DNA from: an uncultured Lachnospiraceae bacterium
GTDB taxonomy: Bacteria; Bacillota; Clostridia; Lachnospirales; Lachnospiraceae
Length of the DNA: 64,000 nucleotides
Direction of reading: 5' to 3'
Assembly (NCBI GenBank): GCA_947625775.1
Contig: CANQPM010000009.1
Coordinates: forward strand, 1 to 64,000
Both the position numbers and the translations under genes were made by a program. The first letter of the stretch is position 1. Each line of letters begins with the position of its first letter. Positions 1 through 64,000 of this stretch are shown one piece after another. The notes under the pieces were generated by a model. That model did not search any database and had not been told where the DNA came from. It saw only the letters and a list, made by a program, of their open reading frames with translations.

Positions 1-273
1 TATTATAGCGTCGCCGCTTTCATCCCTTGGCTTGAGCATCACGTCATACCTGCCGAAGCCGCTCTCGCGGTTTGATGATATCACGTACCTGTCCTTAAGC
101 TCCACTGTAAGCCCCAGGACAAGACCATGGTAAAAGCGCTCGGGCTGTGTGCGTCCCGAGGCTTTTCCGCCTGTGTCAAAGCTGCTGAATATTTCCTCCG
201 ATATGATGTCCCAGTAGGTGGTAAATTTCTTGCTGTAAAGATGGCTAATTATCGACCATGGATTATAGATTTT
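1..273 (-). pseudogene. AAA-ATPase / PD-(D/E)XK nuclease-like protein, truncated remnant
   Basis: The minus strand is open from 273 to the window edge. It encodes pieces typical of the large Clostridia/Bacteroidetes family with an AAA-ATPase-like domain and a C-terminal PD-(D/E)XK nuclease domain: IYNPWSI and YW near the start, then FDTGGK, ERFYHGLVLGL and SNRESGFGRYDVML. The first two motifs are normally separated from FYHGLVLGL by well over 100 residues, but here only about 35 lie between them, so an internal deletion is likely. A TAA lies in frame at 274-276, directly before the first recognisable residues, and no start codon or ribosome binding site precedes them. I read it as a decayed gene; its 3' end lies outside the window. 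Confidence 0.7.
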
Positions 274-626
274 TTATTGGCAGTAAGGGGTATTAGCCAT
301 AAACACATTGTAGTAGGAGAGTAAAAATATATATAATATCTATATATGACAAAACCTTCAGTTGATAATATTTGTAAAAACATCTATAAATGCTGATTCT
401 GTTATATATTTTTTTAATATTAAGAAATTTTCAAGAGTCAATAAAAATAGCTTGCCAACTGCATTGTAGTAGGACTATTATAAGATATAAGTATTTTTAA
501 CACTGTAAAGAGCTTTTGATATGGGAAATGGCATGAAAACGGGTATAAGGCTGCGTGGGCGCTGCGGGGCGGCTTTATAAAATGATTGTGGTTTTGCACA
601 GAAGGCAGCGCAGAAATGAGGAAAAA
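274..626. other. AT-rich intergenic region upstream of pncB
   Basis: This stretch of about 350 bases is AT-rich and has no convincing gene. A short forward reading frame (127-324) covers the antisense of the nuclease remnant and continues into it, and lacks protein-like composition. The pncB ribosome binding site (GAGG at 618-621) lies at its right end. I see no riboswitch or clear operator here. Confidence 0.5.
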
Positions 627-2105
627 ATGAAACAGGCTGACAGTAGAAATCTGACCATGGTAATGGACTTGTATGAGCTTACCATGGCAAACGGTTATTT
701 TAATGACGGCGACATGCAGTCAAAGGTTGCTTTCGACGTATTTTACAGGAAAAATCCCGACAGGGGCGGCTTTGCGATTTTCGCGGGGTTAGAGCAGATT
801 GTGGAATATATTGAAAACCTGCATTTTTCAGACGAGGACATTGAGTATCTGCGCTCACTGAATACGTTCACGGACGCGTTTCTCGATTATCTCAAGAATT
901 TTGAGTTTCGCGGCGACATTTACGCTTTTCCCGAGGGGACTATTATGTACCCGAATGAGCCGATTCTGACGGTAATTGCGCCGCTCATTGACGCACAGCT
1001 TGTAGAGACCGCCATACTGGCGCAGGTAAATCATCAGTCGCTTGTAGCCACAAAGACAAGCCGCATAGTGAGGGCGGCGGCAGGCAAGGCTGTCTCGGAT
1101 TTTGGCGCAAGGCGCGCGCACAATATGGACGCAGCGGTTTACGGGGCAAGGGCATCTTACATAGGAGGCGCGTCGGGTACGGCGACAGTGCTTGCGGGAC
1201 AGATGTTCGGCATACCCGTGAGCGGCACTATGGCGCACAGCTGGGTAATGTACTATCAGGACGAGTTTGAGGCGTTCAAAAATTACGCCGTAAATTATCC
1301 CGACAACACGGTGCTCTTAGTCGATACCTACGACACAATCAAATCGGGCATACCAAACGCAATCCGCGTGGCGCATGAGGTCTTGGAGCCCATGGGCAAG
1401 CGCCTCAAGGGAATAAGGATAGACAGTGGCGACCTTGCATACCAGTCAATAAGGGTGAGAAAAATGCTTGACGACGAGGGGCTTACCGATTGCAAAATTA
1501 TAGTTTCAAACAGCCTTGACGAGCACACCATCACGTCGCTTAACAGCCAGAAGGCGCGCATAGACAGCTACGGCGTAGGCGAACGCCTTATCACTGGGGC
1601 ATCAAGCGACTACTCGGAGGATAGCCTCTCACTTCTCGGCGCTGTGTATAAAATAGCGGCGGTTGAGGAAAACGGCGCGTTTGTCCCACGCATAAAAATT
1701 TCAGGCACGGTTGAAAAAATCACAAATCCCGGGCTTAAAAAGGTATACCGCATTTACGACCAGAACGGCAAGGCAAAGGCTGATCTGCTCGCAAAGGCTG
1801 ACGAGGAAGTTGACCTAAGCGGAGAGTTCAGGTTTGTAGATCCGCAGATGCCATGGAGAAATCTCAAATTCGTGAACTGCACGGCAAAACCGCTGCAGGT
1901 AAAAATATTCGAGAACGGAAAACGCGTGTATGACCTGCCCACGCTTGAGGAGATAAGGGCGTATGTAAAGAAGCAGCTTGCGGACGAGATTTGGGAGGAG
2001 GAGCAGAGGTTTATAAATCCCCATGTGCATTATATGGATATGACTCCCGACTATTATGACATGAAGATGAGCCTGCTGCACGAGAAATCCTCAAAGAACG
2101 CGTAA
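627..2105 (+). CDS. pncB: Nicotinate phosphoribosyltransferase
   Basis: A protein of 492 residues that joins nicotinate and PRPP to give nicotinate mononucleotide in NAD salvage; it acts in the cytosol. It begins with the family pattern MDLYELTMANGYF and carries GTMAHSWVM, which holds the conserved histidine region, and IRIDSGDLAYQSIRVRKML in the phosphate-binding part. Its length fits the clostridial family. The frame is open from 555, but the ATG at 627 is preceded by GAGG at a good distance and gives the usual N-terminus, so I chose it. It stands alone, with spacer on both sides. Confidence 0.93.
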   Translation: MKQADSRNLTMVMDLYELTMANGYFNDGDMQSKVAFDVFYRKNPDRGGFAIFAGLEQIVEYIENLHFSDEDIEYLRSLNTFTDAFLDYLKNFEFRGDIYAFPEGTIMYPNEPILTVIAPLIDAQLVETAILAQVNHQSLVATKTSRIVRAAAGKAVSDFGARRAHNMDAAVYGARASYIGGASGTATVLAGQMFGIPVSGTMAHSWVMYYQDEFEAFKNYAVNYPDNTVLLVDTYDTIKSGIPNAIRVAHEVLEPMGKRLKGIRIDSGDLAYQSIRVRKMLDDEGLTDCKIIVSNSLDEHTITSLNSQKARIDSYGVGERLITGASSDYSEDSLSLLGAVYKIAAVEENGAFVPRIKISGTVEKITNPGLKKVYRIYDQNGKAKADLLAKADEEVDLSGEFRFVDPQMPWRNLKFVNCTAKPLQVKIFENGKRVYDLPTLEEIRAYVKKQLADEIWEEEQRFINPHVHYMDMTPDYYDMKMSLLHEKSSKNA

Positions 2106-2245
2106 GAAATATGCGCACTGCACAAAAAATCCATTAAAAGCGCATGAATTTCATGGAAATTTCGTGATATTGACGACAAATTGTATAAAATTTTCACACA
2201 TTTATATACAATTTGCCAAGATTGGCGCAATGAAAAATAAAAATG

Positions 2246-2274
2246 TTTAAAAATTTTACTTTTTATAGTATAAT
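2246..2274 (+). promoter_or_regulatory. Likely promoter of glgP
   Basis: TATAAT at 2269-2274 with TTTAAA at 2246-2251, 17 bases apart. The extended -10 block TTTATAGTATAAT is almost the same as that before glgC (8422-8434). The start of transcription would be near 2281, which makes an ATG at 2282 leaderless and supports the downstream start at 2402. Confidence 0.6.
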
Positions 2275-2401
2275 GTAAAGAATGAAGACGGAATTTTTTA
2301 AAAATAACAAATTAATAACTAAATTAAGCGGTTTATTCGAGGGACAGGATAAAAATGCGCCCTCGGACGAACAAAAATTAAAAGGGGGAGGTAATGACGA
2401 T

Positions 2402-4855
2402 ATGCCTAAAAAACCAATTATCGACAAAGAATTTTTTAAGCGGAGCGTACTGTACAATGTAAAGACACTGTATAGAAAAAATCTCGAGGAGGCTACGGAG
2501 CAGCAGATTTTCCAGGCTGTATCATATGCGGTAAAGGACGCTATCGTTGACAACTGGCTTAAGACTCAGGAAGCATACGACGAAAAGGACCCTAAGATTG
2601 TATACTATATGTCAATGGAGTTCCTTATGGGGCGCGCCCTTGGCAATAACATGATCAACCTGATGGCTTACAAGGAGTTTTCAGAGGCTTTGGAGGAGCT
2701 CGGACTTGACATCAATGTAATCGAGGATCAGGAGCCTGACGCTGCGCTCGGCAATGGCGGTCTTGGACGTCTTGCGGCGTGCTTTTTGGACTCGCTTGCT
2801 ACGCTTGGCTATGCGGCATACGGCTGCGGCATACGTTACAGATACGGTATGTTCAAGCAGGAGATTAGGGACGGATATCAGAAGGAAGTTCCCGATGACT
2901 GGCTCAGGGACGGCAACCCGTTTGAGTTGCGACGCCCCGAGTACACAAAGGTTATCAAGTTCGGCGGCAACGTTGCATGCAGGGAGGAAGACGGCAAGCT
3001 TATCTTCTATCAGGAGAATTACCAGTCGGTTAAGGCTATCCCTTACGATCTGCCCATAGTAGGCTATGGCAACGGCATTGTAAACACCCTTAGGATTTGG
3101 GACGCTGAGCCTATGGATTGTTTCAACCTTGACTCATTTGACAAGGGCAACTATCAGATGGCAGTAGAGCAGAACAACCTTGCAAAGAACATAGTAGAGG
3201 TGCTTTATCCCAACGACAACCACATATCAGGCAAGGAGCTTCGCCTGAAGCAGCAGTATTTCTTCATATCAGCGTCAGTACAGACGGCGATTGAGAAATA
3301 TATGTCAAAGCACCATGACATTCACAAATTCCATGAGAAAGTGACCTTCCAGCTAAACGACACGCACCCCACGGTGGCAATCGCAGAGCTTATGAGAATA
3401 TTGCTTGACGATTTCAGGCTTGAATGGGACGAGGCGTGGGAGATTACGACAAAGACCTGCGCATATACAAACCACACGATTATGGCGGAGGCGCTTGAGA
3501 AGTGGCCTATCGACATATTCCAGAGACTTCTTCCGAGAATTTACCAGATTGTTGAGGAGATTAACCGTCGTTTTCTGCTCGATATCGTAAACAGATATCC
3601 CGAGCCAGCAGACAAGATTAAGAAGATGGCAATCATTTCAGACGGTCAGGTAAAGATGGCTCATATGGCGATTGTGGCAGGCTACAGCGTAAACGGCGTG
3701 GCTAGGCTCCACACAGAGATACTTAAGAAGCAGGAGCTCAAGGACTTCTATGAGATGTTCCCTGAGAAGTTCAACAACAAGACAAACGGCATCACACAGA
3801 GGCGTTTCCTGCTCCATGGCAACCCGCTGCTTGCAGACTGGGTAACTGATAAGGTAGGCGACGAGTGGATTGTAAACCTTCCTGTAATCAAGGGCATTGA
3901 GAAGTATGCGACAGATCCCGCGGCTCAGAAAGAGTTTATGGCAATCAAGCGCAAGAACAAAGTGCGTCTTGCAAAATACATCAAGGAGCACAACGGCATT
4001 GACGTCGATCCCGACTCAATATTTGACGTGCAGGTCAAGAGGCTTCACGAGTACAAGCGCCAGCTTTTGAATATTCTGCATGTAATGTACCTTTACAACC
4101 AGCTTAAGGCAAATCCCAATATGGAATTCTATCCCAGAACATTCATATTTGGCGCGAAAGCGGCGGCAGGCTATATGAATGCTAAGCTTACCATCAAGCT
4201 TATCAATTCAGTGGCTGAAAAGATTAACAACGATCCTGCGGTTAATAAGAAGATTAAGGTTGTATTTATTGAAAATTACAGAGTGTCAAATGCCGAGATT
4301 ATCTTTGCAGCGGCTGACATTTCAGAGCAGATATCTACGGCAAGCAAGGAGGCGAGCGGCACAGGCAACATGAAATTTATGCTTAACGGCGCGCTCACGC
4401 TTGGCACAATGGACGGCGCTAACGTTGAGATTGTAGAGGAAGTCGGCTTGGATAACGCGTTTATATTCGGCTTGAGCTCAGACGAGGTTATCAATTTTGA
4501 GAACAACGGCGGCTACAATCCTATGGATATCTACAACCACGACGCTGATATCAAAAAGGTGGTTGACCAGCTTGTTGACGGCACATATTCAAGCGACAAG
4601 GAGCTTTTCAGAAGCCTGTACAATTCCCTGCTCAATACGCAGAGTACGGACAAGGCAGACCGCTACTTTATCTTGAAGGATTTCCGTTCATATGCGGAGG
4701 CTCAGAAGCGTGTTGAAAAGGCATACAGAAACACGAGCGGCTGGGCAAAGAGCGCAATGCTCAATGTAGCGAATGTCGGCAAGTTTACGTCTGACAGAAC
4801 CATTCAGGAGTATGTTGACGATATCTGGCATCTTGACAAGGTAGTAATAGAATAG
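2402..4855 (+). CDS. glgP: Glycogen/alpha-glucan phosphorylase
   Basis: A protein of 817 residues that releases glucose 1-phosphate from alpha-1,4-glucans. It is a full-length GT35 enzyme: MSMEFLMGRALGNN and DAALGNGGLGRLAACF in the N-terminal half, QLNDTHP in the middle, and the PLP-site block EASGTGNMKFMLNG with GTMDGANVEI near the end. The frame could start at 2282, adding 40 residues, but the ATG at 2402 has GGGGGAGGT nine bases upstream, gives the usual family length, and the promoter predicts transcription starting at about 2281. It probably works against glgC-glgD (8468-10818) in glycogen turnover. Confidence 0.95.
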   Translation: MPKKPIIDKEFFKRSVLYNVKTLYRKNLEEATEQQIFQAVSYAVKDAIVDNWLKTQEAYDEKDPKIVYYMSMEFLMGRALGNNMINLMAYKEFSEALEELGLDINVIEDQEPDAALGNGGLGRLAACFLDSLATLGYAAYGCGIRYRYGMFKQEIRDGYQKEVPDDWLRDGNPFELRRPEYTKVIKFGGNVACREEDGKLIFYQENYQSVKAIPYDLPIVGYGNGIVNTLRIWDAEPMDCFNLDSFDKGNYQMAVEQNNLAKNIVEVLYPNDNHISGKELRLKQQYFFISASVQTAIEKYMSKHHDIHKFHEKVTFQLNDTHPTVAIAELMRILLDDFRLEWDEAWEITTKTCAYTNHTIMAEALEKWPIDIFQRLLPRIYQIVEEINRRFLLDIVNRYPEPADKIKKMAIISDGQVKMAHMAIVAGYSVNGVARLHTEILKKQELKDFYEMFPEKFNNKTNGITQRRFLLHGNPLLADWVTDKVGDEWIVNLPVIKGIEKYATDPAAQKEFMAIKRKNKVRLAKYIKEHNGIDVDPDSIFDVQVKRLHEYKRQLLNILHVMYLYNQLKANPNMEFYPRTFIFGAKAAAGYMNAKLTIKLINSVAEKINNDPAVNKKIKVVFIENYRVSNAEIIFAAADISEQISTASKEASGTGNMKFMLNGALTLGTMDGANVEIVEEVGLDNAFIFGLSSDEVINFENNGGYNPMDIYNHDADIKKVVDQLVDGTYSSDKELFRSLYNSLLNTQSTDKADRYFILKDFRSYAEAQKRVEKAYRNTSGWAKSAMLNVANVGKFTSDRTIQEYVDDIWHLDKVVIE

Positions 4856-4860
4856 TGATA

Positions 4861-4901
4861 AATGCCGTAATCTAATCTCTTATGAGAGGGGTTGCGGCAT
4901 T
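4861..4901 (+). terminator. Hairpin after glgP
   Basis: AATGCCG and CGGCATT form the outer stem, with CTCT/AGAG inside. The following tract (ATTCATATATAA) is T-poor, so it is a weak intrinsic terminator or only a 3'-end hairpin. Confidence 0.5.
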
Positions 4902-4969
4902 ATTCATATATAATAATTGTAATAAATTATAATAATTGTAATAAATAAGGAAAGGTTCGGTGTTTATCA

Positions 4970-7258
4970 ATGATACAATTATTTGAAGGCGGAGTTTACC
5001 TCGTAAACGGCACGGAGCTTATCGCGGATTCTGCAGACGCGCAGGCGGCGGTAAAGGCAAAGACTGGCAGAGAGATAAGCAAAGCGGAGGCAGCTAAAGG
5101 CACTATCGCCTACGGCATACTCAAAAGCCACAATACCTCAGACAACATGGATAAGCTCAAAATAAAGTTTGACAAGCTTACCTCGCACGATATCACATTC
5201 GTAGGCATTATCCAGACAGCGCGCGCGTCGGGACTTACCAAGTTCCCTGTGCCTTATGTGCTTACAAACTGCCACAACTCGCTCTGCGCTGTGGGCGGCA
5301 CTATCAATGAAGACGATCATATGTTTGGACTGACTTGCGCAAAGAGATACGGCGGTGTATATGTGCCTCCTCACCAGGCGGTTATTCACCAGTTCGCGCG
5401 CGAGATGCTTGCAGGCGGCGGCAAGATGATTCTGGGCTCAGACTCTCATACGCGCTATGGCGCACTTGGCACTATGGCTATGGGCGAGGGCGGGCCTGAG
5501 CTTGTCAAGCAGCTTTTGAATCAGACTTATGATATAAATATGCCTGGAGTAGTGGCTGTTTACCTTGAGGGCGCTCCTGTAAAGGGCGTAGGCCCGCAGG
5601 ACGTGGCGCTTGCGATTATCGGAGCAGTATTTAAAAACGGCTATGTAAAGAATAAGGTAATGGAGTTTGTAGGGCCGGGCGTCGCGTCGCTTTCGGCTGA
5701 TTTCCGTATCGGCATTGACGTAATGACTACGGAAACTACCTGCCTGTCCTCAATTTGGAAGACGGACGACATAATTAAAGAGTTTTACGATATCCACGGC
5801 AGAAGCGAGGAGTACGCGGAGCTTAACCCTGATACGGTTGCATACTATGACGGCTGCATAAAGATAGATTTGAGCAAAATAAAGCCTATGATAGCAATGC
5901 CCTTCCACCCGAGCAACACATATACTATCGAGGAGCTGAATGCTAACCTCATGGACATACTCGACGACTGCGAGAAAAAGGCGCTGGTAAGCCTTGACGG
6001 CGCGGTTGACTTTAAGCTGAAGGACAAGGTGAGAAACGGAAAGCTCTACGTAGAGCAGGGAATTATCGCAGGCTGCGCGGGCGGCGGCTTTGAAAACATC
6101 TGCGCGGCGGCCGACATTCTCGAAAACGCAAGCATTGGACCTGATGAGTTTACGCTGAGCGTTTATCCCGCATCTATGCCTATTTATATGGAGCTTGTCA
6201 AAAACGGCTGCGCGGCAAAGATTATGCAGACAGGCGCGGTATTAAAGACGGCATTCTGTGGCCCGTGCTTCGGTGCAGGCGACACGCCCGCAAACAATGC
6301 GTTTTCAATCCGTCACTCTACGAGAAACTTCCCTAACCGCGAAGGCTCTAAGCTCCAGAGCGGTCAGATTGCGTCAGTTGCGCTTATGGACGCGCGATCA
6401 ATCGCGGCAACGGCAGCTAATAAGGGGTATCTTACTCCTGCTACGGAATTTGATGGCGAGTTTAATAAATACAAGTATTTCTTCGACAAGAAGATTTACG
6501 AGAACCGCGTATTTGACTCAAAAGGCGTTGCAGATGAGTCTGTAGAGATAAAATTCGGACCGAACATCAAAGACTGGCCCGCTATGGTGGCATTGACGGA
6601 CAATCTGCTTTTGAAGGTAGTTTCCGAGATACACGACCCTGTAACGACCACAGACGAGCTTATCCCGTCAGGCGAGACATCATCGTACCGCTCAAATCCG
6701 CTTGGGCTTGCAGAGTTTACGCTTTCGAGAAAAGATCCGAATTATGTAGGGCTTGCAAAGGAAGTTCAGGCTGCGGAAAAGGCAAGAGAGGACGGCGAAT
6801 GTCCGTTAAAGCAATTCCCTGAGCTTGAAACGCCTTGGAATGAGATGAAGAAGATTAAACCCGATGCAGACAGCAAAAACACAGGCATCGGCAGCACAAT
6901 CTTTGCGGTCAAGCCGGGCGACGGTTCGGCGCGCGAGCAGGCGGCAAGCTGCCAGAAGGTGCTCGGAGGCTGGGCGAACATTGCAAACGAGTACGCTACA
7001 AAGCGATACCGCTCTAACCTTATAAACTGGGGTATGCTGCCTTTCATTATAAAAGAGGGCGAGCTGCCGTTTAAGAACCTTGACTATATTTTTATACCTG
7101 ATATAAGAAAAGCAGTCGAGGAAAAGGCGGACACTGTAAAGGCGTATGTAGTAGGCGGCGGAAAGAATACGGAGTTTGAGCTGACGCTTGGCGAGCTTAC
7201 TGACGAGGAAAGGCAGATTATTTTGAAGGGCTGTTTGATTAACTATAATAGAATTTAA
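4970..7258 (+). CDS. Aconitase-family hydratase (YbhJ-like)
   Basis: A 762-residue protein of the aconitase/isopropylmalate isomerase superfamily. The N-terminal part has [20 protein letters not shown], a typical aconitase substrate and cofactor region, and the cluster cysteines are likely those of TTETTCLSS and [14 protein letters not shown]-terminal swivel domain follows from about residue 520. Overall shape and length resemble the poorly characterised YbhJ-type hydratases more than citrate-cycle AcnA or AcnB. The substrate cannot be told from sequence. Ribosome binding is unclear: AAGGAAAGG lies about 14 bases before the ATG. The gene is flanked by hairpins and is likely monocistronic. Confidence 0.85.
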
Positions 7259-7277
7259 GAATAAATAATATTTATGG

Positions 7278-7322
7278 AAAAGCTCTTAGGTTTGCATAAT
7301 ATGCAGATTTAAGAGCTTTTTT
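7278..7322 (+). terminator. Terminator after the hydratase gene
   Basis: AAAAGCTCTTA pairs with TAAGAGCTTTT, with TGCAT/ATGCA further in, followed by TTTTTT. Confidence 0.85.
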
Positions 7323-7347
7323 GGTTTGGGGTTATATTAAACCGTCC

Positions 7348-7575
7348 GCCTGAGCAGGGACATACACCCTATTCAGACCAAACGGAACTTAGATTTTCTT
7401 AGGTGCTGTTTTTTAGCACCTTAGAAAATCTTTCCGTTTTGCTCTCGCTCCGTGGGAAGCGTAGCGGACACTAAGCTCAACGGCGCGTTAAAAGGAGCTG
7501 CGCTTTTAACGCGCCGTTGAGCTAAGTGCCGACGCTCCCCAAGGGTCTTCATAGGGTGTATGTCCCTGCTCAGGC
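7348..7575. repeat. Palindromic multi-hairpin repeat, copy A
   Basis: A 228-bp element whose ends pair: a 32-base left arm (7348-7379) matches the complement of the right arm (7544-7575) except for three central bases. Inside lie two hairpins. The first (7381-7438) pairs AGATTTTCTTAGGTGCT with AGCACCTTAGAAAATCT. The second (7454-7494 with 7503-7540) has a stem of about 40 pairs. Related copies lie at 7650, 8028, 30925 and 31161. Arm sequences differ between copies but stay complementary within each. No open reading frame or transposase is present. It could be a MITE-like or REP-like element, or a structured RNA. Confidence 0.9.
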
Positions 7576-7649
7576 TGCTGTATTGGTGGCATTTACGTAA
7601 GATGGTGCGTGTGCCGTAGTAGGTAGGCAGTGAGCAACAGTGTATTTTG

Positions 7650-7725
7650 GACCTTCATAGGGTGTATGTCCCTGCTCAGGCTACTGTATTGGTGGCGTTT
7701 ACGTAAGATGGTGTGTGTGCCGTAG
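7650..7725. repeat. Tandem duplicate of the right end of repeat A
   Basis: The right arm of copy A and its flank (7544-7619) recur here 106 bases further on with few changes, including the tail CTGTATTGGTGGC and TTTACGTAAGATGGTG. It lacks the left arm and internal hairpins. Confidence 0.85.
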
Positions 7726-8027
7726 GGGAAGTTAATGCGTGATGGTGTATTTTAAATGTTAGTCGGTATTTATTGAATGGTAATGTAGAATAAATTAAAG
7801 TTGTACACAAATAGTGATTAGTAATCGTGCATATAAAGGCGCAGAAAACAGGAATATGTTTCAGAGAGTAAATAAATATTTGGTGTATAGATGAACACAG
7901 CGAATTAATGACATATTCAAGAAAACAAGCTACAGTAAATTCGACTACAGCCATACCAGCAAAATAGCTAACGGCATATTTAAGATAATAAACTAGAGTA
8001 ATTCAACTACAGCATACCAACAACTTA
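7726..8027. other. Spacer between repeat copies
   Basis: AT-rich spacer without a supported gene. It contains a weak direct repeat: ATTCGACTACAGCCATACCAGC near 7938-7960 and TTCAACTACAGCATACCAAC near 8000-8020. The second is the flank of repeat B, so the first may be the remnant of another repeat end. A reverse reading frame at 7676-7954 shows no ribosome binding site or protein-like features. Confidence 0.5.
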
Positions 8028-8194
8028 GCCCGAGCAGAGTAATATACCCCATGAAGACCCTTGGGGAGCGTCGGCACTTAGCGAAGCAAGCTGTAAAAGC
8101 GTAGCTCCTTTTACAGCGCGGCTGAGTTTAGTGTCCGCTACGCTTCCCACGGAGCGCAAGCGGGTCTGAATGGGGTATATTACTTTGTTCGGGC
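8028..8194. repeat. Palindromic repeat, copy B (inverted, short form)
   Basis: Arms 8028-8060 and 8162-8194 are complementary, with AGTAATATACCCCAT on one side and ATGGGGTATATTACT on the other. The long inner hairpin is present (AGCTGTAAAAG / CTTTTACAGC at its tip), but the first hairpin of copy A is missing. It lies in opposite orientation to copy A, making a large inverted pair about 450 bases apart. Confidence 0.88.
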
Positions 8195-8404
8195 GGACTT
8201 ATGCGATACCCATATTCATTTTTTACAATTTTTTTCTAAAAGTTTGTCCTCATAAATTCATTCCCGCAATCATAAAATAGATATAGCTTATCACCCCATT
8301 TGTACACTCATTGGAAACACACCCCAATTTTAACATTATTTTTGTAAATATTTCAAGAAACCCAAAAATCATCCAGAAAAAATATATTAAAATTACACAA
8401 ACCA

Positions 8405-8434
8405 CTATCATTTTTTGGAAATTTATAGTATAAT
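8405..8434 (+). promoter_or_regulatory. Likely promoter of glgC-glgD
   Basis: TATAAT at 8429-8434 within TTTATAGTATAATTT. The -35 region (around 8405-8411) is poor. The block TTTATAGTATAAT is shared with glgP. The glgC ribosome binding site GAGGAGG follows at 8455-8461. Confidence 0.55.
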
Positions 8435-8467
8435 TTCAATAAAATAAAAAATATGAGGAGGTAGACT

Positions 8468-9676
8468 ATGGCAAAAGAAATGATTGCAATGCTGCTGGCC
8501 GGAGGACAAGGCTCGCGCCTTTACACCCTGACGCAAAAGCTGGCAAAACCCGCTGTCCCCTTTGGCGGAAAGTATCGAATAATCGACTTCCCGCTGTCAA
8601 ACTGTGTCAATTCGGGAATTGATACAGTAGGTATACTTACACAGTACCAGCCCCTGGTGCTCAACGAGTATATCGGAAACGGACAGCCGTGGGATCTGGA
8701 CAGACTCTACGGAGGCGTACATGTGCTCCCGCCTTATCAGCAGGCAAGCGGTTCAGACTGGTATAAGGGTACGGCAAACGCCATTTACCAGAACATCAAC
8801 TTTATCGAGAGGTATGATCCAAAATATGTCATCATTCTCTCAGGCGACCAGATATGCAAGCAGGACTACAGCGATTTCCTCGAGTTCCATAAGTCAAAAG
8901 GAGCCGAGTTCAGCGTAGCCGTTATGGAGGTGCCTTGGGAGGAGGCAGGACGTTTCGGTCTCATGGTTACTGACGAAAACGACAAGATCACGGAGTTCCA
9001 GGAAAAACCGAAGGAGCCCAAGTCAAATCTTGCTTCAATGGGTATTTATATATTCAACTGGAATATCCTCAAACAGTACCTTATCGAAGACGAAAATGAT
9101 CCCAACTCCGAGAACGACTTCGGTAAGAATATTATTCCCAATCTGCTTCAGGATAACAGGGAAATGTACGCATACCGTTTCAACGGCTACTGGAAGGACG
9201 TCGGCACCATTTCCTCACTCTGGGAGGCAAACATGGAAGTGCTCGATCCCGAAAACAGCGGCATCAACCTCTTTGACGAGGACTGGCGCATATACAGCAG
9301 AAACAGCGGTATGACCGGCCACAGGATAGGCGCTAACGCAGTGCTTGAAAATTCAATGATTACAGACGGCTGCAGCATCGAGGGTGAGATTAAGCACTCT
9401 ATCCTTTTTGCAGGTGTAAAGGTTGAGGAAGGCGCGGTTATTGAGGACGCAGTCGTAATGGGCGGCAGCGTTATCAAGGCGGGCGCGCAGGTTAAGCACT
9501 GTATAGTGGCTGAAAACGTAGTAATTGAGAAGGACGCCGTAGTAGGCGCTATGCCCGAGGGCGACGAGAAGGGCGTGGCTACTATAGGCTCGGGCGTAAC
9601 CATAGGCGAAGGCGCGGTAATCGGACCAAAGGCTATGGTATCAAGTGATGTAGAGGGAGGCGGCAAGATATGGTAA
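8468..9676 (+). CDS. glgC: Glucose-1-phosphate adenylyltransferase, catalytic subunit
   Basis: A 402-residue enzyme that makes ADP-glucose from glucose 1-phosphate and ATP, the first committed step of glycogen synthesis. The nucleotide-binding start [16 protein letters not shown] is intact, as are [12 protein letters not shown] and YWKDVGTI. The C-terminal part (about 290-400) is a left-handed beta-helix with repeated V-V-x-G and I-x-x-G steps. It overlaps glgD by seven bases, so the two subunits are very likely translated together. GAGGAGG lies six bases before the ATG. Confidence 0.95.
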
Positions 9677-10818
9677 ATTCAAATGCAGATTCAGCAATGG
9701 GTATATTGTTCCCAAACAGCTATGATTCACTGGTGCCTGAGCTTGTTGCCGAGCGTCTGATGGCATCAATACCGTTTGCGAGCCGTTACAGAATGGTTGA
9801 CTTCCTGCTTTCAAGCATGGTAAACAGCGGCATTGACAACGTATCTCTTATTGTAAAGAAAAATTATCATTCCCTTATGGATCACCTTGGCTCAGGCAGG
9901 GAGTGGGATTTGACGCGTAAAAAAGGTGGCTTGAACATCATTCCTCCGTTTGCGCAGAAGACTGTCAATGTGTACAACGGCAGGGTTGAGGCGATAGCAA
10001 GCATTATCGACTATCTCAAACGCCAGAGCGAGAAATACGTCATCATGGCGGACACGAATATTGCCGTAAACTTTGACTTTGGCGCGCTTTTACAGCAGCA
10101 TATCGACAGCGGGGCTGATGTGACGATTGCCTACACCAAGGAAGAAATTCCCGCGGATTTGGTAAATATCGACATCACCAAAAAGGATTTGTACTATACG
10201 CTTGACATAGACGACAGCGGCAGAGTGACAAATATCGTGGTAAACAATAAGGACAGTGGCGAAAAGAATGTTTCAATGAACATTTACGTTATTTCGCGCA
10301 AGCTCCTTATAGATCAGGTTGAGGAGGCTTATGTGAGCGGCAGGACATATTTTGAGCGCGACATAATAGCTCCCAAGCTTGACGTGCTTAATGTCAGGGG
10401 ATATCAGCACACAGGCTACTATGCGCGCATTGTCAGCATAAACAGCTACTTCAATGAGAATATGAAGATGCTTGACGCGGACAACGTTGAGGGACTGTTT
10501 GCACCGAGCCCTATTTATACAAAGATTCGCGACGACAACCCGACGCGCTATATGGGCGGCGTACATGTTAAAAACGTGATGGCGGCTGACGGCTGCGTTA
10601 TCGAGGGCGAGGTTGAGAACAGCATTCTCTTTAGGGGCGTAAAGGTAGGCAAAGGCGCAAAGGTAAAGAACTGCGTGCTCATGCAGGACACGGTTATTGA
10701 GACAGGCGCTCATGTAGAATATGCAATTACAGACAAAAACGTGAATATTTCGGCTTACAAGGAGCTTAAAGGCACAGAGTCATTCCCTGTATTTGTCGAA
10801 AAGCGTAAAAACGTATAG
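9670..10818 (+). CDS. glgD: Glucose-1-phosphate adenylyltransferase regulatory-type subunit GlgD
   Basis: A 382-residue paralogue of GlgC. It keeps the fold ([18 protein letters not shown], then a C-terminal beta-helix) but the N-terminus reads [16 protein letters not shown] instead of the glycine-rich nucleotide loop GGxGxRL, so it probably has little catalysis alone and acts as partner of GlgC, as known for Firmicutes GlgCD complexes. The start overlaps the end of glgC, and the ribosome binding site AGGGAGG lies inside glgC. A terminator follows. Confidence 0.93.
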
Positions 10819-10841
10819 TTTTTTAAATTAAAAATAATGCT

Positions 10842-10875
10842 GCCGCGCTGAATGACTTGGCGCGGCGGTTTTTTT
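10842..10875 (+). terminator. Terminator of glgCD
   Basis: GCCGCGC pairs with GCGCGGC and is followed by a run of T. Confidence 0.85.
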
Positions 10876-10940
10876 GTTTATGACAATAGAAAATTCTCAA
10901 GGGCATGGCATTTGACAAGCTTGTTAAAATATTAACCACG

Positions 10941-10972
10941 CATAACAAAGACAAAGCATAACAAAGACAAAG
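10941..10972. repeat. Two 16-bp tandem repeats
   Basis: CATAACAAAGACAAAG occurs twice in a row, followed by a third partial CATAA. It lies in the spacer before the SpoIID-like gene. No function can be assigned. Confidence 0.8.
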
Positions 10973-11098
10973 CATAAATTGGCGAATAAAGCATAAAATA
11001 GCAAAGAGCGTAACCGTAATGCATTTTTGCGCTTGTAAAGCCTTTATCGGACAATGCTGGGAGGCTGCGGCGTATAAATGCGGCAAGGCGGAGGATAA

Positions 11099-11752
11099 TT
11101 GAAAAAGCTCCTAAAAATTCTTATATTTATAATTGTTGTGCCAATCATAGCAAGCATTATAATAAAGCCCGAGCTTACTGATAAGTCGGATGAGGAAAAT
11201 GACACAGATGTCATATCTCTCCCCTTTTCAGTAATAATAGAAGATGACAAGGGCGCTTACGAATATACTCCCGAGGCTATAATCCCATATATGGTAAACG
11301 CGCTGACCTCGTGGGAGCTGCTTTCGGAATTTGAGGACACCGTAAATCCCGCGGCAAAGCGGCAGGAATACCTCAAAGCGCTTTCAATAGTGTGCCGCAG
11401 CAATCTCATCTACATATGGGAGCAGCAGGGGCGCCCTGAACGGATTGATATATGCGAAAGCGGGCTGCATATAAAAAACTATGACGACGCGCAAAAATTT
11501 GACGAGGCTGAAAGTGCGGCAGAAGCGACGCTTGGAGCTGTAATTACGAATGCGGACTCTGAAAAGGGGGCGGTAATTGCAGCTCCTTTTTATACTACGA
11601 AGGATTGGGACATAACGCTTGGAATTGCTGGCAAAGGCGACGGGCTGTCGCTAAATTACGCAGCTCTACTTGCTAAGGAAGGAAAGGATTTTTACAGCAT
11701 ATTAAACTATTTTTACAAAAATATGCAAATAACCATCTTTGACGTAAATTGA
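11099..11752 (+). CDS. SpoIID-like sporulation protein, divergent
   Basis: A 217-residue protein with one N-terminal membrane segment (about 4-22) and the rest outside. The stretch from about 58 to 115 (EYTPEAIIPYMVNAL ... YLKALSIVCRSNLIY) fits the SpoIID/LytB pattern in which an acidic residue follows a loop and a helix of the form ALKAQAVAARTY. Position supports it: in Clostridia spoIID is usually followed by a SpoIIQ-type gene, as here. The start is TTG with GGAGG five bases upstream. Similarity is weak, so this could be a degenerate or merely related envelope protein. The expected role is peptidoglycan breakdown during engulfment. Confidence 0.5.
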   Translation: MKKLLKILIFIIVVPIIASIIIKPELTDKSDEENDTDVISLPFSVIIEDDKGAYEYTPEAIIPYMVNALTSWELLSEFEDTVNPAAKRQEYLKALSIVCRSNLIYIWEQQGRPERIDICESGLHIKNYDDAQKFDEAESAAEATLGAVITNADSEKGAVIAAPFYTTKDWDITLGIAGKGDGLSLNYAALLAKEGKDFYSILNYFYKNMQITIFDVN

Positions 11753-11841
11753 CCATGAACTGAATAAATCAGTAAATTTCGGAAATGCTACTAATGTGGT
11801 AAAGCCATAAATAAATTGTAGCAGACAGATGGAGGTTGAAG

Positions 11842-12795
11842 ATGGATAAACACAACAAGAAACGCCCTGCCGTACAGAAAGAGAAGGCAGGCATAATAGC
11901 CGCATCAGTATTTGTGCTGTCAGCGCTTACGCTTGCGGGCGTATATATGGCGGAGCGCAACAAGACAAATTCACAGGAGAACCGCATAGATTTTGCAAAG
12001 CTTGAACAGCAGAGCGAACAGGCTCAGGACAACGCCGCGGCAAAATCCGCGCAGGACAGCGATGCAGCGTCGGGGAACGCGGGCGCAGGCAGACAGACCG
12101 CAGACACATCGCTTGCAAAGACAGGAATAGATACGCGGTTTACAAGGGAAATTGATGATTTAAGCGATAACAACGATATGGACGTAGATCCCGCATATAC
12201 GGAGGTAAATTCAGCCAATGTAACAAACACGCCTATAGAAGGGACTGATAAGGCGGCTGTCTTTATGGGAGAAAGCAATTCGTCGGAGAGCGCGGTTTCT
12301 GAAAATGAGGTAACCTCGGAAAACGAAATTGTCGCCGACAACGAGGCGGCTGCGCCTGCGGAGCTTTCCTTCACAGACGGAGAGACGCTGCAGCTTCCCG
12401 CAGTAGGAAACGTGCTTTTGGAATACAGCATGGACAAGGCTGTTTACCACGGCACAATGCAGCAGTACCGCTATAATCCCGCGCTTGTCATAGAAGCGTC
12501 TGAGGGCGAGATAATCACGGCGGCGGCAGACGGCATAGTGTCAAATGTATATTACGACGCGCAGACAGGCAATACCATAAGCTTTAATCTGGGCGACGGC
12601 TATGAGCTTACCTACGGACAGCTTGAGGACATTAACCTGCAGGTGGGCGACACAGTAGCGGCGGGAGATATGGTTGGCAAGGTGGCAAAGCCTACGATAT
12701 ATTACACTGACGAGGGCACGAATATTTACCTTAAGCTCACAAAAGACGGCGCGCCTGTAAACCCTCTGGACATGGCAGGCGGCTCAGGGCAGTAA
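11842..12795 (+). CDS. M23/LytM-domain protein, SpoIIQ-like
   Basis: A 317-residue membrane protein with an N-terminal anchor (about 14-34), a long acidic low-complexity linker (about 45-180) and a C-terminal LytM-type domain (about 190-315). The metal ligands of active M23 enzymes are missing: no HxxxD before the TAAADGIVSNVYYD strand, TYGQL where YxHL is usual, and GTNIYLKL where an HxH is expected. It is therefore probably non-catalytic, like Bacillus SpoIIQ, which pairs with SpoIIIAH across the engulfing membranes. GGAGG lies six bases before the ATG at 11842. It follows the SpoIID-like gene directly. Confidence 0.68.
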   Translation: MDKHNKKRPAVQKEKAGIIAASVFVLSALTLAGVYMAERNKTNSQENRIDFAKLEQQSEQAQDNAAAKSAQDSDAASGNAGAGRQTADTSLAKTGIDTRFTREIDDLSDNNDMDVDPAYTEVNSANVTNTPIEGTDKAAVFMGESNSSESAVSENEVTSENEIVADNEAAAPAELSFTDGETLQLPAVGNVLLEYSMDKAVYHGTMQQYRYNPALVIEASEGEIITAAADGIVSNVYYDAQTGNTISFNLGDGYELTYGQLEDINLQVGDTVAAGDMVGKVAKPTIYYTDEGTNIYLKLTKDGAPVNPLDMAGGSGQ

Positions 12796-12824
12796 ATATA
12801 TCTGAAAAGGAAAAGTAAAAGCAG

Positions 12825-13997
12825 ATGCTTCTATTGAAAAATGCAACAGTCCGCACAATGGGCAAGGCGGGTACTTTTGAGGGCAGCGTGCTGATAAAGG
12901 AAGGCAAAATAGCCGAAGCCGCGCCAAATATAGAGCTTCCCGCCTCCGCGGATTGCGAAGTAATAGATTTAAATCACAATTTAGTAATGCCAGGACTTAT
13001 AGAGGCGCATTGCCATATGGGCATAACCGAGGAAAAGAAGGGGCAGGAGGGCGACGACTGTAATGAGACAGTCCACCCGATAACGCCGATTTTAAGGTCA
13101 ATAGACGCGATAAACGCGATGGACGCGGCTTTTCATGATGCCGTAAAGACGGGAATAACCGCCGCAAACATTGGTCCAGGCAGCTCAAATGTCGTAGGCG
13201 GACAGTTTGCCGTGGTAAAGACAGGCGGCGCAAGGCGGATTGACGACATGATTTTGAAATTTCCCTCCGCGATGAAGGTTGCCTTCGGCGAAAATCCAAA
13301 GGTCAATTACGCGGGGCTCAACACCTCGCCAGTCACAAGAATGGCGATTGCGGGGCTGCTTCGCGACGAGCTGACAAAAGCGCGCCAGTATTTAGACGAT
13401 TATGAGAAAAACAACACGGAATACAGCCTTCATTATGAGGCATGGCGGCCAGTCTTTGAAAGGAAAATCCCGATAAAAGCCCATGTACACCGTGTAGACG
13501 ATATTTTTACGGCGATACGCATAGCGAATGAGTTTGGGCTGAAAATGACGCTTGACCACTGCAGCGAGGGGCATCTGATAGCGGACGAGCTTGCCGCGGA
13601 GGGGTATCCTGCCATTGTCGGGCCTGATTTTGCAAGCAGGAACAAAATCGAAGTCCAGAATGTCGCATTCAAGACCGCGGGCGTATTGGCGAAGGCGGGC
13701 CTTACGGTGGCAGTCACGACAGACCACCCCGTATCTTTGATACAGTCCCTGCCGCTCTGCGTGGGAATGTGCGTAAAGCAGGGGCTGCCAATGGAGGAGG
13801 GGTATCGTGCGATGACGATAAACGCGGCAAAAATATGCGGCGCAGATGACCGCATAGGCAGCATAGAGCAGGGCAAAGACGCCGATTTGGCGGTATATGA
13901 CGGCAATCCGATGGAGATTTTCACAAATACCCTTATGACGATTATAGATGGAAAAATCGTTTATAAAAACGATAAAGCGGCGCACACTCTTTACTAA
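12825..13997 (+). CDS. Amidohydrolase family protein (imidazolonepropionase-like)
   Basis: A 390-residue metal-dependent hydrolase. The HxH of strand 1 is in EAHCHMG (about residue 62), further ligands are likely in KAHVHR (about 225) and LDHCSEGH (about 249), and the last aspartate region is TTDHPVS (about 306). The C-terminus returns to the small beta domain with GSIEQGKDADLAVYDGNP. The substrate is unknown; this subgroup includes cyclic amide and peptide hydrolases. It lies 30 bases after the SpoIIQ-like gene and could be in the same transcript. Confidence 0.85.
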   Translation: MLLLKNATVRTMGKAGTFEGSVLIKEGKIAEAAPNIELPASADCEVIDLNHNLVMPGLIEAHCHMGITEEKKGQEGDDCNETVHPITPILRSIDAINAMDAAFHDAVKTGITAANIGPGSSNVVGGQFAVVKTGGARRIDDMILKFPSAMKVAFGENPKVNYAGLNTSPVTRMAIAGLLRDELTKARQYLDDYEKNNTEYSLHYEAWRPVFERKIPIKAHVHRVDDIFTAIRIANEFGLKMTLDHCSEGHLIADELAAEGYPAIVGPDFASRNKIEVQNVAFKTAGVLAKAGLTVAVTTDHPVSLIQSLPLCVGMCVKQGLPMEEGYRAMTINAAKICGADDRIGSIEQGKDADLAVYDGNPMEIFTNTLMTIIDGKIVYKNDKAAHTLY

Positions 13998-14046
13998 TAA
14001 GCCAAATGCGTGTACAATAAAGAGCGGAAGGTAAAATAGGTGGTAT

Positions 14047-15474
14047 ATGTTCAGCTTAAAAATAAATTCTAAAATAAAGCCTGTAAGCCTGATTTTATGC
14101 GTTATCCTCTCTTTAAACGGCTGTATGCCTGCCGCGTCGAATGAGCAGGGGCAGGCAGGCGGCGGGGCGCAGCCGCCGTCGGCGGAGGGCTATGGGGAGA
14201 ACTATTCGGCGATGCTTTTGGAACAGGGCATAGCCCTTCCCGAAAGCCATGCGAGGATATACGTAAATCAGGCGGGCTACAGCCTGGAGCGCGGTAAAAA
14301 GGCGGTCTTTGCGCTTGAGGAGGGAGTTGACACCTTTAGGGTGGTAAGGGCTTCGGACAAAGAGACAGTCTATACAGGAGAAATCTCCGCCCTGCCGCAA
14401 AACAATACGGGCGGAGTTCTGCTTGGCATAGGCGATTTCTCACAGGTGAATCAGACGGGAGTATATTACATAGAATGTGACACCATAGGGCGTTCTTATC
14501 CGTTTACGATAGCTCAGGACTCATATGAGAAGCTGTTCCTCGGCTTGCTGCGCAACGCTGCTGACGTGAATTTGGCGGAGAATGCGCAGGGCGTGTGCGA
14601 CGTAAGCTTTGGCATGAATATCCTGATGTATTCCCTCCAATGCAACGGAACGCTTTATGAGGAGGCATACACGCATCTGGCTGACAGCGGATATGAAGGC
14701 GATATGGTGACGGTGCTTCTGCAGATGGCCCAGTGGCTCCTGTCAAAACAGGAGGAGAACGGGAGCCTTTATGATGATTATGAAGCTACTGCGGCGTTTT
14801 GCGGCGCAATCACGATGAGTCTGGACACATTTGGAATTTACCAGTCAAGCGTAGCGCAGGAGTACAGTGATGCCGCCAAAAGGGCGTGGGACTGGCTTAA
14901 CGGGCAGAAATGTGACACAGATGTCAGAAAAATGGCGCGGTTTTATGCCGCCGCGCAGCTTTTTAAATCAGAGGGAAAAGAGCAGTACAAAAATATAGCG
15001 CTTGAATTTCTTGACAGCGGGCTTGAAAGCTACAGCGACAGCCGCTTTGTGTTTTACGGAGTGATTACATATATGGGCTCACAGAATATAGACCGCGACC
15101 TCTGCACGCAGATAATGATAAAGCTTGTTGACGATACGGAGCAGATAAGCAATGCCGCAAAAAATGACGCGCTCTTAGGCACGGGAAAGCGCTCGGTCAG
15201 CGAAAACCTTGACAATATTCTGCTGCTCGGTTTCACAAATTATATAACGCCAAATAAGGAATACACGGCAATAATTGAGAATACCATACAATATATGGGC
15301 GGGCTCAATGAAAAGGGCGAATGCTATATTTCCAATGAGGGCGTCTGGCAGGCATCTGATGAAACGGCGGACAGGGGCTTTGAGTGGAACGCGATACTTT
15401 TGTTTGGCTGCAGCGATATGCTGAAAAACTTAAATGATATGAAAGGCAGCGCCGACGGCGCGGAAATGAGGTAA
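14047..15474 (+). CDS. GH9-like lipoprotein with CelD-type N-terminal domain
   Basis: A 475-residue exported lipoprotein: signal segment and lipobox LSLNGC (cysteine near residue 26). Residues about 68-165 look like the Ig-like domain that precedes many family 9 glycoside hydrolases (ARIYVNQAGYSLERGKKAVF ... GVYYIECDTIGRSYPF). The rest is helical, in the size range of an (alpha/alpha)6 barrel, but the family 9 catalytic block GGWYDAGD is absent. It may bind rather than cleave. It is three bases before ddl and likely cotranscribed with it and murF, so a role in cell-wall or envelope work is possible. AGGTGG precedes the ATG. Confidence 0.6.
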   Translation: MFSLKINSKIKPVSLILCVILSLNGCMPAASNEQGQAGGGAQPPSAEGYGENYSAMLLEQGIALPESHARIYVNQAGYSLERGKKAVFALEEGVDTFRVVRASDKETVYTGEISALPQNNTGGVLLGIGDFSQVNQTGVYYIECDTIGRSYPFTIAQDSYEKLFLGLLRNAADVNLAENAQGVCDVSFGMNILMYSLQCNGTLYEEAYTHLADSGYEGDMVTVLLQMAQWLLSKQEENGSLYDDYEATAAFCGAITMSLDTFGIYQSSVAQEYSDAAKRAWDWLNGQKCDTDVRKMARFYAAAQLFKSEGKEQYKNIALEFLDSGLESYSDSRFVFYGVITYMGSQNIDRDLCTQIMIKLVDDTEQISNAAKNDALLGTGKRSVSENLDNILLLGFTNYITPNKEYTAIIENTIQYMGGLNEKGECYISNEGVWQASDETADRGFEWNAILLFGCSDMLKNLNDMKGSADGAEMR

Positions 15475-15476
15475 AA

Positions 15477-16523
15477 ATGAAAATAGTAGTTTTAGCAGGC
15501 GGCATCAGCACGGAAAGGGATGTTTCGCTTGTCACGGGAGCGATGATTTATAAGGCGCTGAAAAGGACAGGACAGTATCAGCTTATGCTGCTCGACGTAT
15601 ATTTGGGATATGAGGGCAGGCTTGACAATCTTTTCGACAATGAAAAGGACTGGAGCGAGGGCTTTGGCGGAATATCCGAGATAAATCCCGACATAAGCGC
15701 GGTAAAGGCGCAGAGGAAGGATAATCCTAATTGCGTAGTCGGTCCAAACGTTATTGAAATATGCAAGCAGGCGGACATAGTATTTCTGGCGCTACACGGT
15801 CAGAACGGAGAAGACGGAAAAATACAGGCAATGTTTGACCTGCTCGACATAAAATACACAGGCACGGATTATCTGTCAAGCGCGCTTGCGATGGATAAGG
15901 CGGTTTCAAAGGAGCTGTTTAACAAGTACAATATCCCCACGCCGAACGGCATCACGGTAAACGGCGCAGAGGAGGCGAAAAAAGCAGTCAGCCAGTGGGA
16001 AAATTATCCCTGCATAGCCAAGGTAAACGCAGGCGGCTCAAGCGTGGGCGTGTACAAGGCGGACAGCAGAAATGAGCTTGAGGACGCGCTAAAAAAAGCG
16101 TTTGCCCTTGAAAAGCGTGTCATAATCGAGCGGTACATAGACGGCAGGGAATTTTCGATAGGCGTGATAGACGGTAAGGCGCTGCCAATCATAGAGATTG
16201 CGCCCAAGGTCGGCTTTTACGACTATAAGAATAAGTATCAGGCAGGCTCTACAGTAGAAACGTGCCCTGCGGAGCTTGATGACGATACCGCACGGAAAAT
16301 GCAGGCATGCGCGGAGGACGTGTTTAAGGTGCTCAGGTTACAAACCTATGCGCGAATGGATTTCAGAATGGACAATGACGGTGGCTTTTACTGTCTTGAG
16401 GCAAACACCTTGCCTGGCATGACGCCCACCTCGCTTCTGCCGCAGGAGGCAGCTGTAATAGGCATGAGCTTTGAGGACTTGTGCCAGAAAATAATAGAGA
16501 TTTCAATGAATAAATATAAATAA
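15477..16523 (+). CDS. ddl: D-alanine--D-alanine ligase
   Basis: A 348-residue ATP-grasp enzyme that makes the D-Ala-D-Ala dipeptide for peptidoglycan. It shows VLAGGISTERDVSL at the start, FLALHGQNGEDG for the first substrate region, NAGGSSVGVYK in the ATP-grasp fold and LEANTLPGMTPTSLLPQ at the end, with the metal-binding acidic and asparagine residues. The GEDG form with no VanA signature suggests the normal ligase. murF follows after 25 bases and uses its product. Confidence 0.95.
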   Translation: MKIVVLAGGISTERDVSLVTGAMIYKALKRTGQYQLMLLDVYLGYEGRLDNLFDNEKDWSEGFGGISEINPDISAVKAQRKDNPNCVVGPNVIEICKQADIVFLALHGQNGEDGKIQAMFDLLDIKYTGTDYLSSALAMDKAVSKELFNKYNIPTPNGITVNGAEEAKKAVSQWENYPCIAKVNAGGSSVGVYKADSRNELEDALKKAFALEKRVIIERYIDGREFSIGVIDGKALPIIEIAPKVGFYDYKNKYQAGSTVETCPAELDDDTARKMQACAEDVFKVLRLQTYARMDFRMDNDGGFYCLEANTLPGMTPTSLLPQEAAVIGMSFEDLCQKIIEISMNKYK

Positions 16524-16548
16524 TCTAAAAAAGGAGTTTAGGCGTGTC

Positions 16549-17949
16549 ATGAAGAATATGACATTAAAAAATATTGCCACGGCAGCAGGTGGTGTGCTTT
16601 ACGCGGACAGCGCATCTGCGGAAACAGACGTGGAAAAAACGGAGGCGTCTGGCGTAGTCATCGATTCGCGAAAAATAGAAAAAGGTTTTGTGTTCATAGC
16701 CACGCGCGGCGAGCGTGTAGACGGGCACAGCTTTATAGACAGTGCTTTTGAAAAGGGCGCGATTGGCGTTGTGTGTGAAAAAGCGCCCGCCAATCCCAAA
16801 GGGGCGTATATTCTTGTGAAGGACAGCTTTCAGGCGCTGAAGGATATAGCCGAGTTTTACCGCAGGCAGCTTGACATAAAGGTTGTAGGCATTACAGGCA
16901 GCGTCGGGAAAACAAGCACAAAGGAATTTATAGCGGGAGTGCTGGCAAAAGGCTTTAACACGCTTAAAACAGAAGGAAATTTTAACAATGAGATAGGTCT
17001 GCCGCTTACGGTGCTGCGTATTAAGGAGGATTGCGAGGCGGCGGTGCTTGAAATGGGCATAAGCGATTTTGGCGAAATGACGCGCCTGAGTAAAATCGCA
17101 AAACCTGACATATGTGTCATAACTAATATAGGCCAGTGCCACCTTGAAAATCTGGGCACCCGCGACGGCATACTTAAGGCAAAGACAGAAATTTTTGAAT
17201 TTATGGATAAAGACGGCAGCGTATGTCTGAATGGCGATGACGACAAGCTCGCCACGATAAAAGAGGTAAACGGCAAAAGACCGCTGTTTTTCGGTATGGG
17301 CAGGCAGAATGACATATACGCCGACAATTATGAAAATAAAGGGCTTGACGGCAGCAGCGCGCGCATACATATAAAGTCTGGCGGCGCAGAAACCGCATTT
17401 GACGCGCAGATACCGCTTTTGGGCGAGCATATGGTTTACAATGCGCTTGCCGCGGCGGCTGTAGGCGTATTATTAGGACTTAGCCCCGAGCAAATCAGTG
17501 AAGGCATTAGCAGTGTAAAGCCCGTAGGCGGCAGAAGTCATGTGATACGCACGGACAGCTATACGATAATAGACGACTGTTACAACGCTAATCCTGTCTC
17601 AATGAGGGCGGCGCTTGATTTATTGTCGCAGTCGTCAGACGCGCGCAAAGTCGCGATACTTGGCGACATGTTTGAGCTTGGCGAAAATGAAAACGCCCTC
17701 CACGCCCAGACAGGCGAGTACGCCGCAGACGGCAGGACAGACGTGCTTATATGTGTAGGAAAACTGTGTAAAAATATGTATGACGCCGCGCAAAATATGG
17801 AAAACTCAGCCATAGAGCTGCACTATTTTGAGGATAAGGCGCAGATGCTGTCCGCGCTTGACGGGCTTCTAAAAAATGGCGACACAGTTCTTGTAAAGGC
17901 ATCGCACGGGATGGGGTTTGACGAAGTGGTTAAAAAGCTGTCGGAGTAA
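16549..17949 (+). CDS. murF: UDP-N-acetylmuramoyl-tripeptide--D-alanyl-D-alanine ligase
   Basis: A 466-residue Mur ligase that adds D-Ala-D-Ala to the UDP-MurNAc tripeptide. The ATP loop GITGSVGKTSTKEF is near residue 120, ICVITNIGQCHLENLGTRDG is the usual central block, and IIDDCYNANPVSM marks the C-terminal domain. The ATG at 16549 has AAAGGAG about 12 bases upstream. It follows ddl closely, and a terminator-like hairpin lies beyond. Confidence 0.95.
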   Translation: MKNMTLKNIATAAGGVLYADSASAETDVEKTEASGVVIDSRKIEKGFVFIATRGERVDGHSFIDSAFEKGAIGVVCEKAPANPKGAYILVKDSFQALKDIAEFYRRQLDIKVVGITGSVGKTSTKEFIAGVLAKGFNTLKTEGNFNNEIGLPLTVLRIKEDCEAAVLEMGISDFGEMTRLSKIAKPDICVITNIGQCHLENLGTRDGILKAKTEIFEFMDKDGSVCLNGDDDKLATIKEVNGKRPLFFGMGRQNDIYADNYENKGLDGSSARIHIKSGGAETAFDAQIPLLGEHMVYNALAAAAVGVLLGLSPEQISEGISSVKPVGGRSHVIRTDSYTIIDDCYNANPVSMRAALDLLSQSSDARKVAILGDMFELGENENALHAQTGEYAADGRTDVLICVGKLCKNMYDAAQNMENSAIELHYFEDKAQMLSALDGLLKNGDTVLVKASHGMGFDEVVKKLSE

Positions 17950-17972
17950 GGTAAAAATTTATCTTAAGGCAT

Positions 17973-18066
17973 AAAAATCGGGCTAATACGCAAAATGCGG
18001 TTAAATTCACAACGCAGCAGGCTGTGCTGCGGCAATCGCTTATTTTGCGTATTAAGCCCGATTTTT
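17973..18066. terminator. Bidirectional terminator between murF and plsC
   Basis: A 24-base arm (AAAAATCGGGCTAATACGC... ) pairs with ...GCGTATTAAGCCCGATTTTT, with an inner GCAGCA/TGCTGC hairpin. Flanked by A and T runs, it can serve both convergent genes. Confidence 0.85.
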
Positions 18067-18090
18067 GACGGTTTGGGACAGACATAATTG

Positions 18091-18816
18091 TCAATTATAT
18101 TTTTTATAAGTCTCCATAATGATATTTCTCACATACGGACCGAGCTGCTTCTGAATTTCCTTGGGCAGCTCTTTTACATATATGGGCTTGCCGTACTCGA
18201 CGACAACCTTTGCCCTTTTTATCTTTGGAAAATGGTCCTCAAATATGCCCGCGCTCCCTACAATCGTCATAGGCACGATAGGACACCCTGATTTTGACGC
18301 AATCTTAAAGCTGCCCTCGTGGAACGGCAGAAACTCTCCCTCCGTCTTGCTGCGCGTGCCCTCGGGGAAAATGCACACGGATATGCCGTTCTTAATCATA
18401 TCAACAGCCGTCAAAATCATCTTCGCCCCCGCCTTCACGTCATTTCTGTCAAGGAAAAGGCAGTGGAGGTCGCGCATCCACACATTGAGCAGGGGAACCT
18501 TTTCGATTTCCTTTTTTGCCACATATCCTGTGGGGCGTGGCACCCGCGGATACGTGAGCACTATATCAAAAAAGCTCCTGTGATTTGCCACATATAAAAC
18601 AGCGCTGTCGGAGGGGACATTCTCCTCGCCGATATATTCGACCTTAGCGCCAGCCAAAAAACGCACGCACCTGAACGCCCAGTTCACAATCGCAAGGCTC
18701 GAACGGCTTTTGACATCAGGATTAAATTTCCCTATAATCCATTCAACAATCATAATGGGAATACTCAAAATCAAAAATAAAACCACAAACCCGCCCACAA
18801 AAAATAATCTAAGCAT
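18091..18816 (-). CDS. plsC: 1-acyl-sn-glycerol-3-phosphate acyltransferase
   Basis: A 241-residue membrane-bound enzyme that acylates lysophosphatidic acid in phospholipid synthesis. It has an N-terminal membrane segment, the catalytic VANHRSFFD motif and the acceptor-binding FPEGTRSKTEG block. The frame is open to a TTG at 18840, but the ATG at 18816 has GGAGG four bases upstream, and the TTG would sit in the -35 element of the divergent RNA promoter, so I use 18816. Confidence 0.92.
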   Translation of the reverse strand: MLRLFFVGGFVVLFLILSIPIMIVEWIIGKFNPDVKSRSSLAIVNWAFRCVRFLAGAKVEYIGEENVPSDSAVLYVANHRSFFDIVLTYPRVPRPTGYVAKKEIEKVPLLNVWMRDLHCLFLDRNDVKAGAKMILTAVDMIKNGISVCIFPEGTRSKTEGEFLPFHEGSFKIASKSGCPIVPMTIVGSAGIFEDHFPKIKRAKVVVEYGKPIYVKELPKEIQKQLGPYVRNIIMETYKKYN

Positions 18817-18833
18817 AGAACCTCCATTGGTAT

Positions 18834-18862
18834 TTGACAATATGATAAATATCTGCTAATAT
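18834..18862 (+). promoter_or_regulatory. Promoter of the structured RNA
   Basis: TTGACA (18834-18839), a 17-base gap and TAATAT (18857-18862). Transcription would start near 18870, just before the closing stem of the RNA. Confidence 0.75.
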
Positions 18863-18869
18863 ATAGTTA

Positions 18870-19000
18870 TAAAAGGTGTTGTCGGGAATAGCGGTTCACC
18901 TTAGTTTATTGCAAATCAAAAAGCAACTCAACTTTGGCGGTCGCGGTTGCTTTTTTGATGCTTTTGCTTATAAATTTCCGCTGCCGCTCCCGACAACACC
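18870..19000 (+). ncRNA. Structured RNA, candidate 6S-like
   Basis: About 130 bases that fold back on themselves. A 13-pair closing stem joins GGTGTTGTCGGGA (18875-18887) and TCCCGACAACACC (18988-19000). Next come AGCGG/CCGCT (18890-18894 with 18978-18982), a large open region on both sides, and a 13-pair upper stem with one bulge (18915-18927 with 18946-18959). No reading frame has a ribosome binding site, and a strong promoter ends just upstream. The closing stem, open bubble and long terminal hairpin resemble 6S RNA, which sequesters RNA polymerase, though it is shorter than usual. The class is an inference. Confidence 0.55.
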
Positions 19001-19148
19001 CGAATTAATTGTAACATATGTTCGCTTTTTTGTCATCTGTTTTATTTTTGTTTTATGTCAAATATTTTCACCCCCGCCAAAAACCAAGCATATTTCACGC
19101 TAAGCGCGCATAGATATTCTTTAGACAAACACAAAAGGAGCATATCCT

Positions 19149-19577
19149 ATGTTAAAAAGAATATTAAGCCATAAAGCCCGCATTTTTATCCTATTGGCAG
19201 TCGTAAGCGCCATGCTCATAGCGTGCGGCAAAAAAGAAGAAAGTGTTGATAAAATCCGCGACCTTGATTTTACGGTTTTGGGCGCAGATGAGCAGCCTGA
19301 CGAGCTGAAGGAGATAATCGCAGAAAAGCAGAAGGAGCCGTTTCAGATAAGCTACACGCTTGGCAGCGACATTTATATAGCGATAGGCTACGGCGAGCAG
19401 AAAAGCGGCGGCTACAGCATAACCGTAGATGAATTTTACGAGGGCGAGACGTCGCTTTATATAGACACCACATTAATCGGGCCAAAAAGCGCGGAAAGTG
19501 TCACCAATACGGTAACTTACCCATATATTGTAATAAAGACAGAAAACATAGAGGATAAATTGATAGAGTTCCATTAG
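19149..19577 (+). CDS. Lipoprotein with PrcB-like C-terminal domain
   Basis: A 142-residue lipoprotein: signal segment and lipobox (AMLIACGKK, cysteine near residue 26), then a small beta domain with AIGYGEQKSGGYSITVDEF and TYPYIVIKTE. This matches the C-terminal domain of PrcB, a partner of a protease complex in spirochaetes that also occurs alone in many Firmicutes lipoproteins. AAAGGAG lies before the ATG. It stands alone; the function is not known. Confidence 0.7.
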   Translation: MLKRILSHKARIFILLAVVSAMLIACGKKEESVDKIRDLDFTVLGADEQPDELKEIIAEKQKEPFQISYTLGSDIYIAIGYGEQKSGGYSITVDEFYEGETSLYIDTTLIGPKSAESVTNTVTYPYIVIKTENIEDKLIEFH

Positions 19578-19705
19578 CTTTATCAACTCCGACATTCAAT
19601 ATGCCAATATCGAAAGCTCAGCCGCGGCGCTGTTCATTACCTCCTTTTGTCCTATTGCGCAGGGCTGGGCTATTTGTCTGAAAAACACTGAAAAGAGGAA
19701 AAAGC

Positions 19706-21007
19706 ATGCTTATAATCAAAAACGGCACAATAGTCGATCCGTCAAACAAAATTGAAAAAAAAGCCAGCCTTATCATAGAAGACGGCAAAATCAAAGCCAT
19801 TTCAGATGACGCGGCGGCGGAGAGCTTTTCAAATAATACTCAGTGCGAGGTGATAGACGCAAAAGACTGCATAGTAGCCCCCGCGCTGGTAGATGTCCAT
19901 GTTCATTTCCGCGATCCTGGCTTTACATACAAGGAGGATATCAGCACAGGAGCTAAAGCGGCGTTAAAGGGAGGCTTCGGCAGCGTAGTCCTTATGGCAA
20001 ATACAAAGCCGCCCGTAGACAATGAGGAAACGCTGAACTATGTAATAGAAAAAGGAAAAACCACAGATTTAAAAATCTATACCTGCGCCACAGTGTCAAA
20101 AGGAATGAAGGGACAAGCCCTTACAGATATGGAAACCCTGCGCTCAAAGGGGGCGGCGGGCTTTACGGACGACGGAGCGCCCCTGATGGATAAAGAGCTC
20201 CTGACAAGGGCAATGCAGAAGGCGGCAGCGCTTAATGTCCCCATAAGCCTTCACGAAGAAAATCCCGCCCTGATAACAAACAACGGCATAAACCGCGGAA
20301 AGGCGTCGGAGTATTTTGGAATAGGCGGCTCGCCGCGCGAAGCGGAAATATCGCTTATAGAGCGGGACCTTGAGATAGCCCTTGAAACGGGCGCTCCGCT
20401 GAACATACAGCATATAAGCACAAAAGAAGGCGTAGAGCTTGTCCGCAGGGCGAAAAGGCGCGGCGACAATATCCACGCCGAGGCAACTCCGCACCATTTC
20501 AGTCTTACAGAGGAGGCGGCAATAAAATACGGCGCGCTTGCCAAAATGAATCCGCCGCTGCGCGAGGAGGCGGACAGGCTCGCCATAATAGAAGGCTTAA
20601 AGGACAACACCATTGACATTATCGCCACAGACCACGCGCCGCACAGCGCCGAGGAGAAGGCAAAGCCCATTACCGAAGCGCCAAGCGGCATAATCGGGCT
20701 TGAAACGGCGCTCCCACTGGCAATAACAAACCTGCTTGAAACGGGTGCGCTCACAATAAGCGAGATAATCGAAAAAATGAGCCTGAATCCCGCAAGGCTT
20801 TATCATTTAAACGCGGGCACGCTTTCCATAGGCGCTCCCGCTGATGTAGTGGTATTTGACACAGGCGCTTTGCAGACTGCAGGGGGATACGCTTCAAAAT
20901 CCTCAAATTCGCCGTTTACAGGCAAAAAGCTAAAGGGCGCGGTCAGATATACAATAATAAATGGGATAATCAAATATAATTCTTTTGGCTGTTCTGCATA
21001 CCTTTAA
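19706..21007 (+). CDS. pyrC: Dihydroorotase
   Basis: A 433-residue class I dihydroorotase that closes carbamoyl aspartate to dihydroorotate in pyrimidine synthesis. Zinc ligands are in VHVHFRDPGFTYKED (about residue 60) and the later INIQHIS-like segment (NIQHISTKEG), with the catalytic aspartate in ATDHAPHS (about 312). It is not next to pyrK-pyrD (27521), so the pathway genes are split. GAGGAAAAAGC precedes the ATG. Confidence 0.93.
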   Translation: MLIIKNGTIVDPSNKIEKKASLIIEDGKIKAISDDAAAESFSNNTQCEVIDAKDCIVAPALVDVHVHFRDPGFTYKEDISTGAKAALKGGFGSVVLMANTKPPVDNEETLNYVIEKGKTTDLKIYTCATVSKGMKGQALTDMETLRSKGAAGFTDDGAPLMDKELLTRAMQKAAALNVPISLHEENPALITNNGINRGKASEYFGIGGSPREAEISLIERDLEIALETGAPLNIQHISTKEGVELVRRAKRRGDNIHAEATPHHFSLTEEAAIKYGALAKMNPPLREEADRLAIIEGLKDNTIDIIATDHAPHSAEEKAKPITEAPSGIIGLETALPLAITNLLETGALTISEIIEKMSLNPARLYHLNAGTLSIGAPADVVVFDTGALQTAGGYASKSSNSPFTGKKLKGAVRYTIINGIIKYNSFGCSAYL

Positions 21008-21127
21008 TGCCGACAAACGCTAAAAAAGCTCGCAAATTCACAAAGGGCAGTGCGCCGCGCCGCCCGCTCTCGGCGACAGTTTGCACAAAAAAACACTAAA
21101 AAAATTATATAATCATAAAAAAAAGAC

Positions 21128-21156
21128 TTGAATGTAAACGCTTTCAGTGCTAAAAT
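21128..21156 (+). promoter_or_regulatory. Promoter with overlapping CcpA cre site
   Basis: TGTAAACGCTTTCA at 21133-21146 matches the cre consensus TGNAANCGNTNNCA at every fixed base. It lies between TTGAAT (21128-21133) and TAAAAT (21151-21156), which are 17 bases apart and form a plausible promoter of the sugar transporter genes. Binding of CcpA here would block polymerase, giving repression when a preferred sugar is present. Confidence 0.8.
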
Positions 21157-21217
21157 AAAAAAGCAGGGAAATTTTCGCTGTAATAACTAACAATTTTTTT
21201 TGAAAGGGAGGAAAGAA

Positions 21218-22900
21218 ATGAAAAAGAAAGCATTATCTTTACTTTTAGCTTCCGCAATGGTTGTTTCACTTACAGCATGCGGCGGCGGCAACAGCAATGA
21301 GTCTTCTAATACAGCTACAGACTCAAATGCATCAACAAGCACAGATGCAAACACATCAACAGACGCTAATGCATCAGCAGACGCATCAGGCGATGCGGCA
21401 ACAACATCTGACTATGAGCTTACAGAGGTTAATATCGTAGTAAACGGTACTTTGACAGCTACACTTGACAACGGGCAGGACGCTTTCGTTGAGCAGTGGA
21501 ATAAGGCTGTAAGCGAGAAGTTAGGTCATGACATCAAGCTTAACATCAACCAGATTGACCACTCAGGCTACACAGACGCAGTTGGACGTCTTTTCGCCAG
21601 CGGCGACTATCCTGACGCTATGATTATGTCGGCTGATATGTTCAAGCAGTACGCTCCTACAGGTCTTCTTTGGGATATGGCAGACGCATATGACAACGCT
21701 GAGTTCCAGAGCCGTCTTACATTGAAGGATATCAATGAGAACCTTAAGGATAAAGACGGACACCTTTACGGCTTCGCTCCTACATACGGCAATGGCTGCG
21801 TTACATATATCAAGAAAGCATGGCTTGACGCTGTAGGACTTTCTGTAGATGACATCAAGACATTTGATGATTACTACAATATGTTAAAGAAGTTCCATGA
21901 CGAGGATCCTGATGGAAACGGCACAAACGGCGACACATACGGCGTTATAGCAGCAGGCTATCTGCCTGACAACGCAGAGGCTCCTTTTATCAACTATCTG
22001 CCTGAGTTCTGGCAGGGTGCATATCCTTCACTCATTCAGGGTGACGACGGTGTATGGTATGATGGTTTCCAGACACAGGAGACAAAGGACGCTCTTGTAA
22101 GAATGCATCAGGGCTATGTTGATGGCGCAATCGATCCTGAAACACTTACAGCTTCTACAAAGACAGCTCGTGAGAAATGGTTCTCAAATGACCAGACAGG
22201 TTCATCAGGCGTATTCACATACTGGGCAGGTTCATGGTATCAGACACTTACAGACAACTTAATCAAGAACGAAGTTGATCCCGAGTTAGTACAGCTTCCT
22301 CCTATCCAGGAGATTAAGGATACATGGGGCGGCTACCTCAACAGAGAGGCTCCCGTTTGGGTTATCATTGACGACGGCGACAACTCTCGTGAGCAGGCAG
22401 TATTTGACGCACTCTTTGATACAATGCTTGACGGTGATGTAGTTCAGACACTTTGGACATATGGCGCAGAGGATGTTCACTGGTCTACACACGCTGAGTC
22501 ATTCACAACAAACCCTGGCACAGACAGCGCAAAGGATTACAGCTATGAGGAAGGTCAGTTCCACTTAAAGCAGTCTCCTAACGATGCAAACTCAGTATGG
22601 AAGAAGAATCATCTTGATCCCGCGCTTGTTGTAAGTCCTCTTACAAACGGTTATGTTGATGAGTCAGAGCTTGCAGTAGCAGGTAACGAGTTCTTCACAT
22701 CTAACTGTGTAGACGCACCTTCTTCTCCTTCATCAGAGACGTTTACAAACGAGTCTGGTACAATCGCTACAGCTAAGGCTAAGGCAGTTAGCTCAGTAGT
22801 TGTTGATGGCGCTGATGTAGATGAAGCAATCGCAACATATGTATCAGAGGTTGGTTCTATCGTTGACCAGTGCTTATCAGAGCTTAACGCAGCAGAGTAA
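21218..22900 (+). CDS. Extracellular sugar-binding lipoprotein of an ABC transporter
   Basis: A 560-residue solute-binding protein. It has a lipoprotein signal (SLTACGGG, cysteine near 22) and a linker rich in Ser, Thr, Asn and Asp (about 25-65), then a two-lobed binding fold of the large LipO-like group that goes with LplB/YtcP-type permeases. The codon choice is strongly biased, as in highly expressed genes. GGGAGG lies before the ATG at 21218; a TTG at 21200 is less likely. The ligand is not visible from sequence; the neighbouring CE12-type esterase suggests a plant-polysaccharide oligomer. Confidence 0.88.
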   Translation: MKKKALSLLLASAMVVSLTACGGGNSNESSNTATDSNASTSTDANTSTDANASADASGDAATTSDYELTEVNIVVNGTLTATLDNGQDAFVEQWNKAVSEKLGHDIKLNINQIDHSGYTDAVGRLFASGDYPDAMIMSADMFKQYAPTGLLWDMADAYDNAEFQSRLTLKDINENLKDKDGHLYGFAPTYGNGCVTYIKKAWLDAVGLSVDDIKTFDDYYNMLKKFHDEDPDGNGTNGDTYGVIAAGYLPDNAEAPFINYLPEFWQGAYPSLIQGDDGVWYDGFQTQETKDALVRMHQGYVDGAIDPETLTASTKTAREKWFSNDQTGSSGVFTYWAGSWYQTLTDNLIKNEVDPELVQLPPIQEIKDTWGGYLNREAPVWVIIDDGDNSREQAVFDALFDTMLDGDVVQTLWTYGAEDVHWSTHAESFTTNPGTDSAKDYSYEEGQFHLKQSPNDANSVWKKNHLDPALVVSPLTNGYVDESELAVAGNEFFTSNCVDAPSSPSSETFTNESGTIATAKAKAVSSVVVDGADVDEAIATYVSEVGSIVDQCLSELNAAE

Positions 22901-23224
22901 TCTGTACGATAACAATCTGAATATGGTTTTTTAAAGAAAATGGCTGTCCTGTTCCGGATGGAGCAGGACAGTTGTTTCTTAAAAAGCTTTTACCATAATG
23001 ATAAATATTCATTGGGGATGGTGTGAAAAATAAATTTTTCATACAAAACATAGGTGCTGTGCTTTTCATAATTTGCGTGATTGGGGCGCTTTTATGAAGG
23101 GATGGTGAGGCGCTTGTGTTTAGCCGTTTAAAGCGGCAAAATTTCACCACATTAATTTAAATGTCTGTTAAAGCAGACAAATGGGAGTTAGTGGGAATAG
23201 CAAACAGGAAAGGAAGAGAACGGT
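22901..23224 (+). terminator. Hairpin and spacer between binding protein and permease
   Basis: CTGTCCTGTTCC (22944-22955) pairs with GGAGCAGGACAG (22960-22971), followed by TTGTTTCTT. In a transporter operon such a hairpin would lower permease expression relative to the binding protein. The remainder of this 324-base gap has no gene that I can support. Confidence 0.65.
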
Positions 23225-24193
23225 ATGAGTAAGAAAAAAGAAGTCGTAACCTCGGGCGGTATCGTGGTTCGTGAGAAACCGTTGAAGCTCCGCATTTGGA
23301 ACAACAGAGGATATTACATAATGTTTATCCCTGTTCTTGTATTTTTGATTATCATTCATTACTGGCCTCTGTTGGGTATTCGTTATTCGTTCTATGATTA
23401 TTACCCCGGACGTCAGGCACCTACCTTTGTAGGAATTAAGCATTTCCAGAACATGTTCGCGACAGCGGCATTCTGGACAGCATTTAAAAATACTCTTGAG
23501 TTGAGTGTTATTAAGCTGATTATCACGACTGTTTCATCAGTAGTCGTATCAATCTTCTTAAATGAAATGGGAAATCTTCTCGCAAAGAAAACTTTGCAGA
23601 CTATAATATATCTGCCTCACTTTATGTCTTGGGCGGTTGTGGCATCAATCTTCAGCTTGTTTCTCTCTCCGTCAAGCACAGGCTTGGTAAACGGTATGCT
23701 GAAGTCTTGGGGCGTTATCGATCCAGCAGGGCAGGGCATTTACTTCCTTGCAAGCAAGGATTGGTGGCGGCCGATATTCTATATCATCAATATCTGGAAG
23801 GAAACAGGTTGGGGAACAATTATTTTCTTAGCTACGTTGTCAGGCATTAACCCCGAGCTTTATGAAGCGGCTGACATCGACGGAGCTACCCGTCTCCAGA
23901 AGATACGCTTTGTAACGGTTCCTGCATTGATGAACACAATTATCACTGTATTAATCCTCAATCTTGCTAAAGTTATGAATATGTTCGAGTCAGTATTCGT
24001 ACTTTACAACAGCAACGTATATGATGTATCAGATGTTGTTTCAACATACATCTATCGTCAAAGCTTTGCAGTTGCAAGACCGAACTACGGTTATTCAACA
24101 GCAGTTGGCTTGTTCAAGAGCTTAGTCGGATGCGTTCTCGTGCTTGTATGTAACTGGGCAAGTAAGAAGACGCGCGGCCGCGGTATTATCTAG
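23225..24193 (+). CDS. Sugar ABC transporter permease, LplB type
   Basis: A 322-residue membrane protein with about six membrane segments and the conserved inner-face loop ELYEAADIDGATRLQKIRF (EAA motif) near residue 220. It forms the channel together with the next gene. The family is usual for polysaccharide uptake in Firmicutes. AAGGAAGAG precedes the ATG. Confidence 0.92.
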   Translation: MSKKKEVVTSGGIVVREKPLKLRIWNNRGYYIMFIPVLVFLIIIHYWPLLGIRYSFYDYYPGRQAPTFVGIKHFQNMFATAAFWTAFKNTLELSVIKLIITTVSSVVVSIFLNEMGNLLAKKTLQTIIYLPHFMSWAVVASIFSLFLSPSSTGLVNGMLKSWGVIDPAGQGIYFLASKDWWRPIFYIINIWKETGWGTIIFLATLSGINPELYEAADIDGATRLQKIRFVTVPALMNTIITVLILNLAKVMNMFESVFVLYNSNVYDVSDVVSTYIYRQSFAVARPNYGYSTAVGLFKSLVGCVLVLVCNWASKKTRGRGII

Positions 24194-24204
24194 GAGGTGT
24201 TAAT

Positions 24205-25065
24205 ATGGCAAAAGAGGTTTCAAGCAAACCAAAACAGAAACTTCATGTTTTTGATATTATTAATTATATAGTATTTATTATACTTGGACTTTGCATATTG
24301 GTACCTATCTGGAAGGTACTTATCGACTCATTAAACCGTGTTGGTGTATATCAGTTCCAGCTCTGGCCCAGCCAGTTTACTTTAGACGGATATAGGACTA
24401 TTATCGAGACAACAGCATTGTACAGACCGTTCATTAACTCATTTATTACAACAATTTTAGGTACGCTGCTTGGTCTGGTGCTTTCAACACTCGGCGGTTA
24501 TGTGCTTGTGCAGTTTGAGATGCCTGGCCGTAACTTCCTCGCATACCTGCTGCTCTTTACAATGATTTTCTCAGGCGGTATGATTCCTGAGTACTTGGTT
24601 ATGAAGCAGTTAGGTCTTGTAAACAGCATGTGGATACTGGTTGTTAAGCACGGTATGAATGTTTACAACCTCGTACTTATGAGAAACTTCTTTGAAGGTA
24701 TTCCCGATTCACTGTATGAGGCGGCAAAGCTTGACGGCTGCAGCCCGATGGGTATATTCTTCAAGATTGTGCTCCCGCTTTCAAAGGCGGCTCTCGCGTC
24801 AATCGGTTTGATGTTTGCCGTAACAGTATGGAACGATTACTCAACAGTTCAGATTTACATAACAGATCCGAACCAGGTAAACTTCCAGTATAAGCTGAGA
24901 ACAATGGTTATGGACGGCGATACGCCGACGACATCATACAATGTTTCACAGACTACGCTGTTTAACGCAGGTATCATAGCAGCGATACTTCCGTTCATGG
25001 TATTGTATCCTTTCTTACAGAAATACTTTGTAACAGGTGTTAATATCGGTGCGGTTAAAGAGTAA
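24205..25065 (+). CDS. Sugar ABC transporter permease, YtcP/AraQ type
   Basis: A 286-residue membrane protein with six predicted segments and the EAA loop SLYEAAKLDGCSPMGIFF near residue 175. It starts 11 bases after the first permease with AGGAGGTG upstream. No ATPase gene lies nearby, so the system probably uses a shared MsmX-like ATPase encoded elsewhere. Confidence 0.92.
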   Translation: MAKEVSSKPKQKLHVFDIINYIVFIILGLCILVPIWKVLIDSLNRVGVYQFQLWPSQFTLDGYRTIIETTALYRPFINSFITTILGTLLGLVLSTLGGYVLVQFEMPGRNFLAYLLLFTMIFSGGMIPEYLVMKQLGLVNSMWILVVKHGMNVYNLVLMRNFFEGIPDSLYEAAKLDGCSPMGIFFKIVLPLSKAALASIGLMFAVTVWNDYSTVQIYITDPNQVNFQYKLRTMVMDGDTPTTSYNVSQTTLFNAGIIAAILPFMVLYPFLQKYFVTGVNIGAVKE

Positions 25066-25106
25066 TTTAATGTAGTGTTGAGACTTGTTAAGGGAACAAA
25101 GTAAAT

Positions 25107-25154
25107 AAAAAACGTGTCTGAAACGGCAGAATGGGCTGTTTCGGACACGTTTTT
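25107..25154 (+). terminator. Terminator after the transporter operon
   Basis: AAAAACGTGTCTGAAAC pairs with GTTTCGGACACGTTTTT; strong stem with a T-run. Confidence 0.9.
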
Positions 25155-25253
25155 GTTGTTTAGGATAGAGAGGGTTTTGTAAAGTGTAATTTTTATTTGC
25201 GTTTATTGTTGATAATATTTAATATTAAAAATATTGTTTAAATTTAGGTATGC

Positions 25254-26156
25254 CTAATTTTTATTTGGTTTTGTATTTGTCACAATATCAGAATGAATAT
25301 TACCATCGGAGTAACCATGCGCCCTAGCCCATTCGAGTACCTTATAAAGTTCTTCATCTTTTTGAGCAAGAGCAATCTCCTTCTCGGCAAGCTTAGCCTC
25401 CGCAGCCGCAAGTCTTTCGGCATAATCTTCAAATTCCTCGCGTTCCCAGCAGCGCTTTTTGACCTCAAAATCAGCGCAAAGCTCAAATATTGTTTTAGAA
25501 GCTTCTTTCATGTAATCATTATCCTTTGCCAGCATTTTGACCGCCTCCCATGTGTTAGCCTTGAAAAGCTTAGCCCACCTGTCAATGCCGTATTCCTTAT
25601 CCTCGTCAGTGGCAAGCTCTGTTTTATTTAAGTCTACCACACAAAGGGTAAGGTTGTCACTGTATATTTGATGTGTTTTTATATTTGCAAGCTTGTATGT
25701 AGCAAAAAACTCGGGCATTGCCCCTTCCAGTGAAAAATCGAGAAAGCCAATATGTATGACAGGTCTTGCGTCATTATATTTGCTGCCACGGTTCAGATTG
25801 TCATATGAGCGGCAGATATACGATATGGAGCGATTGCGCCAGTTAAGCATGTTGGCAACCTGCATTTCAAGGTTTATAATTGTGTGGTTATTAAGTATGA
25901 CATTGATATCAAGCCACATCTGCTTGGCATCTATCGACTCGCCAAGTATAATTGGATTAGTAATGCGCACCTCTTTGATGTCGCTTTCCGACAGATGCAG
26001 TAGCGCTTTGATAAGTCCGCGCAAAACGCGATTGTTCTTCTGCAGTACGGCGCGGAACATATAGTCGTTTGTCATATTAAAAGGTATCTTGCCCGTCGCT
26101 GATTCATAATCAGTACAGGCATTGTCGTTAAAAATTGTATTTTTTGTTTCTGTCAA
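25254..26156 (-). CDS. Rpn-family PD-(D/E)XK nuclease / transposase-like protein
   Basis: A 300-residue protein of the Rpn/YhgA group (recombination-promoting nucleases, long labelled transposases). MTNDYMFRAVLQKN is the usual start, and LDINVILNNHTIINLEMQ holds the acid and ExQ residues of the nuclease core (about 82-100). A charged coiled coil, AAAEAKLAEKEIALAQK, lies near 250. It starts with TTG, with AAAGG ten bases before. Members occur in many copies per genome and move by unknown means. No flanking repeats are visible. Confidence 0.85.
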   Translation of the reverse strand: MTETKNTIFNDNACTDYESATGKIPFNMTNDYMFRAVLQKNNRVLRGLIKALLHLSESDIKEVRITNPIILGESIDAKQMWLDINVILNNHTIINLEMQVANMLNWRNRSISYICRSYDNLNRGSKYNDARPVIHIGFLDFSLEGAMPEFFATYKLANIKTHQIYSDNLTLCVVDLNKTELATDEDKEYGIDRWAKLFKANTWEAVKMLAKDNDYMKEASKTIFELCADFEVKKRCWEREEFEDYAERLAAAEAKLAEKEIALAQKDEELYKVLEWARAHGYSDGNIHSDIVTNTKPNKN

Positions 26157-26585
26157 TTTAATTGTGTCCTTTCATGGTTATTTTTTGCTTGTTGTGGTAA
26201 GTAAAAAGCGGGATTTTGTCAGAAATTTATCTTTTCATAAAATAAAATGCAGCGCAGCAAAAAGCACCATAACAAAATTGGTGGCATTTGTCAAATCGAA
26301 ATGTAAAAATTCGCGCGAAATGTAAAAAATAATACAAAATTCTTGAAATAACAGTAAATAAAATGCTAATGCGGATTTGTCGGCGGTGTATGTTAAAGGC
26401 TATATTTTCACAGATAAAACGAACACAATCCCTTGTAAAAAAAATGGAAACATCATATAATAAAATAAGATTGCAATATAAATCGGTGCATCAAAGTATA
26501 TAGGCAGGAGGATTATTTTAATAAATCCAAGCAGGCGGCGGAGATTTACGCTTCGCCAATAAAAAGCGCAAAGAGAGGGGATTAA
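26157..26585. promoter_or_regulatory. Intergenic region with promoter of the acetylesterase gene
   Basis: A 429-base spacer. TTGTAA (26433-26438), 17 bases and TATAAT (26456-26461) make a forward promoter. A ribosome-binding-like AGGAGG at 26507-26512 is not followed by a clear reading frame; a longer leader remains before the esterase start. Confidence 0.6.
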
Positions 26586-26591
26586 TTGATT

Positions 26592-27305
26592 ATGGCGGAC
26601 AATGAAATCAAAATATACTGGGCGGCAGATTCCACGGTGCAGACAAACGACATAACTACATATCCGCAGACAGGAATCGGACAGGTTTTTTCAATGTACA
26701 CTAAGGTCGGCGTGCGTGTGATAAACCACGCCAAGAATGGCAGGAGCACCAAGAGCTTTATTGATGAGGGGCGGTTAAAGGCTATAGATGAGGCGATTGG
26801 CGAAGGTGATTATCTGTTTATCCAATTCGGGCATAATGACGAAAAGAAGGAGGATCCGACACGCTACACAGAGCCGTTTTCGACATATATTGAAAACCTT
26901 GAAACATACATCGGAGTGGCAAGAAATCACGGCGCATATCCTGTCCTGATTACGCCGCTGGAGCGCAGATGCTTTGTAGATGACAAGCATCTTGGCGCGG
27001 GCGCGCATTCTGAATATGTTGCGGCAATGAAACAGGCTGCTGAAAAAAATAACGTGCCGCTTGTCGATTTATATAGCATGAGCCGTGTCGAGCTTGAAAA
27101 GGCAGGAGAGCCTGCAAGCCGCAAGTGGTATATGTATTTTGACGAAAACCTTTATAAAAATTATCCAGAGGGCAAGCAGGACAATACGCATTTGCGATAT
27201 GAGGGCGCGGTAATGTATGCGGGGCTTATAGCCAAAGGGCTTGGAGCGCTTGGCGGCAGATACAGGGAGCTTCTGATCGATGAGTTGGAAAGCGCAGTTG
27301 AATAG
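26592..27305 (+). CDS. Rhamnogalacturonan acetylesterase-like SGNH hydrolase (CE12)
   Basis: A 237-residue SGNH/GDSL esterase: WAADSTV (catalytic serine block), FIQFGHNDEKK (Asn block) and DNTHLRYEGA (Asp and His). This arrangement is typical of CE12, which takes acetyl groups off pectin side chains. No signal peptide is seen, so it probably works on imported oligosaccharides. The frame also allows a TTG at 26586; GAGGGG lies upstream of both. It may belong with the cre-controlled transporter to its left. Confidence 0.82.
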   Translation: MADNEIKIYWAADSTVQTNDITTYPQTGIGQVFSMYTKVGVRVINHAKNGRSTKSFIDEGRLKAIDEAIGEGDYLFIQFGHNDEKKEDPTRYTEPFSTYIENLETYIGVARNHGAYPVLITPLERRCFVDDKHLGAGAHSEYVAAMKQAAEKNNVPLVDLYSMSRVELEKAGEPASRKWYMYFDENLYKNYPEGKQDNTHLRYEGAVMYAGLIAKGLGALGGRYRELLIDELESAVE

Positions 27306-27328
27306 GCGGAATTTATATTGAATGATGG

Positions 27329-27362
27329 AGTGTATTTCGTATATGAAGTACACTTCTTTTTA
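27329..27362 (+). terminator. Terminator after the acetylesterase gene
   Basis: AGTGTATTTC pairs with GAAGTACACT (one G-U), followed by TTCTTTTTAT. Confidence 0.7.
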
Positions 27363-27383
27363 TGTAAATTAGTCATGTTTAAA

Positions 27384-27412
27384 TAGACATACTTATATTA
27401 GTAAGTTATAAT
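27384..27412 (+). promoter_or_regulatory. Likely promoter of pyrK-pyrD
   Basis: TAGACA (27384-27389), 17 bases, TATAAT (27407-27412). A leader of roughly 100 bases precedes pyrK; I see no clear PyrR-binding fold. Confidence 0.6.
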
Positions 27413-27520
27413 AAAAGTGAATATGGAGAAAATTTGGCGTTGTATAAGGCACTGTGCATAGTTACAAAATAGTTTTTCATAGATGATTTAATGGAATATG
27501 TTGTGAGGGGAGGCATTATT

Positions 27521-28300
27521 TTGAATAAAAGAAAAGAGACAGCGGTGGTTTACAGGCAGCAGCCGATAGCAGATGATGTGTATGATATGTGGATAGAAAC
27601 ATCGCTTGCGAGGGAAGCGAAGGCAGGGCAGTTTATAAGCGTGTTTACGCGCGACAGGTCTACGCTTTTGCCGCGCCCGATAAGCATTTGCGAGACGGAC
27701 AGGGAGAATGAGCGGCTGCGCATAGTCTACCGCGTGGCAGGCAAGGGAACGACAGAGTTTTCAGATTACCGTGCGGGCAATAAAATAGACATACTCGGTA
27801 CGCTCGGCAACGGCTTTCCGACGGAAAAAGCGGCAGGAAAGCGCGTGTTTTTGATGGGCGGCGGCATAGGAATACCGCCAATGCTCCAGCTTGCAAAGGA
27901 TATAACGGAAAATTCCGAGGTATGCATAATCTTGGGCTACAGAAACAGCCAGCTGTTTTTATCGGAGGATCTTTCCCAATACGGCACGGCATATATCTCC
28001 ACGGAAGACGGCAGCGTGGGCGTGAGGGGAAATGTGCTTGACGTAATCGAAAAAAACGGACTTTCGGCGGATATAATTTATGCGTGCGGACCGCTGCCTA
28101 TGCTGCGGGCGATTAAGAAATACGCCAAGACGGCAGGGATTCCCGCATACATATCGCTCGAAGAAAAAATGGCGTGCGGGGTAGGCGCGTGTCTTGGGTG
28201 CGTCGCAAAGACAAGCATGGTAGACCATCATTCGCATGTAAAAAATTCCAGAATATGCACGGACGGACCTGTTTATCTGGCAGAAGATGTCGAAATATAG
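27521..28300 (+). CDS. pyrK: Dihydroorotate dehydrogenase, electron transfer subunit
   Basis: A 259-residue FAD and [2Fe-2S] protein that passes electrons from PyrD to NAD. The FAD block LPRPISIC, the nucleotide block VFLMGGGIGIPPML and the cluster cysteines CGVGACLGC plus a later cysteine (near the end) are intact. The frame reaches an ATG at 27491 without a ribosome binding site, whereas the TTG at 27521 has GGGGAGG eight bases upstream and gives the usual N-terminus. pyrD follows after 12 bases. Confidence 0.93.
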   Translation: MNKRKETAVVYRQQPIADDVYDMWIETSLAREAKAGQFISVFTRDRSTLLPRPISICETDRENERLRIVYRVAGKGTTEFSDYRAGNKIDILGTLGNGFPTEKAAGKRVFLMGGGIGIPPMLQLAKDITENSEVCIILGYRNSQLFLSEDLSQYGTAYISTEDGSVGVRGNVLDVIEKNGLSADIIYACGPLPMLRAIKKYAKTAGIPAYISLEEKMACGVGACLGCVAKTSMVDHHSHVKNSRICTDGPVYLAEDVEI

Positions 28301-28312
28301 GAGGAACCGCAG

Positions 28313-29224
28313 ATGAAGCTTAATACAAAAATAAAAATAGCGGGCGTTGAGTTCAAAAATCCTGTAATGACGGCATCAGGCACATTTGGCTCGGGCATGG
28401 AATATTCGGAATTTACGGATTTAAACCGCCTCGGCGCGGTAGTGACAAAAGGTGTGGCAAATGTGCCGTGGGAGGGAAACCCTACCCCACGCGTGTGCGA
28501 GACATACGGCGGCATGCTCAATGCCATAGGGCTTCAAAATCCTGGGCTTGACGTGTTTATAGAGCGGGATATCCCGTTTCTTAAAAAATTTGATACCAAA
28601 ATAATAGTGAACGTGTGCGGGCGCTCCATAGCTGACTATGTGGAGGTTGTGGAGGGGCTTTCGGACCAGCCTGTTGATATGCTGGAAATCAATGTTTCCT
28701 GCCCGAATGTGAGCCATGGAGGCATAGCTTTTGGACAAAATCCCGACTGCCTGTTTGAGATAACAAAGGAAATAAAGGCAAAGGCAAAGCAGCCGATTAT
28801 CATGAAGCTTTCACCGAATGTGACCGACATAGCTGAGATGGCAAAGGCGGCGGAGGCGGCGGGAGCGGACGCCATTTCGCTGATAAACACTATTACGGGA
28901 ATGAAGATTGATATACACAGACGCAAATTTGCGCTGGCAAACAGGACAGGAGGGCTGTCAGGACCTGCGATAAAGCCCGTAGCGGTAAGAATGGTATATC
29001 AGGCGGCAAATGCCATAAAGCTGCCGATTATCGGCATGGGCGGCATAGCCACAGCCGATGACGCGATAGAGTTTATGCTCGCGGGCGCGACGGCTGTTGC
29101 CGTGGGAATGATGAATTTTGTCAATCCCTACGCGACGGGGGAGATAGTAAGCGGTATTGAGGACTATATGCGCCGCTATGATATCAGGAATATTTCTGAA
29201 ATAATCGGTGCAGTGACCGATTAA
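28313..29224 (+). CDS. pyrD: Dihydroorotate dehydrogenase, catalytic subunit (type 1B)
   Basis: A 303-residue FMN enzyme that oxidises dihydroorotate to orotate. NPVMTASGTFGSG opens the barrel, EINVSCPNVSHGG carries the catalytic cysteine of class 1B enzymes, and IIGMGGIATADDAIEF binds the FMN phosphate. It is paired with pyrK, as usual for the NAD-linked form. AGGAGG precedes the ATG. Confidence 0.95.
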   Translation: MKLNTKIKIAGVEFKNPVMTASGTFGSGMEYSEFTDLNRLGAVVTKGVANVPWEGNPTPRVCETYGGMLNAIGLQNPGLDVFIERDIPFLKKFDTKIIVNVCGRSIADYVEVVEGLSDQPVDMLEINVSCPNVSHGGIAFGQNPDCLFEITKEIKAKAKQPIIMKLSPNVTDIAEMAKAAEAAGADAISLINTITGMKIDIHRRKFALANRTGGLSGPAIKPVAVRMVYQAANAIKLPIIGMGGIATADDAIEFMLAGATAVAVGMMNFVNPYATGEIVSGIEDYMRRYDIRNISEIIGAVTD

Positions 29225-29306
29225 ACAAGGAATAAACAAACCCTTTTGGGAATACAATTAAGTACATCAGCTTGTAACTGTTTTGTATTTTCAGGAGGGT
29301 TTTTAT

Positions 29307-30884
29307 ATGGAGCTTTTAAAAAAGAATATTCATACCGAGAAAATAAAGTCAAAGGCAATGCTGCAGCTGCCGATGGAGGAGGACATAAACGTATCAGACG
29401 CAAAGCCTGATGTGGCGAGGATAATTTACAGCAGCGGAGACGTAAAAATCGAAGAAATCAAGATGGGAATGAACAAAATCTGGGTAAAGGGGCAGCTGTG
29501 CTATCAGATTTTGTATCAGGCGGAAGGCGCGGAAATCGGAAGTGCCGCGGGAATGGAAGGAGGACTTCCCTTTATGGAGGAAATCTACCTTGAGAGGCTT
29601 GAAGGGCAGGACAGGGTAGTGTGCTGCCCGCAGCTTGAGGATATGCGCGTACATATTATTAATTCAAGAAAGCTCAGTATTCAGGCGGTGGTAAGTCTGG
29701 AGCCGTGCGTGGAGGAAACTGTCACGGAGGAGCTATGTACGGAGCTTGAGGGCGCTGACGGCGCGGGGGCAGGCAGTGATAAGCTGGAATACAGAAAAAA
29801 ATTTGTTGATTATCTCGAAACAGAGGTTAAGAAAAGGGATTTGCTCCGTATTCATGAGGAGGCGAAGCTTGCGGCGGGAATGCCCGATATAGGCGAAATG
29901 GTCTGGAAAAGCCTTGACATTGGCAGCATAAGCTTTCACGCAGGAGATGAAAAGCTTGTTGTCACAGGCGAGCTTAATGTATTTATAGTGTACAATGAGG
30001 ACAATAGCGGAAAAGCAAACTGGTACGAAACAACAATACCATTCAGCGGAAATATAGAGTGCTCCAACAGCCGCGAGGGTATGCTTGCGGATATCAGCTA
30101 TGAAATAGGGCATGAGGAGATCACGGTGAGAGATGACGCAGACGGTGAGCCGAGAATTATCGGAGTAGAGGCGGCGCTGGAGCTTGAAATAAAAATTTTT
30201 TCAAGGGAGAGCTCGCCGATTGTAGCTGATGTCTACGGCGTAAGCTGTGAGGTAAATGCGCAGACTGCCGCGAAGGACTTCAGAAATATGCTTGCGGAGC
30301 TTAATATAGAGGAAAAGCTTGTCAGGAATATAAAGCTTGAGGAAACAGAGCCAAAGCTTTTGCAGATATGCCACAGCGACGCGAAGGTTGAGATTGAGGA
30401 CACAGTCTTTAAGGAAGACGGACTTACTATCAGCGGAAATATTACGCTGCAGGCGCTTTACACGTCAAGCGATGACGCGCAGGGTTTTTATCCGATAAAG
30501 GAGACGATACCGTTTGAGGTTGTAAGGCAGGTGGAGGGAATTGAAAATGCGGAGGTGGAGCAGTATTCGCTCTATGCGCAGACGGGAAGTCCGTCAATCA
30601 CGATTAAGGACAGCGCGCAGGTAGAGGCGAGGATAACTTTAAATCTTCATATGATTGTTTATGATACTAGGCAGGAGGATATTCTCACGGATTTGAAGAT
30701 TGCCCCGATAGATGCGGCGGTGCTTGAAAAGCTGCCAGGGTTTGCCATTTATTATGTAAAGCAGGGGGATTCGCTTTGGCAGATTGGGAAGAAGTATTAT
30801 GTGAGTGTTGAGCAGATTAAGGAGATAAATAATTTGAGTAGTGATGAGATAAAAGTTGGAGATAAATTGTTGATTGTGAAATAG
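29307..30884 (+). CDS. sipL: DUF3794 and LysM spore coat protein, SipL-like
   Basis: A 525-residue protein. The N-terminal and middle parts contain DUF3794-type (SPOCS) domains (MELLKKNIHTEK start, EEDINVSDAKPDVARI, later KIEDTVFKEDG-like repeats with ITLQALY). The last 48 residues are a LysM domain (YVKQGDSLWQIGKKYYVSVE ... IKVGDKLLIVK). The same layout is known for C. difficile SipL, which binds SpoIVA and places the coat. AGGAGGG lies nine bases before the ATG at 29307. It suggests a spore former. Repeat elements follow it. Confidence 0.82.
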   Translation: MELLKKNIHTEKIKSKAMLQLPMEEDINVSDAKPDVARIIYSSGDVKIEEIKMGMNKIWVKGQLCYQILYQAEGAEIGSAAGMEGGLPFMEEIYLERLEGQDRVVCCPQLEDMRVHIINSRKLSIQAVVSLEPCVEETVTEELCTELEGADGAGAGSDKLEYRKKFVDYLETEVKKRDLLRIHEEAKLAAGMPDIGEMVWKSLDIGSISFHAGDEKLVVTGELNVFIVYNEDNSGKANWYETTIPFSGNIECSNSREGMLADISYEIGHEEITVRDDADGEPRIIGVEAALELEIKIFSRESSPIVADVYGVSCEVNAQTAAKDFRNMLAELNIEEKLVRNIKLEETEPKLLQICHSDAKVEIEDTVFKEDGLTISGNITLQALYTSSDDAQGFYPIKETIPFEVVRQVEGIENAEVEQYSLYAQTGSPSITIKDSAQVEARITLNLHMIVYDTRQEDILTDLKIAPIDAAVLEKLPGFAIYYVKQGDSLWQIGKKYYVSVEQIKEINNLSSDEIKVGDKLLIVK

Positions 30885-30924
30885 GTATGTGATTGTGAAA
30901 TAGGTATGTGATTGGTAATAGGTC

Positions 30925-31151
30925 GCCCGAGCAGGGGCATATATCCCATTCAGACAAACGGAACTTAGATTTTCTTAGGCGTTGTACTTTTAACGCCTTA
31001 GAAAATCTTTCCGTTTTGATTGCGCTTAGTGGAAGGCGTAGCGGACACTAAGCTCAATGGCGCTGTAAAAGGAGCTGCGCTTTTACAGCTTATTTCGCTA
31101 AGTGCCGACGCCTTCCAAAGGTCTTCATGGGATATATGCCCCTGCTCGGGC
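30925..31151. repeat. Palindromic multi-hairpin repeat, copy C
   Basis: Full-length relative of copy A, 227 bp. Outer arms (30925-30955 with 31121-31151) read GGGGCATATATCCCAT and ATGGGATATATGCCCC, different from copy A but still fully complementary. Hairpin 1 keeps AGATTTTCTTAGG/CCTTAGAAAATCT with a changed tip (CGTT/AACG instead of TGCT/AGCA). Hairpin 2 ends in CTGTAAAAG/CTTTTACAG instead of GCGTTAAAAG/CTTTTAACGC. Confidence 0.9.
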
Positions 31152-31160
31152 TAGTGTATT

Positions 31161-31280
31161 GGAATGCGTAGCGGTATTAAGCTCAGTAGCGCTGTAAAAG
31201 GAGCTACGCTTTTACAGTTTGCTTCGCTAAGTGCCGACGCTTCCCAAAGGTCTTCATGGGATATATGCCCCTGCTCGGGC
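31161..31280. repeat. Partial tandem copy D of the palindromic repeat
   Basis: Copies hairpin 2 and the right arm of C, with the flank CTAGCGTATTGGAA. The left arm and hairpin 1 are missing, as with the partial copy beside A. Hairpin 2 has its own changes (TCAGTAGC; TTTGCTTCGC). Confidence 0.85.
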
Positions 31281-31783
31281 TAGCGTATTGGAACGCTGTA
31301 TGGTAGTAAGTTTAGTTTCTGTTTTACATTTGTGTGTTTGCACATTCGGAGCTGGCTATTTAAAGTTTATCTGCACGAGTTTTTCCTATTGGGGAGTGTA
31401 TAGTTGCATGACAGAATCAAGTTTCATGTGATTTTCGTAATCAGACAATGGTATTTCTTCCCGCGGATTAGCCATAATATCTCCTTCAACAACGCTAACT
31501 TTTTCATTAGCATAATACCACAATCACGCTTATTTTTCCATCACATTTTCATTAAATTTCTTCTCCTCCGCTTAGTCCTGCTGATAGTCTGCTGTCTGCC
31601 CTCGCCCCGCTGCATACGTTCAATTCATACATCACTGGTTCGTGTTAATGCTCTTTATCGCATTTCGTTTTCTTCAGACCGCTCAATGGTTTAATCATAT
31701 TAAATTTACAAATCGCGACAAATAAACTATAATATATTTACCACTATAAACACGAAATAAAATACACAAAGGAGCTTGCCGCA
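31281..31783. other. Spacer before the AAA ATPase gene
   Basis: About 500 bases with short reading frames (31231-31431, 31404-31694) that lack ribosome binding sites and protein-like composition. TATAAT at 31726-31731 could be the -10 of the next gene. No feature beyond this is supported. Confidence 0.45.
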
Positions 31784-32638
31784 ATGCTTTACCTTACCCA
31801 CTTTGAATTTACCTCCATTGCAATGGAAGAAGATTTTATTTTTAGGCAGAAAATGACCTGCTACGACACATATTATCCGTTTCAGGTGTTCACAAAAAAC
31901 AACTTGCAAATGCTTGATTTTGAGCCTGTTACGATACTCTATGGCGGAAACGGTTCGGGGAAAACTACGGCGCTGAATATAATCGCGGAAAAACTTTCGC
32001 TGAAACGCGATACGCTTTATAACCGTTCAAATTTCTTTGAAGATTACACAAAACACTGCAACTATCAGCTTCAAGGAAAACTGCCGTCGGGGAGCCGCAT
32101 TATCACGAGCGATGACGTATTTGATTTTATGCTCAATCTGCGCAGCATAAATGACGGGATAGACCGAAAGCGGGAGGAACTGTCTGACGAATATCTTGAA
32201 AATAAATATGCGCATTTCCAGATGAAGTCGCTTGACGACTACGAGAAGCTCAAAAGGGTGAATATGGCAAGAAGCAGGACAAAGTCAAAATATATCAGGG
32301 GAAACCTGATGGGCAATGTCCGTGAACAGTCAAACGGCGAAAGCGCTTTTATGTACTTTGTGGAAAAAATACAGGAAAATGCGCTCTATCTTCTTGACGA
32401 GCCAGAAAACAGCCTGTCGCCAAAACGCCAGCAGGAGCTTGTCGAATTTCTCGAAAACTCCGCAAGGTTTTTTGGCTGCCAGTTAATCATAGCGACACAT
32501 TCCCCTTTTATCCTTTCCATAAAAGGCGCAAAAATCTACGATATGGACGAAAATCCCGTAGACGTAAAGCGCTGGACACAGCTTGAAAATGTAAGGGTGT
32601 ATTATGATTTCTTTAAGGAGCATGAAGGGGAATTTTAG
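31784..32638 (+). CDS. AAA family (ABC-like) ATPase
   Basis: A 284-residue soluble ATPase of the SMC/ABC-like type: Walker A YGGNGSGKTTALN (about 54-66), a signature-like QSNGESAFMYF (about 187), Walker B LYLLDEPENSLSP (about 203) and an H-loop IIATHSPF (about 238). No membrane partner is present. Similar proteins occur alone or in defence systems; the neighbouring genes do not settle which. AAAGGAG precedes the ATG. Confidence 0.8.
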   Translation: MLYLTHFEFTSIAMEEDFIFRQKMTCYDTYYPFQVFTKNNLQMLDFEPVTILYGGNGSGKTTALNIIAEKLSLKRDTLYNRSNFFEDYTKHCNYQLQGKLPSGSRIITSDDVFDFMLNLRSINDGIDRKREELSDEYLENKYAHFQMKSLDDYEKLKRVNMARSRTKSKYIRGNLMGNVREQSNGESAFMYFVEKIQENALYLLDEPENSLSPKRQQELVEFLENSARFFGCQLIIATHSPFILSIKGAKIYDMDENPVDVKRWTQLENVRVYYDFFKEHEGEF

Positions 32639-32663
32639 GATTTAAAAGTGAATAAACTAATGG

Positions 32664-32692
32664 TTGACGCATGGGAAATTGTCTTTTAAAAT
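32664..32692 (+). promoter_or_regulatory. Promoter of the antitoxin-like gene
   Basis: TTGACG (32664-32669), 17 bases, TAAAAT (32687-32692). Confidence 0.6.
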
Positions 32693-32757
32693 ATAAATAT
32701 GAGAGCAGGGGTTGATATTGTCTAAACAGCCGCAGGGGCGGCAGAATGAGAGGGATT

Positions 32758-32976
32758 ATGAAAGAAATAGCAGGATATTATGATGGCAATACGGTAAGAC
32801 TGTTAGAGCCTGCGCCTAAGACAAAGCAGAATGTAATTGTTATGTTTGCTGACAATGAAGAAAATACATTTGATGAACTTCCTGTCGGAATATTAGCAGA
32901 TTATGCTGACACAGAGAAAAGGAAACTGGAGGAAGAGGCATTTGAGCGTGCTATGGTGGAAAAGTGTGTTATTTAG
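32758..32976 (+). CDS. Small antitoxin-like protein (DUF2281/AbrB-like form)
   Basis: A 72-residue protein that begins MKEIAGYYDGNTVRLLEP and ends in a charged helix (KRKLEEEAFERAM). A short beta start followed by a helical tail is typical of VapB/RelB-like or DUF2281 antitoxins. No partner gene follows; the next gene is an isomerase. An ATG at 32746 is possible, but GAGAGGG lies just before 32758. It could be an orphan antitoxin acting in trans. Confidence 0.55.
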   Translation: MKEIAGYYDGNTVRLLEPAPKTKQNVIVMFADNEENTFDELPVGILADYADTEKRKLEEEAFERAMVEKCVI

Positions 32977-33040
32977 TGCTATAATAAAAGAGAGCATTTT
33001 TATATAATAAAAATATCAATAAGAAAGGACTGGTACAAAA

Positions 33041-33679
33041 ATGAAAATTGCTTTAATCAATGAAAACAGCCAGGCGGCTAAGAACGCTATGGTCTGCGAG
33101 ACGCTCAAGAAGGTCGTAGAGCCTATGGGGCATGAGGTGTTCAACTATGGCATGTACTCAGCGGAGGACGAGCATCAGCTTACATACGTGCAGAACGGCA
33201 TACTGGCGGCGGTGCTTTTGAATTCAGGCGCGGCGGATTTTGTAATCACAGGCTGCGGTACGGGCGAGGGCGCGATGCTTGCGTGCAACTCTTTTCCAAA
33301 GGTGCTCTGCGGGCATATCGAATCGCCGCTTGACGCATATCTTTTCTCACAGGTAAACGACGGCAACTGCGTAGCGCTGCCATTTGCGGAGAATTTCGGC
33401 TGGGGCGGCGAGCTCAACCTCCAATACATTTTTGAGAAGCTTTTCTGTGCGCCAGGCGGCGGCGGATACCCCAAGGAGCGCGTAGTGCCTGAGCAGAGAA
33501 ACAAGAAAATCCTTGATGAGGTAAAGACCGTGACACACGCGGATATCTGCGACATTCTGCCTAAGCTTGACAGGGAGCTTTGCAAGGGCGCGCTGAGCGG
33601 AGAGAAATTTCAGGAGTATTTCTTTGCAAACTGTAAGTGCGATAAGATTGCCGAGGTTGTAAGGGAAATATTAAAGTAA
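33041..33679 (+). CDS. RpiB/LacA/LacB-family sugar isomerase
   Basis: A 212-residue isomerase: MKIALINENSQAAKN start and the RpiB-type catalytic block TGCGTGEGAMLACN (about 70-85), with a C-terminal extension of about 60 residues beyond ordinary RpiB. That length and layout resemble the DhuI group, which isomerises the unsaturated uronate from pectin or glycosaminoglycans, but this is an inference and a pentose or galactose 6-phosphate isomerase is possible. AAAGGACTGG lies before the ATG. A terminator follows. Confidence 0.75.
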   Translation: MKIALINENSQAAKNAMVCETLKKVVEPMGHEVFNYGMYSAEDEHQLTYVQNGILAAVLLNSGAADFVITGCGTGEGAMLACNSFPKVLCGHIESPLDAYLFSQVNDGNCVALPFAENFGWGGELNLQYIFEKLFCAPGGGGYPKERVVPEQRNKKILDEVKTVTHADICDILPKLDRELCKGALSGEKFQEYFFANCKCDKIAEVVREILK

Positions 33680-33693
33680 AGATTGACAGTAGC

Positions 33694-33732
33694 AACCGCC
33701 CGCAGATTCAGACAGTCCGCGGGCGGTTTTGT
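33694..33732 (+). terminator. Terminator after the isomerase gene
   Basis: AACCGCCCGC pairs with GCGGGCGGTT, followed by TTTG. Confidence 0.8.
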
Positions 33733-33801
33733 ATGAATAAGAATTGCTGCTTGTTGAGATAAAGCGAGGTATATGATTTATATGGAAAGGCAGGGGAAAT
33801 T

Positions 33802-33978
33802 ATGCTGCTTGACAAGATTTATTATACGGTGAGCCGCCTTGACGGTGATTATGCGTATCTTCAAAAAGAAGATGATGAGAGCGCTGAGCTTAAATGCGTC
33901 GCACGCGCGCTTTTGCCGCCTGAGACAGCGGAGGGCATGCGGCTTTTGTATGAGATGATGGAGTACAGCATTGTGTGA
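33802..33978 (+). CDS. Small protein, DUF3006-like
   Basis: A 58-residue reading frame with CAGGGGAAA as a likely ribosome binding site. It starts MLLDKIYYTVSRLDGDYAYL and ends LLYEMMEYSIV; the pattern R-x-D-G-D-Y-A at the start recalls DUF3006 proteins. No cysteines or membrane segment. Function unknown. It lies between a terminator and the dehydrogenase gene, 48 bases before the latter, so the two may be cotranscribed. Confidence 0.6.
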   Translation: MLLDKIYYTVSRLDGDYAYLQKEDDESAELKCVARALLPPETAEGMRLLYEMMEYSIV

Positions 33979-34026
33979 GGCTTCATTATTTTGATTTTTT
34001 AATGCTTAAAAAGGAGCAACGCTAAT

Positions 34027-35028
34027 ATGGGAAAAAATGTAAAAATACTTGTAATCGGCAAAGAGGGAAGGCTTGCGCAATACGCGCCCAAATGGGCGCA
34101 AATGGAGGACTATGATATAAGCTACGTGCCAATGGGAAACCCTGATGACGTCGCGATAGATGCAGGGAGAGACGCGGATTTTATGCTTGCCGACGCTATG
34201 GCAAAGGTATCTGAAAATTTGATAGCCAATATGCCGAACCTCAAAATGATTCATTCCGAGGGCGTAGGCTTTAACTTCTTTGACATAGAGGCAGCGCGGA
34301 AAAGGCACATTTACGTATGCAACTGTAAAGCGGCGAACGCAGGCGCTGTGGCAGAGCAGACGCTTCTTTTGATGCTGGGGCTTCTGCGGGATGTGGTAAA
34401 CGGTGACGCGCAATTTAGAAAAGGCGGGCAGATAAGCACAAAGGAAAACTATATGATAAACGGCAGCCTGCGTGAGCTTAGAGAGTGCACTGTAGGGCTT
34501 TTGGGCTTTGGGGATATAGCGCAGGCGACGGCACGTATGCTGCAGGCGTTTGGCGCAAGGGTGATTTACCACAACAGGACACGCAGGCAGGAGCTGGAGA
34601 ACGAATTAAAGGTGACATATGTGTCACAAAATGAGCTGCTGTCGCAAAGCGATATCATAAGCATTCATCTCAACTCTAACGAGGAAACATACCATACTGT
34701 GAACGAAAAGTTTCTGATGTCCATGAAAAAAGGCGCGTATCTGATAAATACGTCGCGCGGAGATTTGGTGGATTCCGAGGCGCTTATTGGGGCGATAGAA
34801 AGCGGGCATATCGCAGGGGCAGGGCTTGACACTGTATCGGGCGAGCCTGTAGGTCTTGACAATCCGCTTTTGGTGGCGCCTGATGAGGTAAAAAATAAAA
34901 TAATATTCAGCTGCCACATAGGCGGCATCACAGGTGGGGCGTTCAGACGCTGCCATGAAATGTTTTGGGAGAATGTAAAGCGGATGGAGCGCGGAGAATT
35001 GCCTGAGAGGGTAGTGAATTTGTGGTGA
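34027..35028 (+). CDS. D-isomer-specific 2-hydroxyacid dehydrogenase
   Basis: A 333-residue NAD(P)-dependent dehydrogenase. The Rossmann loop is GLLGFGDIAQATARML (about 155), and the later blocks are MKKGAYLINTSRGDLVDSEAL (arginine) and AGLDTVSGEPV (glutamate); the histidine of IFSCHIGG completes the active site. The substrate is not predictable; glycerate or phenyllactate-type acids are possible. AAAGGAG precedes the ATG. Confidence 0.88.
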   Translation: MGKNVKILVIGKEGRLAQYAPKWAQMEDYDISYVPMGNPDDVAIDAGRDADFMLADAMAKVSENLIANMPNLKMIHSEGVGFNFFDIEAARKRHIYVCNCKAANAGAVAEQTLLLMLGLLRDVVNGDAQFRKGGQISTKENYMINGSLRELRECTVGLLGFGDIAQATARMLQAFGARVIYHNRTRRQELENELKVTYVSQNELLSQSDIISIHLNSNEETYHTVNEKFLMSMKKGAYLINTSRGDLVDSEALIGAIESGHIAGAGLDTVSGEPVGLDNPLLVAPDEVKNKIIFSCHIGGITGGAFRRCHEMFWENVKRMERGELPERVVNLW

Positions 35029-35115
35029 TTTTTTGTTCCCCAATATCATTATGATTTAGAAACGAGAGATATTTGTAATAACCGTGGCTTTTTGGAAAAT
35101 GCGGAGGGAAATAGA

Positions 35116-35838
35116 TTGATACAAATAGCAATCTGCGATGATGAAAGCGAAGCTGTCATTCAGCATGAGAATATTGTAAAAAGCAGTCTGCAATCCTGTG
35201 GTATTGGTTATAAAATCGTAACCTACACGCAGAGCAGCAATCTTCTTTATGATATTACTGATGACCACTTTTTCTTTGACCTCATTCTGCTTGATATAGA
35301 AATGCCTGAAATGACGGGCATGGAGATTTCCGAAAAAATTAAGCCGCATTTGCCAAACGTGAAGATTATCTTTATCACGTCGCATATTGAGTATGCGATT
35401 GACGCTTTTGAATTGTCTATCTTCCGCTATGTACCCAAAAGTAATCTTACTGATCGTTTGGCATCTGCCGTATCAGATGCGGCAAAACTGATTGAGCTGG
35501 AAGCAGGGAAAGAGTATATCATTCAAGCGGCTGGACGCATGGAAAAAATACCATATAAAGACATTTTCTATATCAGGCGCGGCGGTGGTAAAAATTCAAT
35601 GATTGTTTCCAGTATGGGAATATCGAAGGTTAGAAAAAGTCTGCAGCAGATTTTTGATGAATTGGACACGTCAGAGTTTATATTCATTGACCGAGGCTGT
35701 ATCGTGAATATCATTCAGATTATGAAAATCAGCGACGGTATGGCATATCTCAAAAATGGCGAGGCGCTGCCTGTCAGCCGTTCCCATTTACAGGAGGTAA
35801 AGCGGCAGATCAATCAGTTTTGGGGAGCGCATATATGA
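35116..35838 (+). CDS. LytTR response regulator (AgrA/ComE type)
   Basis: A 240-residue regulator. The receiver domain holds AICDDESE (acidic pocket), LILLDIEMPEMTG (phosphorylated aspartate) and FITSHIEYAIDAFEL. The C-terminal LytTR DNA-binding domain runs from about 130 to 240 (KIPYKDIFYIRRGGGKNS ... INIIQIMKI-like block, LPVSRSHLQEV). The start is TTG at 35116 with GGAGGGA upstream; an upstream TTG at 35092 is less likely. It overlaps the kinase gene by four bases (ATGA) and probably controls the ABC transporter genes beyond. Confidence 0.88.
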   Translation: MIQIAICDDESEAVIQHENIVKSSLQSCGIGYKIVTYTQSSNLLYDITDDHFFFDLILLDIEMPEMTGMEISEKIKPHLPNVKIIFITSHIEYAIDAFELSIFRYVPKSNLTDRLASAVSDAAKLIELEAGKEYIIQAAGRMEKIPYKDIFYIRRGGGKNSMIVSSMGISKVRKSLQQIFDELDTSEFIFIDRGCIVNIIQIMKISDGMAYLKNGEALPVSRSHLQEVKRQINQFWGAHI

Positions 35839-37133
35839 TGAAATGGATTCAGATACTTTCTTCCCTTTTGGCAAATGGGCTGCGAATATTCCTTGGCTTG
35901 TATTTTGCAGTAAATATGCTGGAGCTTTCCTGGAATAGGAAAAAGGCTGCCGCCTTTTATGTCTGCGTAGTATGTGCAGCGGTTTGTATGACGGCGTTTT
36001 CATGTTTTACTATCCAGCAAACCTATATTGCAGGGGCAGAAACTATTATTTTAACAGTGATTTTATATTGTCTGTTTGCTGCAAAAACGCGGATGAGTCT
36101 GTTTGTTACGTTCTTTTATGAGATGACTGTCGCCCTTTGGGAATTTATTATATCTGCTGGACTTGGCGCTGCATTTCATTCAAATAGCTTTCTAAATGTA
36201 AAATCTTTTGGATATATGGCATCCGTTTGGATTGTTCGGTTGCTTATGCTTGGTATGGCGTTTCAGATTAAAAAGACATCTAAAAGAAATAATAAGCAGT
36301 CATCACGGGCAATAGCGGGAGCTGCATTAGCTGGTTTTTTAGGAGTAGTCCTTTTGTCTGGGCAAAATGCCATAGCCATCAGTGACGATCAATTGACTGT
36401 CTGGGTTATCTTCGCTCTGTTAATTCTTGTAGCAGTTTTGTTTTTCAGCCTTAATCGTCAATATGAAATGGAGAAGACAATCGCGCAGCTTGAAAAAGAT
36501 AAAAATGCGCTGCTTGCGCGCGACTATCAGAATTTAAAAAATACTTATTCCACTAACGCGAAAATGTTTCATGATTTTCATAACCATATGGAAGCGCTAT
36601 ATCGCTATCTGTCAAAGAGCAACATCGAAGAAGCAATGGAATACCTTAAAAACCTGCGAACCCCTATACAGAGTATTTCACAGACAGCATGGATAGGCGA
36701 CGAGGCAATCGACTATCTTATCAACAGCAAAATTGCCCTTGCCATTTCACAAAACATTCGGGTAAACACAAATATTGAATTTCCCCGTCATACAAATATA
36801 ATGAGTGTTGACTTGGTTGCGATTTTAGGGAATCTTCTGGACAATTCCATTGAAGCGGCAGGCGATGCAGAGGACAGTTTGCGTTTTATCAACCTGACAA
36901 TCCGCCGTATAAATAATATGATGGTTATCAAGGTGGAAAATGGGTGTGATGCTACGCCTGTCATGGCTGACGGAGATTTGCAGACTTCCAAAACAGATAA
37001 AGCCCTGCATGGCTGGGGATTAAAAAGTGTCCGCACCGCTGCGGAACACTACGATGGGACAATGGGAACCGAGTATAACAATCATATATTCCGCGCTGTT
37101 GTCACGTTATCTTTTGCGCCAGTAAAGGCATAA
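35835..37133 (+). CDS. GHKL sensor histidine kinase (AgrC-like)
   Basis: A 432-residue membrane kinase with about six membrane segments in the first 210 residues, a coiled coil (MEKTIAQLEKDKNALLA) and the phospho-acceptor region MFHDFHNHMEAL. The ATPase core has LGNLLDNSIEAA (N box) and HGWGLKSVR (G box). This type senses peptides or cell-wall stress. The ATG at 35835 overlaps the regulator's stop codon; GGGGAG is upstream. Confidence 0.9.
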   Translation: MMKWIQILSSLLANGLRIFLGLYFAVNMLELSWNRKKAAAFYVCVVCAAVCMTAFSCFTIQQTYIAGAETIILTVILYCLFAAKTRMSLFVTFFYEMTVALWEFIISAGLGAAFHSNSFLNVKSFGYMASVWIVRLLMLGMAFQIKKTSKRNNKQSSRAIAGAALAGFLGVVLLSGQNAIAISDDQLTVWVIFALLILVAVLFFSLNRQYEMEKTIAQLEKDKNALLARDYQNLKNTYSTNAKMFHDFHNHMEALYRYLSKSNIEEAMEYLKNLRTPIQSISQTAWIGDEAIDYLINSKIALAISQNIRVNTNIEFPRHTNIMSVDLVAILGNLLDNSIEAAGDAEDSLRFINLTIRRINNMMVIKVENGCDATPVMADGDLQTSKTDKALHGWGLKSVRTAAEHYDGTMGTEYNNHIFRAVVTLSFAPVKA

Positions 37134-37151
37134 TCATTATTTTCCGATGAA

Positions 37152-37184
37152 GCAGGCCGCCCGTTTTGGACGGTCTGCTTTTTG
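37152..37184 (+). terminator. Terminator after the two-component genes
   Basis: GCAGGCCGCCC pairs with GGACGGTCTGC (with G-U pairs), followed by TTTTTG. Confidence 0.75.
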
Positions 37185-37241
37185 TTACGGTGACGAGGAA
37201 GATGGCTCATGCCTGCATGAAGCCGTTTGGCGACCGCTTAC

Positions 37242-37340
37242 AATCCTTGGAAACGGCGGTTTGTTTCCGAGGATTCGTGGACAAAAAACAACCGATTATG
37301 GACAAATCGGTATGAGCATAGTTTTAACTGTATGCTATGA
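37242..37340 (+). promoter_or_regulatory. Cluster of inverted repeats before the exporter genes
   Basis: AATCCTTGGAAAC (37242-37254) pairs with GTTTCCGAGGATT (37263-37275), only one mismatch. ACCGATT (37291-37297) pairs with AATCGGT (37305-37311), and GCATA/TATGC follow (37316-37335). They lie in the leader of the small membrane gene and ABC genes and may be operators for the LytTR regulator or an RNA leader. Confidence 0.55.
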
Positions 37341-37381
37341 ATGTAGCCGTAACTTACACAAAAATCAATGGAGGTAATCTT

Positions 37382-37561
37382 ATGCGTCATTTTTATTTTC
37401 GTCTCATTCTTGGCATTGTTTGGCTGGCTGCTGCGGTTGTTAGCGCCGTATGCGCAAACATACCATTTGCCGCCCTGTATGTTGTACTGGGTATCAGATT
37501 CCTGTGGTCTGCCTGTTCGATTTGGAAAAAAGAAAAAAGGGGCAAAGACAATCGGGGGTAA
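37382..37561 (+). CDS. Small two-segment membrane protein
   Basis: A 59-residue protein with two hydrophobic segments (about 7-25 and 27-44) and a basic tail, KKEKRGKDNRG. GGAGG lies seven bases before the ATG. It ends five bases before the ATPase start. It could be an accessory part of the exporter or an immunity peptide; I do not recognise a family. Confidence 0.65.
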   Translation: MRHFYFRLILGIVWLAAAVVSAVCANIPFAALYVVLGIRFLWSACSIWKKEKRGKDNRG

Positions 37562-37565
37562 CGAA

Positions 37566-38264
37566 GTGAATAGCGGGGAATTTATTGTTATCAAAAATCT
37601 AAATGTATGGTACACGCGGGGCAAGCCAGTTCTTAACAATTTTTCTATGGGGCTGGGAGCAAATGAGATTGTCGGTCTGATTGGTTTGAACGGAGCGGGC
37701 AAGACTACATTTATTAAAACTCTTTCTGGTTTGCTTGACAGTTTTAGGATTGAAACTGCGTTATGGCAGAATAAGCCTTTTCAATTCCGAGATGCAGCCT
37801 TTAAGAAAGCACGTTATACGGTTTTTGACGAAGATCATTCGTTTCAATTCTTTACATTCCGTGAGTACGCTTCTTATGTGGCGGAGTCCTATGGGAAGAA
37901 ATTGCGTGACATTGATGAGCTAGTGCATGGCTTTCACTTTGGAGAATACACCGACATTTTACTGAAAGAGCTGTCAACGGGCAATCTGAAAAAAGCATAT
38001 CTGATTACAGCGTTTGCCTTGAAACCGAAGCTGCTCATTTTAGACGAGCCAGTAAACGGACTTGATTTTCAGAGTACCGAATATCTGTACCAGCAAATCA
38101 ATAACTATCGGCAGCATGGCACAATACTTTTTTCGTCCCATATTCTTGAAAGTATTTGCCTTACGTCTGATCGTGTATTGGTTCTGGAACAAGGGCAGAT
38201 TAAAAAAAGCTTTGCAGGAAGTCAAATTGAAGCTTCAAAAATTCGGGAGGCGCTGAAGGAATGA
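37566..38264 (+). CDS. ABC transporter ATP-binding protein (exporter type)
   Basis: A 232-residue ATPase: Walker A GLNGAGKTT (about 42-50), a divergent signature LSTGNLKKAYL (about 138), Walker B LLILDEPVNGLDF (about 157) and H-loop FSSHILES. The signature lacks the usual LSGGQ. The GTG at 37566 with GGGGG upstream gives this length; a longer frame from 37368 overlaps the small membrane gene. It overlaps the permease gene by four bases. The system resembles bacteriocin or antibiotic export or immunity transporters controlled by LytTR systems. Confidence 0.88.
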   Translation: MNSGEFIVIKNLNVWYTRGKPVLNNFSMGLGANEIVGLIGLNGAGKTTFIKTLSGLLDSFRIETALWQNKPFQFRDAAFKKARYTVFDEDHSFQFFTFREYASYVAESYGKKLRDIDELVHGFHFGEYTDILLKELSTGNLKKAYLITAFALKPKLLILDEPVNGLDFQSTEYLYQQINNYRQHGTILFSSHILESICLTSDRVLVLEQGQIKKSFAGSQIEASKIREALKE

Positions 38265-39505
38265 ACATCTTTAAAGCCCTCTTAAAGCAGCTTTTGGGCG
38301 CAAAGTATGAGCGTATCGCAAAGGGCCTGATTGCTTGCCTTATTGTATTTCTTGCCATTCGTACAGCAGAAATCAAAATAGAGATTGCACCATATATTCT
38401 TTTTCTGACAGCAACAGTTTTTTCGGCAGGCATCATGTGGCAGGCTCTTAATTCTTCGGGAAATGCGGAGCGTATGATTGGACTGTTTATGCTGCCGTTT
38501 GGGAACAGGAGAATGAGCCTTTCGATTGTGTTGGCATTTACTGTCTATACGTTGATTACAAAGACATTCCTTGTATTGACTTTGTTCATTGCCGTTTATG
38601 AATGGAGCGCAGTACAGATAGCTGTGTCGCTGCTTTGCGCGTGTAATGGCTGCTTCATAGCTGCTGCGTGGTACACATGGCGCACAAAGAGCGCCCTGTA
38701 TGCCAACACAAAGAAAAGGAAACGGCTGCCTGTTGTTTTTCTATGGTGTGCGGCTTTACTGTTATCTGTATTTTTTGTGAAGGATATGGTTTTCTTTGGT
38801 TTAACCATATTTGCAAGCCTGTGCCTTTCCGTTCTTCGCCTGTTTGCGGAGGACGCTTACGGATTTTATCGTCCAGCGTCTGCAAAACAACTAATCAAGA
38901 GCACCAAAGGAACGGGGAGCATATTCCTGTACCTTCTGCGCTATTTGATGACGAATAAGAACTATCTTTTAAATACGATGGGCTTATGTTTGATTGCCGT
39001 GTTTCTGCCGTTATTGTTGGGACAATTTGAGGGATTGTATGTTATGCCGCTTGGGTTTGCCATTCTGTGTCTGAATACTCCAATCTGCATATTGCTATCC
39101 TGTGATCTTGGCTTGGAGCGAGCTGTGAGGGTACTTCCCAGACAGGCAAGCCGCTTTTGCAGCCGCTACTGTGTTTTCATCTTTTTAGTAAATATGGCAG
39201 TAAGCAGCGTGTATTTGGTTAGCTGGAAAGTCCAATATGGCGGTGTAGGCGGTATGGAAATCACGGCTGCGCTGTTAATTGCCATGCAAAGCGCTGTTTT
39301 GTCTGTTCTGTTGGAGTGGTTTCACCCTATCTGCAATTGGAAAATAGAAAGCGATCTATGGCATCACCCACGCAAATATATTGTGCCGCTCATAATGCTG
39401 TTGATTGCTGTATTTATCGGTATGTGGCCTGTGAGTATATGGATTTTGCTTTGTATTGTTTTAGTTGAATGCTTTAGCTTATCGTTTATCGCAAGGAGGA
39501 TATAA
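38261..39505 (+). CDS. ABC transporter membrane protein
   Basis: A 414-residue protein with about ten hydrophobic segments, large charged loops and no ATPase or binding domain. The ATGA overlap with the ATPase gene and matching position show it to be the membrane partner. No named family is recognised. A truncated zinc-ribbon reading frame follows after four bases. Confidence 0.75.
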   Translation: MNIFKALLKQLLGAKYERIAKGLIACLIVFLAIRTAEIKIEIAPYILFLTATVFSAGIMWQALNSSGNAERMIGLFMLPFGNRRMSLSIVLAFTVYTLITKTFLVLTLFIAVYEWSAVQIAVSLLCACNGCFIAAAWYTWRTKSALYANTKKRKRLPVVFLWCAALLLSVFFVKDMVFFGLTIFASLCLSVLRLFAEDAYGFYRPASAKQLIKSTKGTGSIFLYLLRYLMTNKNYLLNTMGLCLIAVFLPLLLGQFEGLYVMPLGFAILCLNTPICILLSCDLGLERAVRVLPRQASRFCSRYCVFIFLVNMAVSSVYLVSWKVQYGGVGGMEITAALLIAMQSAVLSVLLEWFHPICNWKIESDLWHHPRKYIVPLIMLLIAVFIGMWPVSIWILLCIVLVECFSLSFIARRI

Positions 39506-39509
39506 TGCC

Positions 39510-39638
39510 ATGAAAAATACGAAACGCTGTCCTAAGTGCAATTCACAAAATATTGTACGTGTTCCTGATAATCAGAACTGTCACGCAAACCGCATTTTTT
39601 ACATTATTCTGTGTCAGATAGGCGACTGCATACTTTGA
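39510..39638 (+). pseudogene. Truncated zinc-ribbon protein gene
   Basis: A 42-residue frame starting MKNTKRCPKCNSQNIVRVPDN, the usual beginning of a family of about 70-residue zinc-ribbon proteins found next to such ABC genes. The second pair of cysteines and the C-terminal EEW-like end are not found; the reading ends early at TGA. AAGGAGG precedes the ATG, so it may still be translated. I read it as shortened by a deletion or frameshift. Confidence 0.6.
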
Positions 39639-39774
39639 AATTGGCATAAAGCAATTCAGATTGCCAAGTTTACTAGGGCTTCTGGTGAAAATTAAATAAT
39701 GAGCGAATATGGAAAAGAAAAAACACATATACTAATATTGCAGCAGAAATGTTGTTTTTGAACTCACTTGCGTC

Positions 39775-39803
39775 TTGACAGCGAGGGCATTTGAGGATAT
39801 ACT
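39775..39803 (+). promoter_or_regulatory. Strong promoter of the type III toxin-antitoxin locus
   Basis: TTGACA (39775-39780), 17 bases, TATACT (39798-39803). A small hairpin CAGTAAG/CTTACTG (39811-39827) begins the transcript. Confidence 0.85.
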
Positions 39804-39828
39804 TTAATTACAGTAAGAGACTTACTGC

Positions 39829-39930
39829 AAATGTTTGTTGCTACTCGATATGCAACTAAAATAAGGTCGAGATCAAATGTTTGTCGCTACTCGAGGTGCG
39901 ACTTATAAAAGGTCGAGTTCAAATGTTTTG
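39829..39930 (+). ncRNA. Type III antitoxin RNA, 2.2 x 46-nt repeats
   Basis: Two full 46-base units (39829-39874, 39875-39920) and a partial third (39921-39930), each starting AAATGTTTG. In each unit bases 9-13 pair with 24-28 (GTTGC/GCAAC in the first, GTCGC/GCGAC in the second), and CTCGA (16-20) pairs with TCGAG (39-43), which makes an H-type pseudoknot. The change at position 11 is matched by the change at 26, so the pairing is kept. This is the form of ToxI/CptI antitoxins, which wrap and inactivate the toxin cut from the repeat at A-rich sites. Confidence 0.88.
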
Positions 39931-39961
39931 AGGCTCCATTCATGAGAGTGGAGCCTCTTTT
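39930..39961 (+). terminator. Leaky terminator between antitoxin RNA and toxin gene
   Basis: GAGGCTCC pairs with GGAGCCTC, followed by TTTTAT. In type III systems such a hairpin sets the excess of RNA over toxin. Confidence 0.85.
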
Positions 39962-39977
39962 ATGTTAGGAGAAAGAA

Positions 39978-40493
39978 ATGGAAGTAGGGCATTTTTATTA
40001 CATAGAGGACAGCTATTTTGTAGATTTTCCAGATCCATATCTTATGAAGAATAAAGAAGCCATAAATGGACAGGTACATGATAGACCTTGCTTTTATACG
40101 TTTCAAGATACTTCTACGGGAATATATTGGATGATACCATTTTCGTCGCAGGTGTTAAAGTTTAAAAAAATATATAACAGCAAAATGCAAAAATATAATC
40201 GTTGCGACACTATAGTTTTTGGTGAGGTTCTTGGTCACGAGAAAGCTTTTCTTATTCAAAATATGTGTCCGATAACATCAAAATATATGAAAAATGAGTA
40301 TATTGATTCAAAGACAAATGTGCCTGTTCGTGTAAATGGTGTTTTGGAAAAGGAACTGAAGGAAAAAGCAAGTAAAGTATTAGCGCTTCAGAGAAAGGGC
40401 TCAAAACTTATATTTCCAAATGTATTAGAAATTGAAAACAAGTTAATTAATCAGAAAAATAATGATGATAGTTTAGCGCCGTCAAAGAATTAA
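39978..40493 (+). CDS. cptN: Type III toxin, ToxN/AbiQ superfamily, CptN-like endoribonuclease
   Basis: A 171-residue ribonuclease. It begins FYYIEDSYFVDFPDPYLM, has RPCFYTFQDTSTGIYWMIPFSS and later ITSKYMKNEYID, as in the ToxN/AbiQ fold, in which it cuts cellular RNA and its own antitoxin repeat. Length, upstream repeat array and terminator agree. AGGAG lies seven bases before the ATG. The layout with just over two repeats of 40-50 bases fits the CptIN group of gut Clostridia. Such loci stop phage by abortive infection and stabilise plasmids or islands. Confidence 0.88.
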   Translation: MEVGHFYYIEDSYFVDFPDPYLMKNKEAINGQVHDRPCFYTFQDTSTGIYWMIPFSSQVLKFKKIYNSKMQKYNRCDTIVFGEVLGHEKAFLIQNMCPITSKYMKNEYIDSKTNVPVRVNGVLEKELKEKASKVLALQRKGSKLIFPNVLEIENKLINQKNNDDSLAPSKN

Positions 40494-40544
40494 AACTTTA
40501 AAGGCGCTTATTTTTTGCACACAAAAATATCATAAAAAAACCCC

Positions 40545-40573
40545 TTGTATAACGCATTACAATGAGTTATAAT
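40545..40573 (+). promoter_or_regulatory. Promoter of the riboflavin operon
   Basis: TTGTAT (40545-40550), 17 bases, TATAAT (40568-40573); the FMN riboswitch follows about 20 bases on. Confidence 0.8.
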
Positions 40574-40593
40574 TATCCACAGAAAACAAAATA

Positions 40594-40703
40594 AATCTTC
40601 AGGGAAGGGTGAAAGTCCCTATCGGTGGTACAGCCCACGAGCCGTAAGGCATGATTTGGTGTAATTCCAAAGCCGACAGTATAGTCTGGACGAGAGAAGA
40701 TAT
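40594..40703 (+). promoter_or_regulatory. FMN riboswitch (RFN element)
   Basis: The conserved parts are all present: ATCTTCAGGG at the start, GGGTGAAAGTCCC, CGGTGGTA, AGCCCACGAGCC, GATTTGGTGTAATTCC, AAAGCCGACAGT and GTCTGGACGAGAGAAGAT at the end, which closes on the start. When FMN binds, a terminator at 40782-40820 would form and stop ribD-ribH transcription. Confidence 0.97.
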
Positions 40704-40781
40704 TTGCGCAGACATTCAGCAGCATAAAAGCTGTATTGTCAGATTTATTATATCAGTGTCAGCGCATATGGGCGAAAAGAT

Positions 40782-40820
40782 AAATCCCTGAATTATAGAA
40801 ATAATTCAGGGATTTTTATT
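40782..40820 (+). terminator. FMN-controlled terminator
   Basis: AAATCCCTGAATTA pairs with TAATTCAGGGATTT, then TTATT. It lies between the riboswitch and ribD, as expected for attenuation. Confidence 0.88.
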
Positions 40821-40935
40821 CATAACAATGGCAGACACATATAATATTTTCCTATTGTAAAACCCCGATAAAGCGTATGTCAAAAACAAAGCTTTGCCCG
40901 CATCTATTCTCTGAATGATTAGAAAGGAGGCTCCA

Positions 40936-42084
40936 ATGACAGACAATCCCCAAAACGACAGTGATGTCACATTTATGCGGCGCGCCATAGAGCTTGCCAA
41001 GCGCGGCATCGGCGCAGTAAATCCCAATCCGCTTGTAGGCGCGGTAATCGTAAAAAACGGTCAGATATTAGCCGAAGGCTGGCATGAGCGGTTTGGCGGG
41101 CTTCATGCGGAGAGAAACGCGATAAAGCATTTCCTTGAAAAATACAGCGCTGACGAGCTAAAAGGCAGCACCATATACGTCACGCTTGAGCCCTGCTGCC
41201 ACCACGGCAAGACTCCGCCCTGCACAGACGCAATCATAGAAAACGGTTTTGCGCGTGTGGTAGTCGGTTCAAATGATCCCAATCCGCTTGTCGCAGGAAA
41301 AGGCATTAAGCTGCTTAAAGCTGCGGGAATAGAGGTTGTGACTGAATTTTTAAAGGAAGAATGTGATGCGCTGAACTTTATATTTTTCCATTATATAAGC
41401 ACAAAAAAGCCGTACATCACGCTTAAATACGCCATGACAACCGACGGGAAAATCGCTACCTCCACAGGCAAATCAAAATGGATAACAGGCGAGGCGGCGC
41501 GCCAGAAGGTGCATGAGGACAGGAACAGATATATGGCAGTTATGGCGGGCGTAGGTACGATTATAGCTGACAACCCTGAGCTTACCTGCAGGCTGTTAGA
41601 CGGCAGGACGGGCAGGAACCCCATAAGGATAATCTGCGACACAAATCTTAGGACTCCGCTCGAAAGCCGCATAGCAATGACGGCAAAGGACATAAGGACA
41701 ATTATAGCTACAGCTTGCACTGACGGCGAAAAACAAAGACCATACATTGAAAAGGGCATCGAGCTTATAGTCCTTCCGCAAAGGGACAATCATATAGACT
41801 TGGCTGTTATGGCGCAAAAGCTCGGTGAAATGGGAATCGACAGCGTAATACTGGAAGGCGGCGGCACACTCAGCTTTTCCGCCCTGAAAAGCGGCATAGT
41901 AAACCGCGTGCAGGCATATATCGCGCCTAAGCTTTTCGGTGGGGCAGACGCCAAAACGCCTGTCGAGGGCAAGGGAATAGACGAGGTAAATGAGTGCATA
42001 AGATTAACTGACACAAGTGTCACAAAAATAGGAGAGGACATACTGCTTGAAAGCGAGGTGGCATACGGTTGTTTACAGGGATAA
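40936..42084 (+). CDS. ribD: Riboflavin biosynthesis deaminase/reductase RibD
   Basis: A 382-residue two-domain enzyme for the second and third steps of riboflavin synthesis. The deaminase zinc site is HAERNAI with PCCHHGKTPPC (about 48-82); the reductase half shows MTTDGKIATSTGKSKWITG and ILEGGGTLSFSALKSG. The ATG at 40936 has AAAGGAGG upstream; an earlier ATG at 40915 has none. It overlaps ribE by 16 bases. Confidence 0.95.
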   Translation: MTDNPQNDSDVTFMRRAIELAKRGIGAVNPNPLVGAVIVKNGQILAEGWHERFGGLHAERNAIKHFLEKYSADELKGSTIYVTLEPCCHHGKTPPCTDAIIENGFARVVVGSNDPNPLVAGKGIKLLKAAGIEVVTEFLKEECDALNFIFFHYISTKKPYITLKYAMTTDGKIATSTGKSKWITGEAARQKVHEDRNRYMAVMAGVGTIIADNPELTCRLLDGRTGRNPIRIICDTNLRTPLESRIAMTAKDIRTIIATACTDGEKQRPYIEKGIELIVLPQRDNHIDLAVMAQKLGEMGIDSVILEGGGTLSFSALKSGIVNRVQAYIAPKLFGGADAKTPVEGKGIDEVNECIRLTDTSVTKIGEDILLESEVAYGCLQG

Positions 42085-42728
42085 TCGAGGAAATAGGACA
42101 TATAAACGCCATAAAAAACGGAGTAAAATCAAAGCGGCTTACAATCGGCGCAAAAGCCATAATGTCTGACTTAAAGCTCGGTGACAGTGTGGCAGTAAAC
42201 GGCTTATGCCTTACCGCGACAAGCATTTCCAAGGACAGCTTTACGGCTGATGTAATGCACGAATCTTTGAACCGCTCATCACTTGCCACGCTAAAGGCAG
42301 GCTCACCAGTGAACCTCGAACGCGCTATGGCGGCGGACGGGCGTTTTGGCGGGCATATAGTATCGGGGCACATTGACGGCACGGGCAGGATTTTGAAAAT
42401 TGAAAAAGATGACAACGCCGTGTGGTACACCATAGGCGCGGACGAAAAGCTCATGCATTACATTGTTGAAAAAGGCTCAATCGCAATCGACGGGATAAGC
42501 CTTACAGTTGCCCGCGCGGGCAGGACAGATTTTGCCGTGTCAATAATACCGCACACTATCGGTCAGACAACGCTTGCAATGCGCGCCGCGGGCGATATAG
42601 TAAACCTTGAAAATGACATAATAGGAAAGTATGTGGAAAAGCTGCTGCTTGACAGGACGAGTGAAGTGCCAATGCCACAAAGCAGGATTGATAAGGGCTT
42701 TCTGGCTCGGCACGGCTATTTGGCTTGA
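42069..42728 (+). CDS. ribE: Riboflavin synthase alpha subunit
   Basis: A 219-residue enzyme that makes riboflavin from two lumazine molecules. Two lumazine-binding repeats: FTGIIEEIGHI ... VAVNGLCLTAT in the first, HIVSGHIDGTGRI ... SIAIDGISLTVA in the second. The start is TTG inside the end of ribD, with GAGGTGG upstream, so it is coupled to ribD. Confidence 0.94.
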   Translation: MFTGIIEEIGHINAIKNGVKSKRLTIGAKAIMSDLKLGDSVAVNGLCLTATSISKDSFTADVMHESLNRSSLATLKAGSPVNLERAMAADGRFGGHIVSGHIDGTGRILKIEKDDNAVWYTIGADEKLMHYIVEKGSIAIDGISLTVARAGRTDFAVSIIPHTIGQTTLAMRAAGDIVNLENDIIGKYVEKLLLDRTSEVPMPQSRIDKGFLARHGYLA

Positions 42729-42779
42729 CTTCGCGGCAGCAAAAACAATAGCCGCGCAGGCGGCGGAAATGAGGAGAAA

Positions 42780-43982
42780 ATGTTTGAATTTAGCACAATT
42801 CCCGAGGCTCTGGAGGATTTGAAATACGGGAAAATAATTGTCGTGTCCGATGACGAGGACAGGGAAAACGAGGGCGATTTTATCTGCGCCGCGCAGTTTG
42901 CCACTACGGAAAACGTCAACTTTATGGCGGCAAATGGCAAAGGGCTCATATGCATGCCTATGAGTGAAGAAATCTGTGCAAGGCTTCACCTTCCCCAGAT
43001 GGTGAGCGATAACACGGACAATCACGAAACAGCTTTTACAGTATCAATAGACTATAAAGATACCACTACGGGTATATCTGCATATGAGCGCGGCATTACG
43101 GCGAGAAAGGTCGTTGACGCGGATTCAAAGCCCGAGGATTTCCGCAGGCCAGGACATATGTTTCCGCTGCTTGCAAAGAAAAACGGCGTGCTGGAGCGTA
43201 ACGGGCATACGGAGGCGACAGTTGATTTGATGCGCCTTGCAGGTCTGGAGCGCTGCGGTCTGTGCTGTGAGATTATGGGCGACGACGGGCAGATGCTGAG
43301 AATGGAGGCTTTAAAAGAGCTTGCGCAGAAGTTTGGACTTAAATTTATAACCATCAAGTCACTGCAGGATTACAGGAAAAAGCATGACCGCCTTATAGAG
43401 TGCGTCGCAAGCCCGCAGCTGCCCACGGCATACGGCGAGTTCAGGGCATACGGCTACAGAAATCTGTTAAACGGAGAGCACCATGTTGCGCTTGTGAAGG
43501 GCGAAATCGGCGACGGGGAAAACGTGCTTTGCCGCGTTCACTCGGAATGTCTGACGGGCGACGTGTTTCACTCGGCACGCTGCGACTGCGGCGAACAGCT
43601 TGAAAAGGCAATGCAGATGATTGAGGCAGAGGGCAGGGGAATTTTGCTTTATATGCGGCAGGAGGGCAGGGGCATCGGGCTTTTAAACAAGCTGCGCGCT
43701 TATGAGCTGCAGAGCAAAGGCATGGATACGGTGGAGGCAAACCTTGCGCTTGGCTTTGGGGAGGATTTGCGTGAATATTATATCGGCGCGCAGATTCTGC
43801 AGGATTTAGGCGTAAAGACGCTGCGCCTTATGACGAATAATCCCGACAAGGTATATCAGCTTTCGGATTATGGCATGGAGATTGTCGAGCGCGTGCCAAT
43901 CGAGATAAAGGCAAACCGCTTTGACAGATTTTATCTGCAGACAAAGCAGGCGAAGATGGGGCATTATTTAAAGCTGGAATAA
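42780..43982 (+). CDS. ribBA: Bifunctional DHBP synthase / GTP cyclohydrolase II
   Basis: A 400-residue fusion. The first 200 residues are 3,4-dihydroxybutanone 4-phosphate synthase ([27 protein letters not shown]). The rest is GTP cyclohydrolase II with its zinc cysteines in [17 protein letters not shown] and RQEGRGIGL. It supplies both precursors of riboflavin. GAGGAG precedes the ATG. ribH starts 185 bases downstream. Confidence 0.95.
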
Positions 43983-44167
43983 TATAATATTTTACAAAAT
44001 TTTATATATTTATGTGGCTGCAAAAGGTGTTCTAAGCGCCCCAATTTTACGTTGTTAAAGATAGTTAAAAAATGTTTAATTTTATAGGCGTTTGTGAAGT
44101 TCTATTTGGACGACTTAGAATACATTTAACAATTATCTATTTAATTTTATTTTCAGGAGGGAAAAGC

Positions 44168-44641
44168 ATGAAAATTTATGAAGGAAATTATGCCGCTCAG
44201 GGGAAGGACATTAAAATCGGAATAGTTGCCGCGAGGTTCAACGAATTTATAACCTCAAAGCTGCTCAGCGGGGCGATTGACGGGCTGCGCCGCCACGAAG
44301 TTCCAGACGAGAACATTGAAGTCGCATGGGTGCCGGGCGCGTTTGAAATACCTGTGATTGCTTCAAAAATGGCAAAAAGCAGAAAATACGACGCGATAAT
44401 ATGTCTTGGCGCGGTAATACGCGGCAGCACATCACATTACGATTATGTGTGCAATGAAGTGTCAAAGGGTATCGCGGCAGTTTCCCTGCAAAATGACATG
44501 CCTGTCATGTTTGGCGTGCTCACCACGGACACGATAGAGCAGGCAATAGAGCGCGCAGGCACAAAGGCGGGCAACAAGGGCTTTGACTGCGCGACAGGAG
44601 CTATTGAGATGGTAAACCTGATTAGGGAGATTGAAAAGTAG
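44168..44641 (+). CDS. ribH: 6,7-dimethyl-8-ribityllumazine synthase
   Basis: A 157-residue protein that condenses the pyrimidine and DHBP to lumazine; it normally forms large shells. [26 protein letters not shown] and [19 protein letters not shown] are the active-site blocks. AGGAGGG lies before the ATG at 44168; the frame continues upstream without a ribosome binding site. Confidence 0.95.
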
Positions 44642-44661
44642 AAGAACAGGAGGACAGCACT

Positions 44662-45531
44662 ATGAAATCAAAGGTATATTTTTCAAAGACAATCACTCCC
44701 GAAAAAGTATTGGAGCTTTACAAGACGCTTGGCAAGGAGCTGACTGGCAATGTCGCGGTTAAGGTTCATTCAGGAGAGGTGGGCAACCAGAATTTCCTGC
44801 GCCCCGACTTTTGGAAGCCTGTTGTTGACTATGTGGGCGGCACTGTGGTGGAGTGCAACACAGCATACGACGGCGAGCGCAATACCACAAAAAAGCATTT
44901 AAAAACCTTGAAGGTTCACGGCTGGAACGACTATTTTAAGGTAGATTTGCTAGACGCGGAGGGACCTGACCTTGAGCTTAGCGTACCGAACGGCAGGCAG
45001 ATTAAGAAAAATTACGTGGGAAAAAATTTAAAAAATTATGATTCACTCCTTGTCCTTTCACATTTTAAGGGGCATCCGATGGGCGGTTACGGCGGAGCGC
45101 TTAAACAGCTTTCGATAGGCATAGCGTCATCATATGGGAAAGCCTATATTCACGGAGCGGGCAAACCTGATGAAATGTGGAGCGCGGACCACGACTCATT
45201 CCTGCGGTCAATGGCAGACGCGGCATCGTCTGTTGTTGAGTATTTTAAGGGCAATGCGGTGTATGTCAATGTCATGAAAAACATGTCTGTAGACTGTGAT
45301 TGCTGCGCAGTGGCGGAAGATCCCTGCATGAAGGATATAGGAATTTTGATATCGCTTGATCCGATAGCAATTGACCAGGCGTGCTTAGATTTAGTTTATG
45401 CCGCAAAAGATGACAAAGGGCGTGACCACCTGATAGAAAGAATAGAAAGCCGCAATGGCGCGCTCACAATCGAGGCGGCGAGCGGGCTTGGATTTGGCTC
45501 GAGGGAGTATGAGCTTGTTACGATAGCTTAA
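44662..45531 (+). CDS. DUF362-domain protein
   Basis: A 289-residue protein filled by the DUF362 domain: VYFSKTITPEKVLELYK, VVECNTAYDGERNTTKKH and LSHFKGHPMGGYGGALKQLS. The cysteine pair CDCC and CMKD near 213 may bind metal. Unlike many relatives there is no C-terminal ferredoxin domain. It begins 20 bases after ribH with AGGAGG, and a hairpin follows, so it could be the last gene of the riboflavin transcript. Function unknown; links to flavin or FeS metabolism are a guess. Confidence 0.8.
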   Translation: MKSKVYFSKTITPEKVLELYKTLGKELTGNVAVKVHSGEVGNQNFLRPDFWKPVVDYVGGTVVECNTAYDGERNTTKKHLKTLKVHGWNDYFKVDLLDAEGPDLELSVPNGRQIKKNYVGKNLKNYDSLLVLSHFKGHPMGGYGGALKQLSIGIASSYGKAYIHGAGKPDEMWSADHDSFLRSMADAASSVVEYFKGNAVYVNVMKNMSVDCDCCAVAEDPCMKDIGILISLDPIAIDQACLDLVYAAKDDKGRDHLIERIESRNGALTIEAASGLGFGSREYELVTIA

Positions 45532-45560
45532 AATTCGAGCGATTTTAGATTTTAATTGAA

Positions 45561-45599
45561 AGCACCTTTAGATGGGGCTGTGGCTTATCTAAAGGTGCT
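45561..45599 (+). terminator. Hairpin after the DUF362 gene
   Basis: AGCACCTTTAGAT pairs with ATCTAAAGGTGCT. T-run weak (GTTGCTGT). Confidence 0.65.
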
Positions 45600-45628
45600 G
45601 TTGCTGTATGAAAAAGCATACGATAGGC

Positions 45629-45657
45629 TTTACACAGATAAAAGCATCGGATATACT
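45629..45657 (+). promoter_or_regulatory. Likely promoter of the HtrA-like gene
   Basis: TTTACA (45629-45634), 17 bases, TATACT (45652-45657). Confidence 0.65.
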
Positions 45658-45690
45658 GAAAATATGAAAAATACTGTCTAAACATCGCAG

Positions 45691-47199
45691 GTGAGGAATA
45701 AATTTAAGAGTATGAACGATAACGAAACGAAAAAACAGGAAAATAAACAGCAGGGCGCAGAGCAGATTGCTGCCAGTGATTATGAATTTCTGCAGGAGAG
45801 GATAAAGGAGCGCCCCATAAATAAGAAAAAGCTTTTACAAAGGACAATTATAACGGCGGCATCGGCGCTGCTGTTCGGCGCGGTTGCCTGCCTTGCCTTT
45901 TTGCTGCTGGAGCCAATGCTCAGCAACTGGCTGTACCCCGAGGAGGAATCAAATACAGTTGCATTTCCGCAGGAGCAGGACGAAATGCTTCCCGAGGATA
46001 TGCTGACGGAAAGCACGACACAGTCAGACGAGGAGCAGCGTTCAGTGGAGGAACAGCAGTCAGGCGCATCACAAACGCAGACAGATGCGCCTGAAGAATT
46101 GCAGGTAGACGGGGCAGATACTAAGCAGACAGATGATGGCTCGGAGACAATGCTGCCCGCAGATGATGAAAGCGGAGATGAATTGGAGCAGGAAGATGTG
46201 ATAGTGCCGCTGCAGGCATACCAGACTCAGTATGACGAGCTGTATGATGTTTACCGCAAGGTTTCGGCAAGCATGGTGACAGTGACAGCGGTCCGCACAG
46301 ACGTAGACTGGTTTAATAATCCCTATCAAAGCGAGGGCAGCGCGGCGGGCGTGATTATAGCGAATAACAACAGGGAGCTTTTGATACTCACCAAAAAGGA
46401 TCAGCTTGAAGACGCGGAAAGGATTAAGATAAGATTCTGCAACGGTTCTGATGCAGACGCCTCGATAAAGAAATTTGACGCCAACACGGATTTATCAATA
46501 TTGGCGGTTGACTTGAAGTATATTGACAGCGCCACGCTCGGCGCAGTATCGGCGGCCACGCTTGACAGCGCAAACAGTTCTGGAGGCACTGGAATGCCTG
46601 TCATTGCGATAGGAAATCTTTTCGGATATAAGGACAATGTGTGCTATGGGATTGTCACGTCAAACGGCACGCCGATTTCGCTGGCGGACAGTGAATACAG
46701 GCTCATAACCACAGACATTTATGCAAGCGAAAAGCCAAGCGGCGTGCTGGTAAATGTGTCGGGAGACGTAATCGGCATTATAGACAACAGCTACAACAAT
46801 GCGGATACAAAGAATCTTTTGTCGGCTGTGAGGATATCAGAGCTTATGGACACGATAAGCAAGCTTTCAAATGGCGAGGATATTCCGTACTTGGGCATTT
46901 ACGCGCAGGATATTTCAAGCGAGGTGCGCAACGAGCTGGGGCTTCCGCAGGGCGCGTATATAGTTGACATAGACATGGATTCTCCCGCGATGCTGAGCGG
47001 AATACAAAGGGGCGACATAATAGTGCAGGTGGGGACACGGGAGATAAGAAACGCTTCTGATTATATGGAGGCGCTGCTCAAGGCTCAGATTGACCGAGAT
47101 CTGGTGATATCTGTGTTCCGCGAGAGTCTTGACGACTATCAGAAAATGCAGTTTACGGCTGAACCTGCCCTGCAGCCTGATGTAATGAAGCAGCAGTAA
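45691..47199 (+). CDS. HtrA-like membrane protein, catalytic histidine lost
   Basis: A 502-residue protein: cytoplasmic start, one membrane segment (about 50-72), an acidic linker, a trypsin-like domain (about 185-390) and a PDZ domain (about 395-490, YLGIYAQDISSEVRNELGL, AYIVDIDMDSPAML). Active HtrA has TNxHV; here the site reads ILTKKDQL, so the catalytic histidine is gone. The aspartate region TDLSILAVD remains, and the serine loop is EKPSGVLVN rather than GNSGGPL. It is probably a non-proteolytic sensor or scaffold. Start GTG at 45691 or ATG at 45712; neither has a clear ribosome binding site. Confidence 0.8.
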   Translation: MRNKFKSMNDNETKKQENKQQGAEQIAASDYEFLQERIKERPINKKKLLQRTIITAASALLFGAVACLAFLLLEPMLSNWLYPEEESNTVAFPQEQDEMLPEDMLTESTTQSDEEQRSVEEQQSGASQTQTDAPEELQVDGADTKQTDDGSETMLPADDESGDELEQEDVIVPLQAYQTQYDELYDVYRKVSASMVTVTAVRTDVDWFNNPYQSEGSAAGVIIANNNRELLILTKKDQLEDAERIKIRFCNGSDADASIKKFDANTDLSILAVDLKYIDSATLGAVSAATLDSANSSGGTGMPVIAIGNLFGYKDNVCYGIVTSNGTPISLADSEYRLITTDIYASEKPSGVLVNVSGDVIGIIDNSYNNADTKNLLSAVRISELMDTISKLSNGEDIPYLGIYAQDISSEVRNELGLPQGAYIVDIDMDSPAMLSGIQRGDIIVQVGTREIRNASDYMEALLKAQIDRDLVISVFRESLDDYQKMQFTAEPALQPDVMKQQ

Positions 47200-47226
47200 A
47201 TTTAGTGTGGAATTGGAGAGAAGAAA

Positions 47227-48174
47227 ATGAAGTATATTAAGGATTACAAAGACGGCGACAGGGTATTTGACATTTATTTCTGTAAATACAAAAGCTCCGC
47301 GGTGACAAAAAACGGGAAAAACTACGACAACGTGATTTTGCAGGATAAAACAGGCACAATCGACGCCAAAATATGGGATCCGAATAATGTGGGAATTGCT
47401 GAATTTGAGGCGTTTGACTATATTGAAGTGTACGGCGACGTCACAAGCTTTAACGGGGCGCTGCAGGTGAACATCAAGCGCGTGCGCAAATGCGCGGAGG
47501 GCGAATATGATGAGAAGGAATACATGCCTGTAAGCTCCAAAAATATTAACGAGATGTTTGACGAGCTTGGACAGATTATCGCAAGCGTTCAAAATACATA
47601 TCTAAAAAAGCTGCTGGAGAGCTTTTTTGTGGAGGATAAGGAGTTTATCAAAATATTTAAAAAATCCTCCGCTGCAAAGACAGTACACCACGGCTTTATA
47701 GGCGGACTTTTGGAGCACACGCTTGGAGTGACAAAGCTTTGCGAATATTACTGTACGGCATATCCGATGCTTAAGCGCGACTTGCTTATCACTGCCGCAA
47801 TCTGCCATGACATAGGCAAAACAAGGGAAATCAGCGCATTTCCAGTGAATAATTATACGGACGAGGGACAGTTTTTGGGACACATCATTATCGGAGCTGA
47901 GATGATAGGAGAGAAGATTAAGGATATAAAGGGCTTTCCGCCTACGCTTGCGATGGAGTTAAAGCACTGCATACTGTCACACCATGGCGAGTATGAGTTC
48001 GGCTCGCCCAAAAAGCCCGCCATTATTGAGGCGGTGGCGCTTAATTTTGCGGATAATACGGACGCGAAGCTTGAAACCTTTACGGAGATACTGAACGGTA
48101 CACAGGAAAGCGGGTGGCTTGGCTTTAACAAGTTTTTTGACTCGAATTTGATAAAGAGCGATTTATGCGACTGA
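47227..48174 (+). CDS. yhaM: 3'-5' exoribonuclease of the YhaM family
   Basis: A 315-residue protein: an N-terminal OB-fold (VILQDKTGTIDAKIWD) and an HD hydrolase domain with ICHDIGKTREI and the histidine ILSHHGEYEFGSP. YhaM trims RNA and DNA from the 3' end in Firmicutes. GGAGAG precedes the ATG. A hairpin follows. Confidence 0.92.
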   Translation: MKYIKDYKDGDRVFDIYFCKYKSSAVTKNGKNYDNVILQDKTGTIDAKIWDPNNVGIAEFEAFDYIEVYGDVTSFNGALQVNIKRVRKCAEGEYDEKEYMPVSSKNINEMFDELGQIIASVQNTYLKKLLESFFVEDKEFIKIFKKSSAAKTVHHGFIGGLLEHTLGVTKLCEYYCTAYPMLKRDLLITAAICHDIGKTREISAFPVNNYTDEGQFLGHIIIGAEMIGEKIKDIKGFPPTLAMELKHCILSHHGEYEFGSPKKPAIIEAVALNFADNTDAKLETFTEILNGTQESGWLGFNKFFDSNLIKSDLCD

Positions 48175-48184
48175 TGCATTTGGA

Positions 48185-48210
48185 AAAGACAGCTGCGGGG
48201 CTGTCTTTGC
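48185..48210 (+). terminator. Hairpin after yhaM
   Basis: AAAGACAGC pairs with GCTGTCTTT, followed by GCTGTTT. Confidence 0.6.
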
Positions 48211-48229
48211 TGTTTAGGATAATTTAGGG

Positions 48230-49657
48230 ATGCGGGGTAGCGCTTTGGAATATAAAAAAGATGATTACATAACAACTGATATTATTGATATGGGCAGCAG
48301 CGGAGAGGGAATCGGCAAGGTGGAGAATTTTACCTTTTTCATAAAGGATACTGTAATAGGCGACAGAGTCGAGGCAAAGGTGATGAAGGTCAAAAAGAAT
48401 TACGCATATGCAAGGCTTATGAAGCTTGTCACTCCATCGCCTATGCGAGCAACGCCAAGGTGCGCGTATCACAGGCAATGCGGCGGCTGCCAGATACAGG
48501 CGCTTGATTATGGGGCTCAGCTTAAATTTAAGGAAAATAAGATAAAAAATAACCTGACGCGCATCGGCGGATTTTCAAGCGAGCTTATAGACAGGATAAT
48601 GGAGCCTGTCATAGGAATGGAAAATCCTTACAATTACCGCAATAAGGCGCAGTTTCCGATTGGAACGGACAAAAGCGGCAAGCCTGTCGCGGGTTTTTAT
48701 GCAGGACGGACACATGTGATTGTGCCGAATACTGACTGCGCGCTGGGCGTCGCGGAAAATAAGGAGATACTTGAAATTATTCTTGGCTATATGGAGGAAT
48801 TTAAGGTATCGGCATATGATGAGGCGTCAGGCAGCGGGCTTTTGCGCCATGTGCTGATACGCAAAGGCTTTGCGACGGGAGAGCTTATGGTGTGCCTTGT
48901 CATCAATGGCGATAAGCTGCCAAAGGCTGATATACTGGCGGACAGGCTGGCAAAGGTTGAGGGCATGACAAGCATTTGCGTCAGCATAAATAAGGAAAAT
49001 ACAAATGTAATCATGGGAAAGGAGTGCCGCACGATTTGGGGGCGCGATACGATAAGCGATGTCATATGCGGCATAAGCTTTTCAATTTCCCCGCTTTCTT
49101 TTTTTCAGGTAAATCCTGTGCAGACGCAGAAGCTGTATGGGCTTGCGCTTGAATATGCGGGACTCACGGGTATGGAAACGGTGTGGGATTTGTATTGTGG
49201 CATAGGGACAATAAGCCTTTGTATGGCAAAGCGGGCGGCGAAGGTCTATGGCATAGAGATTGTGGGACAAGCAATAGCAGATGCGAGGGAGAATGCGCGA
49301 CGCAATGGGATAACGAATGCAGAGTTTTTTGTCGGCGGCGCGGAGGAGGTGCTGCCGAGACTGTATGAAGCGGAAAAGCTGCGCGCCGATGTCGTGTGCG
49401 TGGATCCGCCGCGGAAGGGGTGCGATGAGGCGTGCTTGGAGACGATTGTGAAGATGGCGCCTGAGCGGGTGGTGTATGTGTCCTGCGACAGCGCGACGCT
49501 GGCGAGGGATTTGAGGTATTTGTGCGGGAGAGGGTATGAGTTAATGCGGGCGCGTGGGTGTGATATGTTTCCGCAGACGGGGCATGTTGAGACGGTGTGC
49601 TTATTATCTAAATTCAATGTTGAGCATCATTATCGAAGTGAAATTAACAATGGATGA
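48230..49657 (+). CDS. rlmD: 23S rRNA (uracil-C5)-methyltransferase, RlmD type
   Basis: A 475-residue methyltransferase. N-terminal TRAM domain (IDMGSSGEGIGKV), iron-sulfur cysteines in CAYHRQCGGCQ, then the SAM-binding core (VWDLYCGIGTISLCMA) and the catalytic VDPPRKGC and YVSCDSATLARD. It methylates a uracil of 23S rRNA. The normal end is near CLLSKF; the last 15 residues come from reading into a frameshifted tail (49618-49880). Start at ATG 48230 or TTG 48245. Confidence 0.9.
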   Translation: MRGSALEYKKDDYITTDIIDMGSSGEGIGKVENFTFFIKDTVIGDRVEAKVMKVKKNYAYARLMKLVTPSPMRATPRCAYHRQCGGCQIQALDYGAQLKFKENKIKNNLTRIGGFSSELIDRIMEPVIGMENPYNYRNKAQFPIGTDKSGKPVAGFYAGRTHVIVPNTDCALGVAENKEILEIILGYMEEFKVSAYDEASGSGLLRHVLIRKGFATGELMVCLVINGDKLPKADILADRLAKVEGMTSICVSINKENTNVIMGKECRTIWGRDTISDVICGISFSISPLSFFQVNPVQTQKLYGLALEYAGLTGMETVWDLYCGIGTISLCMAKRAAKVYGIEIVGQAIADARENARRNGITNAEFFVGGAEEVLPRLYEAEKLRADVVCVDPPRKGCDEACLETIVKMAPERVVYVSCDSATLARDLRYLCGRGYELMRARGCDMFPQTGHVETVCLLSKFNVEHHYRSEINNG

Positions 49658-49880
49658 GCTGGATTTGACTGCCGCTGAGAGCAAGACCAGCTATGAGGAA
49701 ATCAAAGACGTATATGCTGCTAAAGTTTGGGTTGAAGGTCAGCAATCTGTATATTGCGCAGGTAAAAAGAAAGTGTGAGATCATTGAGAGAGAGAATTAT
49801 AATCTGTCAAAGTCTGAGGATTTTCGGCAGTCTAAGTGTCCGAAGGAGAAGGGGCGGCGATTAGGGAGGCGTTGGAATTG
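49618..49880 (+). pseudogene. Frameshifted RlmD-tail domain
   Basis: Reading across frames gives MDELDLTAAESKTSYEEI, then KFGLKVSNLYIAQVKRKC, then IIERENYNLSKSEDFRQ and AAIREALE. This is the extra C-terminal domain found after RlmD in many Lachnospiraceae proteins. Here it is split by at least three frameshifts: near 49630 (leaving the RlmD frame), near 49715 and near 49855. The methyltransferase core upstream is intact. The tail is therefore decayed, and this is the left edge of the mosaic region. Confidence 0.75.
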
Positions 49881-49965
49881 TTTGAAAAACTGAATATGAT
49901 ACCCGACCGCAAAAAGGATTTGGAGGAGGAACTGTATCAGGCAGGCTGGAAGGGATTTTTGCCTA
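49881..49965 (+). pseudogene. Fragment of the sigma/WYL gene
   Basis: The reading PDRKKDLEEELYQAGWKGFL repeats residues about 54-72 of the sigma/WYL protein encoded at 51104, with near-identical bases. It joins directly to the RlmD tail (EALELFEKLNMI) and breaks off after about 85 bases. It is a recombination scar about 1.4 kb from the parental gene. Confidence 0.75.
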
Positions 49966-50094
49966 CATGGCTTTCGGGGCTGCGCTTGTGGGGCTGCATT
50001 GGAGGATGAAGGGGGATGTGTAAAGTGAAAAAAGATAGGAGAAGCCGAAAGAAGCTTGTTGGTGAAAAAAATTTAAGAATAGGAGGAATTTATA
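49966..50094. other. Short spacer
   Basis: No gene seen. AGGAGG at 50079-50084 serves the next gene. Confidence 0.5.
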
Positions 50095-50721
50095 ATGGCA
50101 GAGAGTATAATGGTAACGAATGAGGATGTACTACGGTTTTATGCAGACAAATTTGCGGATGAGGAGCATTGTCCAATGACGGCGAAATACCTTTCTAAAC
50201 TGAAATCGAACGGCGAATCTTTACATGGACCATACGCAGGAATGGCAAAAAGATTTAAAATGGGATTTGCCGAAAAGGAAGGCAAAGATAAAGAGTTTTA
50301 TGATTGGTTGAAAGAAAATGAAATAAGTTCCATAAGATCATTTTCTTTTTTTCAACCAGATGTTTTTTTGGAGCATACGGAGGACTATTATGATGTCGCG
50401 CTTCAAAAGTGGCATTTGTATGTTAGCTGGTATGCATATTGTGAGTCTGAGAAACTGCCGGATAAGAAATTAGATAATGAACAACTTAATGAGAGTGCCA
50501 GTAGTAAACCTAATGGTATTCTCAACGATACGATTATATGTAGAGAATTACTTCTTTGGATGTGTGAAGCGGCAGGTTCCAAGAAGACGAAGGAGTTATA
50601 TAATGCCCTAATTGATTATGAGACGAAGGGCGGAAATGCGAATACATGGCTGCGGTCATGGGCAGCAGAAGTTAAGGGGGAAATTAAAAGGATTATAGGG
50701 GAAAGTAAACAAAACTCCTAA
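50095..50721 (+). CDS. Hypothetical protein
   Basis: A 208-residue protein without signal peptide, membrane segment or recognised motif. It is mainly helical and charged, with several Trp and Tyr residues, and has a short acidic linker of Asn and Ser near 130. AGGAGG precedes the ATG. Base use is more AT-rich than in the housekeeping genes. In this region of unknown small genes it may be an immunity or accessory gene; no function is assigned. Confidence 0.7.
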   Translation: MAESIMVTNEDVLRFYADKFADEEHCPMTAKYLSKLKSNGESLHGPYAGMAKRFKMGFAEKEGKDKEFYDWLKENEISSIRSFSFFQPDVFLEHTEDYYDVALQKWHLYVSWYAYCESEKLPDKKLDNEQLNESASSKPNGILNDTIICRELLLWMCEAAGSKKTKELYNALIDYETKGGNANTWLRSWAAEVKGEIKRIIGESKQNS

Positions 50722-50821
50722 ATAATATTTTGAGGAAACGCTTGAACGTTGTTTTTGTTCTGGGGAATCATGATTTTGCCATGTATTCTATCATGAGAAA
50801 ATTTGCGGGAGGAATATTAAA

Positions 50822-51079
50822 ATGAGTCGTAGTTATAAACATACGCCGGTCTGTAAGTTCGGAAAGACCAAGGGCGGAAAACGCAGGGCAAATAGGAAAG
50901 TCAGACAACTTCTGCAAATGGACATGGAAGAGGCTCTTGCAGGAAAGTCCAACGATTATCGCAGGCAGTATGAAACATGGAATATTTGTGATTTTAGATT
51001 TTTTGGAAAACCGAGAAGAGCGGAGTCGTGTTTTTTTCTGGAGGGTGAGGACTGGAAAAAGGTTTACAGCAGAAAATGA
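50822..51079 (+). CDS. Chimeric small protein, MSRSYKHTP start plus repeated 3' cassette
   Basis: An 85-residue frame. The first 53 residues start MSRSYKHTPVCK and are rich in Arg and Lys, as in a small conserved protein found in Clostridia. The last 30 residues come from an 87-base cassette (50991-51077) that also ends the gene fragment at 54367. The junction DFRFFGKPRR shows a recombinational fusion. GGGAGG precedes the ATG, so it may be translated. Confidence 0.65.
   Translation: MSRSYKHTPVCKFGKTKGGKRRANRKVRQLLQMDMEEALAGKSNDYRRQYETWNICDFRFFGKPRRAESCFFLEGEDWKKVYSRK
50991..51077 (+). repeat. 87-bp repeated cassette, copy 1
   Basis: From ATTTTAGATTTTTTGG to AGAAAAT. About 87% identical to 54473-54559 over the same length; a weaker third copy lies at 58175-58250. 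It forms the 3' end of two different reading frames. Confidence 0.85.
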
Positions 51080-51103
51080 GGAGAGAAATCAGGGAGAATC
51101 AAA

Positions 51104-52711
51104 ATGCCTTTAGACAATGATATGACAAATGAAGATGTGAAAACACTAATTTTAAAAGCAAAATTTGGTGATAATGCGGCATGGGAAAGCCTATATTATC
51201 ATTTTGAAAAATATGTCCATTCCCGTGCATGGAATCGTTTGAAAAAACTGGATATGTCGCCCGACCGCAAAAAGGATTTGGAAGAAGAATTATATCAGGC
51301 AGGCTGGCAGGGATTTTTGTCTGCCGTTCGGAGTTATGATCCGAAGCAGGGAGAATTTCTGACCTATGCCACGTATTTTATTGACGGGGAAATGGCAAAG
51401 GAAATGAAATTTGTCACAAATCCGCATGGTTTCACGGAAATGCCTGATTTTTTAGAGCGCCTGGAAACGCAAACAGTGAAAGGAATATTTGCAGACGGGA
51501 AAACAATCTCCGTGGAGGAGTCGCCAGATCGGGGAAAATACAGCGCGGAGAGGCGCACCCTGCAGATCTTGGAAATCCTTCGTCTTCTCACGGATGAAAC
51601 GCACAGCCTGTCAAAAGACGAACTGGGCAGGTGTCTTCGCCTTTACCGCATGGCAAAATATAAAAACGGTACACCGCTGGAAGCGCCGAATACATTCACA
51701 AGCACGCTGGAGGAAATACTGGCGGAAATGAATCCGTTGGAACACACGGGAGACAATGAAAGAGATTATCGTATTCGGTACGAGGGGTATCAAGAGAACC
51801 GCCTGAAAGAAAAACGAAACAAAGAAAAAGGAAAGAAATCGGCGGATATTACGGATTTTTCTTATGTACACACGTTCAGCTTTGCAGAACTGGACAATCT
51901 GATTCAGATGGTCTGCTTTTCTAATCTGCTTTCCAATGAGGAAAAACAATGTCTGGTGGACAAGCTCGTGTCCACATCCAGTCTTTATTACCGAACACCA
52001 TTTTACGACGGTGACAGGGTGAAATTCAGCCCCCAGACCATACATGGCAGATTCAGCACAAGAGTGATGGAGGACAGAAAACCGTTTGCGGAAAAGATTA
52101 ATCGGATTCAGCAGGCGATAAAGAACCTGTGTCAGATACGGTTTCGATTTAACTGTTATACATCGGAACACACGATGGTGCCGAAAACGGAATATCAGCA
52201 TGTGTTAAGTCCATATCATCTGGTAGTCTATCACGATAATTATTATTGCATCGGAATGAAAAAAGATGACAGGCGCATCTGGCATTACAGGGTGGATTTG
52301 ATGTCGGAGGTGGAGTTTGTTACGAATGATGAGGGAAAGCCTGTACCCATCAATGTCTGTGGCTTTGAAGGATTACCGATTTCCAACGCATGCTGGGATC
52401 CGGAAAAATACATGGCGGAGCATCTGTATATGGCGTATGATGAGCCTCGGGAAATACAGCTCAAACTCCGTTCCGATGACTATACAATCCTGCATGATTG
52501 GTTTGGCAATCATTATGAGAAGACAGACGAGTCCATAGAAACCGATGAGAACGGCTACAGAGTGCAGTATGACACCGTAAAGGTCAGGACTTCGCCTTCT
52601 ATGATTGTCCACTGGGCCATGCAGTACGCCGGAGCCGTGGAGATTCTGGATGAGGAGATTCGGAAGAGGATCTGGGACGAAATCGCAAAGCTCAAGAAAA
52701 AATATGAATAA
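51104..52711 (+). CDS. Sigma-70 region 2-like / WYL-domain fusion protein
   Basis: A 535-residue regulator in three parts. Residues about 12-105 resemble sigma-70 region 2 (FGDNAAWESLYYHF, DLEEELYQAGWQGFL, YDPKQGEFLTYAT), the part that binds core polymerase and the -10 element. Residues about 148-205 look like the winged helix that starts WYL regulators (TLQILEILRLLTDETHSLSK). Residues about 365-425 are a WYL domain (LSPYHLVVYHDNYYCIG), followed by a WCX-like end (REIQLKLRSDDY ... VRTSPSMIVHWAMQY). WYL domains bind ligands and control phage defence genes, so a switchable sigma-like factor is possible. Region 4 is not seen. GGGAGAATC precedes the ATG. Confidence 0.75.
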   Translation: MPLDNDMTNEDVKTLILKAKFGDNAAWESLYYHFEKYVHSRAWNRLKKLDMSPDRKKDLEEELYQAGWQGFLSAVRSYDPKQGEFLTYATYFIDGEMAKEMKFVTNPHGFTEMPDFLERLETQTVKGIFADGKTISVEESPDRGKYSAERRTLQILEILRLLTDETHSLSKDELGRCLRLYRMAKYKNGTPLEAPNTFTSTLEEILAEMNPLEHTGDNERDYRIRYEGYQENRLKEKRNKEKGKKSADITDFSYVHTFSFAELDNLIQMVCFSNLLSNEEKQCLVDKLVSTSSLYYRTPFYDGDRVKFSPQTIHGRFSTRVMEDRKPFAEKINRIQQAIKNLCQIRFRFNCYTSEHTMVPKTEYQHVLSPYHLVVYHDNYYCIGMKKDDRRIWHYRVDLMSEVEFVTNDEGKPVPINVCGFEGLPISNACWDPEKYMAEHLYMAYDEPREIQLKLRSDDYTILHDWFGNHYEKTDESIETDENGYRVQYDTVKVRTSPSMIVHWAMQYAGAVEILDEEIRKRIWDEIAKLKKKYE

Positions 52712-52797
52712 AGAATCTGATTTTCAAAATTTTGAACACGGATTTCTCCATAATATAGGTGAATCTATAATTCATTTATATTACGGAGGTAGATACC

Positions 52798-53382
52798 ATG
52801 GAAAACGAAATCAGAGTTATGCTTAGAACAATCTATGGAAGGTTATGGGAACTGCTGTCACTGTATGAAGAGACAGAATGTTTCAATCGTGTGCCAAAGG
52901 GAGCGGATGAAGATGATATCTGGGATTACATGGGAAACAAACTGCTGGAGATAAGAAAGGAGGTCAATCAATCATTTCTAGGTGAAAAGCTGCTGCGGGA
53001 AAAGCTTTTACGGATCGTAGACGAGACAGAGGTTTTTGTTCGGAGCTATGAGCAGCCCGGAGTAGTAGAGCGATGGAGGAAGATCAATCCGCAGATCATT
53101 TTTTTCGATTATGCTTTTGACATCAGGGAACAATGTCCGGAGGAATATCGAAAAGCAATGGCTGGAATGAGCGGATACGAGCTTGCATTATATCCGTATG
53201 AAGCATTAGCGGAAAAGAGAAAAAAGTATTTTGCGGAGCTTGGAGAGAAGATAGAGAAAGGAAATCTGAAATATTCTGAGGAAAGGATATTCATGGATGA
53301 GCTGCTCAGAACTCTCACCATGGTCTTTGAAGAAGATTTCAAAGAGTATTGGGCTGATGGAAGTTATACAACTGATCGCTAA
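52798..53382 (+). CDS. Hypothetical helical protein
   Basis: A 194-residue, charged, helix-rich protein with no recognised motif (start MENEIRVMLRTIYGRLWELL; Glu- and Arg-rich C-terminus). ACGGAGGTAG precedes the ATG. It lies 86 bases after the sigma/WYL gene on the same strand and could be its target or partner. Confidence 0.65.
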   Translation: MENEIRVMLRTIYGRLWELLSLYEETECFNRVPKGADEDDIWDYMGNKLLEIRKEVNQSFLGEKLLREKLLRIVDETEVFVRSYEQPGVVERWRKINPQIIFFDYAFDIREQCPEEYRKAMAGMSGYELALYPYEALAEKRKKYFAELGEKIEKGNLKYSEERIFMDELLRTLTMVFEEDFKEYWADGSYTTDR

Positions 53383-53507
53383 AGACATCAAATTATAGTC
53401 AAAAAAGATGATATAATGATTTTGAATTTGGTGTGAAATTTTTTAAGAAAAAGAAGAGCTATTGGATTTCACACAAAAAAGCAAAGAAATGAAGGAGGTA
53501 CAAAGCT

Positions 53508-54236
53508 ATGAGCGACTGGAAAACCGAAGAAAAAGAAATAGAAGAAAGGACAGGTTTGGGCATTGGAGTGGTGGAGATTAGAGGTAAGACTTTTAAAAAT
53601 AATATCTGTTTGTATGACTGCGATTCAGCTAATTTTCATTTGCTGCCGGACTTGAATCTAGAAGATGCAAAAGAAGCAGTAGAGGATTATATAAAGACGT
53701 TAAATAGCGTACAAGATGAGATTTATAAAAGGATTCAGAGCAATAAAAGGATTCAGAGCAAATACAATTTGCAAAACGGTAAAGGTAAAGGAACTGGCAC
53801 CTTGAGCGAGAAGGTATATCCGTTAGAGTATAGAGAACGTGAGATCCCCAATGGATTTTACAAATATATTTCGGTCTATGATGGTCAGCGTTTTTATACT
53901 ATCAATTTTATGAGATGGTATATTGACAAAGAGAACAAAGTGAATTGCAGGTTTGGAGAAATACAATTTGACACAACAATGAATGAGAAGAAAAGGGTAA
54001 ATACGGCACGCCTTTCTGAAAAGGACAAAAAGCAAAAGGATATAATCCGTTATCCGGAATCATATAAACACCAGTCTGAGAAGGTGATTCGATTGGACGG
54101 AGAATGTCAAGCATGTATTTACGACCCAAAAGATGTGGGAGATATTTGGCAGATTAAAAAGGAAAGCTGCTATGATGAAGTGGTTGAGAAATTTGCAGAA
54201 TTTATAGAGGAAGTAAAAAAGCAAGCAGCTGAATGA
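53508..54236 (+). CDS. Hypothetical protein with internal tandem repeat
   Basis: A 242-residue, charged protein of unknown family. Near residue 77 the sequence RIQSNKRIQSKY comes from a direct repeat of 18 bases (AAAAGGATTCAGAGCAAT) at about 53736-53771, a sign of slippage. AAGGAGG precedes the ATG. No signal peptide or membrane segment. Confidence 0.65.
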   Translation: MSDWKTEEKEIEERTGLGIGVVEIRGKTFKNNICLYDCDSANFHLLPDLNLEDAKEAVEDYIKTLNSVQDEIYKRIQSNKRIQSKYNLQNGKGKGTGTLSEKVYPLEYREREIPNGFYKYISVYDGQRFYTINFMRWYIDKENKVNCRFGEIQFDTTMNEKKRVNTARLSEKDKKQKDIIRYPESYKHQSEKVIRLDGECQACIYDPKDVGDIWQIKKESCYDEVVEKFAEFIEEVKKQAAE

Positions 54237-54366
54237 TTATCCAGTACGTAGACATTATTTTGCGTAAAATTTTATCGAGAGGGTAAAGATATTTAAAATT
54301 TTTCTATTTTTCTGCCCGCTACAATCAATACTACTTAAAGATGAGCCGTGCTGCACAAGGAGGAGT

Positions 54367-54561
54367 ATGAGATATATTGTTTCCAACATACATGGATGCT
54401 ACGATCAGTACAGGGTGCTGCTGGAGAAGCTTCATTTTTCAGATGCGGACGAGGGCAAATATGAAGGGAATAATTTTAGATTTTTTGGAAAACCGAGAAG
54501 ATCGGAGTCGTGGTTTTTTCTGGAAGGCCAGGACTGGAAAAAGGTTTACCTAAGAAAATAA
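54367..54561 (+). pseudogene. Metallophosphatase N-terminal fragment fused to the repeat cassette
   Basis: The first 29 residues (MRYIVSNIHGCYDQYRVLLE ...) are the start of a PPP-type metallophosphatase with the metal motif NIHG (usually DIHG). At residue 36 the frame passes into the 87-base cassette (FRFFGKPRRSESWFFLEG). The rest of the phosphatase is lost. AAGGAGGAGT precedes the ATG, so a chimeric peptide of 64 residues may be made. Confidence 0.75.
54473..54559 (+). repeat. 87-bp repeated cassette, copy 2
   Basis: Same cassette as 50991-51077, fused to a different gene fragment. Confidence 0.85.
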
Positions 54562-54593
54562 GAAGTAAAAGGCTTAAAGGCAGGTGGATTTCA

Positions 54594-54872
54594 ATGTATG
54601 AAACATTATTAAACATGCCGTTAAAACTTCAGATGCAGAATATTGGTGCAGAAGTTTCCAGAATGATTCGTTTCATGCCAACAAAACCGGAAAGAGCGTT
54701 TTGCAGGGGTCAGGAAGCTATCAAAATGCTGAACATACTGGCAAATGCCCCTAATGCGGGACATAGAAAGAGCGAATGGAAACAAATGGCAGAAGAAATA
54801 GAAAACTACCTGAAAGGTGGGGACATTGATCCTGAAATGATGTTGAGCCGGTATGAAAGCTTTAATGATTGA
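54594..54872 (+). CDS. Small helical protein, unknown
   Basis: A 92-residue protein: MYETLLNMPLKLQM, then a helical middle and an acidic end. No family recognised. CAGGTGG is about 10 bases upstream of the ATG at 54594; the frame extends upstream into the cassette. It may belong to the group of small unknown genes in this island. Confidence 0.55.
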   Translation: MYETLLNMPLKLQMQNIGAEVSRMIRFMPTKPERAFCRGQEAIKMLNILANAPNAGHRKSEWKQMAEEIENYLKGGDIDPEMMLSRYESFND

Positions 54873-54956
54873 CGTGCCCAAACAGTGCAGATGTAAATAA
54901 TTTATTAAACGTGGGTGCTCTGACGGCGGAGTTTTTTGATAAAAAGGAGGTTTCGC

Positions 54957-55661
54957 ATGAAATTATATTGTATGTCAGATATTCACGGCTTTCTTGGGGA
55001 GTTTGAGGAGGCGCTGTCACTGGTAGAGGAGCATCTGGAGGAAGACGATGTCAGACTGATCCTCCTTGGCGATTATATCCATGGCGGCGCGGACAACAGG
55101 GGCGTGCTGGATAGGATCATGGCGCTCCAACATCGGTACGGTGCCGATAAGGTCGTGGCGCTCATGGGAAACCATGAGGAATTTGTCCTGCAGGGGGATT
55201 CCAGTATCGATCACATGATTAAGACAATCTGGAAGGATGACAACGGAGGGGACGACGATGGAGAGGACGACAAGTATATCCGCTGGATGGAAAATCTGCC
55301 CTGCTATTACACGGAAGGCAATACGATTTTTGTCCATGCGGGTATTGATGAGGAGTCCGGTGACATGTGGGAGTGGGGAACAGGAGAGGAGATATTTACC
55401 AGCAAATATCCCGCGGAGACAGGGCAGATCGAAGGCCTCGAAATGAAAGTGGTAGCGGGGCATGTGGGTACTGATGAGATTTCGGGCGATCCTAGATACC
55501 ATGACATCTATTATGACGGGGAAAGCCACTATTACATAGATGGGACGGTTCTTAAAAGCGGCATGATCCCTGTCCTGAAAGTGGACACGGAGACGGATCG
55601 CTATTACAGGGTGACGGAGTCTGGCGACTGGCTGATCCTGCCATATGAGGAGGAAAACTAA
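54957..55661 (+). CDS. Metallophosphatase, PPP/ApaH-like
   Basis: A 234-residue phosphoesterase. Metal-binding motifs are SDIHG (about 8-12), LLGDYIHGGADNRGV (about 38) and MGNHEEF (about 68), with VVAGHVGTDE (about 165) and a final histidine. Possible substrates are Ap4A or protein phosphates. AAGGAGG precedes the ATG at 54957. Two partial relatives, an N-terminal piece at 54367 and a C-terminal piece at 58318, flank it. Confidence 0.88.
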   Translation: MKLYCMSDIHGFLGEFEEALSLVEEHLEEDDVRLILLGDYIHGGADNRGVLDRIMALQHRYGADKVVALMGNHEEFVLQGDSSIDHMIKTIWKDDNGGDDDGEDDKYIRWMENLPCYYTEGNTIFVHAGIDEESGDMWEWGTGEEIFTSKYPAETGQIEGLEMKVVAGHVGTDEISGDPRYHDIYYDGESHYYIDGTVLKSGMIPVLKVDTETDRYYRVTESGDWLILPYEEEN

Positions 55662-55976
55662 TAAGCGCAAGCAATTGATGAATTAGGAAAACTGCGGCAG
55701 CGGGCGGATCATGTCTTGAAGACACCAGAATCTTACTGTAAAGAAGAAGTTTTTCGGTTATCTGGTGGTATTTGAGGATTATTTTATCCACAGCAACATG
55801 TATCTGCCAGATGCCACAAGCGACACATTCCAAGCGAAAGAGCCTGTTTTAGAGTAGGATGCCCACACCTTCGGCTGTATCCGCGTGCCACAGGAGGAAC
55901 TGGGCTGGCTGGTAGCGAATATACCGGAGAAAAGTATTATTGAAATGTTTTGAGAGATGAAAAAGGGGCGAATTCA
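55662..55976 (+). pseudogene. Gene remnants between phosphatase and GNAT genes
   Basis: Reading 55765-55950 gives VVFEDYFIHSNMYLPDAT, then an in-frame TAG, then AHTFGCIRVPQEELGWLVAN and a stop at about 55950. It looks like the end of a lost gene of about 60 residues with a nonsense codon. Its family is not recognised; the phrase FGCIRVPQ is too short to assign. No ribosome binding site is seen. Confidence 0.5.
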
Positions 55977-56765
55977 ATGACGATGGAAATTTTATGCCGG
56001 ATCATAGAAGAAAATAACATACTGAAAGACGTGCATTTTATGAGCGACAGTGGGTGGGAATGCGGTCCGACAGAGATGGACGGGCTCTATTATCATAGAG
56101 AGAGCAACACAATCGTGTTTACGCAAGGAGACAGTTCACAGCAAGCATCGGATGGATGGGAAATATTGTATATGCCTGAGTTGATAAAACTTGAGGAACT
56201 CGAAGTATATCCGGCCGATTCTGGGGCGTCCTATGGTGTGACGGAGGCATTTAAGAAAGAAATAAAGGCTGCCGGAGATTTTGAAAGTTATTACGGTATT
56301 CCCGAAACCGATGATGCATATAGCAATATAGATCTGCGGAGGCCTTTATTTTACTGCATTAAAAGGAAGGGGAAGTTTATTGGATATATAGGCTTTCATG
56401 GCGATGAAAATGTATTAGAACCGGAAATCTATATTTTTGAGGGGTACAGGCATAGAGGTTATGGTATCCGTGTGCTGAAAAAGTTTATGGATATAGTTTT
56501 TGAGGATGGGTTGACAAAAAGATGGTGGGAAAAAAATAAAGAGGATAAACTGCCAAAATATATTTGTAAAAAGAAAACGATAGTTCCATCAAAGATTGTA
56601 TCAACCGTTCGGGTAGAGAACATATATGCCCGCCAGATGATGAGGTCGTGCGGATTCACTGAAAATAGGAATGTTGCAGCGCAATTTGTAGCATTTACCG
56701 CCAAAGATGATGAAGGTGATTCTGGGTTTATAGAGGTAATGGAGTATCAGATAGCAAAGGAGTAA
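55977..56765 (+). CDS. GNAT-like N-acetyltransferase
   Basis: A protein of 262 residues when started at 55977. The region RGKFIGYIGFHGDENV... EIYIFEGYRHRGYGIRVLKKFMD (about 140-175) is the acetyl-CoA part of the GNAT fold, with the loop RGYGIRV in place of RxxGxG/A. A final VENIYARQMMRSCGF resembles N-x-A-x-x-x-Y. The first 100 residues are a family-specific extension. AAAAGGGG lies upstream. Substrate unknown; it may be a toxin, antibiotic or protein modifier. Confidence 0.72.
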   Translation: MTMEILCRIIEENNILKDVHFMSDSGWECGPTEMDGLYYHRESNTIVFTQGDSSQQASDGWEILYMPELIKLEELEVYPADSGASYGVTEAFKKEIKAAGDFESYYGIPETDDAYSNIDLRRPLFYCIKRKGKFIGYIGFHGDENVLEPEIYIFEGYRHRGYGIRVLKKFMDIVFEDGLTKRWWEKNKEDKLPKYICKKKTIVPSKIVSTVRVENIYARQMMRSCGFTENRNVAAQFVAFTAKDDEGDSGFIEVMEYQIAKE

Positions 56766-56797
56766 TATTTGGAAAAAACAGCAGGGGAGATATTGTA

Positions 56798-57106
56798 ATG
56801 GAGGAAGACAAAATCGGGGTAATTGACATTTCAAAGGAAGATATGGAATCGGATTATGAGAGGGTAAGAAACGGCAATAAAAAGTATTGTGATTATTGGG
56901 ATTCTACTTCCACAATTGTGCAGTACATTGAAAAAGACGGGAGAATCATCCACAGCCATCCATCCCTGCTGTTTTTGAAAAAAGTAAGCAGGGAAAAGCT
57001 TCCAGAGAAGATACGGGAATATGCCAGTATGGTGAGTGATATGGTACAGGGGAAATGTCCTTTGGATTTTTTCATCTCAGCATACGAAAAGAAGATAAAA
57101 GAATAG
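56798..57106 (+). CDS. Small hypothetical protein
   Basis: A 102-residue charged protein starting MEEDKIGVIDISKED; no family recognised. It lies between the GNAT and kinase genes, 13 bases before the latter, and has GGGGAG upstream. It is probably cotranscribed with the kinase. Confidence 0.62.
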   Translation: MEEDKIGVIDISKEDMESDYERVRNGNKKYCDYWDSTSTIVQYIEKDGRIIHSHPSLLFLKKVSREKLPEKIREYASMVSDMVQGKCPLDFFISAYEKKIKE

Positions 57107-57119
57107 AAGGAGGGCATAT

Positions 57120-58028
57120 ATGCGGAAAGTAATCTTTGTCATCGGTGCGACAGCATCAGGCAAGACTTATTTTATCGATCAAAACTATGCTGGCAGGGAT
57201 TTCGATATTTTAAATGTGTACGACTATCAGCAGCGGGCGTATACGGAGGCGGGCTTTCGCGAGTCAATTCCTTTTGGGGAAGAGTTTCGTTGTCTTTTGA
57301 AAGCGCAGAATATGCTATTAGAGGATATCGTCGCCAGACTGCAGGCGGGGCGTGATGTAGTCGTAGAGCAGACATTTTACAAGGCGAAAAGGCGTATTGC
57401 CTACATTGAGAGAATCAGAGAAGCTGTGGAGGCTTCCATCGAGTTCTATGTGATGTGTCCGAGTGATAGCCAATGGGAGAAAAACATCGAGAACAGAAAG
57501 TTAGACGGAAGATTTGAGGCATTCAAGCGTAATATGGAGGATTTCGAATTTCCCAATCCCGCAGAGGGGATCGATCAGATCTACGAGGTTGTCGATGGAA
57601 TCATCACATTGAGAATGGATGAGCCGAAGCCGGAAATCATGGAACGGGCGAAGGAGGAGCTGGCAAAAGAGGCGGAGCGCTTAAAAGCCGAGGACGATAA
57701 AAGACGCAGGAAAAAAGAACTTTTGGAGAGTATGGAAACAAGACCGTTCTGGCACTATTGCGAGGTGTGCGGCAAAAAAGAATTTGTGACAGCACAGGAG
57801 GCTGATGACAGCGGCTGGGATTATCCGCCCCGTAGGGGATCTTTCGGTGTGTTGTCGCCGAGAACATGCGGAAACTGCTGTATGGTGGGTACGCTATACA
57901 TGAAGATCCTTGCACCGGGCAGGCTTCCGGTGGTATTGGAGAGCGAGCTGACGCCGGAGGAGCTTGTTACATGGAGGCGGATCAAGGGCGAGCCGGAGAG
58001 CTTGCTGAAGGAATCACCCACGCAATGA
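57120..58028 (+). CDS. P-loop kinase (zeta-like) with C-terminal zinc ribbon
   Basis: A 302-residue protein. The start VIFVIGATASGKTYFID is a Walker A loop of small P-loop kinases, and DVVVEQTFYKAKRR follows as the second strand. The C-terminus (about 215-262) has HYCEVCGKKEF and RTCGNCC, a likely four-cysteine zinc ribbon. This pairing of a zeta/polynucleotide-kinase-like domain with a zinc ribbon is uncommon to me. AGAAGGAGGG precedes the ATG. Its target may be RNA, a nucleotide or UDP-sugars. Confidence 0.75.
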   Translation: MRKVIFVIGATASGKTYFIDQNYAGRDFDILNVYDYQQRAYTEAGFRESIPFGEEFRCLLKAQNMLLEDIVARLQAGRDVVVEQTFYKAKRRIAYIERIREAVEASIEFYVMCPSDSQWEKNIENRKLDGRFEAFKRNMEDFEFPNPAEGIDQIYEVVDGIITLRMDEPKPEIMERAKEELAKEAERLKAEDDKRRRKKELLESMETRPFWHYCEVCGKKEFVTAQEADDSGWDYPPRRGSFGVLSPRTCGNCCMVGTLYMKILAPGRLPVVLESELTPEELVTWRRIKGEPESLLKESPTQ

Positions 58029-58061
58029 ATATAAAGTTGTGAATTTATTTTATGGCGGCGA

Positions 58062-58260
58062 ATGGCAAAGGAGAAGTTGTCTATGTTTGAACTGGTTCTG
58101 TCCGAGTATATGCGGACAATGCTGAGGGGCGATTTGAAACGTTGTTTATCAAACTCCCATTTGACGCGCAGGAGCAAAATCCGAGGTCGGAAAAGAGGAA
58201 ATGTGGTTTTTTCTGGAGAGGGACTGGGAAAAGGGTTCCCGAAGAAAATGAAAGGAGCGG
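58062..58260 (+). pseudogene. Degenerate relative of the 87-bp cassette and upstream gene
   Basis: The combined frames read GRFETLFIKLPFDAQEQNPR, then a frameshift, and WFFLERDWEKGSRRK, a divergent form of the cassette end. This copy suggests that the cassette came from the 3' end of a longer gene. A nominal reading frame starting at 58062 is out of frame with this homology. Confidence 0.55.
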
Positions 58261-58317
58261 TTTTATGTGTAAATGCTGGTTTCTAAGACACCAAAAATGT
58301 ATTGAGGTGATGCGATG

Positions 58318-58718
58318 AAAAGGATGACAAGTACATTCGCTGGATGGAAAAGCTGCCCCGTTACTACACGGAAGGCAATACTATCTTTGTACATGCGGGC
58401 ATTGACGAGGATACTGGCGACTTGTGGGAGTGGGGAACGGGAGAGGAGATATTTACAGGCAAATATCCCGCCCAGACAGGGCAGATAGAAGGTCTTGACA
58501 TGAAAGTCGTGGCAGGGCATATCGGCACCGCCGAGATCTCGGGAAATCTCTGCTATCATGACATTTATTATGATGGGGCAAGCCACTATTACATAGATGG
58601 CACTGTGTTAGAAAGCGGCAGAATTCCCGTTTTGATGGTGGACACGGAGACGGATAAATATTACAGAGTGACGCAAGGCGGTGAATGGCTGATTTTGCCA
58701 TATGATGTGGAAAACTAA
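58318..58718 (+). pseudogene. N-terminally truncated metallophosphatase copy
   Basis: Encodes the last 130 residues of a close relative of the phosphatase at 54957: KYIRWMEKLPRYYTEGNTIF, VHAGIDEDTGDLWEWGTGEE and VVAGHIGTAEI, about 80% identical. The first metal-binding half (DIHG, GDxxHG, GNHE) is missing, so it cannot be active. It is read in frame from a DEKDDK junction with no convincing ribosome binding site. Confidence 0.8.
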
Positions 58719-58728
58719 CCTCTTCACC

Positions 58729-58977
58729 CTAATCCCGAAACTGTAAAAGCTTATATGCCTCAATTTCCAGCACGTCAGCTATGTTGAACAGCAAATCAAG
58801 CGAAACAGGACGCACGATATTAGGTGCTTCAATTGCGCCTAGATGCTGCCTGCTTATGTTCACCTTCTCGGCAAGCTCCTCCTGGGTAAGCTTTGCATGC
58901 TTTCTGTAATAAGCGATATTATATCCGAGCTCTATGTATTTTTTAGAGTTATCGAACGGAATTTCTGCGTTTTTCAT
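58729..58977 (-). CDS. XRE-family HTH regulator
   Basis: An 82-residue Cro/CI-type DNA-binding protein: LGYNIAYYRKHAKLTQEELAEK gives helices 1-3, with ISRQHLGAIEA as recognition helix. There is no effector domain. The ATG at 58977 has GAGAGGATAAG upstream on the minus strand. It faces the end of the mosaic region and may control it. Confidence 0.85.
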   Translation of the reverse strand: MKNAEIPFDNSKKYIELGYNIAYYRKHAKLTQEELAEKVNISRQHLGAIEAPNIVRPVSLDLLFNIADVLEIEAYKLLQFRD

Positions 58978-59139
58978 TATCTTATCCTCTCATATCGACA
59001 AAATTCTCCCCTTACCAATATATTTTAGTGAAAAATTTAAAAACCTAAATCATATGACAAATAACTTATGATATGTTTCAAATAACAGAGCCAATTTTTG
59101 CCATTTGGGAATATTGAAAATCCTTTCCAGCTACTTCAT

Positions 59140-59183
59140 AATAAGCTTATAGGAAACAAATCCGAGTTTCCAATAAGTTTATT
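59140..59183. repeat. Imperfect inverted repeat before the next gene
   Basis: AATAAGCTTATAGGAAA (59140-59156) and TTTCCAATAAGTTTATT (59167-59183) match at 15 of 17 positions. It lies between the XRE gene and the unknown gene at 59228 and may be an operator or an attenuator. Confidence 0.6.
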
Positions 59184-59227
59184 GAATTGCTGTTTTACGG
59201 AAATTTTAATGTGGAGGTAGAAGCACG

Positions 59228-59743
59228 ATGGAAGTAAAGTGCATGTACGAAAAGCTCAAATTAAGCCGCATTATTATTTATGAGTGCGAGGCATATTCAA
59301 GAGCAAGTATTATCGCATATGCAGATGAAAAGGCGGAGGAAACTAAGAAAAGGGCAGATGATAAATCCATAGGGATTTATGCGGACAACGGCGAAAAGCT
59401 GTTTGAAGGGACAATTGAGCAGGATATGACAGTCAGGGACGGACAGGGCAGCAGGCTGATAATAAACGCCGTCACAGGAGTTGACATTGCTTTCAAAAAT
59501 ATAAGCTCGGACAAATCCAAAGCAGAAATAAGCGCCGATTTAAGCAACTGCCATGTCCTGAACAATGAAAACAATGCGGCAATGGAAGGCTATGACATAA
59601 TAGGCGCCGATGATTATGTGAGAGTCGGCGACATAGTAAACTTTAAAGGGAAAAGCTACCGCGTGACGCGGATGTGCGCCAGCTATGACGCGGACAAGGG
59701 CGATGAACGTTTTTCATGCGACTGCAGAATAGAACCGATATAA
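59228..59743 (+). CDS. Hypothetical protein
   Basis: A 171-residue soluble protein with a beta-rich C-terminal half; it ends with VRVGDIVNFKGKSYRVTRMC and CDCRIEPI. No family recognised. GTGGAGGTAG precedes the ATG. A terminator follows, so it is monocistronic. Confidence 0.7.
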   Translation: MEVKCMYEKLKLSRIIIYECEAYSRASIIAYADEKAEETKKRADDKSIGIYADNGEKLFEGTIEQDMTVRDGQGSRLIINAVTGVDIAFKNISSDKSKAEISADLSNCHVLNNENNAAMEGYDIIGADDYVRVGDIVNFKGKSYRVTRMCASYDADKGDERFSCDCRIEPI

Positions 59744-59818
59744 AAAATAAATATAATAAGGTATTAACAGCAATTTAATAAAACTGACGGTATATGGGCT
59801 TACAGAAAACAAATGCAA

Positions 59819-59862
59819 ATAAAAGAGGCTGCGCGCTAAGCATGCGCCATAGCCTCTTTTTG
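59819..59862 (+). terminator. Terminator after the unknown gene
   Basis: AAAAGAGGCT pairs with AGCCTCTTTT with inner GCGC/GCGC; T-run follows. Confidence 0.85.
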
Positions 59863-60091
59863 CGTTGCGGAGAAAGCGCGAGGGTGTACATTGATGCGGA
59901 GATGAAAATTTTATATCAGGAAAACGAAAAGGACATCATAGGGCAGCATGTAATTTTTAAAACAGTATAAATCAAATGTCACAAAACTATTGAAAATGTC
60001 AGCAAAAAAATATACAATATAAATAATACACTGAATTAAAGCTTTGTATGGGAAAATTGTTATCAAATTAACAAGACAGGAGGACTTTGTG

Positions 60092-62176
60092 ATGAAAAAA
60101 ACAAGATTCAGCACCAAGCTGGTATGCTACATTGTGGTTGTGTCATTGCTCGCGCTGATAATCAGCACTATGATGATGCGAGCCAGAATGACCGACATAC
60201 TTGAAATGAATATGAGTCTTACCAGCCAGCAGACAATGGACGAGGCGGTAGTGAGCTTCCAGCGGTATGCAAAGACGCTCAGCCTGCCGATTGACCTTAT
60301 GTGCAGGAGCAATGATTTCAAGAAGATAGACGAGGAATACGACAGCCGCCTCAAAGGCGTTGAGGATTCCCTTTTGAGCGCGCTGAAGGTAATACCGAGC
60401 TCAGAGCGGACTTACTATTCAACGGCGAGCGGCAAATTTATCAGGGCGAAGATGGTAGTTTCCGAGGACAATAAAAAGACGGGAGATTATCTTGAGCAGG
60501 GCGGCGTGGACAATTCTCAGCAGGCATGGTACAAGGATTCGCTGGGGCTTGGCTCGCGCAATACAGTATTTTCAAACTTTACAACTCCCTACACAAATGA
60601 AGACGGAGTGGAGGTATTTACCGTTTCGCAGGATATAAAGGCGAGCGATATACATGTCGGCGTCATAGCCATGGACGTAAATGTTCAGGTTTTGAAGGAT
60701 TACATAAACGATATCCAGCTTATGAACACAGGCTTTACATTCCTCGCCGACGCGAGCGGAAATATCATAATAAACAACGACAAGAACACAATCATACAAA
60801 ATTCGGCGTCTGACATACCTGTCTGGAATGAGCTGGTGTCAGGGCTTGACGAATATATGGCGGGGCTTTCCGAGGAGGAGGCAGCCGATGCCAATCCGCT
60901 TTCAAGCAAAATGTGCAGCATTGGCGGAGAAAAATACTGTGTCACGCTCATACACGACTCAATAACAGGCTGGTATCTGGTAGGTCTTATCAGCGAGGCT
61001 GATGAGCTCGCGGACAGCTTTAGGAAGGTAAATATCGTGTCAATCATAGGCGTGGTAATTGCGCTTATACTGTCAGTGCTGGTTGCGCTTTTCATAGCAC
61101 ACTCTATTGCAAGGGAGCTTAAAAAGCTTCACAGCGCGACAGACCGCATGGCAGAGGGCGACCTTTCCACCAAGCTTGAGATTAAGCGCAGTGACGAATT
61201 TGGGCAGCTGGAGCATAACTTCAACATAATGATGGACAGTATCTCAGGGCTTATTAAAAATGTTGAGGGCAATTCGGAGGAGATTTTTGAGATTGCCCAG
61301 GCGGTAATGGAGGTATCGAACAACACCAAGGAGGTTGCGGAACAGGTAACAGAGGCAATCGGCAGCGTGGCGCAGGGCGCGACAGAGCAGGCGCAGAGCA
61401 CGTCAGAGGCAAACATGGAAGTTGAAAAGCTTGCTGACAGCCTTGAGCTTTCAAAGAATAAAGTAGAGCGCATAGGCGAAAAGTCAAGAGATACCGAAAA
61501 GATAGGCATAAAAGGCGCGGGCATTTTGAAAGAGCTTATTAATAAGTCCGAAAAAGCAAAGGCAAACGCAACAGAGTCAATCACCACAATGTCAGAAATG
61601 CTTAAATCAATAGAAAAGATTAACTATATTTCAGACGCGATTGCTGACATCACATCGCAGACGAACCTGCTTTCGCTCAACGCGAGCATTGAGGCGGCAA
61701 GAGCGGGCGAGAGCGGCAAGGGCTTTGCAGTCGTAGCGGATGAAATCAGAAAGCTTGCGGATCAGTCAAGGGAGTCCACGGAGGAGATAAAGAGCATACT
61801 TCTGGAAATCACAAACAACTCGACACACGTAGAAAGCAGCCTGGAGGAGAGCGGAGTAATCCAGGAGGAGCAGCAGAAGTCAATCAAGGAAACACAGGAT
61901 TTGTTTGTAGATATCGAGGCATCTGTTAAGGAGCTTCTGGCTGCGGTTGAAGATATTGAAAATCTTAACCGTGATATGGATGTAGCAAGGGACAACGTGG
62001 TGAAACGCATGGAGAGCATAGCGGGCGTATCAGAGACATCAGCGGCGGCGACAGAGGAGGTAAACGCGTCAGCGGAGCAGGTAAACGACACAATGGCTCA
62101 GGTTGCCGAGCACGCTAAGATGCTTGATGAGATTGTGCATAGGCTGGATGCGTCGATTAAGCAGTTTAAGCTGTAA
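60092..62176 (+). CDS. Methyl-accepting chemotaxis protein
   Basis: A 694-residue receptor: membrane segment about 10-32, an extracellular double-Cache sensor (about 35-300; [31 protein letters not shown]), second segment about 315-340, HAMP domain (about 340-395) and a signalling domain with the hairpin [21 protein letters not shown]. Cache sensors of this type bind amino acids or organic acids, so it probably steers swimming. AGGAGG precedes the ATG at 60092; the upstream frame is not likely. It has no CheR-docking tail. Confidence 0.93.
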
Positions 62177-62209
62177 GGTTTTATAATTTTATATTTGAAG
62201 AATTTGACG

Positions 62210-62254
62210 GGCAGGGTATATGTGTTTGAAATATATATCCTGCCTAATTTTTTT
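62210..62254 (+). terminator. Terminator after the chemotaxis receptor gene
   Basis: GGCAGGGTATAT pairs with ATATATCCTGCC, followed by TAATTTTTTTG. Confidence 0.8.
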
Positions 62255-62331
62255 GTCAGAAATTATGGCTGACTAGAGTATTTGACAGTCAAGGCAAATG
62301 TGTCTGATGGCAAAAGCAAGGCATATAATTA

Positions 62332-62386
62332 AAAATGCCGCCTGTGCTTTTCCTGATTTTGCAGAAAAGCCCAAGGCGGCATTTTG
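62332..62386. terminator. Bidirectional hairpin between convergent genes
   Basis: AAAATGCCGCCT pairs with AGGCGGCATTTT. It lies between the receptor (+) and the symporter (-) and can serve both strands. Confidence 0.75.
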
Positions 62387-62443
62387 ATATTGTAGTTTAA
62401 TTATAGAAAAAGTCCGAAGCGGCATTTCTGATAATTCGATTAG

Positions 62444-63976
62444 CTAATCCTCCTCTTTCAAATACTCCTTCTTAGAAACGCTCACAGTATTTTCATAGCA
62501 GGCAAATATCTTTGAAAGGAAACTGCCATCGAGCTTTGGCGAGATAAGGCTCACCACAGGCGTTACGATAAGTCCCGCAATCATAGCCACAGCACCAGCG
62601 TTAATCGGTGACGCTATAAATTTAAAGAACATATTTGACACAGTAATACCGACGCCGCATATAAAGCTCGCCCATACACCCGATTTTGTGATGCCTTTCC
62701 AGTACAATCCATACAGGAACGGCGCAAGGAACGCGCCCGCCAGAGCGCCCCACGAAATACCCATAAGCTGGGCTATAAACGTAGGCGGATTGAGTGCAAG
62801 CACCACAGAAATAACAATGAAAAATACAATCAGCGCGCGTATATAAATAAGCTGCTTTTTATCGTCCATTTCTTTCACAATATTTCCCTTGATAAAATCA
62901 AGCGTCAGCGTCGACGCAGAAGTCAGGACAAGCGACGAGAGCGTAGACATAGACGCCGAAAGCACAAGCACGATAACAACGCCAATCAAAATATCAGGCA
63001 GCGTGGAAAGCATCTGCGGAATAATCGCGTCATACATTACAGAGCCGTCCGCATTGTAAATCGCCTCCGTGTCAAACAGCCTGCCGAAGCCGCCGAGAAA
63101 ATAGCAGCCGCCGGAAACCACTATGGCAAAAAATGTTGATACGATAGTTCCCGTCTTGATTGCCTTTTCACTCTTAATCGCGTAAAATTTATGTACCATC
63201 TGAGGCAGCCCCCAAGTGCCAAGCGACGTAAGTATAATAACGCCAAGCAGATTAACAGGATCAGTGCCAAAGAATGAGGCAAACGCACCCTGCTGTCCGA
63301 GAGTCACAGGCACGTCCGAAGGAATTTCCGAAAGCTTTCTCACAGCCTCCATAAATCCGCCCTGCCCAGAAAGCACAGCCGCGATTACAGCCACAATACC
63401 GATAAGCATTATGATGCCTTGGATAAAGTCATTTATCGCAGTCGCAAGATATCCTCCAAGTATAACATATACGCCCGTAAGCACAGCCATAGTCACCACG
63501 CAGACAGTGTACGGAATGTCAAACGCCATGCCGAACAGCCGTGAAAGACCGTTATATACAGACGCTGTATAAGGGATTAAAAATACAAATGCGATAGCCG
63601 ATGCCACAACTCTTATGACATTACTGTCATATCTTTTGCCAAAGAAATCAGGCATAGTCGCCACTTCGAGATGGTGTGTCATTACACGGGTTCTGCGCCC
63701 CATCACAACCCATGCGATAAGCGAGCCGAGCACGGCATTGCCTATGCCTATCCAAGTTGAGGCAAGACCGTATTTCCAACCAAACTGTCCTGCGTAGCCG
63801 ACAAATACTACAGCCGAGAAATAAGACGTGCCGTAGGCAAACGCCGAAAGCCAGGGACCTACGCTCCTGCCGCCAAGCACGAAATCTGTGGTGCTTGACG
63901 CGCTTTTTCTGGCATACAGCCCGACTACTATCATACAGCCGAAAAATAAAAGCAGCAAAATAATTTTTACAAGCAT
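62444..63976 (-). CDS. Sodium:solute symporter (SSS family)
   Basis: A 510-residue carrier with about 13 membrane segments. DFVLGGRSVGPWLSAFAYG near residue 32 and IGIGNAVLGSLIAWV are typical of the SSS family (PutP/PanF relatives), with AASAIAFVFLIPYTASVY-like and STLSSLVLTSASTL regions that hold sodium-binding serines. The substrate (proline, pantothenate or a sugar acid) is not clear. AGGAGGA lies before the ATG on the minus strand. The gene is complete. Confidence 0.92.
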   Translation of the reverse strand: MLVKIILLLLFFGCMIVVGLYARKSASSTTDFVLGGRSVGPWLSAFAYGTSYFSAVVFVGYAGQFGWKYGLASTWIGIGNAVLGSLIAWVVMGRRTRVMTHHLEVATMPDFFGKRYDSNVIRVVASAIAFVFLIPYTASVYNGLSRLFGMAFDIPYTVCVVTMAVLTGVYVILGGYLATAINDFIQGIIMLIGIVAVIAAVLSGQGGFMEAVRKLSEIPSDVPVTLGQQGAFASFFGTDPVNLLGVIILTSLGTWGLPQMVHKFYAIKSEKAIKTGTIVSTFFAIVVSGGCYFLGGFGRLFDTEAIYNADGSVMYDAIIPQMLSTLPDILIGVVIVLVLSASMSTLSSLVLTSASTLTLDFIKGNIVKEMDDKKQLIYIRALIVFFIVISVVLALNPPTFIAQLMGISWGALAGAFLAPFLYGLYWKGITKSGVWASFICGVGITVSNMFFKFIASPINAGAVAMIAGLIVTPVVSLISPKLDGSFLSKIFACYENTVSVSKKEYLKEED

Positions 63977-64000
63977 AAAAAATCCTCCTTATTAACCAGC

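Follow-up and report, generated by a model that had tools for sequence, protein, structure and literature searches.

A dispersed palindromic element of Lachnospiraceae whose complementary arms are probably recopied in DNA

Three full copies of a dispersed palindromic repeat of gut bacteria, here called A, B and C, lie within the window (the whole stretch of 64,000 nucleotides that was analysed, from an uncultured Lachnospiraceae bacterium), and they probably represent a non-autonomous element whose arms were born by foldback copying of flanking DNA and are still recopied in DNA. The element would have multiplied within one clade of a Lachnospiraceae genus. One arm would be recopied from the other, by template switching in the hairpin or by hairpin-primed synthesis, so that a mutation in one arm would soon appear in both and the arms would remain complementary. 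An RNA reading of the family is not supported, while copying of the arms in DNA, in which template switching may be the agent, fits best. Covarying stems are routinely read as evidence of functional RNA, and the window's clade provides a large natural collection of stems that covary strongly at the same locus between sister species and show no G-U signature. With its visible correction events, this collection is a testing ground on which the mechanism of mutation can be told apart from selection when RNAs are sought.

Copies in the window and their distribution

An earlier note on this DNA had listed five copies or partial copies sharing one plan, an outer stem enclosing one or two hairpins. 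All five places exist, three of them being full copies and two being tandem-duplicated right parts, and the features are as follows.

7348..7575, plus strand: copy A, with outer stem, inserted hairpin 1 and core hairpin 2, the upper part of which has been corrected to a perfect palindrome
7348..7379, plus strand: left arm of copy A
7379..7442, plus strand: hairpin 1 inside copy A, a separate repeat (lacking in the G017 ortholog)
7443..7543, plus strand: core of copy A, with hairpin 2
7544..7575, plus strand: right arm of copy A
7653..7725, plus strand: tandem duplication of the right arm and right flank of copy A (96% to 7547-7619)
8028..8194, minus strand: copy B, without hairpin 1 (arms 8028-8060 and 8162-8194)
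30925..31151, plus strand: copy C (arms 30925-30955 and 31121-31151)
30955..31018, plus strand: hairpin 1 inside copy C (lacking in the G017 ortholog)
31161..31280, plus strand: partial copy, a tandem duplication of the core, right arm and flank of copy C (31178-31306 is 88% to 31049-31177)

Copy B runs opposite to A and C, on the minus strand, and all three fold much better than shuffled sequences (z of -16.5, -12.2 and -13.4 for A, B and C respectively). The tandem identities of 96% and 88% show that 7653-7725 and 31161-31280 are duplicated right parts and not independent palindromes. Of the shared plan, the outer stem stood and hairpin 1 as a common part did not: hairpin 1 is a separate repeat outside the common plan of the family, since 18 congeners match the query at hairpin 1 only (six such loci were read) and orthologous copies occur both with and without it (L113 and L036, and copies A and C with their respective orthologs in genome G017). 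The element is about 170-230 bp long and comprises two mutually complementary, variable arms of about 25 bp around a conserved core hairpin with internal mismatches; its ends are short and weakly conserved (left about TTGGCAANAGGTC, right about TAGNTTNTTGG). As had been claimed, no protein is encoded.

The covariance-model search that the earlier note had proposed found further copies: the own genome and one congener each gave 69 matches, two other congeners gave 68 and 32, a further two gave 1 each, and 32 of the 38 genomes of the genus gave 0, so the family is restricted to one clade. The copies are intergenic, and their orientation to genes is even between sense and antisense. A search of relatives for empty sites, likewise proposed, gave one clean case from the own genome, at the C13:29520 copy, where G017 and G020 are both empty. 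There arms, ends and core were gained or lost together, and no target-site duplication is visible (at a resolution of about 10 bp, the flanks having diverged). Two further own-genome loci gave no empty site: at L237 both copies are common to both relatives, and at L235 one of the two copies is shared, the other being in a rearranged stretch. A real, dispersed multi-copy family of MITE- or REP-like habit, as had been suggested, is thus confirmed, one empty site included. An assembly artefact was rejected for the window family, as the same loci recur in separate genomes. No match was found on viral contigs (one strict pattern), nor on plasmids or phages (a single query each, with a 105-base core).

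Paired change and correction of the arms

The covarying arms that had been described are real. Among 30 own-genome copies, 37 of the 63 predicted pairs show at least one both-sided change that keeps the pair, and the arms change in step at the same locus between species too. In 64 ortholog pairs, double changes kept the pair 56 times and broke it once, with 60 one-sided changes; the pair-keeping double changes drop to 42 without four ortholog pairs that have 17-20 core differences and are possible replacements.

The earlier note took this paired change as a sign of selection on the base-paired form, for which we found no support. There is no G-U preference in the window's clade: the 2907 outer-stem pairs of 112 copies comprise 2867 Watson-Crick pairs, 13 G-U, 14 A-C and 13 others, and the mispairs of hairpin 2 in the 30-copy alignment are 9 G-U (6 of which fall in one pair) and 9 A-C. 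Between species the core differs by 5.3% and the aligned flanks by 7.5%, making the core nearly as variable as its surroundings. Multi-base corrections that perfect the arms, in either direction, were seen in the core (copy A and L011), in the left arm (L020 and L051) and in the right arm (L060), along with a compensated deletion (L026). G-U and A-C pairs that are rare alike, the even orientation, the similar divergence of core and flanks and the two-way multi-base corrections are marks of arm-to-arm copying, which the earlier note had itself named among the things that would refute its reading. The transition:transversion ratio of the double changes equals that of single, core and flank changes, but this comparison is non-discriminating, since instantaneous compensations in rRNA are 61% transitions too (PMC8794818).

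The core mismatches A-A and TC/TC persist in most copies. Free-running correction should erase them, so a degree of selection on copies that are ancestral or active has to be assumed; given the mismatches that are kept, this selection may have acted on the folded form of such copies.

The wider Lachnospiraceae group and the origin of the arms

The larger finding comes not from the window but from a wider Lachnospiraceae group, whose core of about 85 nt is present across the family (22 of 397 genomes). In 28 of 30 loci this core forms the tip of an inverted repeat, the arms differing between loci while the core is shared. Genome G348 has 16 copies, 15 of them with arms of their own, and in ten copies the left arm contains the last codons of a gene, of which the right arm carries an inverted copy; the gene ends inside these arms include those of IF-1, MetRS, a hydrogenase and a phosphorylase. 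The long arms are imperfect and carry indels, so that an assembly artefact is unlikely for them. Two roe-deer genomes (records JAFUFB and JAFUDS) hold core-like copies with arms that are only short or weak, and a conserved terminal repeat, GGTAATTGCGAAACT, borders some relatives in the group (L108, with variants in L252 and L286). An empty site sought for the G348 IF-1 locus found no match in its three congeners.

The window core belongs to this family-wide group, most copies of which sit at the tip of inverted repeats specific to their locus. In other lineages one arm is host DNA, coding ends included, and the other is its inverted copy, so that arms probably originate in an inverted duplication of host DNA, and the window's arms most likely arose through the same kind of foldback copying from their flanks. 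A single core between inverted copies of real gene ends suggests a signature of insertion or rearrangement, of which we found no description in the literature; to our knowledge, no known system explains a repeat core at the tip of mirror-image copies of a neighbouring gene's end. Insertion may be linked to the inverted duplication and the core may be recognised by an enzyme; a search for a mobilising enzyme, covering only Y1 transposases, found none.

A more specific account, which we regard as possible but doubtful, would make the core hairpin a mobile or mutagenic unit that produces inverted target duplications by self-primed host copying. Once the 5' side of the core had become attached to host DNA, the 3' arm of the core would fold back and prime synthesis along the host strand, and about 10-100 nt of the adjoining host sequence, the final codons of the upstream gene among it, would be copied inverted onto the far side. 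Self-priming would re-perfect the arms in each round, which would explain arms that are hypervariable yet mutually complementary around a conserved core. One such unit in the window's clade would have retained both arms and ends while it multiplied into a dispersed repeat.

Recopying of the arms in DNA has to be weighed against other explanations. It is quite unlikely that the element is a structured non-coding RNA or 3'-UTR element, with a long hairpin needed by transcripts for mRNA protection, processing or termination and with selection restoring the pairing. The strong covariation and the conserved mismatches and loops agree with such an RNA, as do the gene ends of the wider group (36 sense on the left vs 13 antisense on the right, with 5 both and 17 neither) and the mispairs of G348 (35 G-U, 10 of them from one poor alignment, L374, vs 11 A-C), a pattern that selection on RNA or transcription-linked mutation would give. 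However, the window's clade shows neither G-U intermediates in excess nor a strand preference, and its core is nearly as divergent as the flanks; in the wider group the pooled sense copies have 55 G-U vs 38 A-C (p 0.10) and the strict-pattern loci 23 vs 37. An excess of G-U in sense copies, strong in G348 and non-significant when pooled, was accordingly rejected as a sign of RNA. Rfam at gathering score matched only an FMN riboswitch elsewhere in the window, and a permissive search gave hits below threshold only; neither search assigned the element to a family.

Insertion of a mobile core into the middle of palindromes (terminators or other repeats), with the arms as pre-existing targets, is also unlikely. 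REP-type repeats do lie within longer palindromes in Anabaena, Thermomicrobium and Halothiobacillus (PMC3733652), and a core common to loci whose arms differ would suit this, but the arms hold the four constrained coding ends named above, which would not by themselves be palindromic with the sequence downstream, and in the window's clade arms, ends and core came or went together. An ordinary MITE that has the arms as its terminal inverted repeats and depends on an unseen DDE transposase would match the dispersed, intergenic, clade-limited distribution, the one empty site and the terminal repeat bounding some relatives. We nevertheless consider it rather improbable, as variation is greatest in the arms and the core is conserved, the opposite of what a terminal repeat recognised by a transposase would show; the one empty site gave no sign of target duplication (within about 10 bp) and no autonomous partner was found among Y1 transposases, to which the search was directed. 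That the element is REP-like and owes its movement to a Y1 transposase (RAYT or IS200/IS605) is very improbable. The core has GTAG near the foot of the hairpin and CGTC on the opposite strand, and TTGG stands at both ends with no target duplication seen, which we take to be a likeness to IS200/IS605 ends; yet GTAG is partly paired in the element, and none of the 30 Y1 loci retrieved, out of 48 listed matches, contained the core. A search for Y1_Tnp (PF01797) found nothing in G020 and G027, fragments in G000 and a copy with an internal stop in G017. On these results a RAYT or Y1 partner was rejected.

Comparison with known systems

MITEs are non-coding, dispersed, foldback, intergenic elements, and the present element is like them in all of this and in its clade-limited burst. 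It is unlike them in that its terminal repeats are variable and its core conserved, the arms being complementary within a copy and different between copies, in that target duplication was not seen, and in that no partner transposase is known. IS200/IS605 and their non-autonomous relatives have hairpin DNA and similar short motifs at the two ends, and they lack a target duplication. The element shares the hairpin DNA and the similar short end motifs, and no duplication was seen at its one empty site, but it is one giant hairpin rather than two subterminal ones, and no Y1 partner tracks it. Integron attC sites have the ends RYYYAAC and GTTRRRY, plus an integrase; by eye, the right end of the element, GTTGGC, misfits GTTRRRY.

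Compared with the GTAG-/CGTC-tagged REP/BIME (PMC3733652), the element is likewise dispersed, extragenic, palindromic and multi-copy with a hairpin near GTAG, and REP/BIME repeats can sit inside longer palindromes as its core does. It differs in length (about 170-230 bp vs 20-40 bp for REP), in a motif that is partly paired, in being without RAYT association and in arms that are variable yet mutually complementary. In place of an unpaired GTAG or CGTC tag beside a hairpin of 20-40 bp, the GTAG belongs to a much longer hairpin. Quasipalindrome correction is said to make imperfect inverted-repeat arms perfect by copying. The element is like the template-switch maintenance of hairpins (PMC8794818), where imperfect inverted-repeat arms are perfected by copying with multi-base changes, and changes of this kind, making the arms complementary in either direction, were found here. 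Unlike those template-switch and quasipalindrome cases, this is a dispersed family with a conserved core, apparently recruiting host DNA into new arms.

Copies, anatomy and mobility of the element

The earlier note had placed five copies or partial copies on one plan. This holds for the full copies A, B and C (folding z-scores against shuffles of -16.5, -12.2 and -13.4 respectively), while both partial copies are tandem duplicates of the right part, one of A and one of C, and hairpin 1 is a separate repeat and not part of the shared plan.

7348-7575, plus strand: full copy A
7653-7725: partial copy
8028-8194, minus strand: full copy B
30925-31151, plus strand: full copy C
31161-31280: partial copy
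7379-7442 and 30955-31018: hairpin 1 as it lies in copies A and C, a second repeat
7547-7725 and 31049-31306: right arm and flank in tandem duplication beside the element, to which they seem prone (also at loci L016 and L030)
40591-40705, plus strand: FMN riboswitch (Rfam, 110.9 bits)
55256-55555/58313-58612, 50991-51088/54473-54570 and 49885-49964/51243-51322: three further direct-repeat pairs, 82-88% identity

Hairpin 1 is set apart by 18 congeners which match the query there only (six such loci, L052-L057, were read) and by orthologous element copies known both with and without it. In the window and in the loci read, this second repeat contains a hairpin of conserved sequence, AACTTAGATTTTCTTAGG...CCTTAGAAAATCTT; the loci read have a further hairpin ahead of it, perfect but variable. 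From the outside inwards, the element itself consists of:

ends, left approximately TTGGCAANAGGTC and right approximately TAGNTTNTTGG (a weak consensus across 102 copies)
two arms, each about 25 bp long
a 2x2 mismatch, usually TC/TC
a short stem
a small GCTTGCGC hairpin
core hairpin 2, interrupted by an A-A mismatch and by another TC/TC loop

The window's own genome, G000 (3.75 Mb in 42 contigs), gave 61 aligned pieces by blastn with copy A and 41 entries in a core profile search, including the partial copy adjoining C and, judged by position, a reverse-strand self-match on copy A (L005). The covariance search envisaged earlier did find more copies: a model built from 30 own-genome copies, with up to 72 candidates scored per genome, matched at least 69 times in G000 and also in five congeners (at least 69 in G017, at least 68 in G020, 32 in G027, a single match in G002 and another in G004), and the element is limited to this clade within the genus, with none in the remaining 32 of 38 genomes. 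By frames called by length and uncurated, 15 of the 41 entries lie along both flanking genes and 14 against them (one being the L005 self-match), with 4 between convergent genes, 4 between divergent genes, 3 within a called frame and 1 with a one-sided gene.

Orthologs are known for at least 28 own copies among those fetched from G017, G020 and G027. A look for empty sites and target duplication had also been suggested, and one empty site was found: neither G020 nor G017 has the G000 copy at C13:29520. The two flanks join in G017 without visible target duplication, at a resolution of about 10 bp as they have diverged. A Y1 transposase was rejected as mobilising partner because its distribution does not track the element; the core was found in none of 30 Y1 loci examined out of 48 matches listed, and searches of viral contigs, plasmids and phages, with one query each, were negative.

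Pairing of the outer arms

The earlier note had read paired change between arms as a sign of selection on base pairing, which our results do not bear out. Under selection on folded RNA, G-U pairs are better tolerated than A-C mispairs. Pooled over 112 entries (of 117, four species), the outer stems held 2867 Watson-Crick pairs, 13 G-U, 14 A-C and 13 other, and thus no excess of G-U; the five entries left out for weak stems were L015, L050, L004, the partial copy at L002 and the self-match L005. L015 (G000 C4:219466) and L050 (G017 C6:26323) are full copies whose outer arms no longer pair, so loss of arm pairing is tolerated; L166, orthologous to L015, has paired arms.

Paired change does occur in place. 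The 64 of 65 ortholog pairs that were scored, which share branches and hence are not independent, showed 56 double changes with the pair kept, 1 with the pair lost, 60 one-sided changes and 1514 unchanged pairs; gaps were one-sided in 31 cases and two-sided in 15. Double changes fell in 23 of the 64, and 42 of them remain without four pairs with 17-20 core differences, which are possible whole-element replacements. The core differed at 391 of 7424 sites (5.3%) compared to about 7.5% in BLAST-aligned flanks, and the copies thus evolve almost freely. Double changes (32:20), single changes (24:16), core (244:140) and flanks (1407:1038) have one common transition to transversion ratio, which is consistent but does not discriminate, because instantaneous rRNA compensations are likewise 61% transitions; G-U pairs are involved in 78.5% of the two-step compensations in rRNA (both figures from PMC8794818).

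Several loci carry corrections. Upper hairpin 2 of copy A has turned into a perfect palindrome as far as the A-A mismatch; L011 has lost this mismatch as well. The 2x2 mismatch has become paired by a left-arm change in L020 and L051 and by a right-arm change in the G027 locus L060, while L026 shows a compensated one-base deletion against its orthologs L127 and L139. These are footprints of one arm being copied onto the other. Core mismatches are, however, retained in most copies; this counts against pure copying, and selection has probably favoured the mismatches in ancestral or active copies.

The wider group in Lachnospiraceae and its probably host-derived arms

A core pattern matched at least 97 loci. 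Relatives were found under the assembly names Lachnospiraceae, Clostridia, Eubacteriaceae and Butyrivibrio, while the matches to Bdellovibrionales, Pokkaliibacter and Porphyromonadaceae are apparently due to chance. The strict pattern matched 22 of 397 family genomes (21 of 334 genera), an undercount as the window's own type is missed (0 in G000), and its reversed control 0 among the matches listed. One core is common to copies with quite different arms. Inverted arms scoring at least 24 flank it in 28 of 30 strict-pattern loci fetched, L342 and L349 being those without, with lengths of 23-101 nt (up to 130 under wider limits) and pooled pairs of 1088 Watson-Crick, 37 A-C, 23 G-U, 103 other and 92 gaps. 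Two genomes from roe deer (records JAFUFB and JAFUDS) have core-like copies whose arms are short or weak, and a few relatives (L108 and variants) bear a terminal repeat, GGTAATTGCGAAACT, that is conserved; both count against a uniform picture.

In the carrier genome G348, the left arm of each of 16 copies (L352, L365, L369-L371, L373-L383) was compared with its own and the others' right arms; own arms scored 43.5-90 in 15 of them (22 in L383), while the 240 mismatched pairings averaged 17.9 with a maximum of 35.5. A long sense frame ends inside the left arm in ten (L365, L381, L371, L370, L352, L374, L375, L380, L382, L376), where 7-32 nt of the arm is coding and 6-25 nt of this is identical in the inverted right copy; the coding part reaches at least 14 nt in six, and the shorter stretches in the other four carry little weight by themselves. 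In L369 and L379 only short, untrusted frames end, and L373, L377, L378 and L383 show no frame end. All ten genes tested, from eight of these ten loci and two from other genomes, had Pfam matches:

IF-1; NYN-LOTUS (L347); glycogen phosphorylase (L102); M18 peptidase; iron hydrogenase
TldD/PmbA; 4Fe-4S protein; CNNM/CorC; semialdehyde dehydrogenase; MetRS

As the coding ends at these loci are constrained, the right arm must have been copied from the left and not the reverse. The right arm of L097 is likewise an inverted repeat of the apparent left-gene end. Across 131 copies, including window-type ones and L365, frames that were not curated place a gene's 3' end inside the left arm about 22 times and inside the right arm 5 times (22:5, p 0.0015), with an overlap of just a few nt in some; L348 and L132 are examples of the opposite direction. 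In L378, an apparent intrinsic terminator belonging to the upstream gene lies within the left arm, and the right arm carries a terminator-like inverted copy in which stem pairs have changed.

Unlike the window's clade, G348 has 35 G-U mispairs against 11 A-C (16 loci, a duplicate being removed), and the poor alignment of L374 accounts for 10 of the G-U mispairs; this excess could result from RNA selection, transcription-linked mutation or alignment noise. With 60 of the 131 copies (window-type and weak) left out, the wider group divides by gene end into sense on left (36 copies, G-U to A-C 55:38), antisense on right (13, 21:24), both (5, 5:10) and neither (17, 18:16), none of these ratios being significant.

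Proposed foldback copying at the core

The simplest account of both arm upkeep and host-derived arms is that DNA synthesis folds back at the core hairpin. Foldback within the element would keep its arms complementary, and at its edges could make inverted copies of host DNA. A unit complete with arms and ends would, in the window's clade, have spread through the genome. The agent may be template switching or self-primed synthesis, foldback copying may be linked to insertion, and a protein may recognise the core. A less likely alternative is that the core was inserted into older palindromes. No account recognised as this core was met in the literature searched, with subscription journals and preprints outside its scope. 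REP-like repeats may sit within longer palindromes (PMC3733652), and template switching is described as both the origin and the upkeep of perfect stems (PMC8794818).
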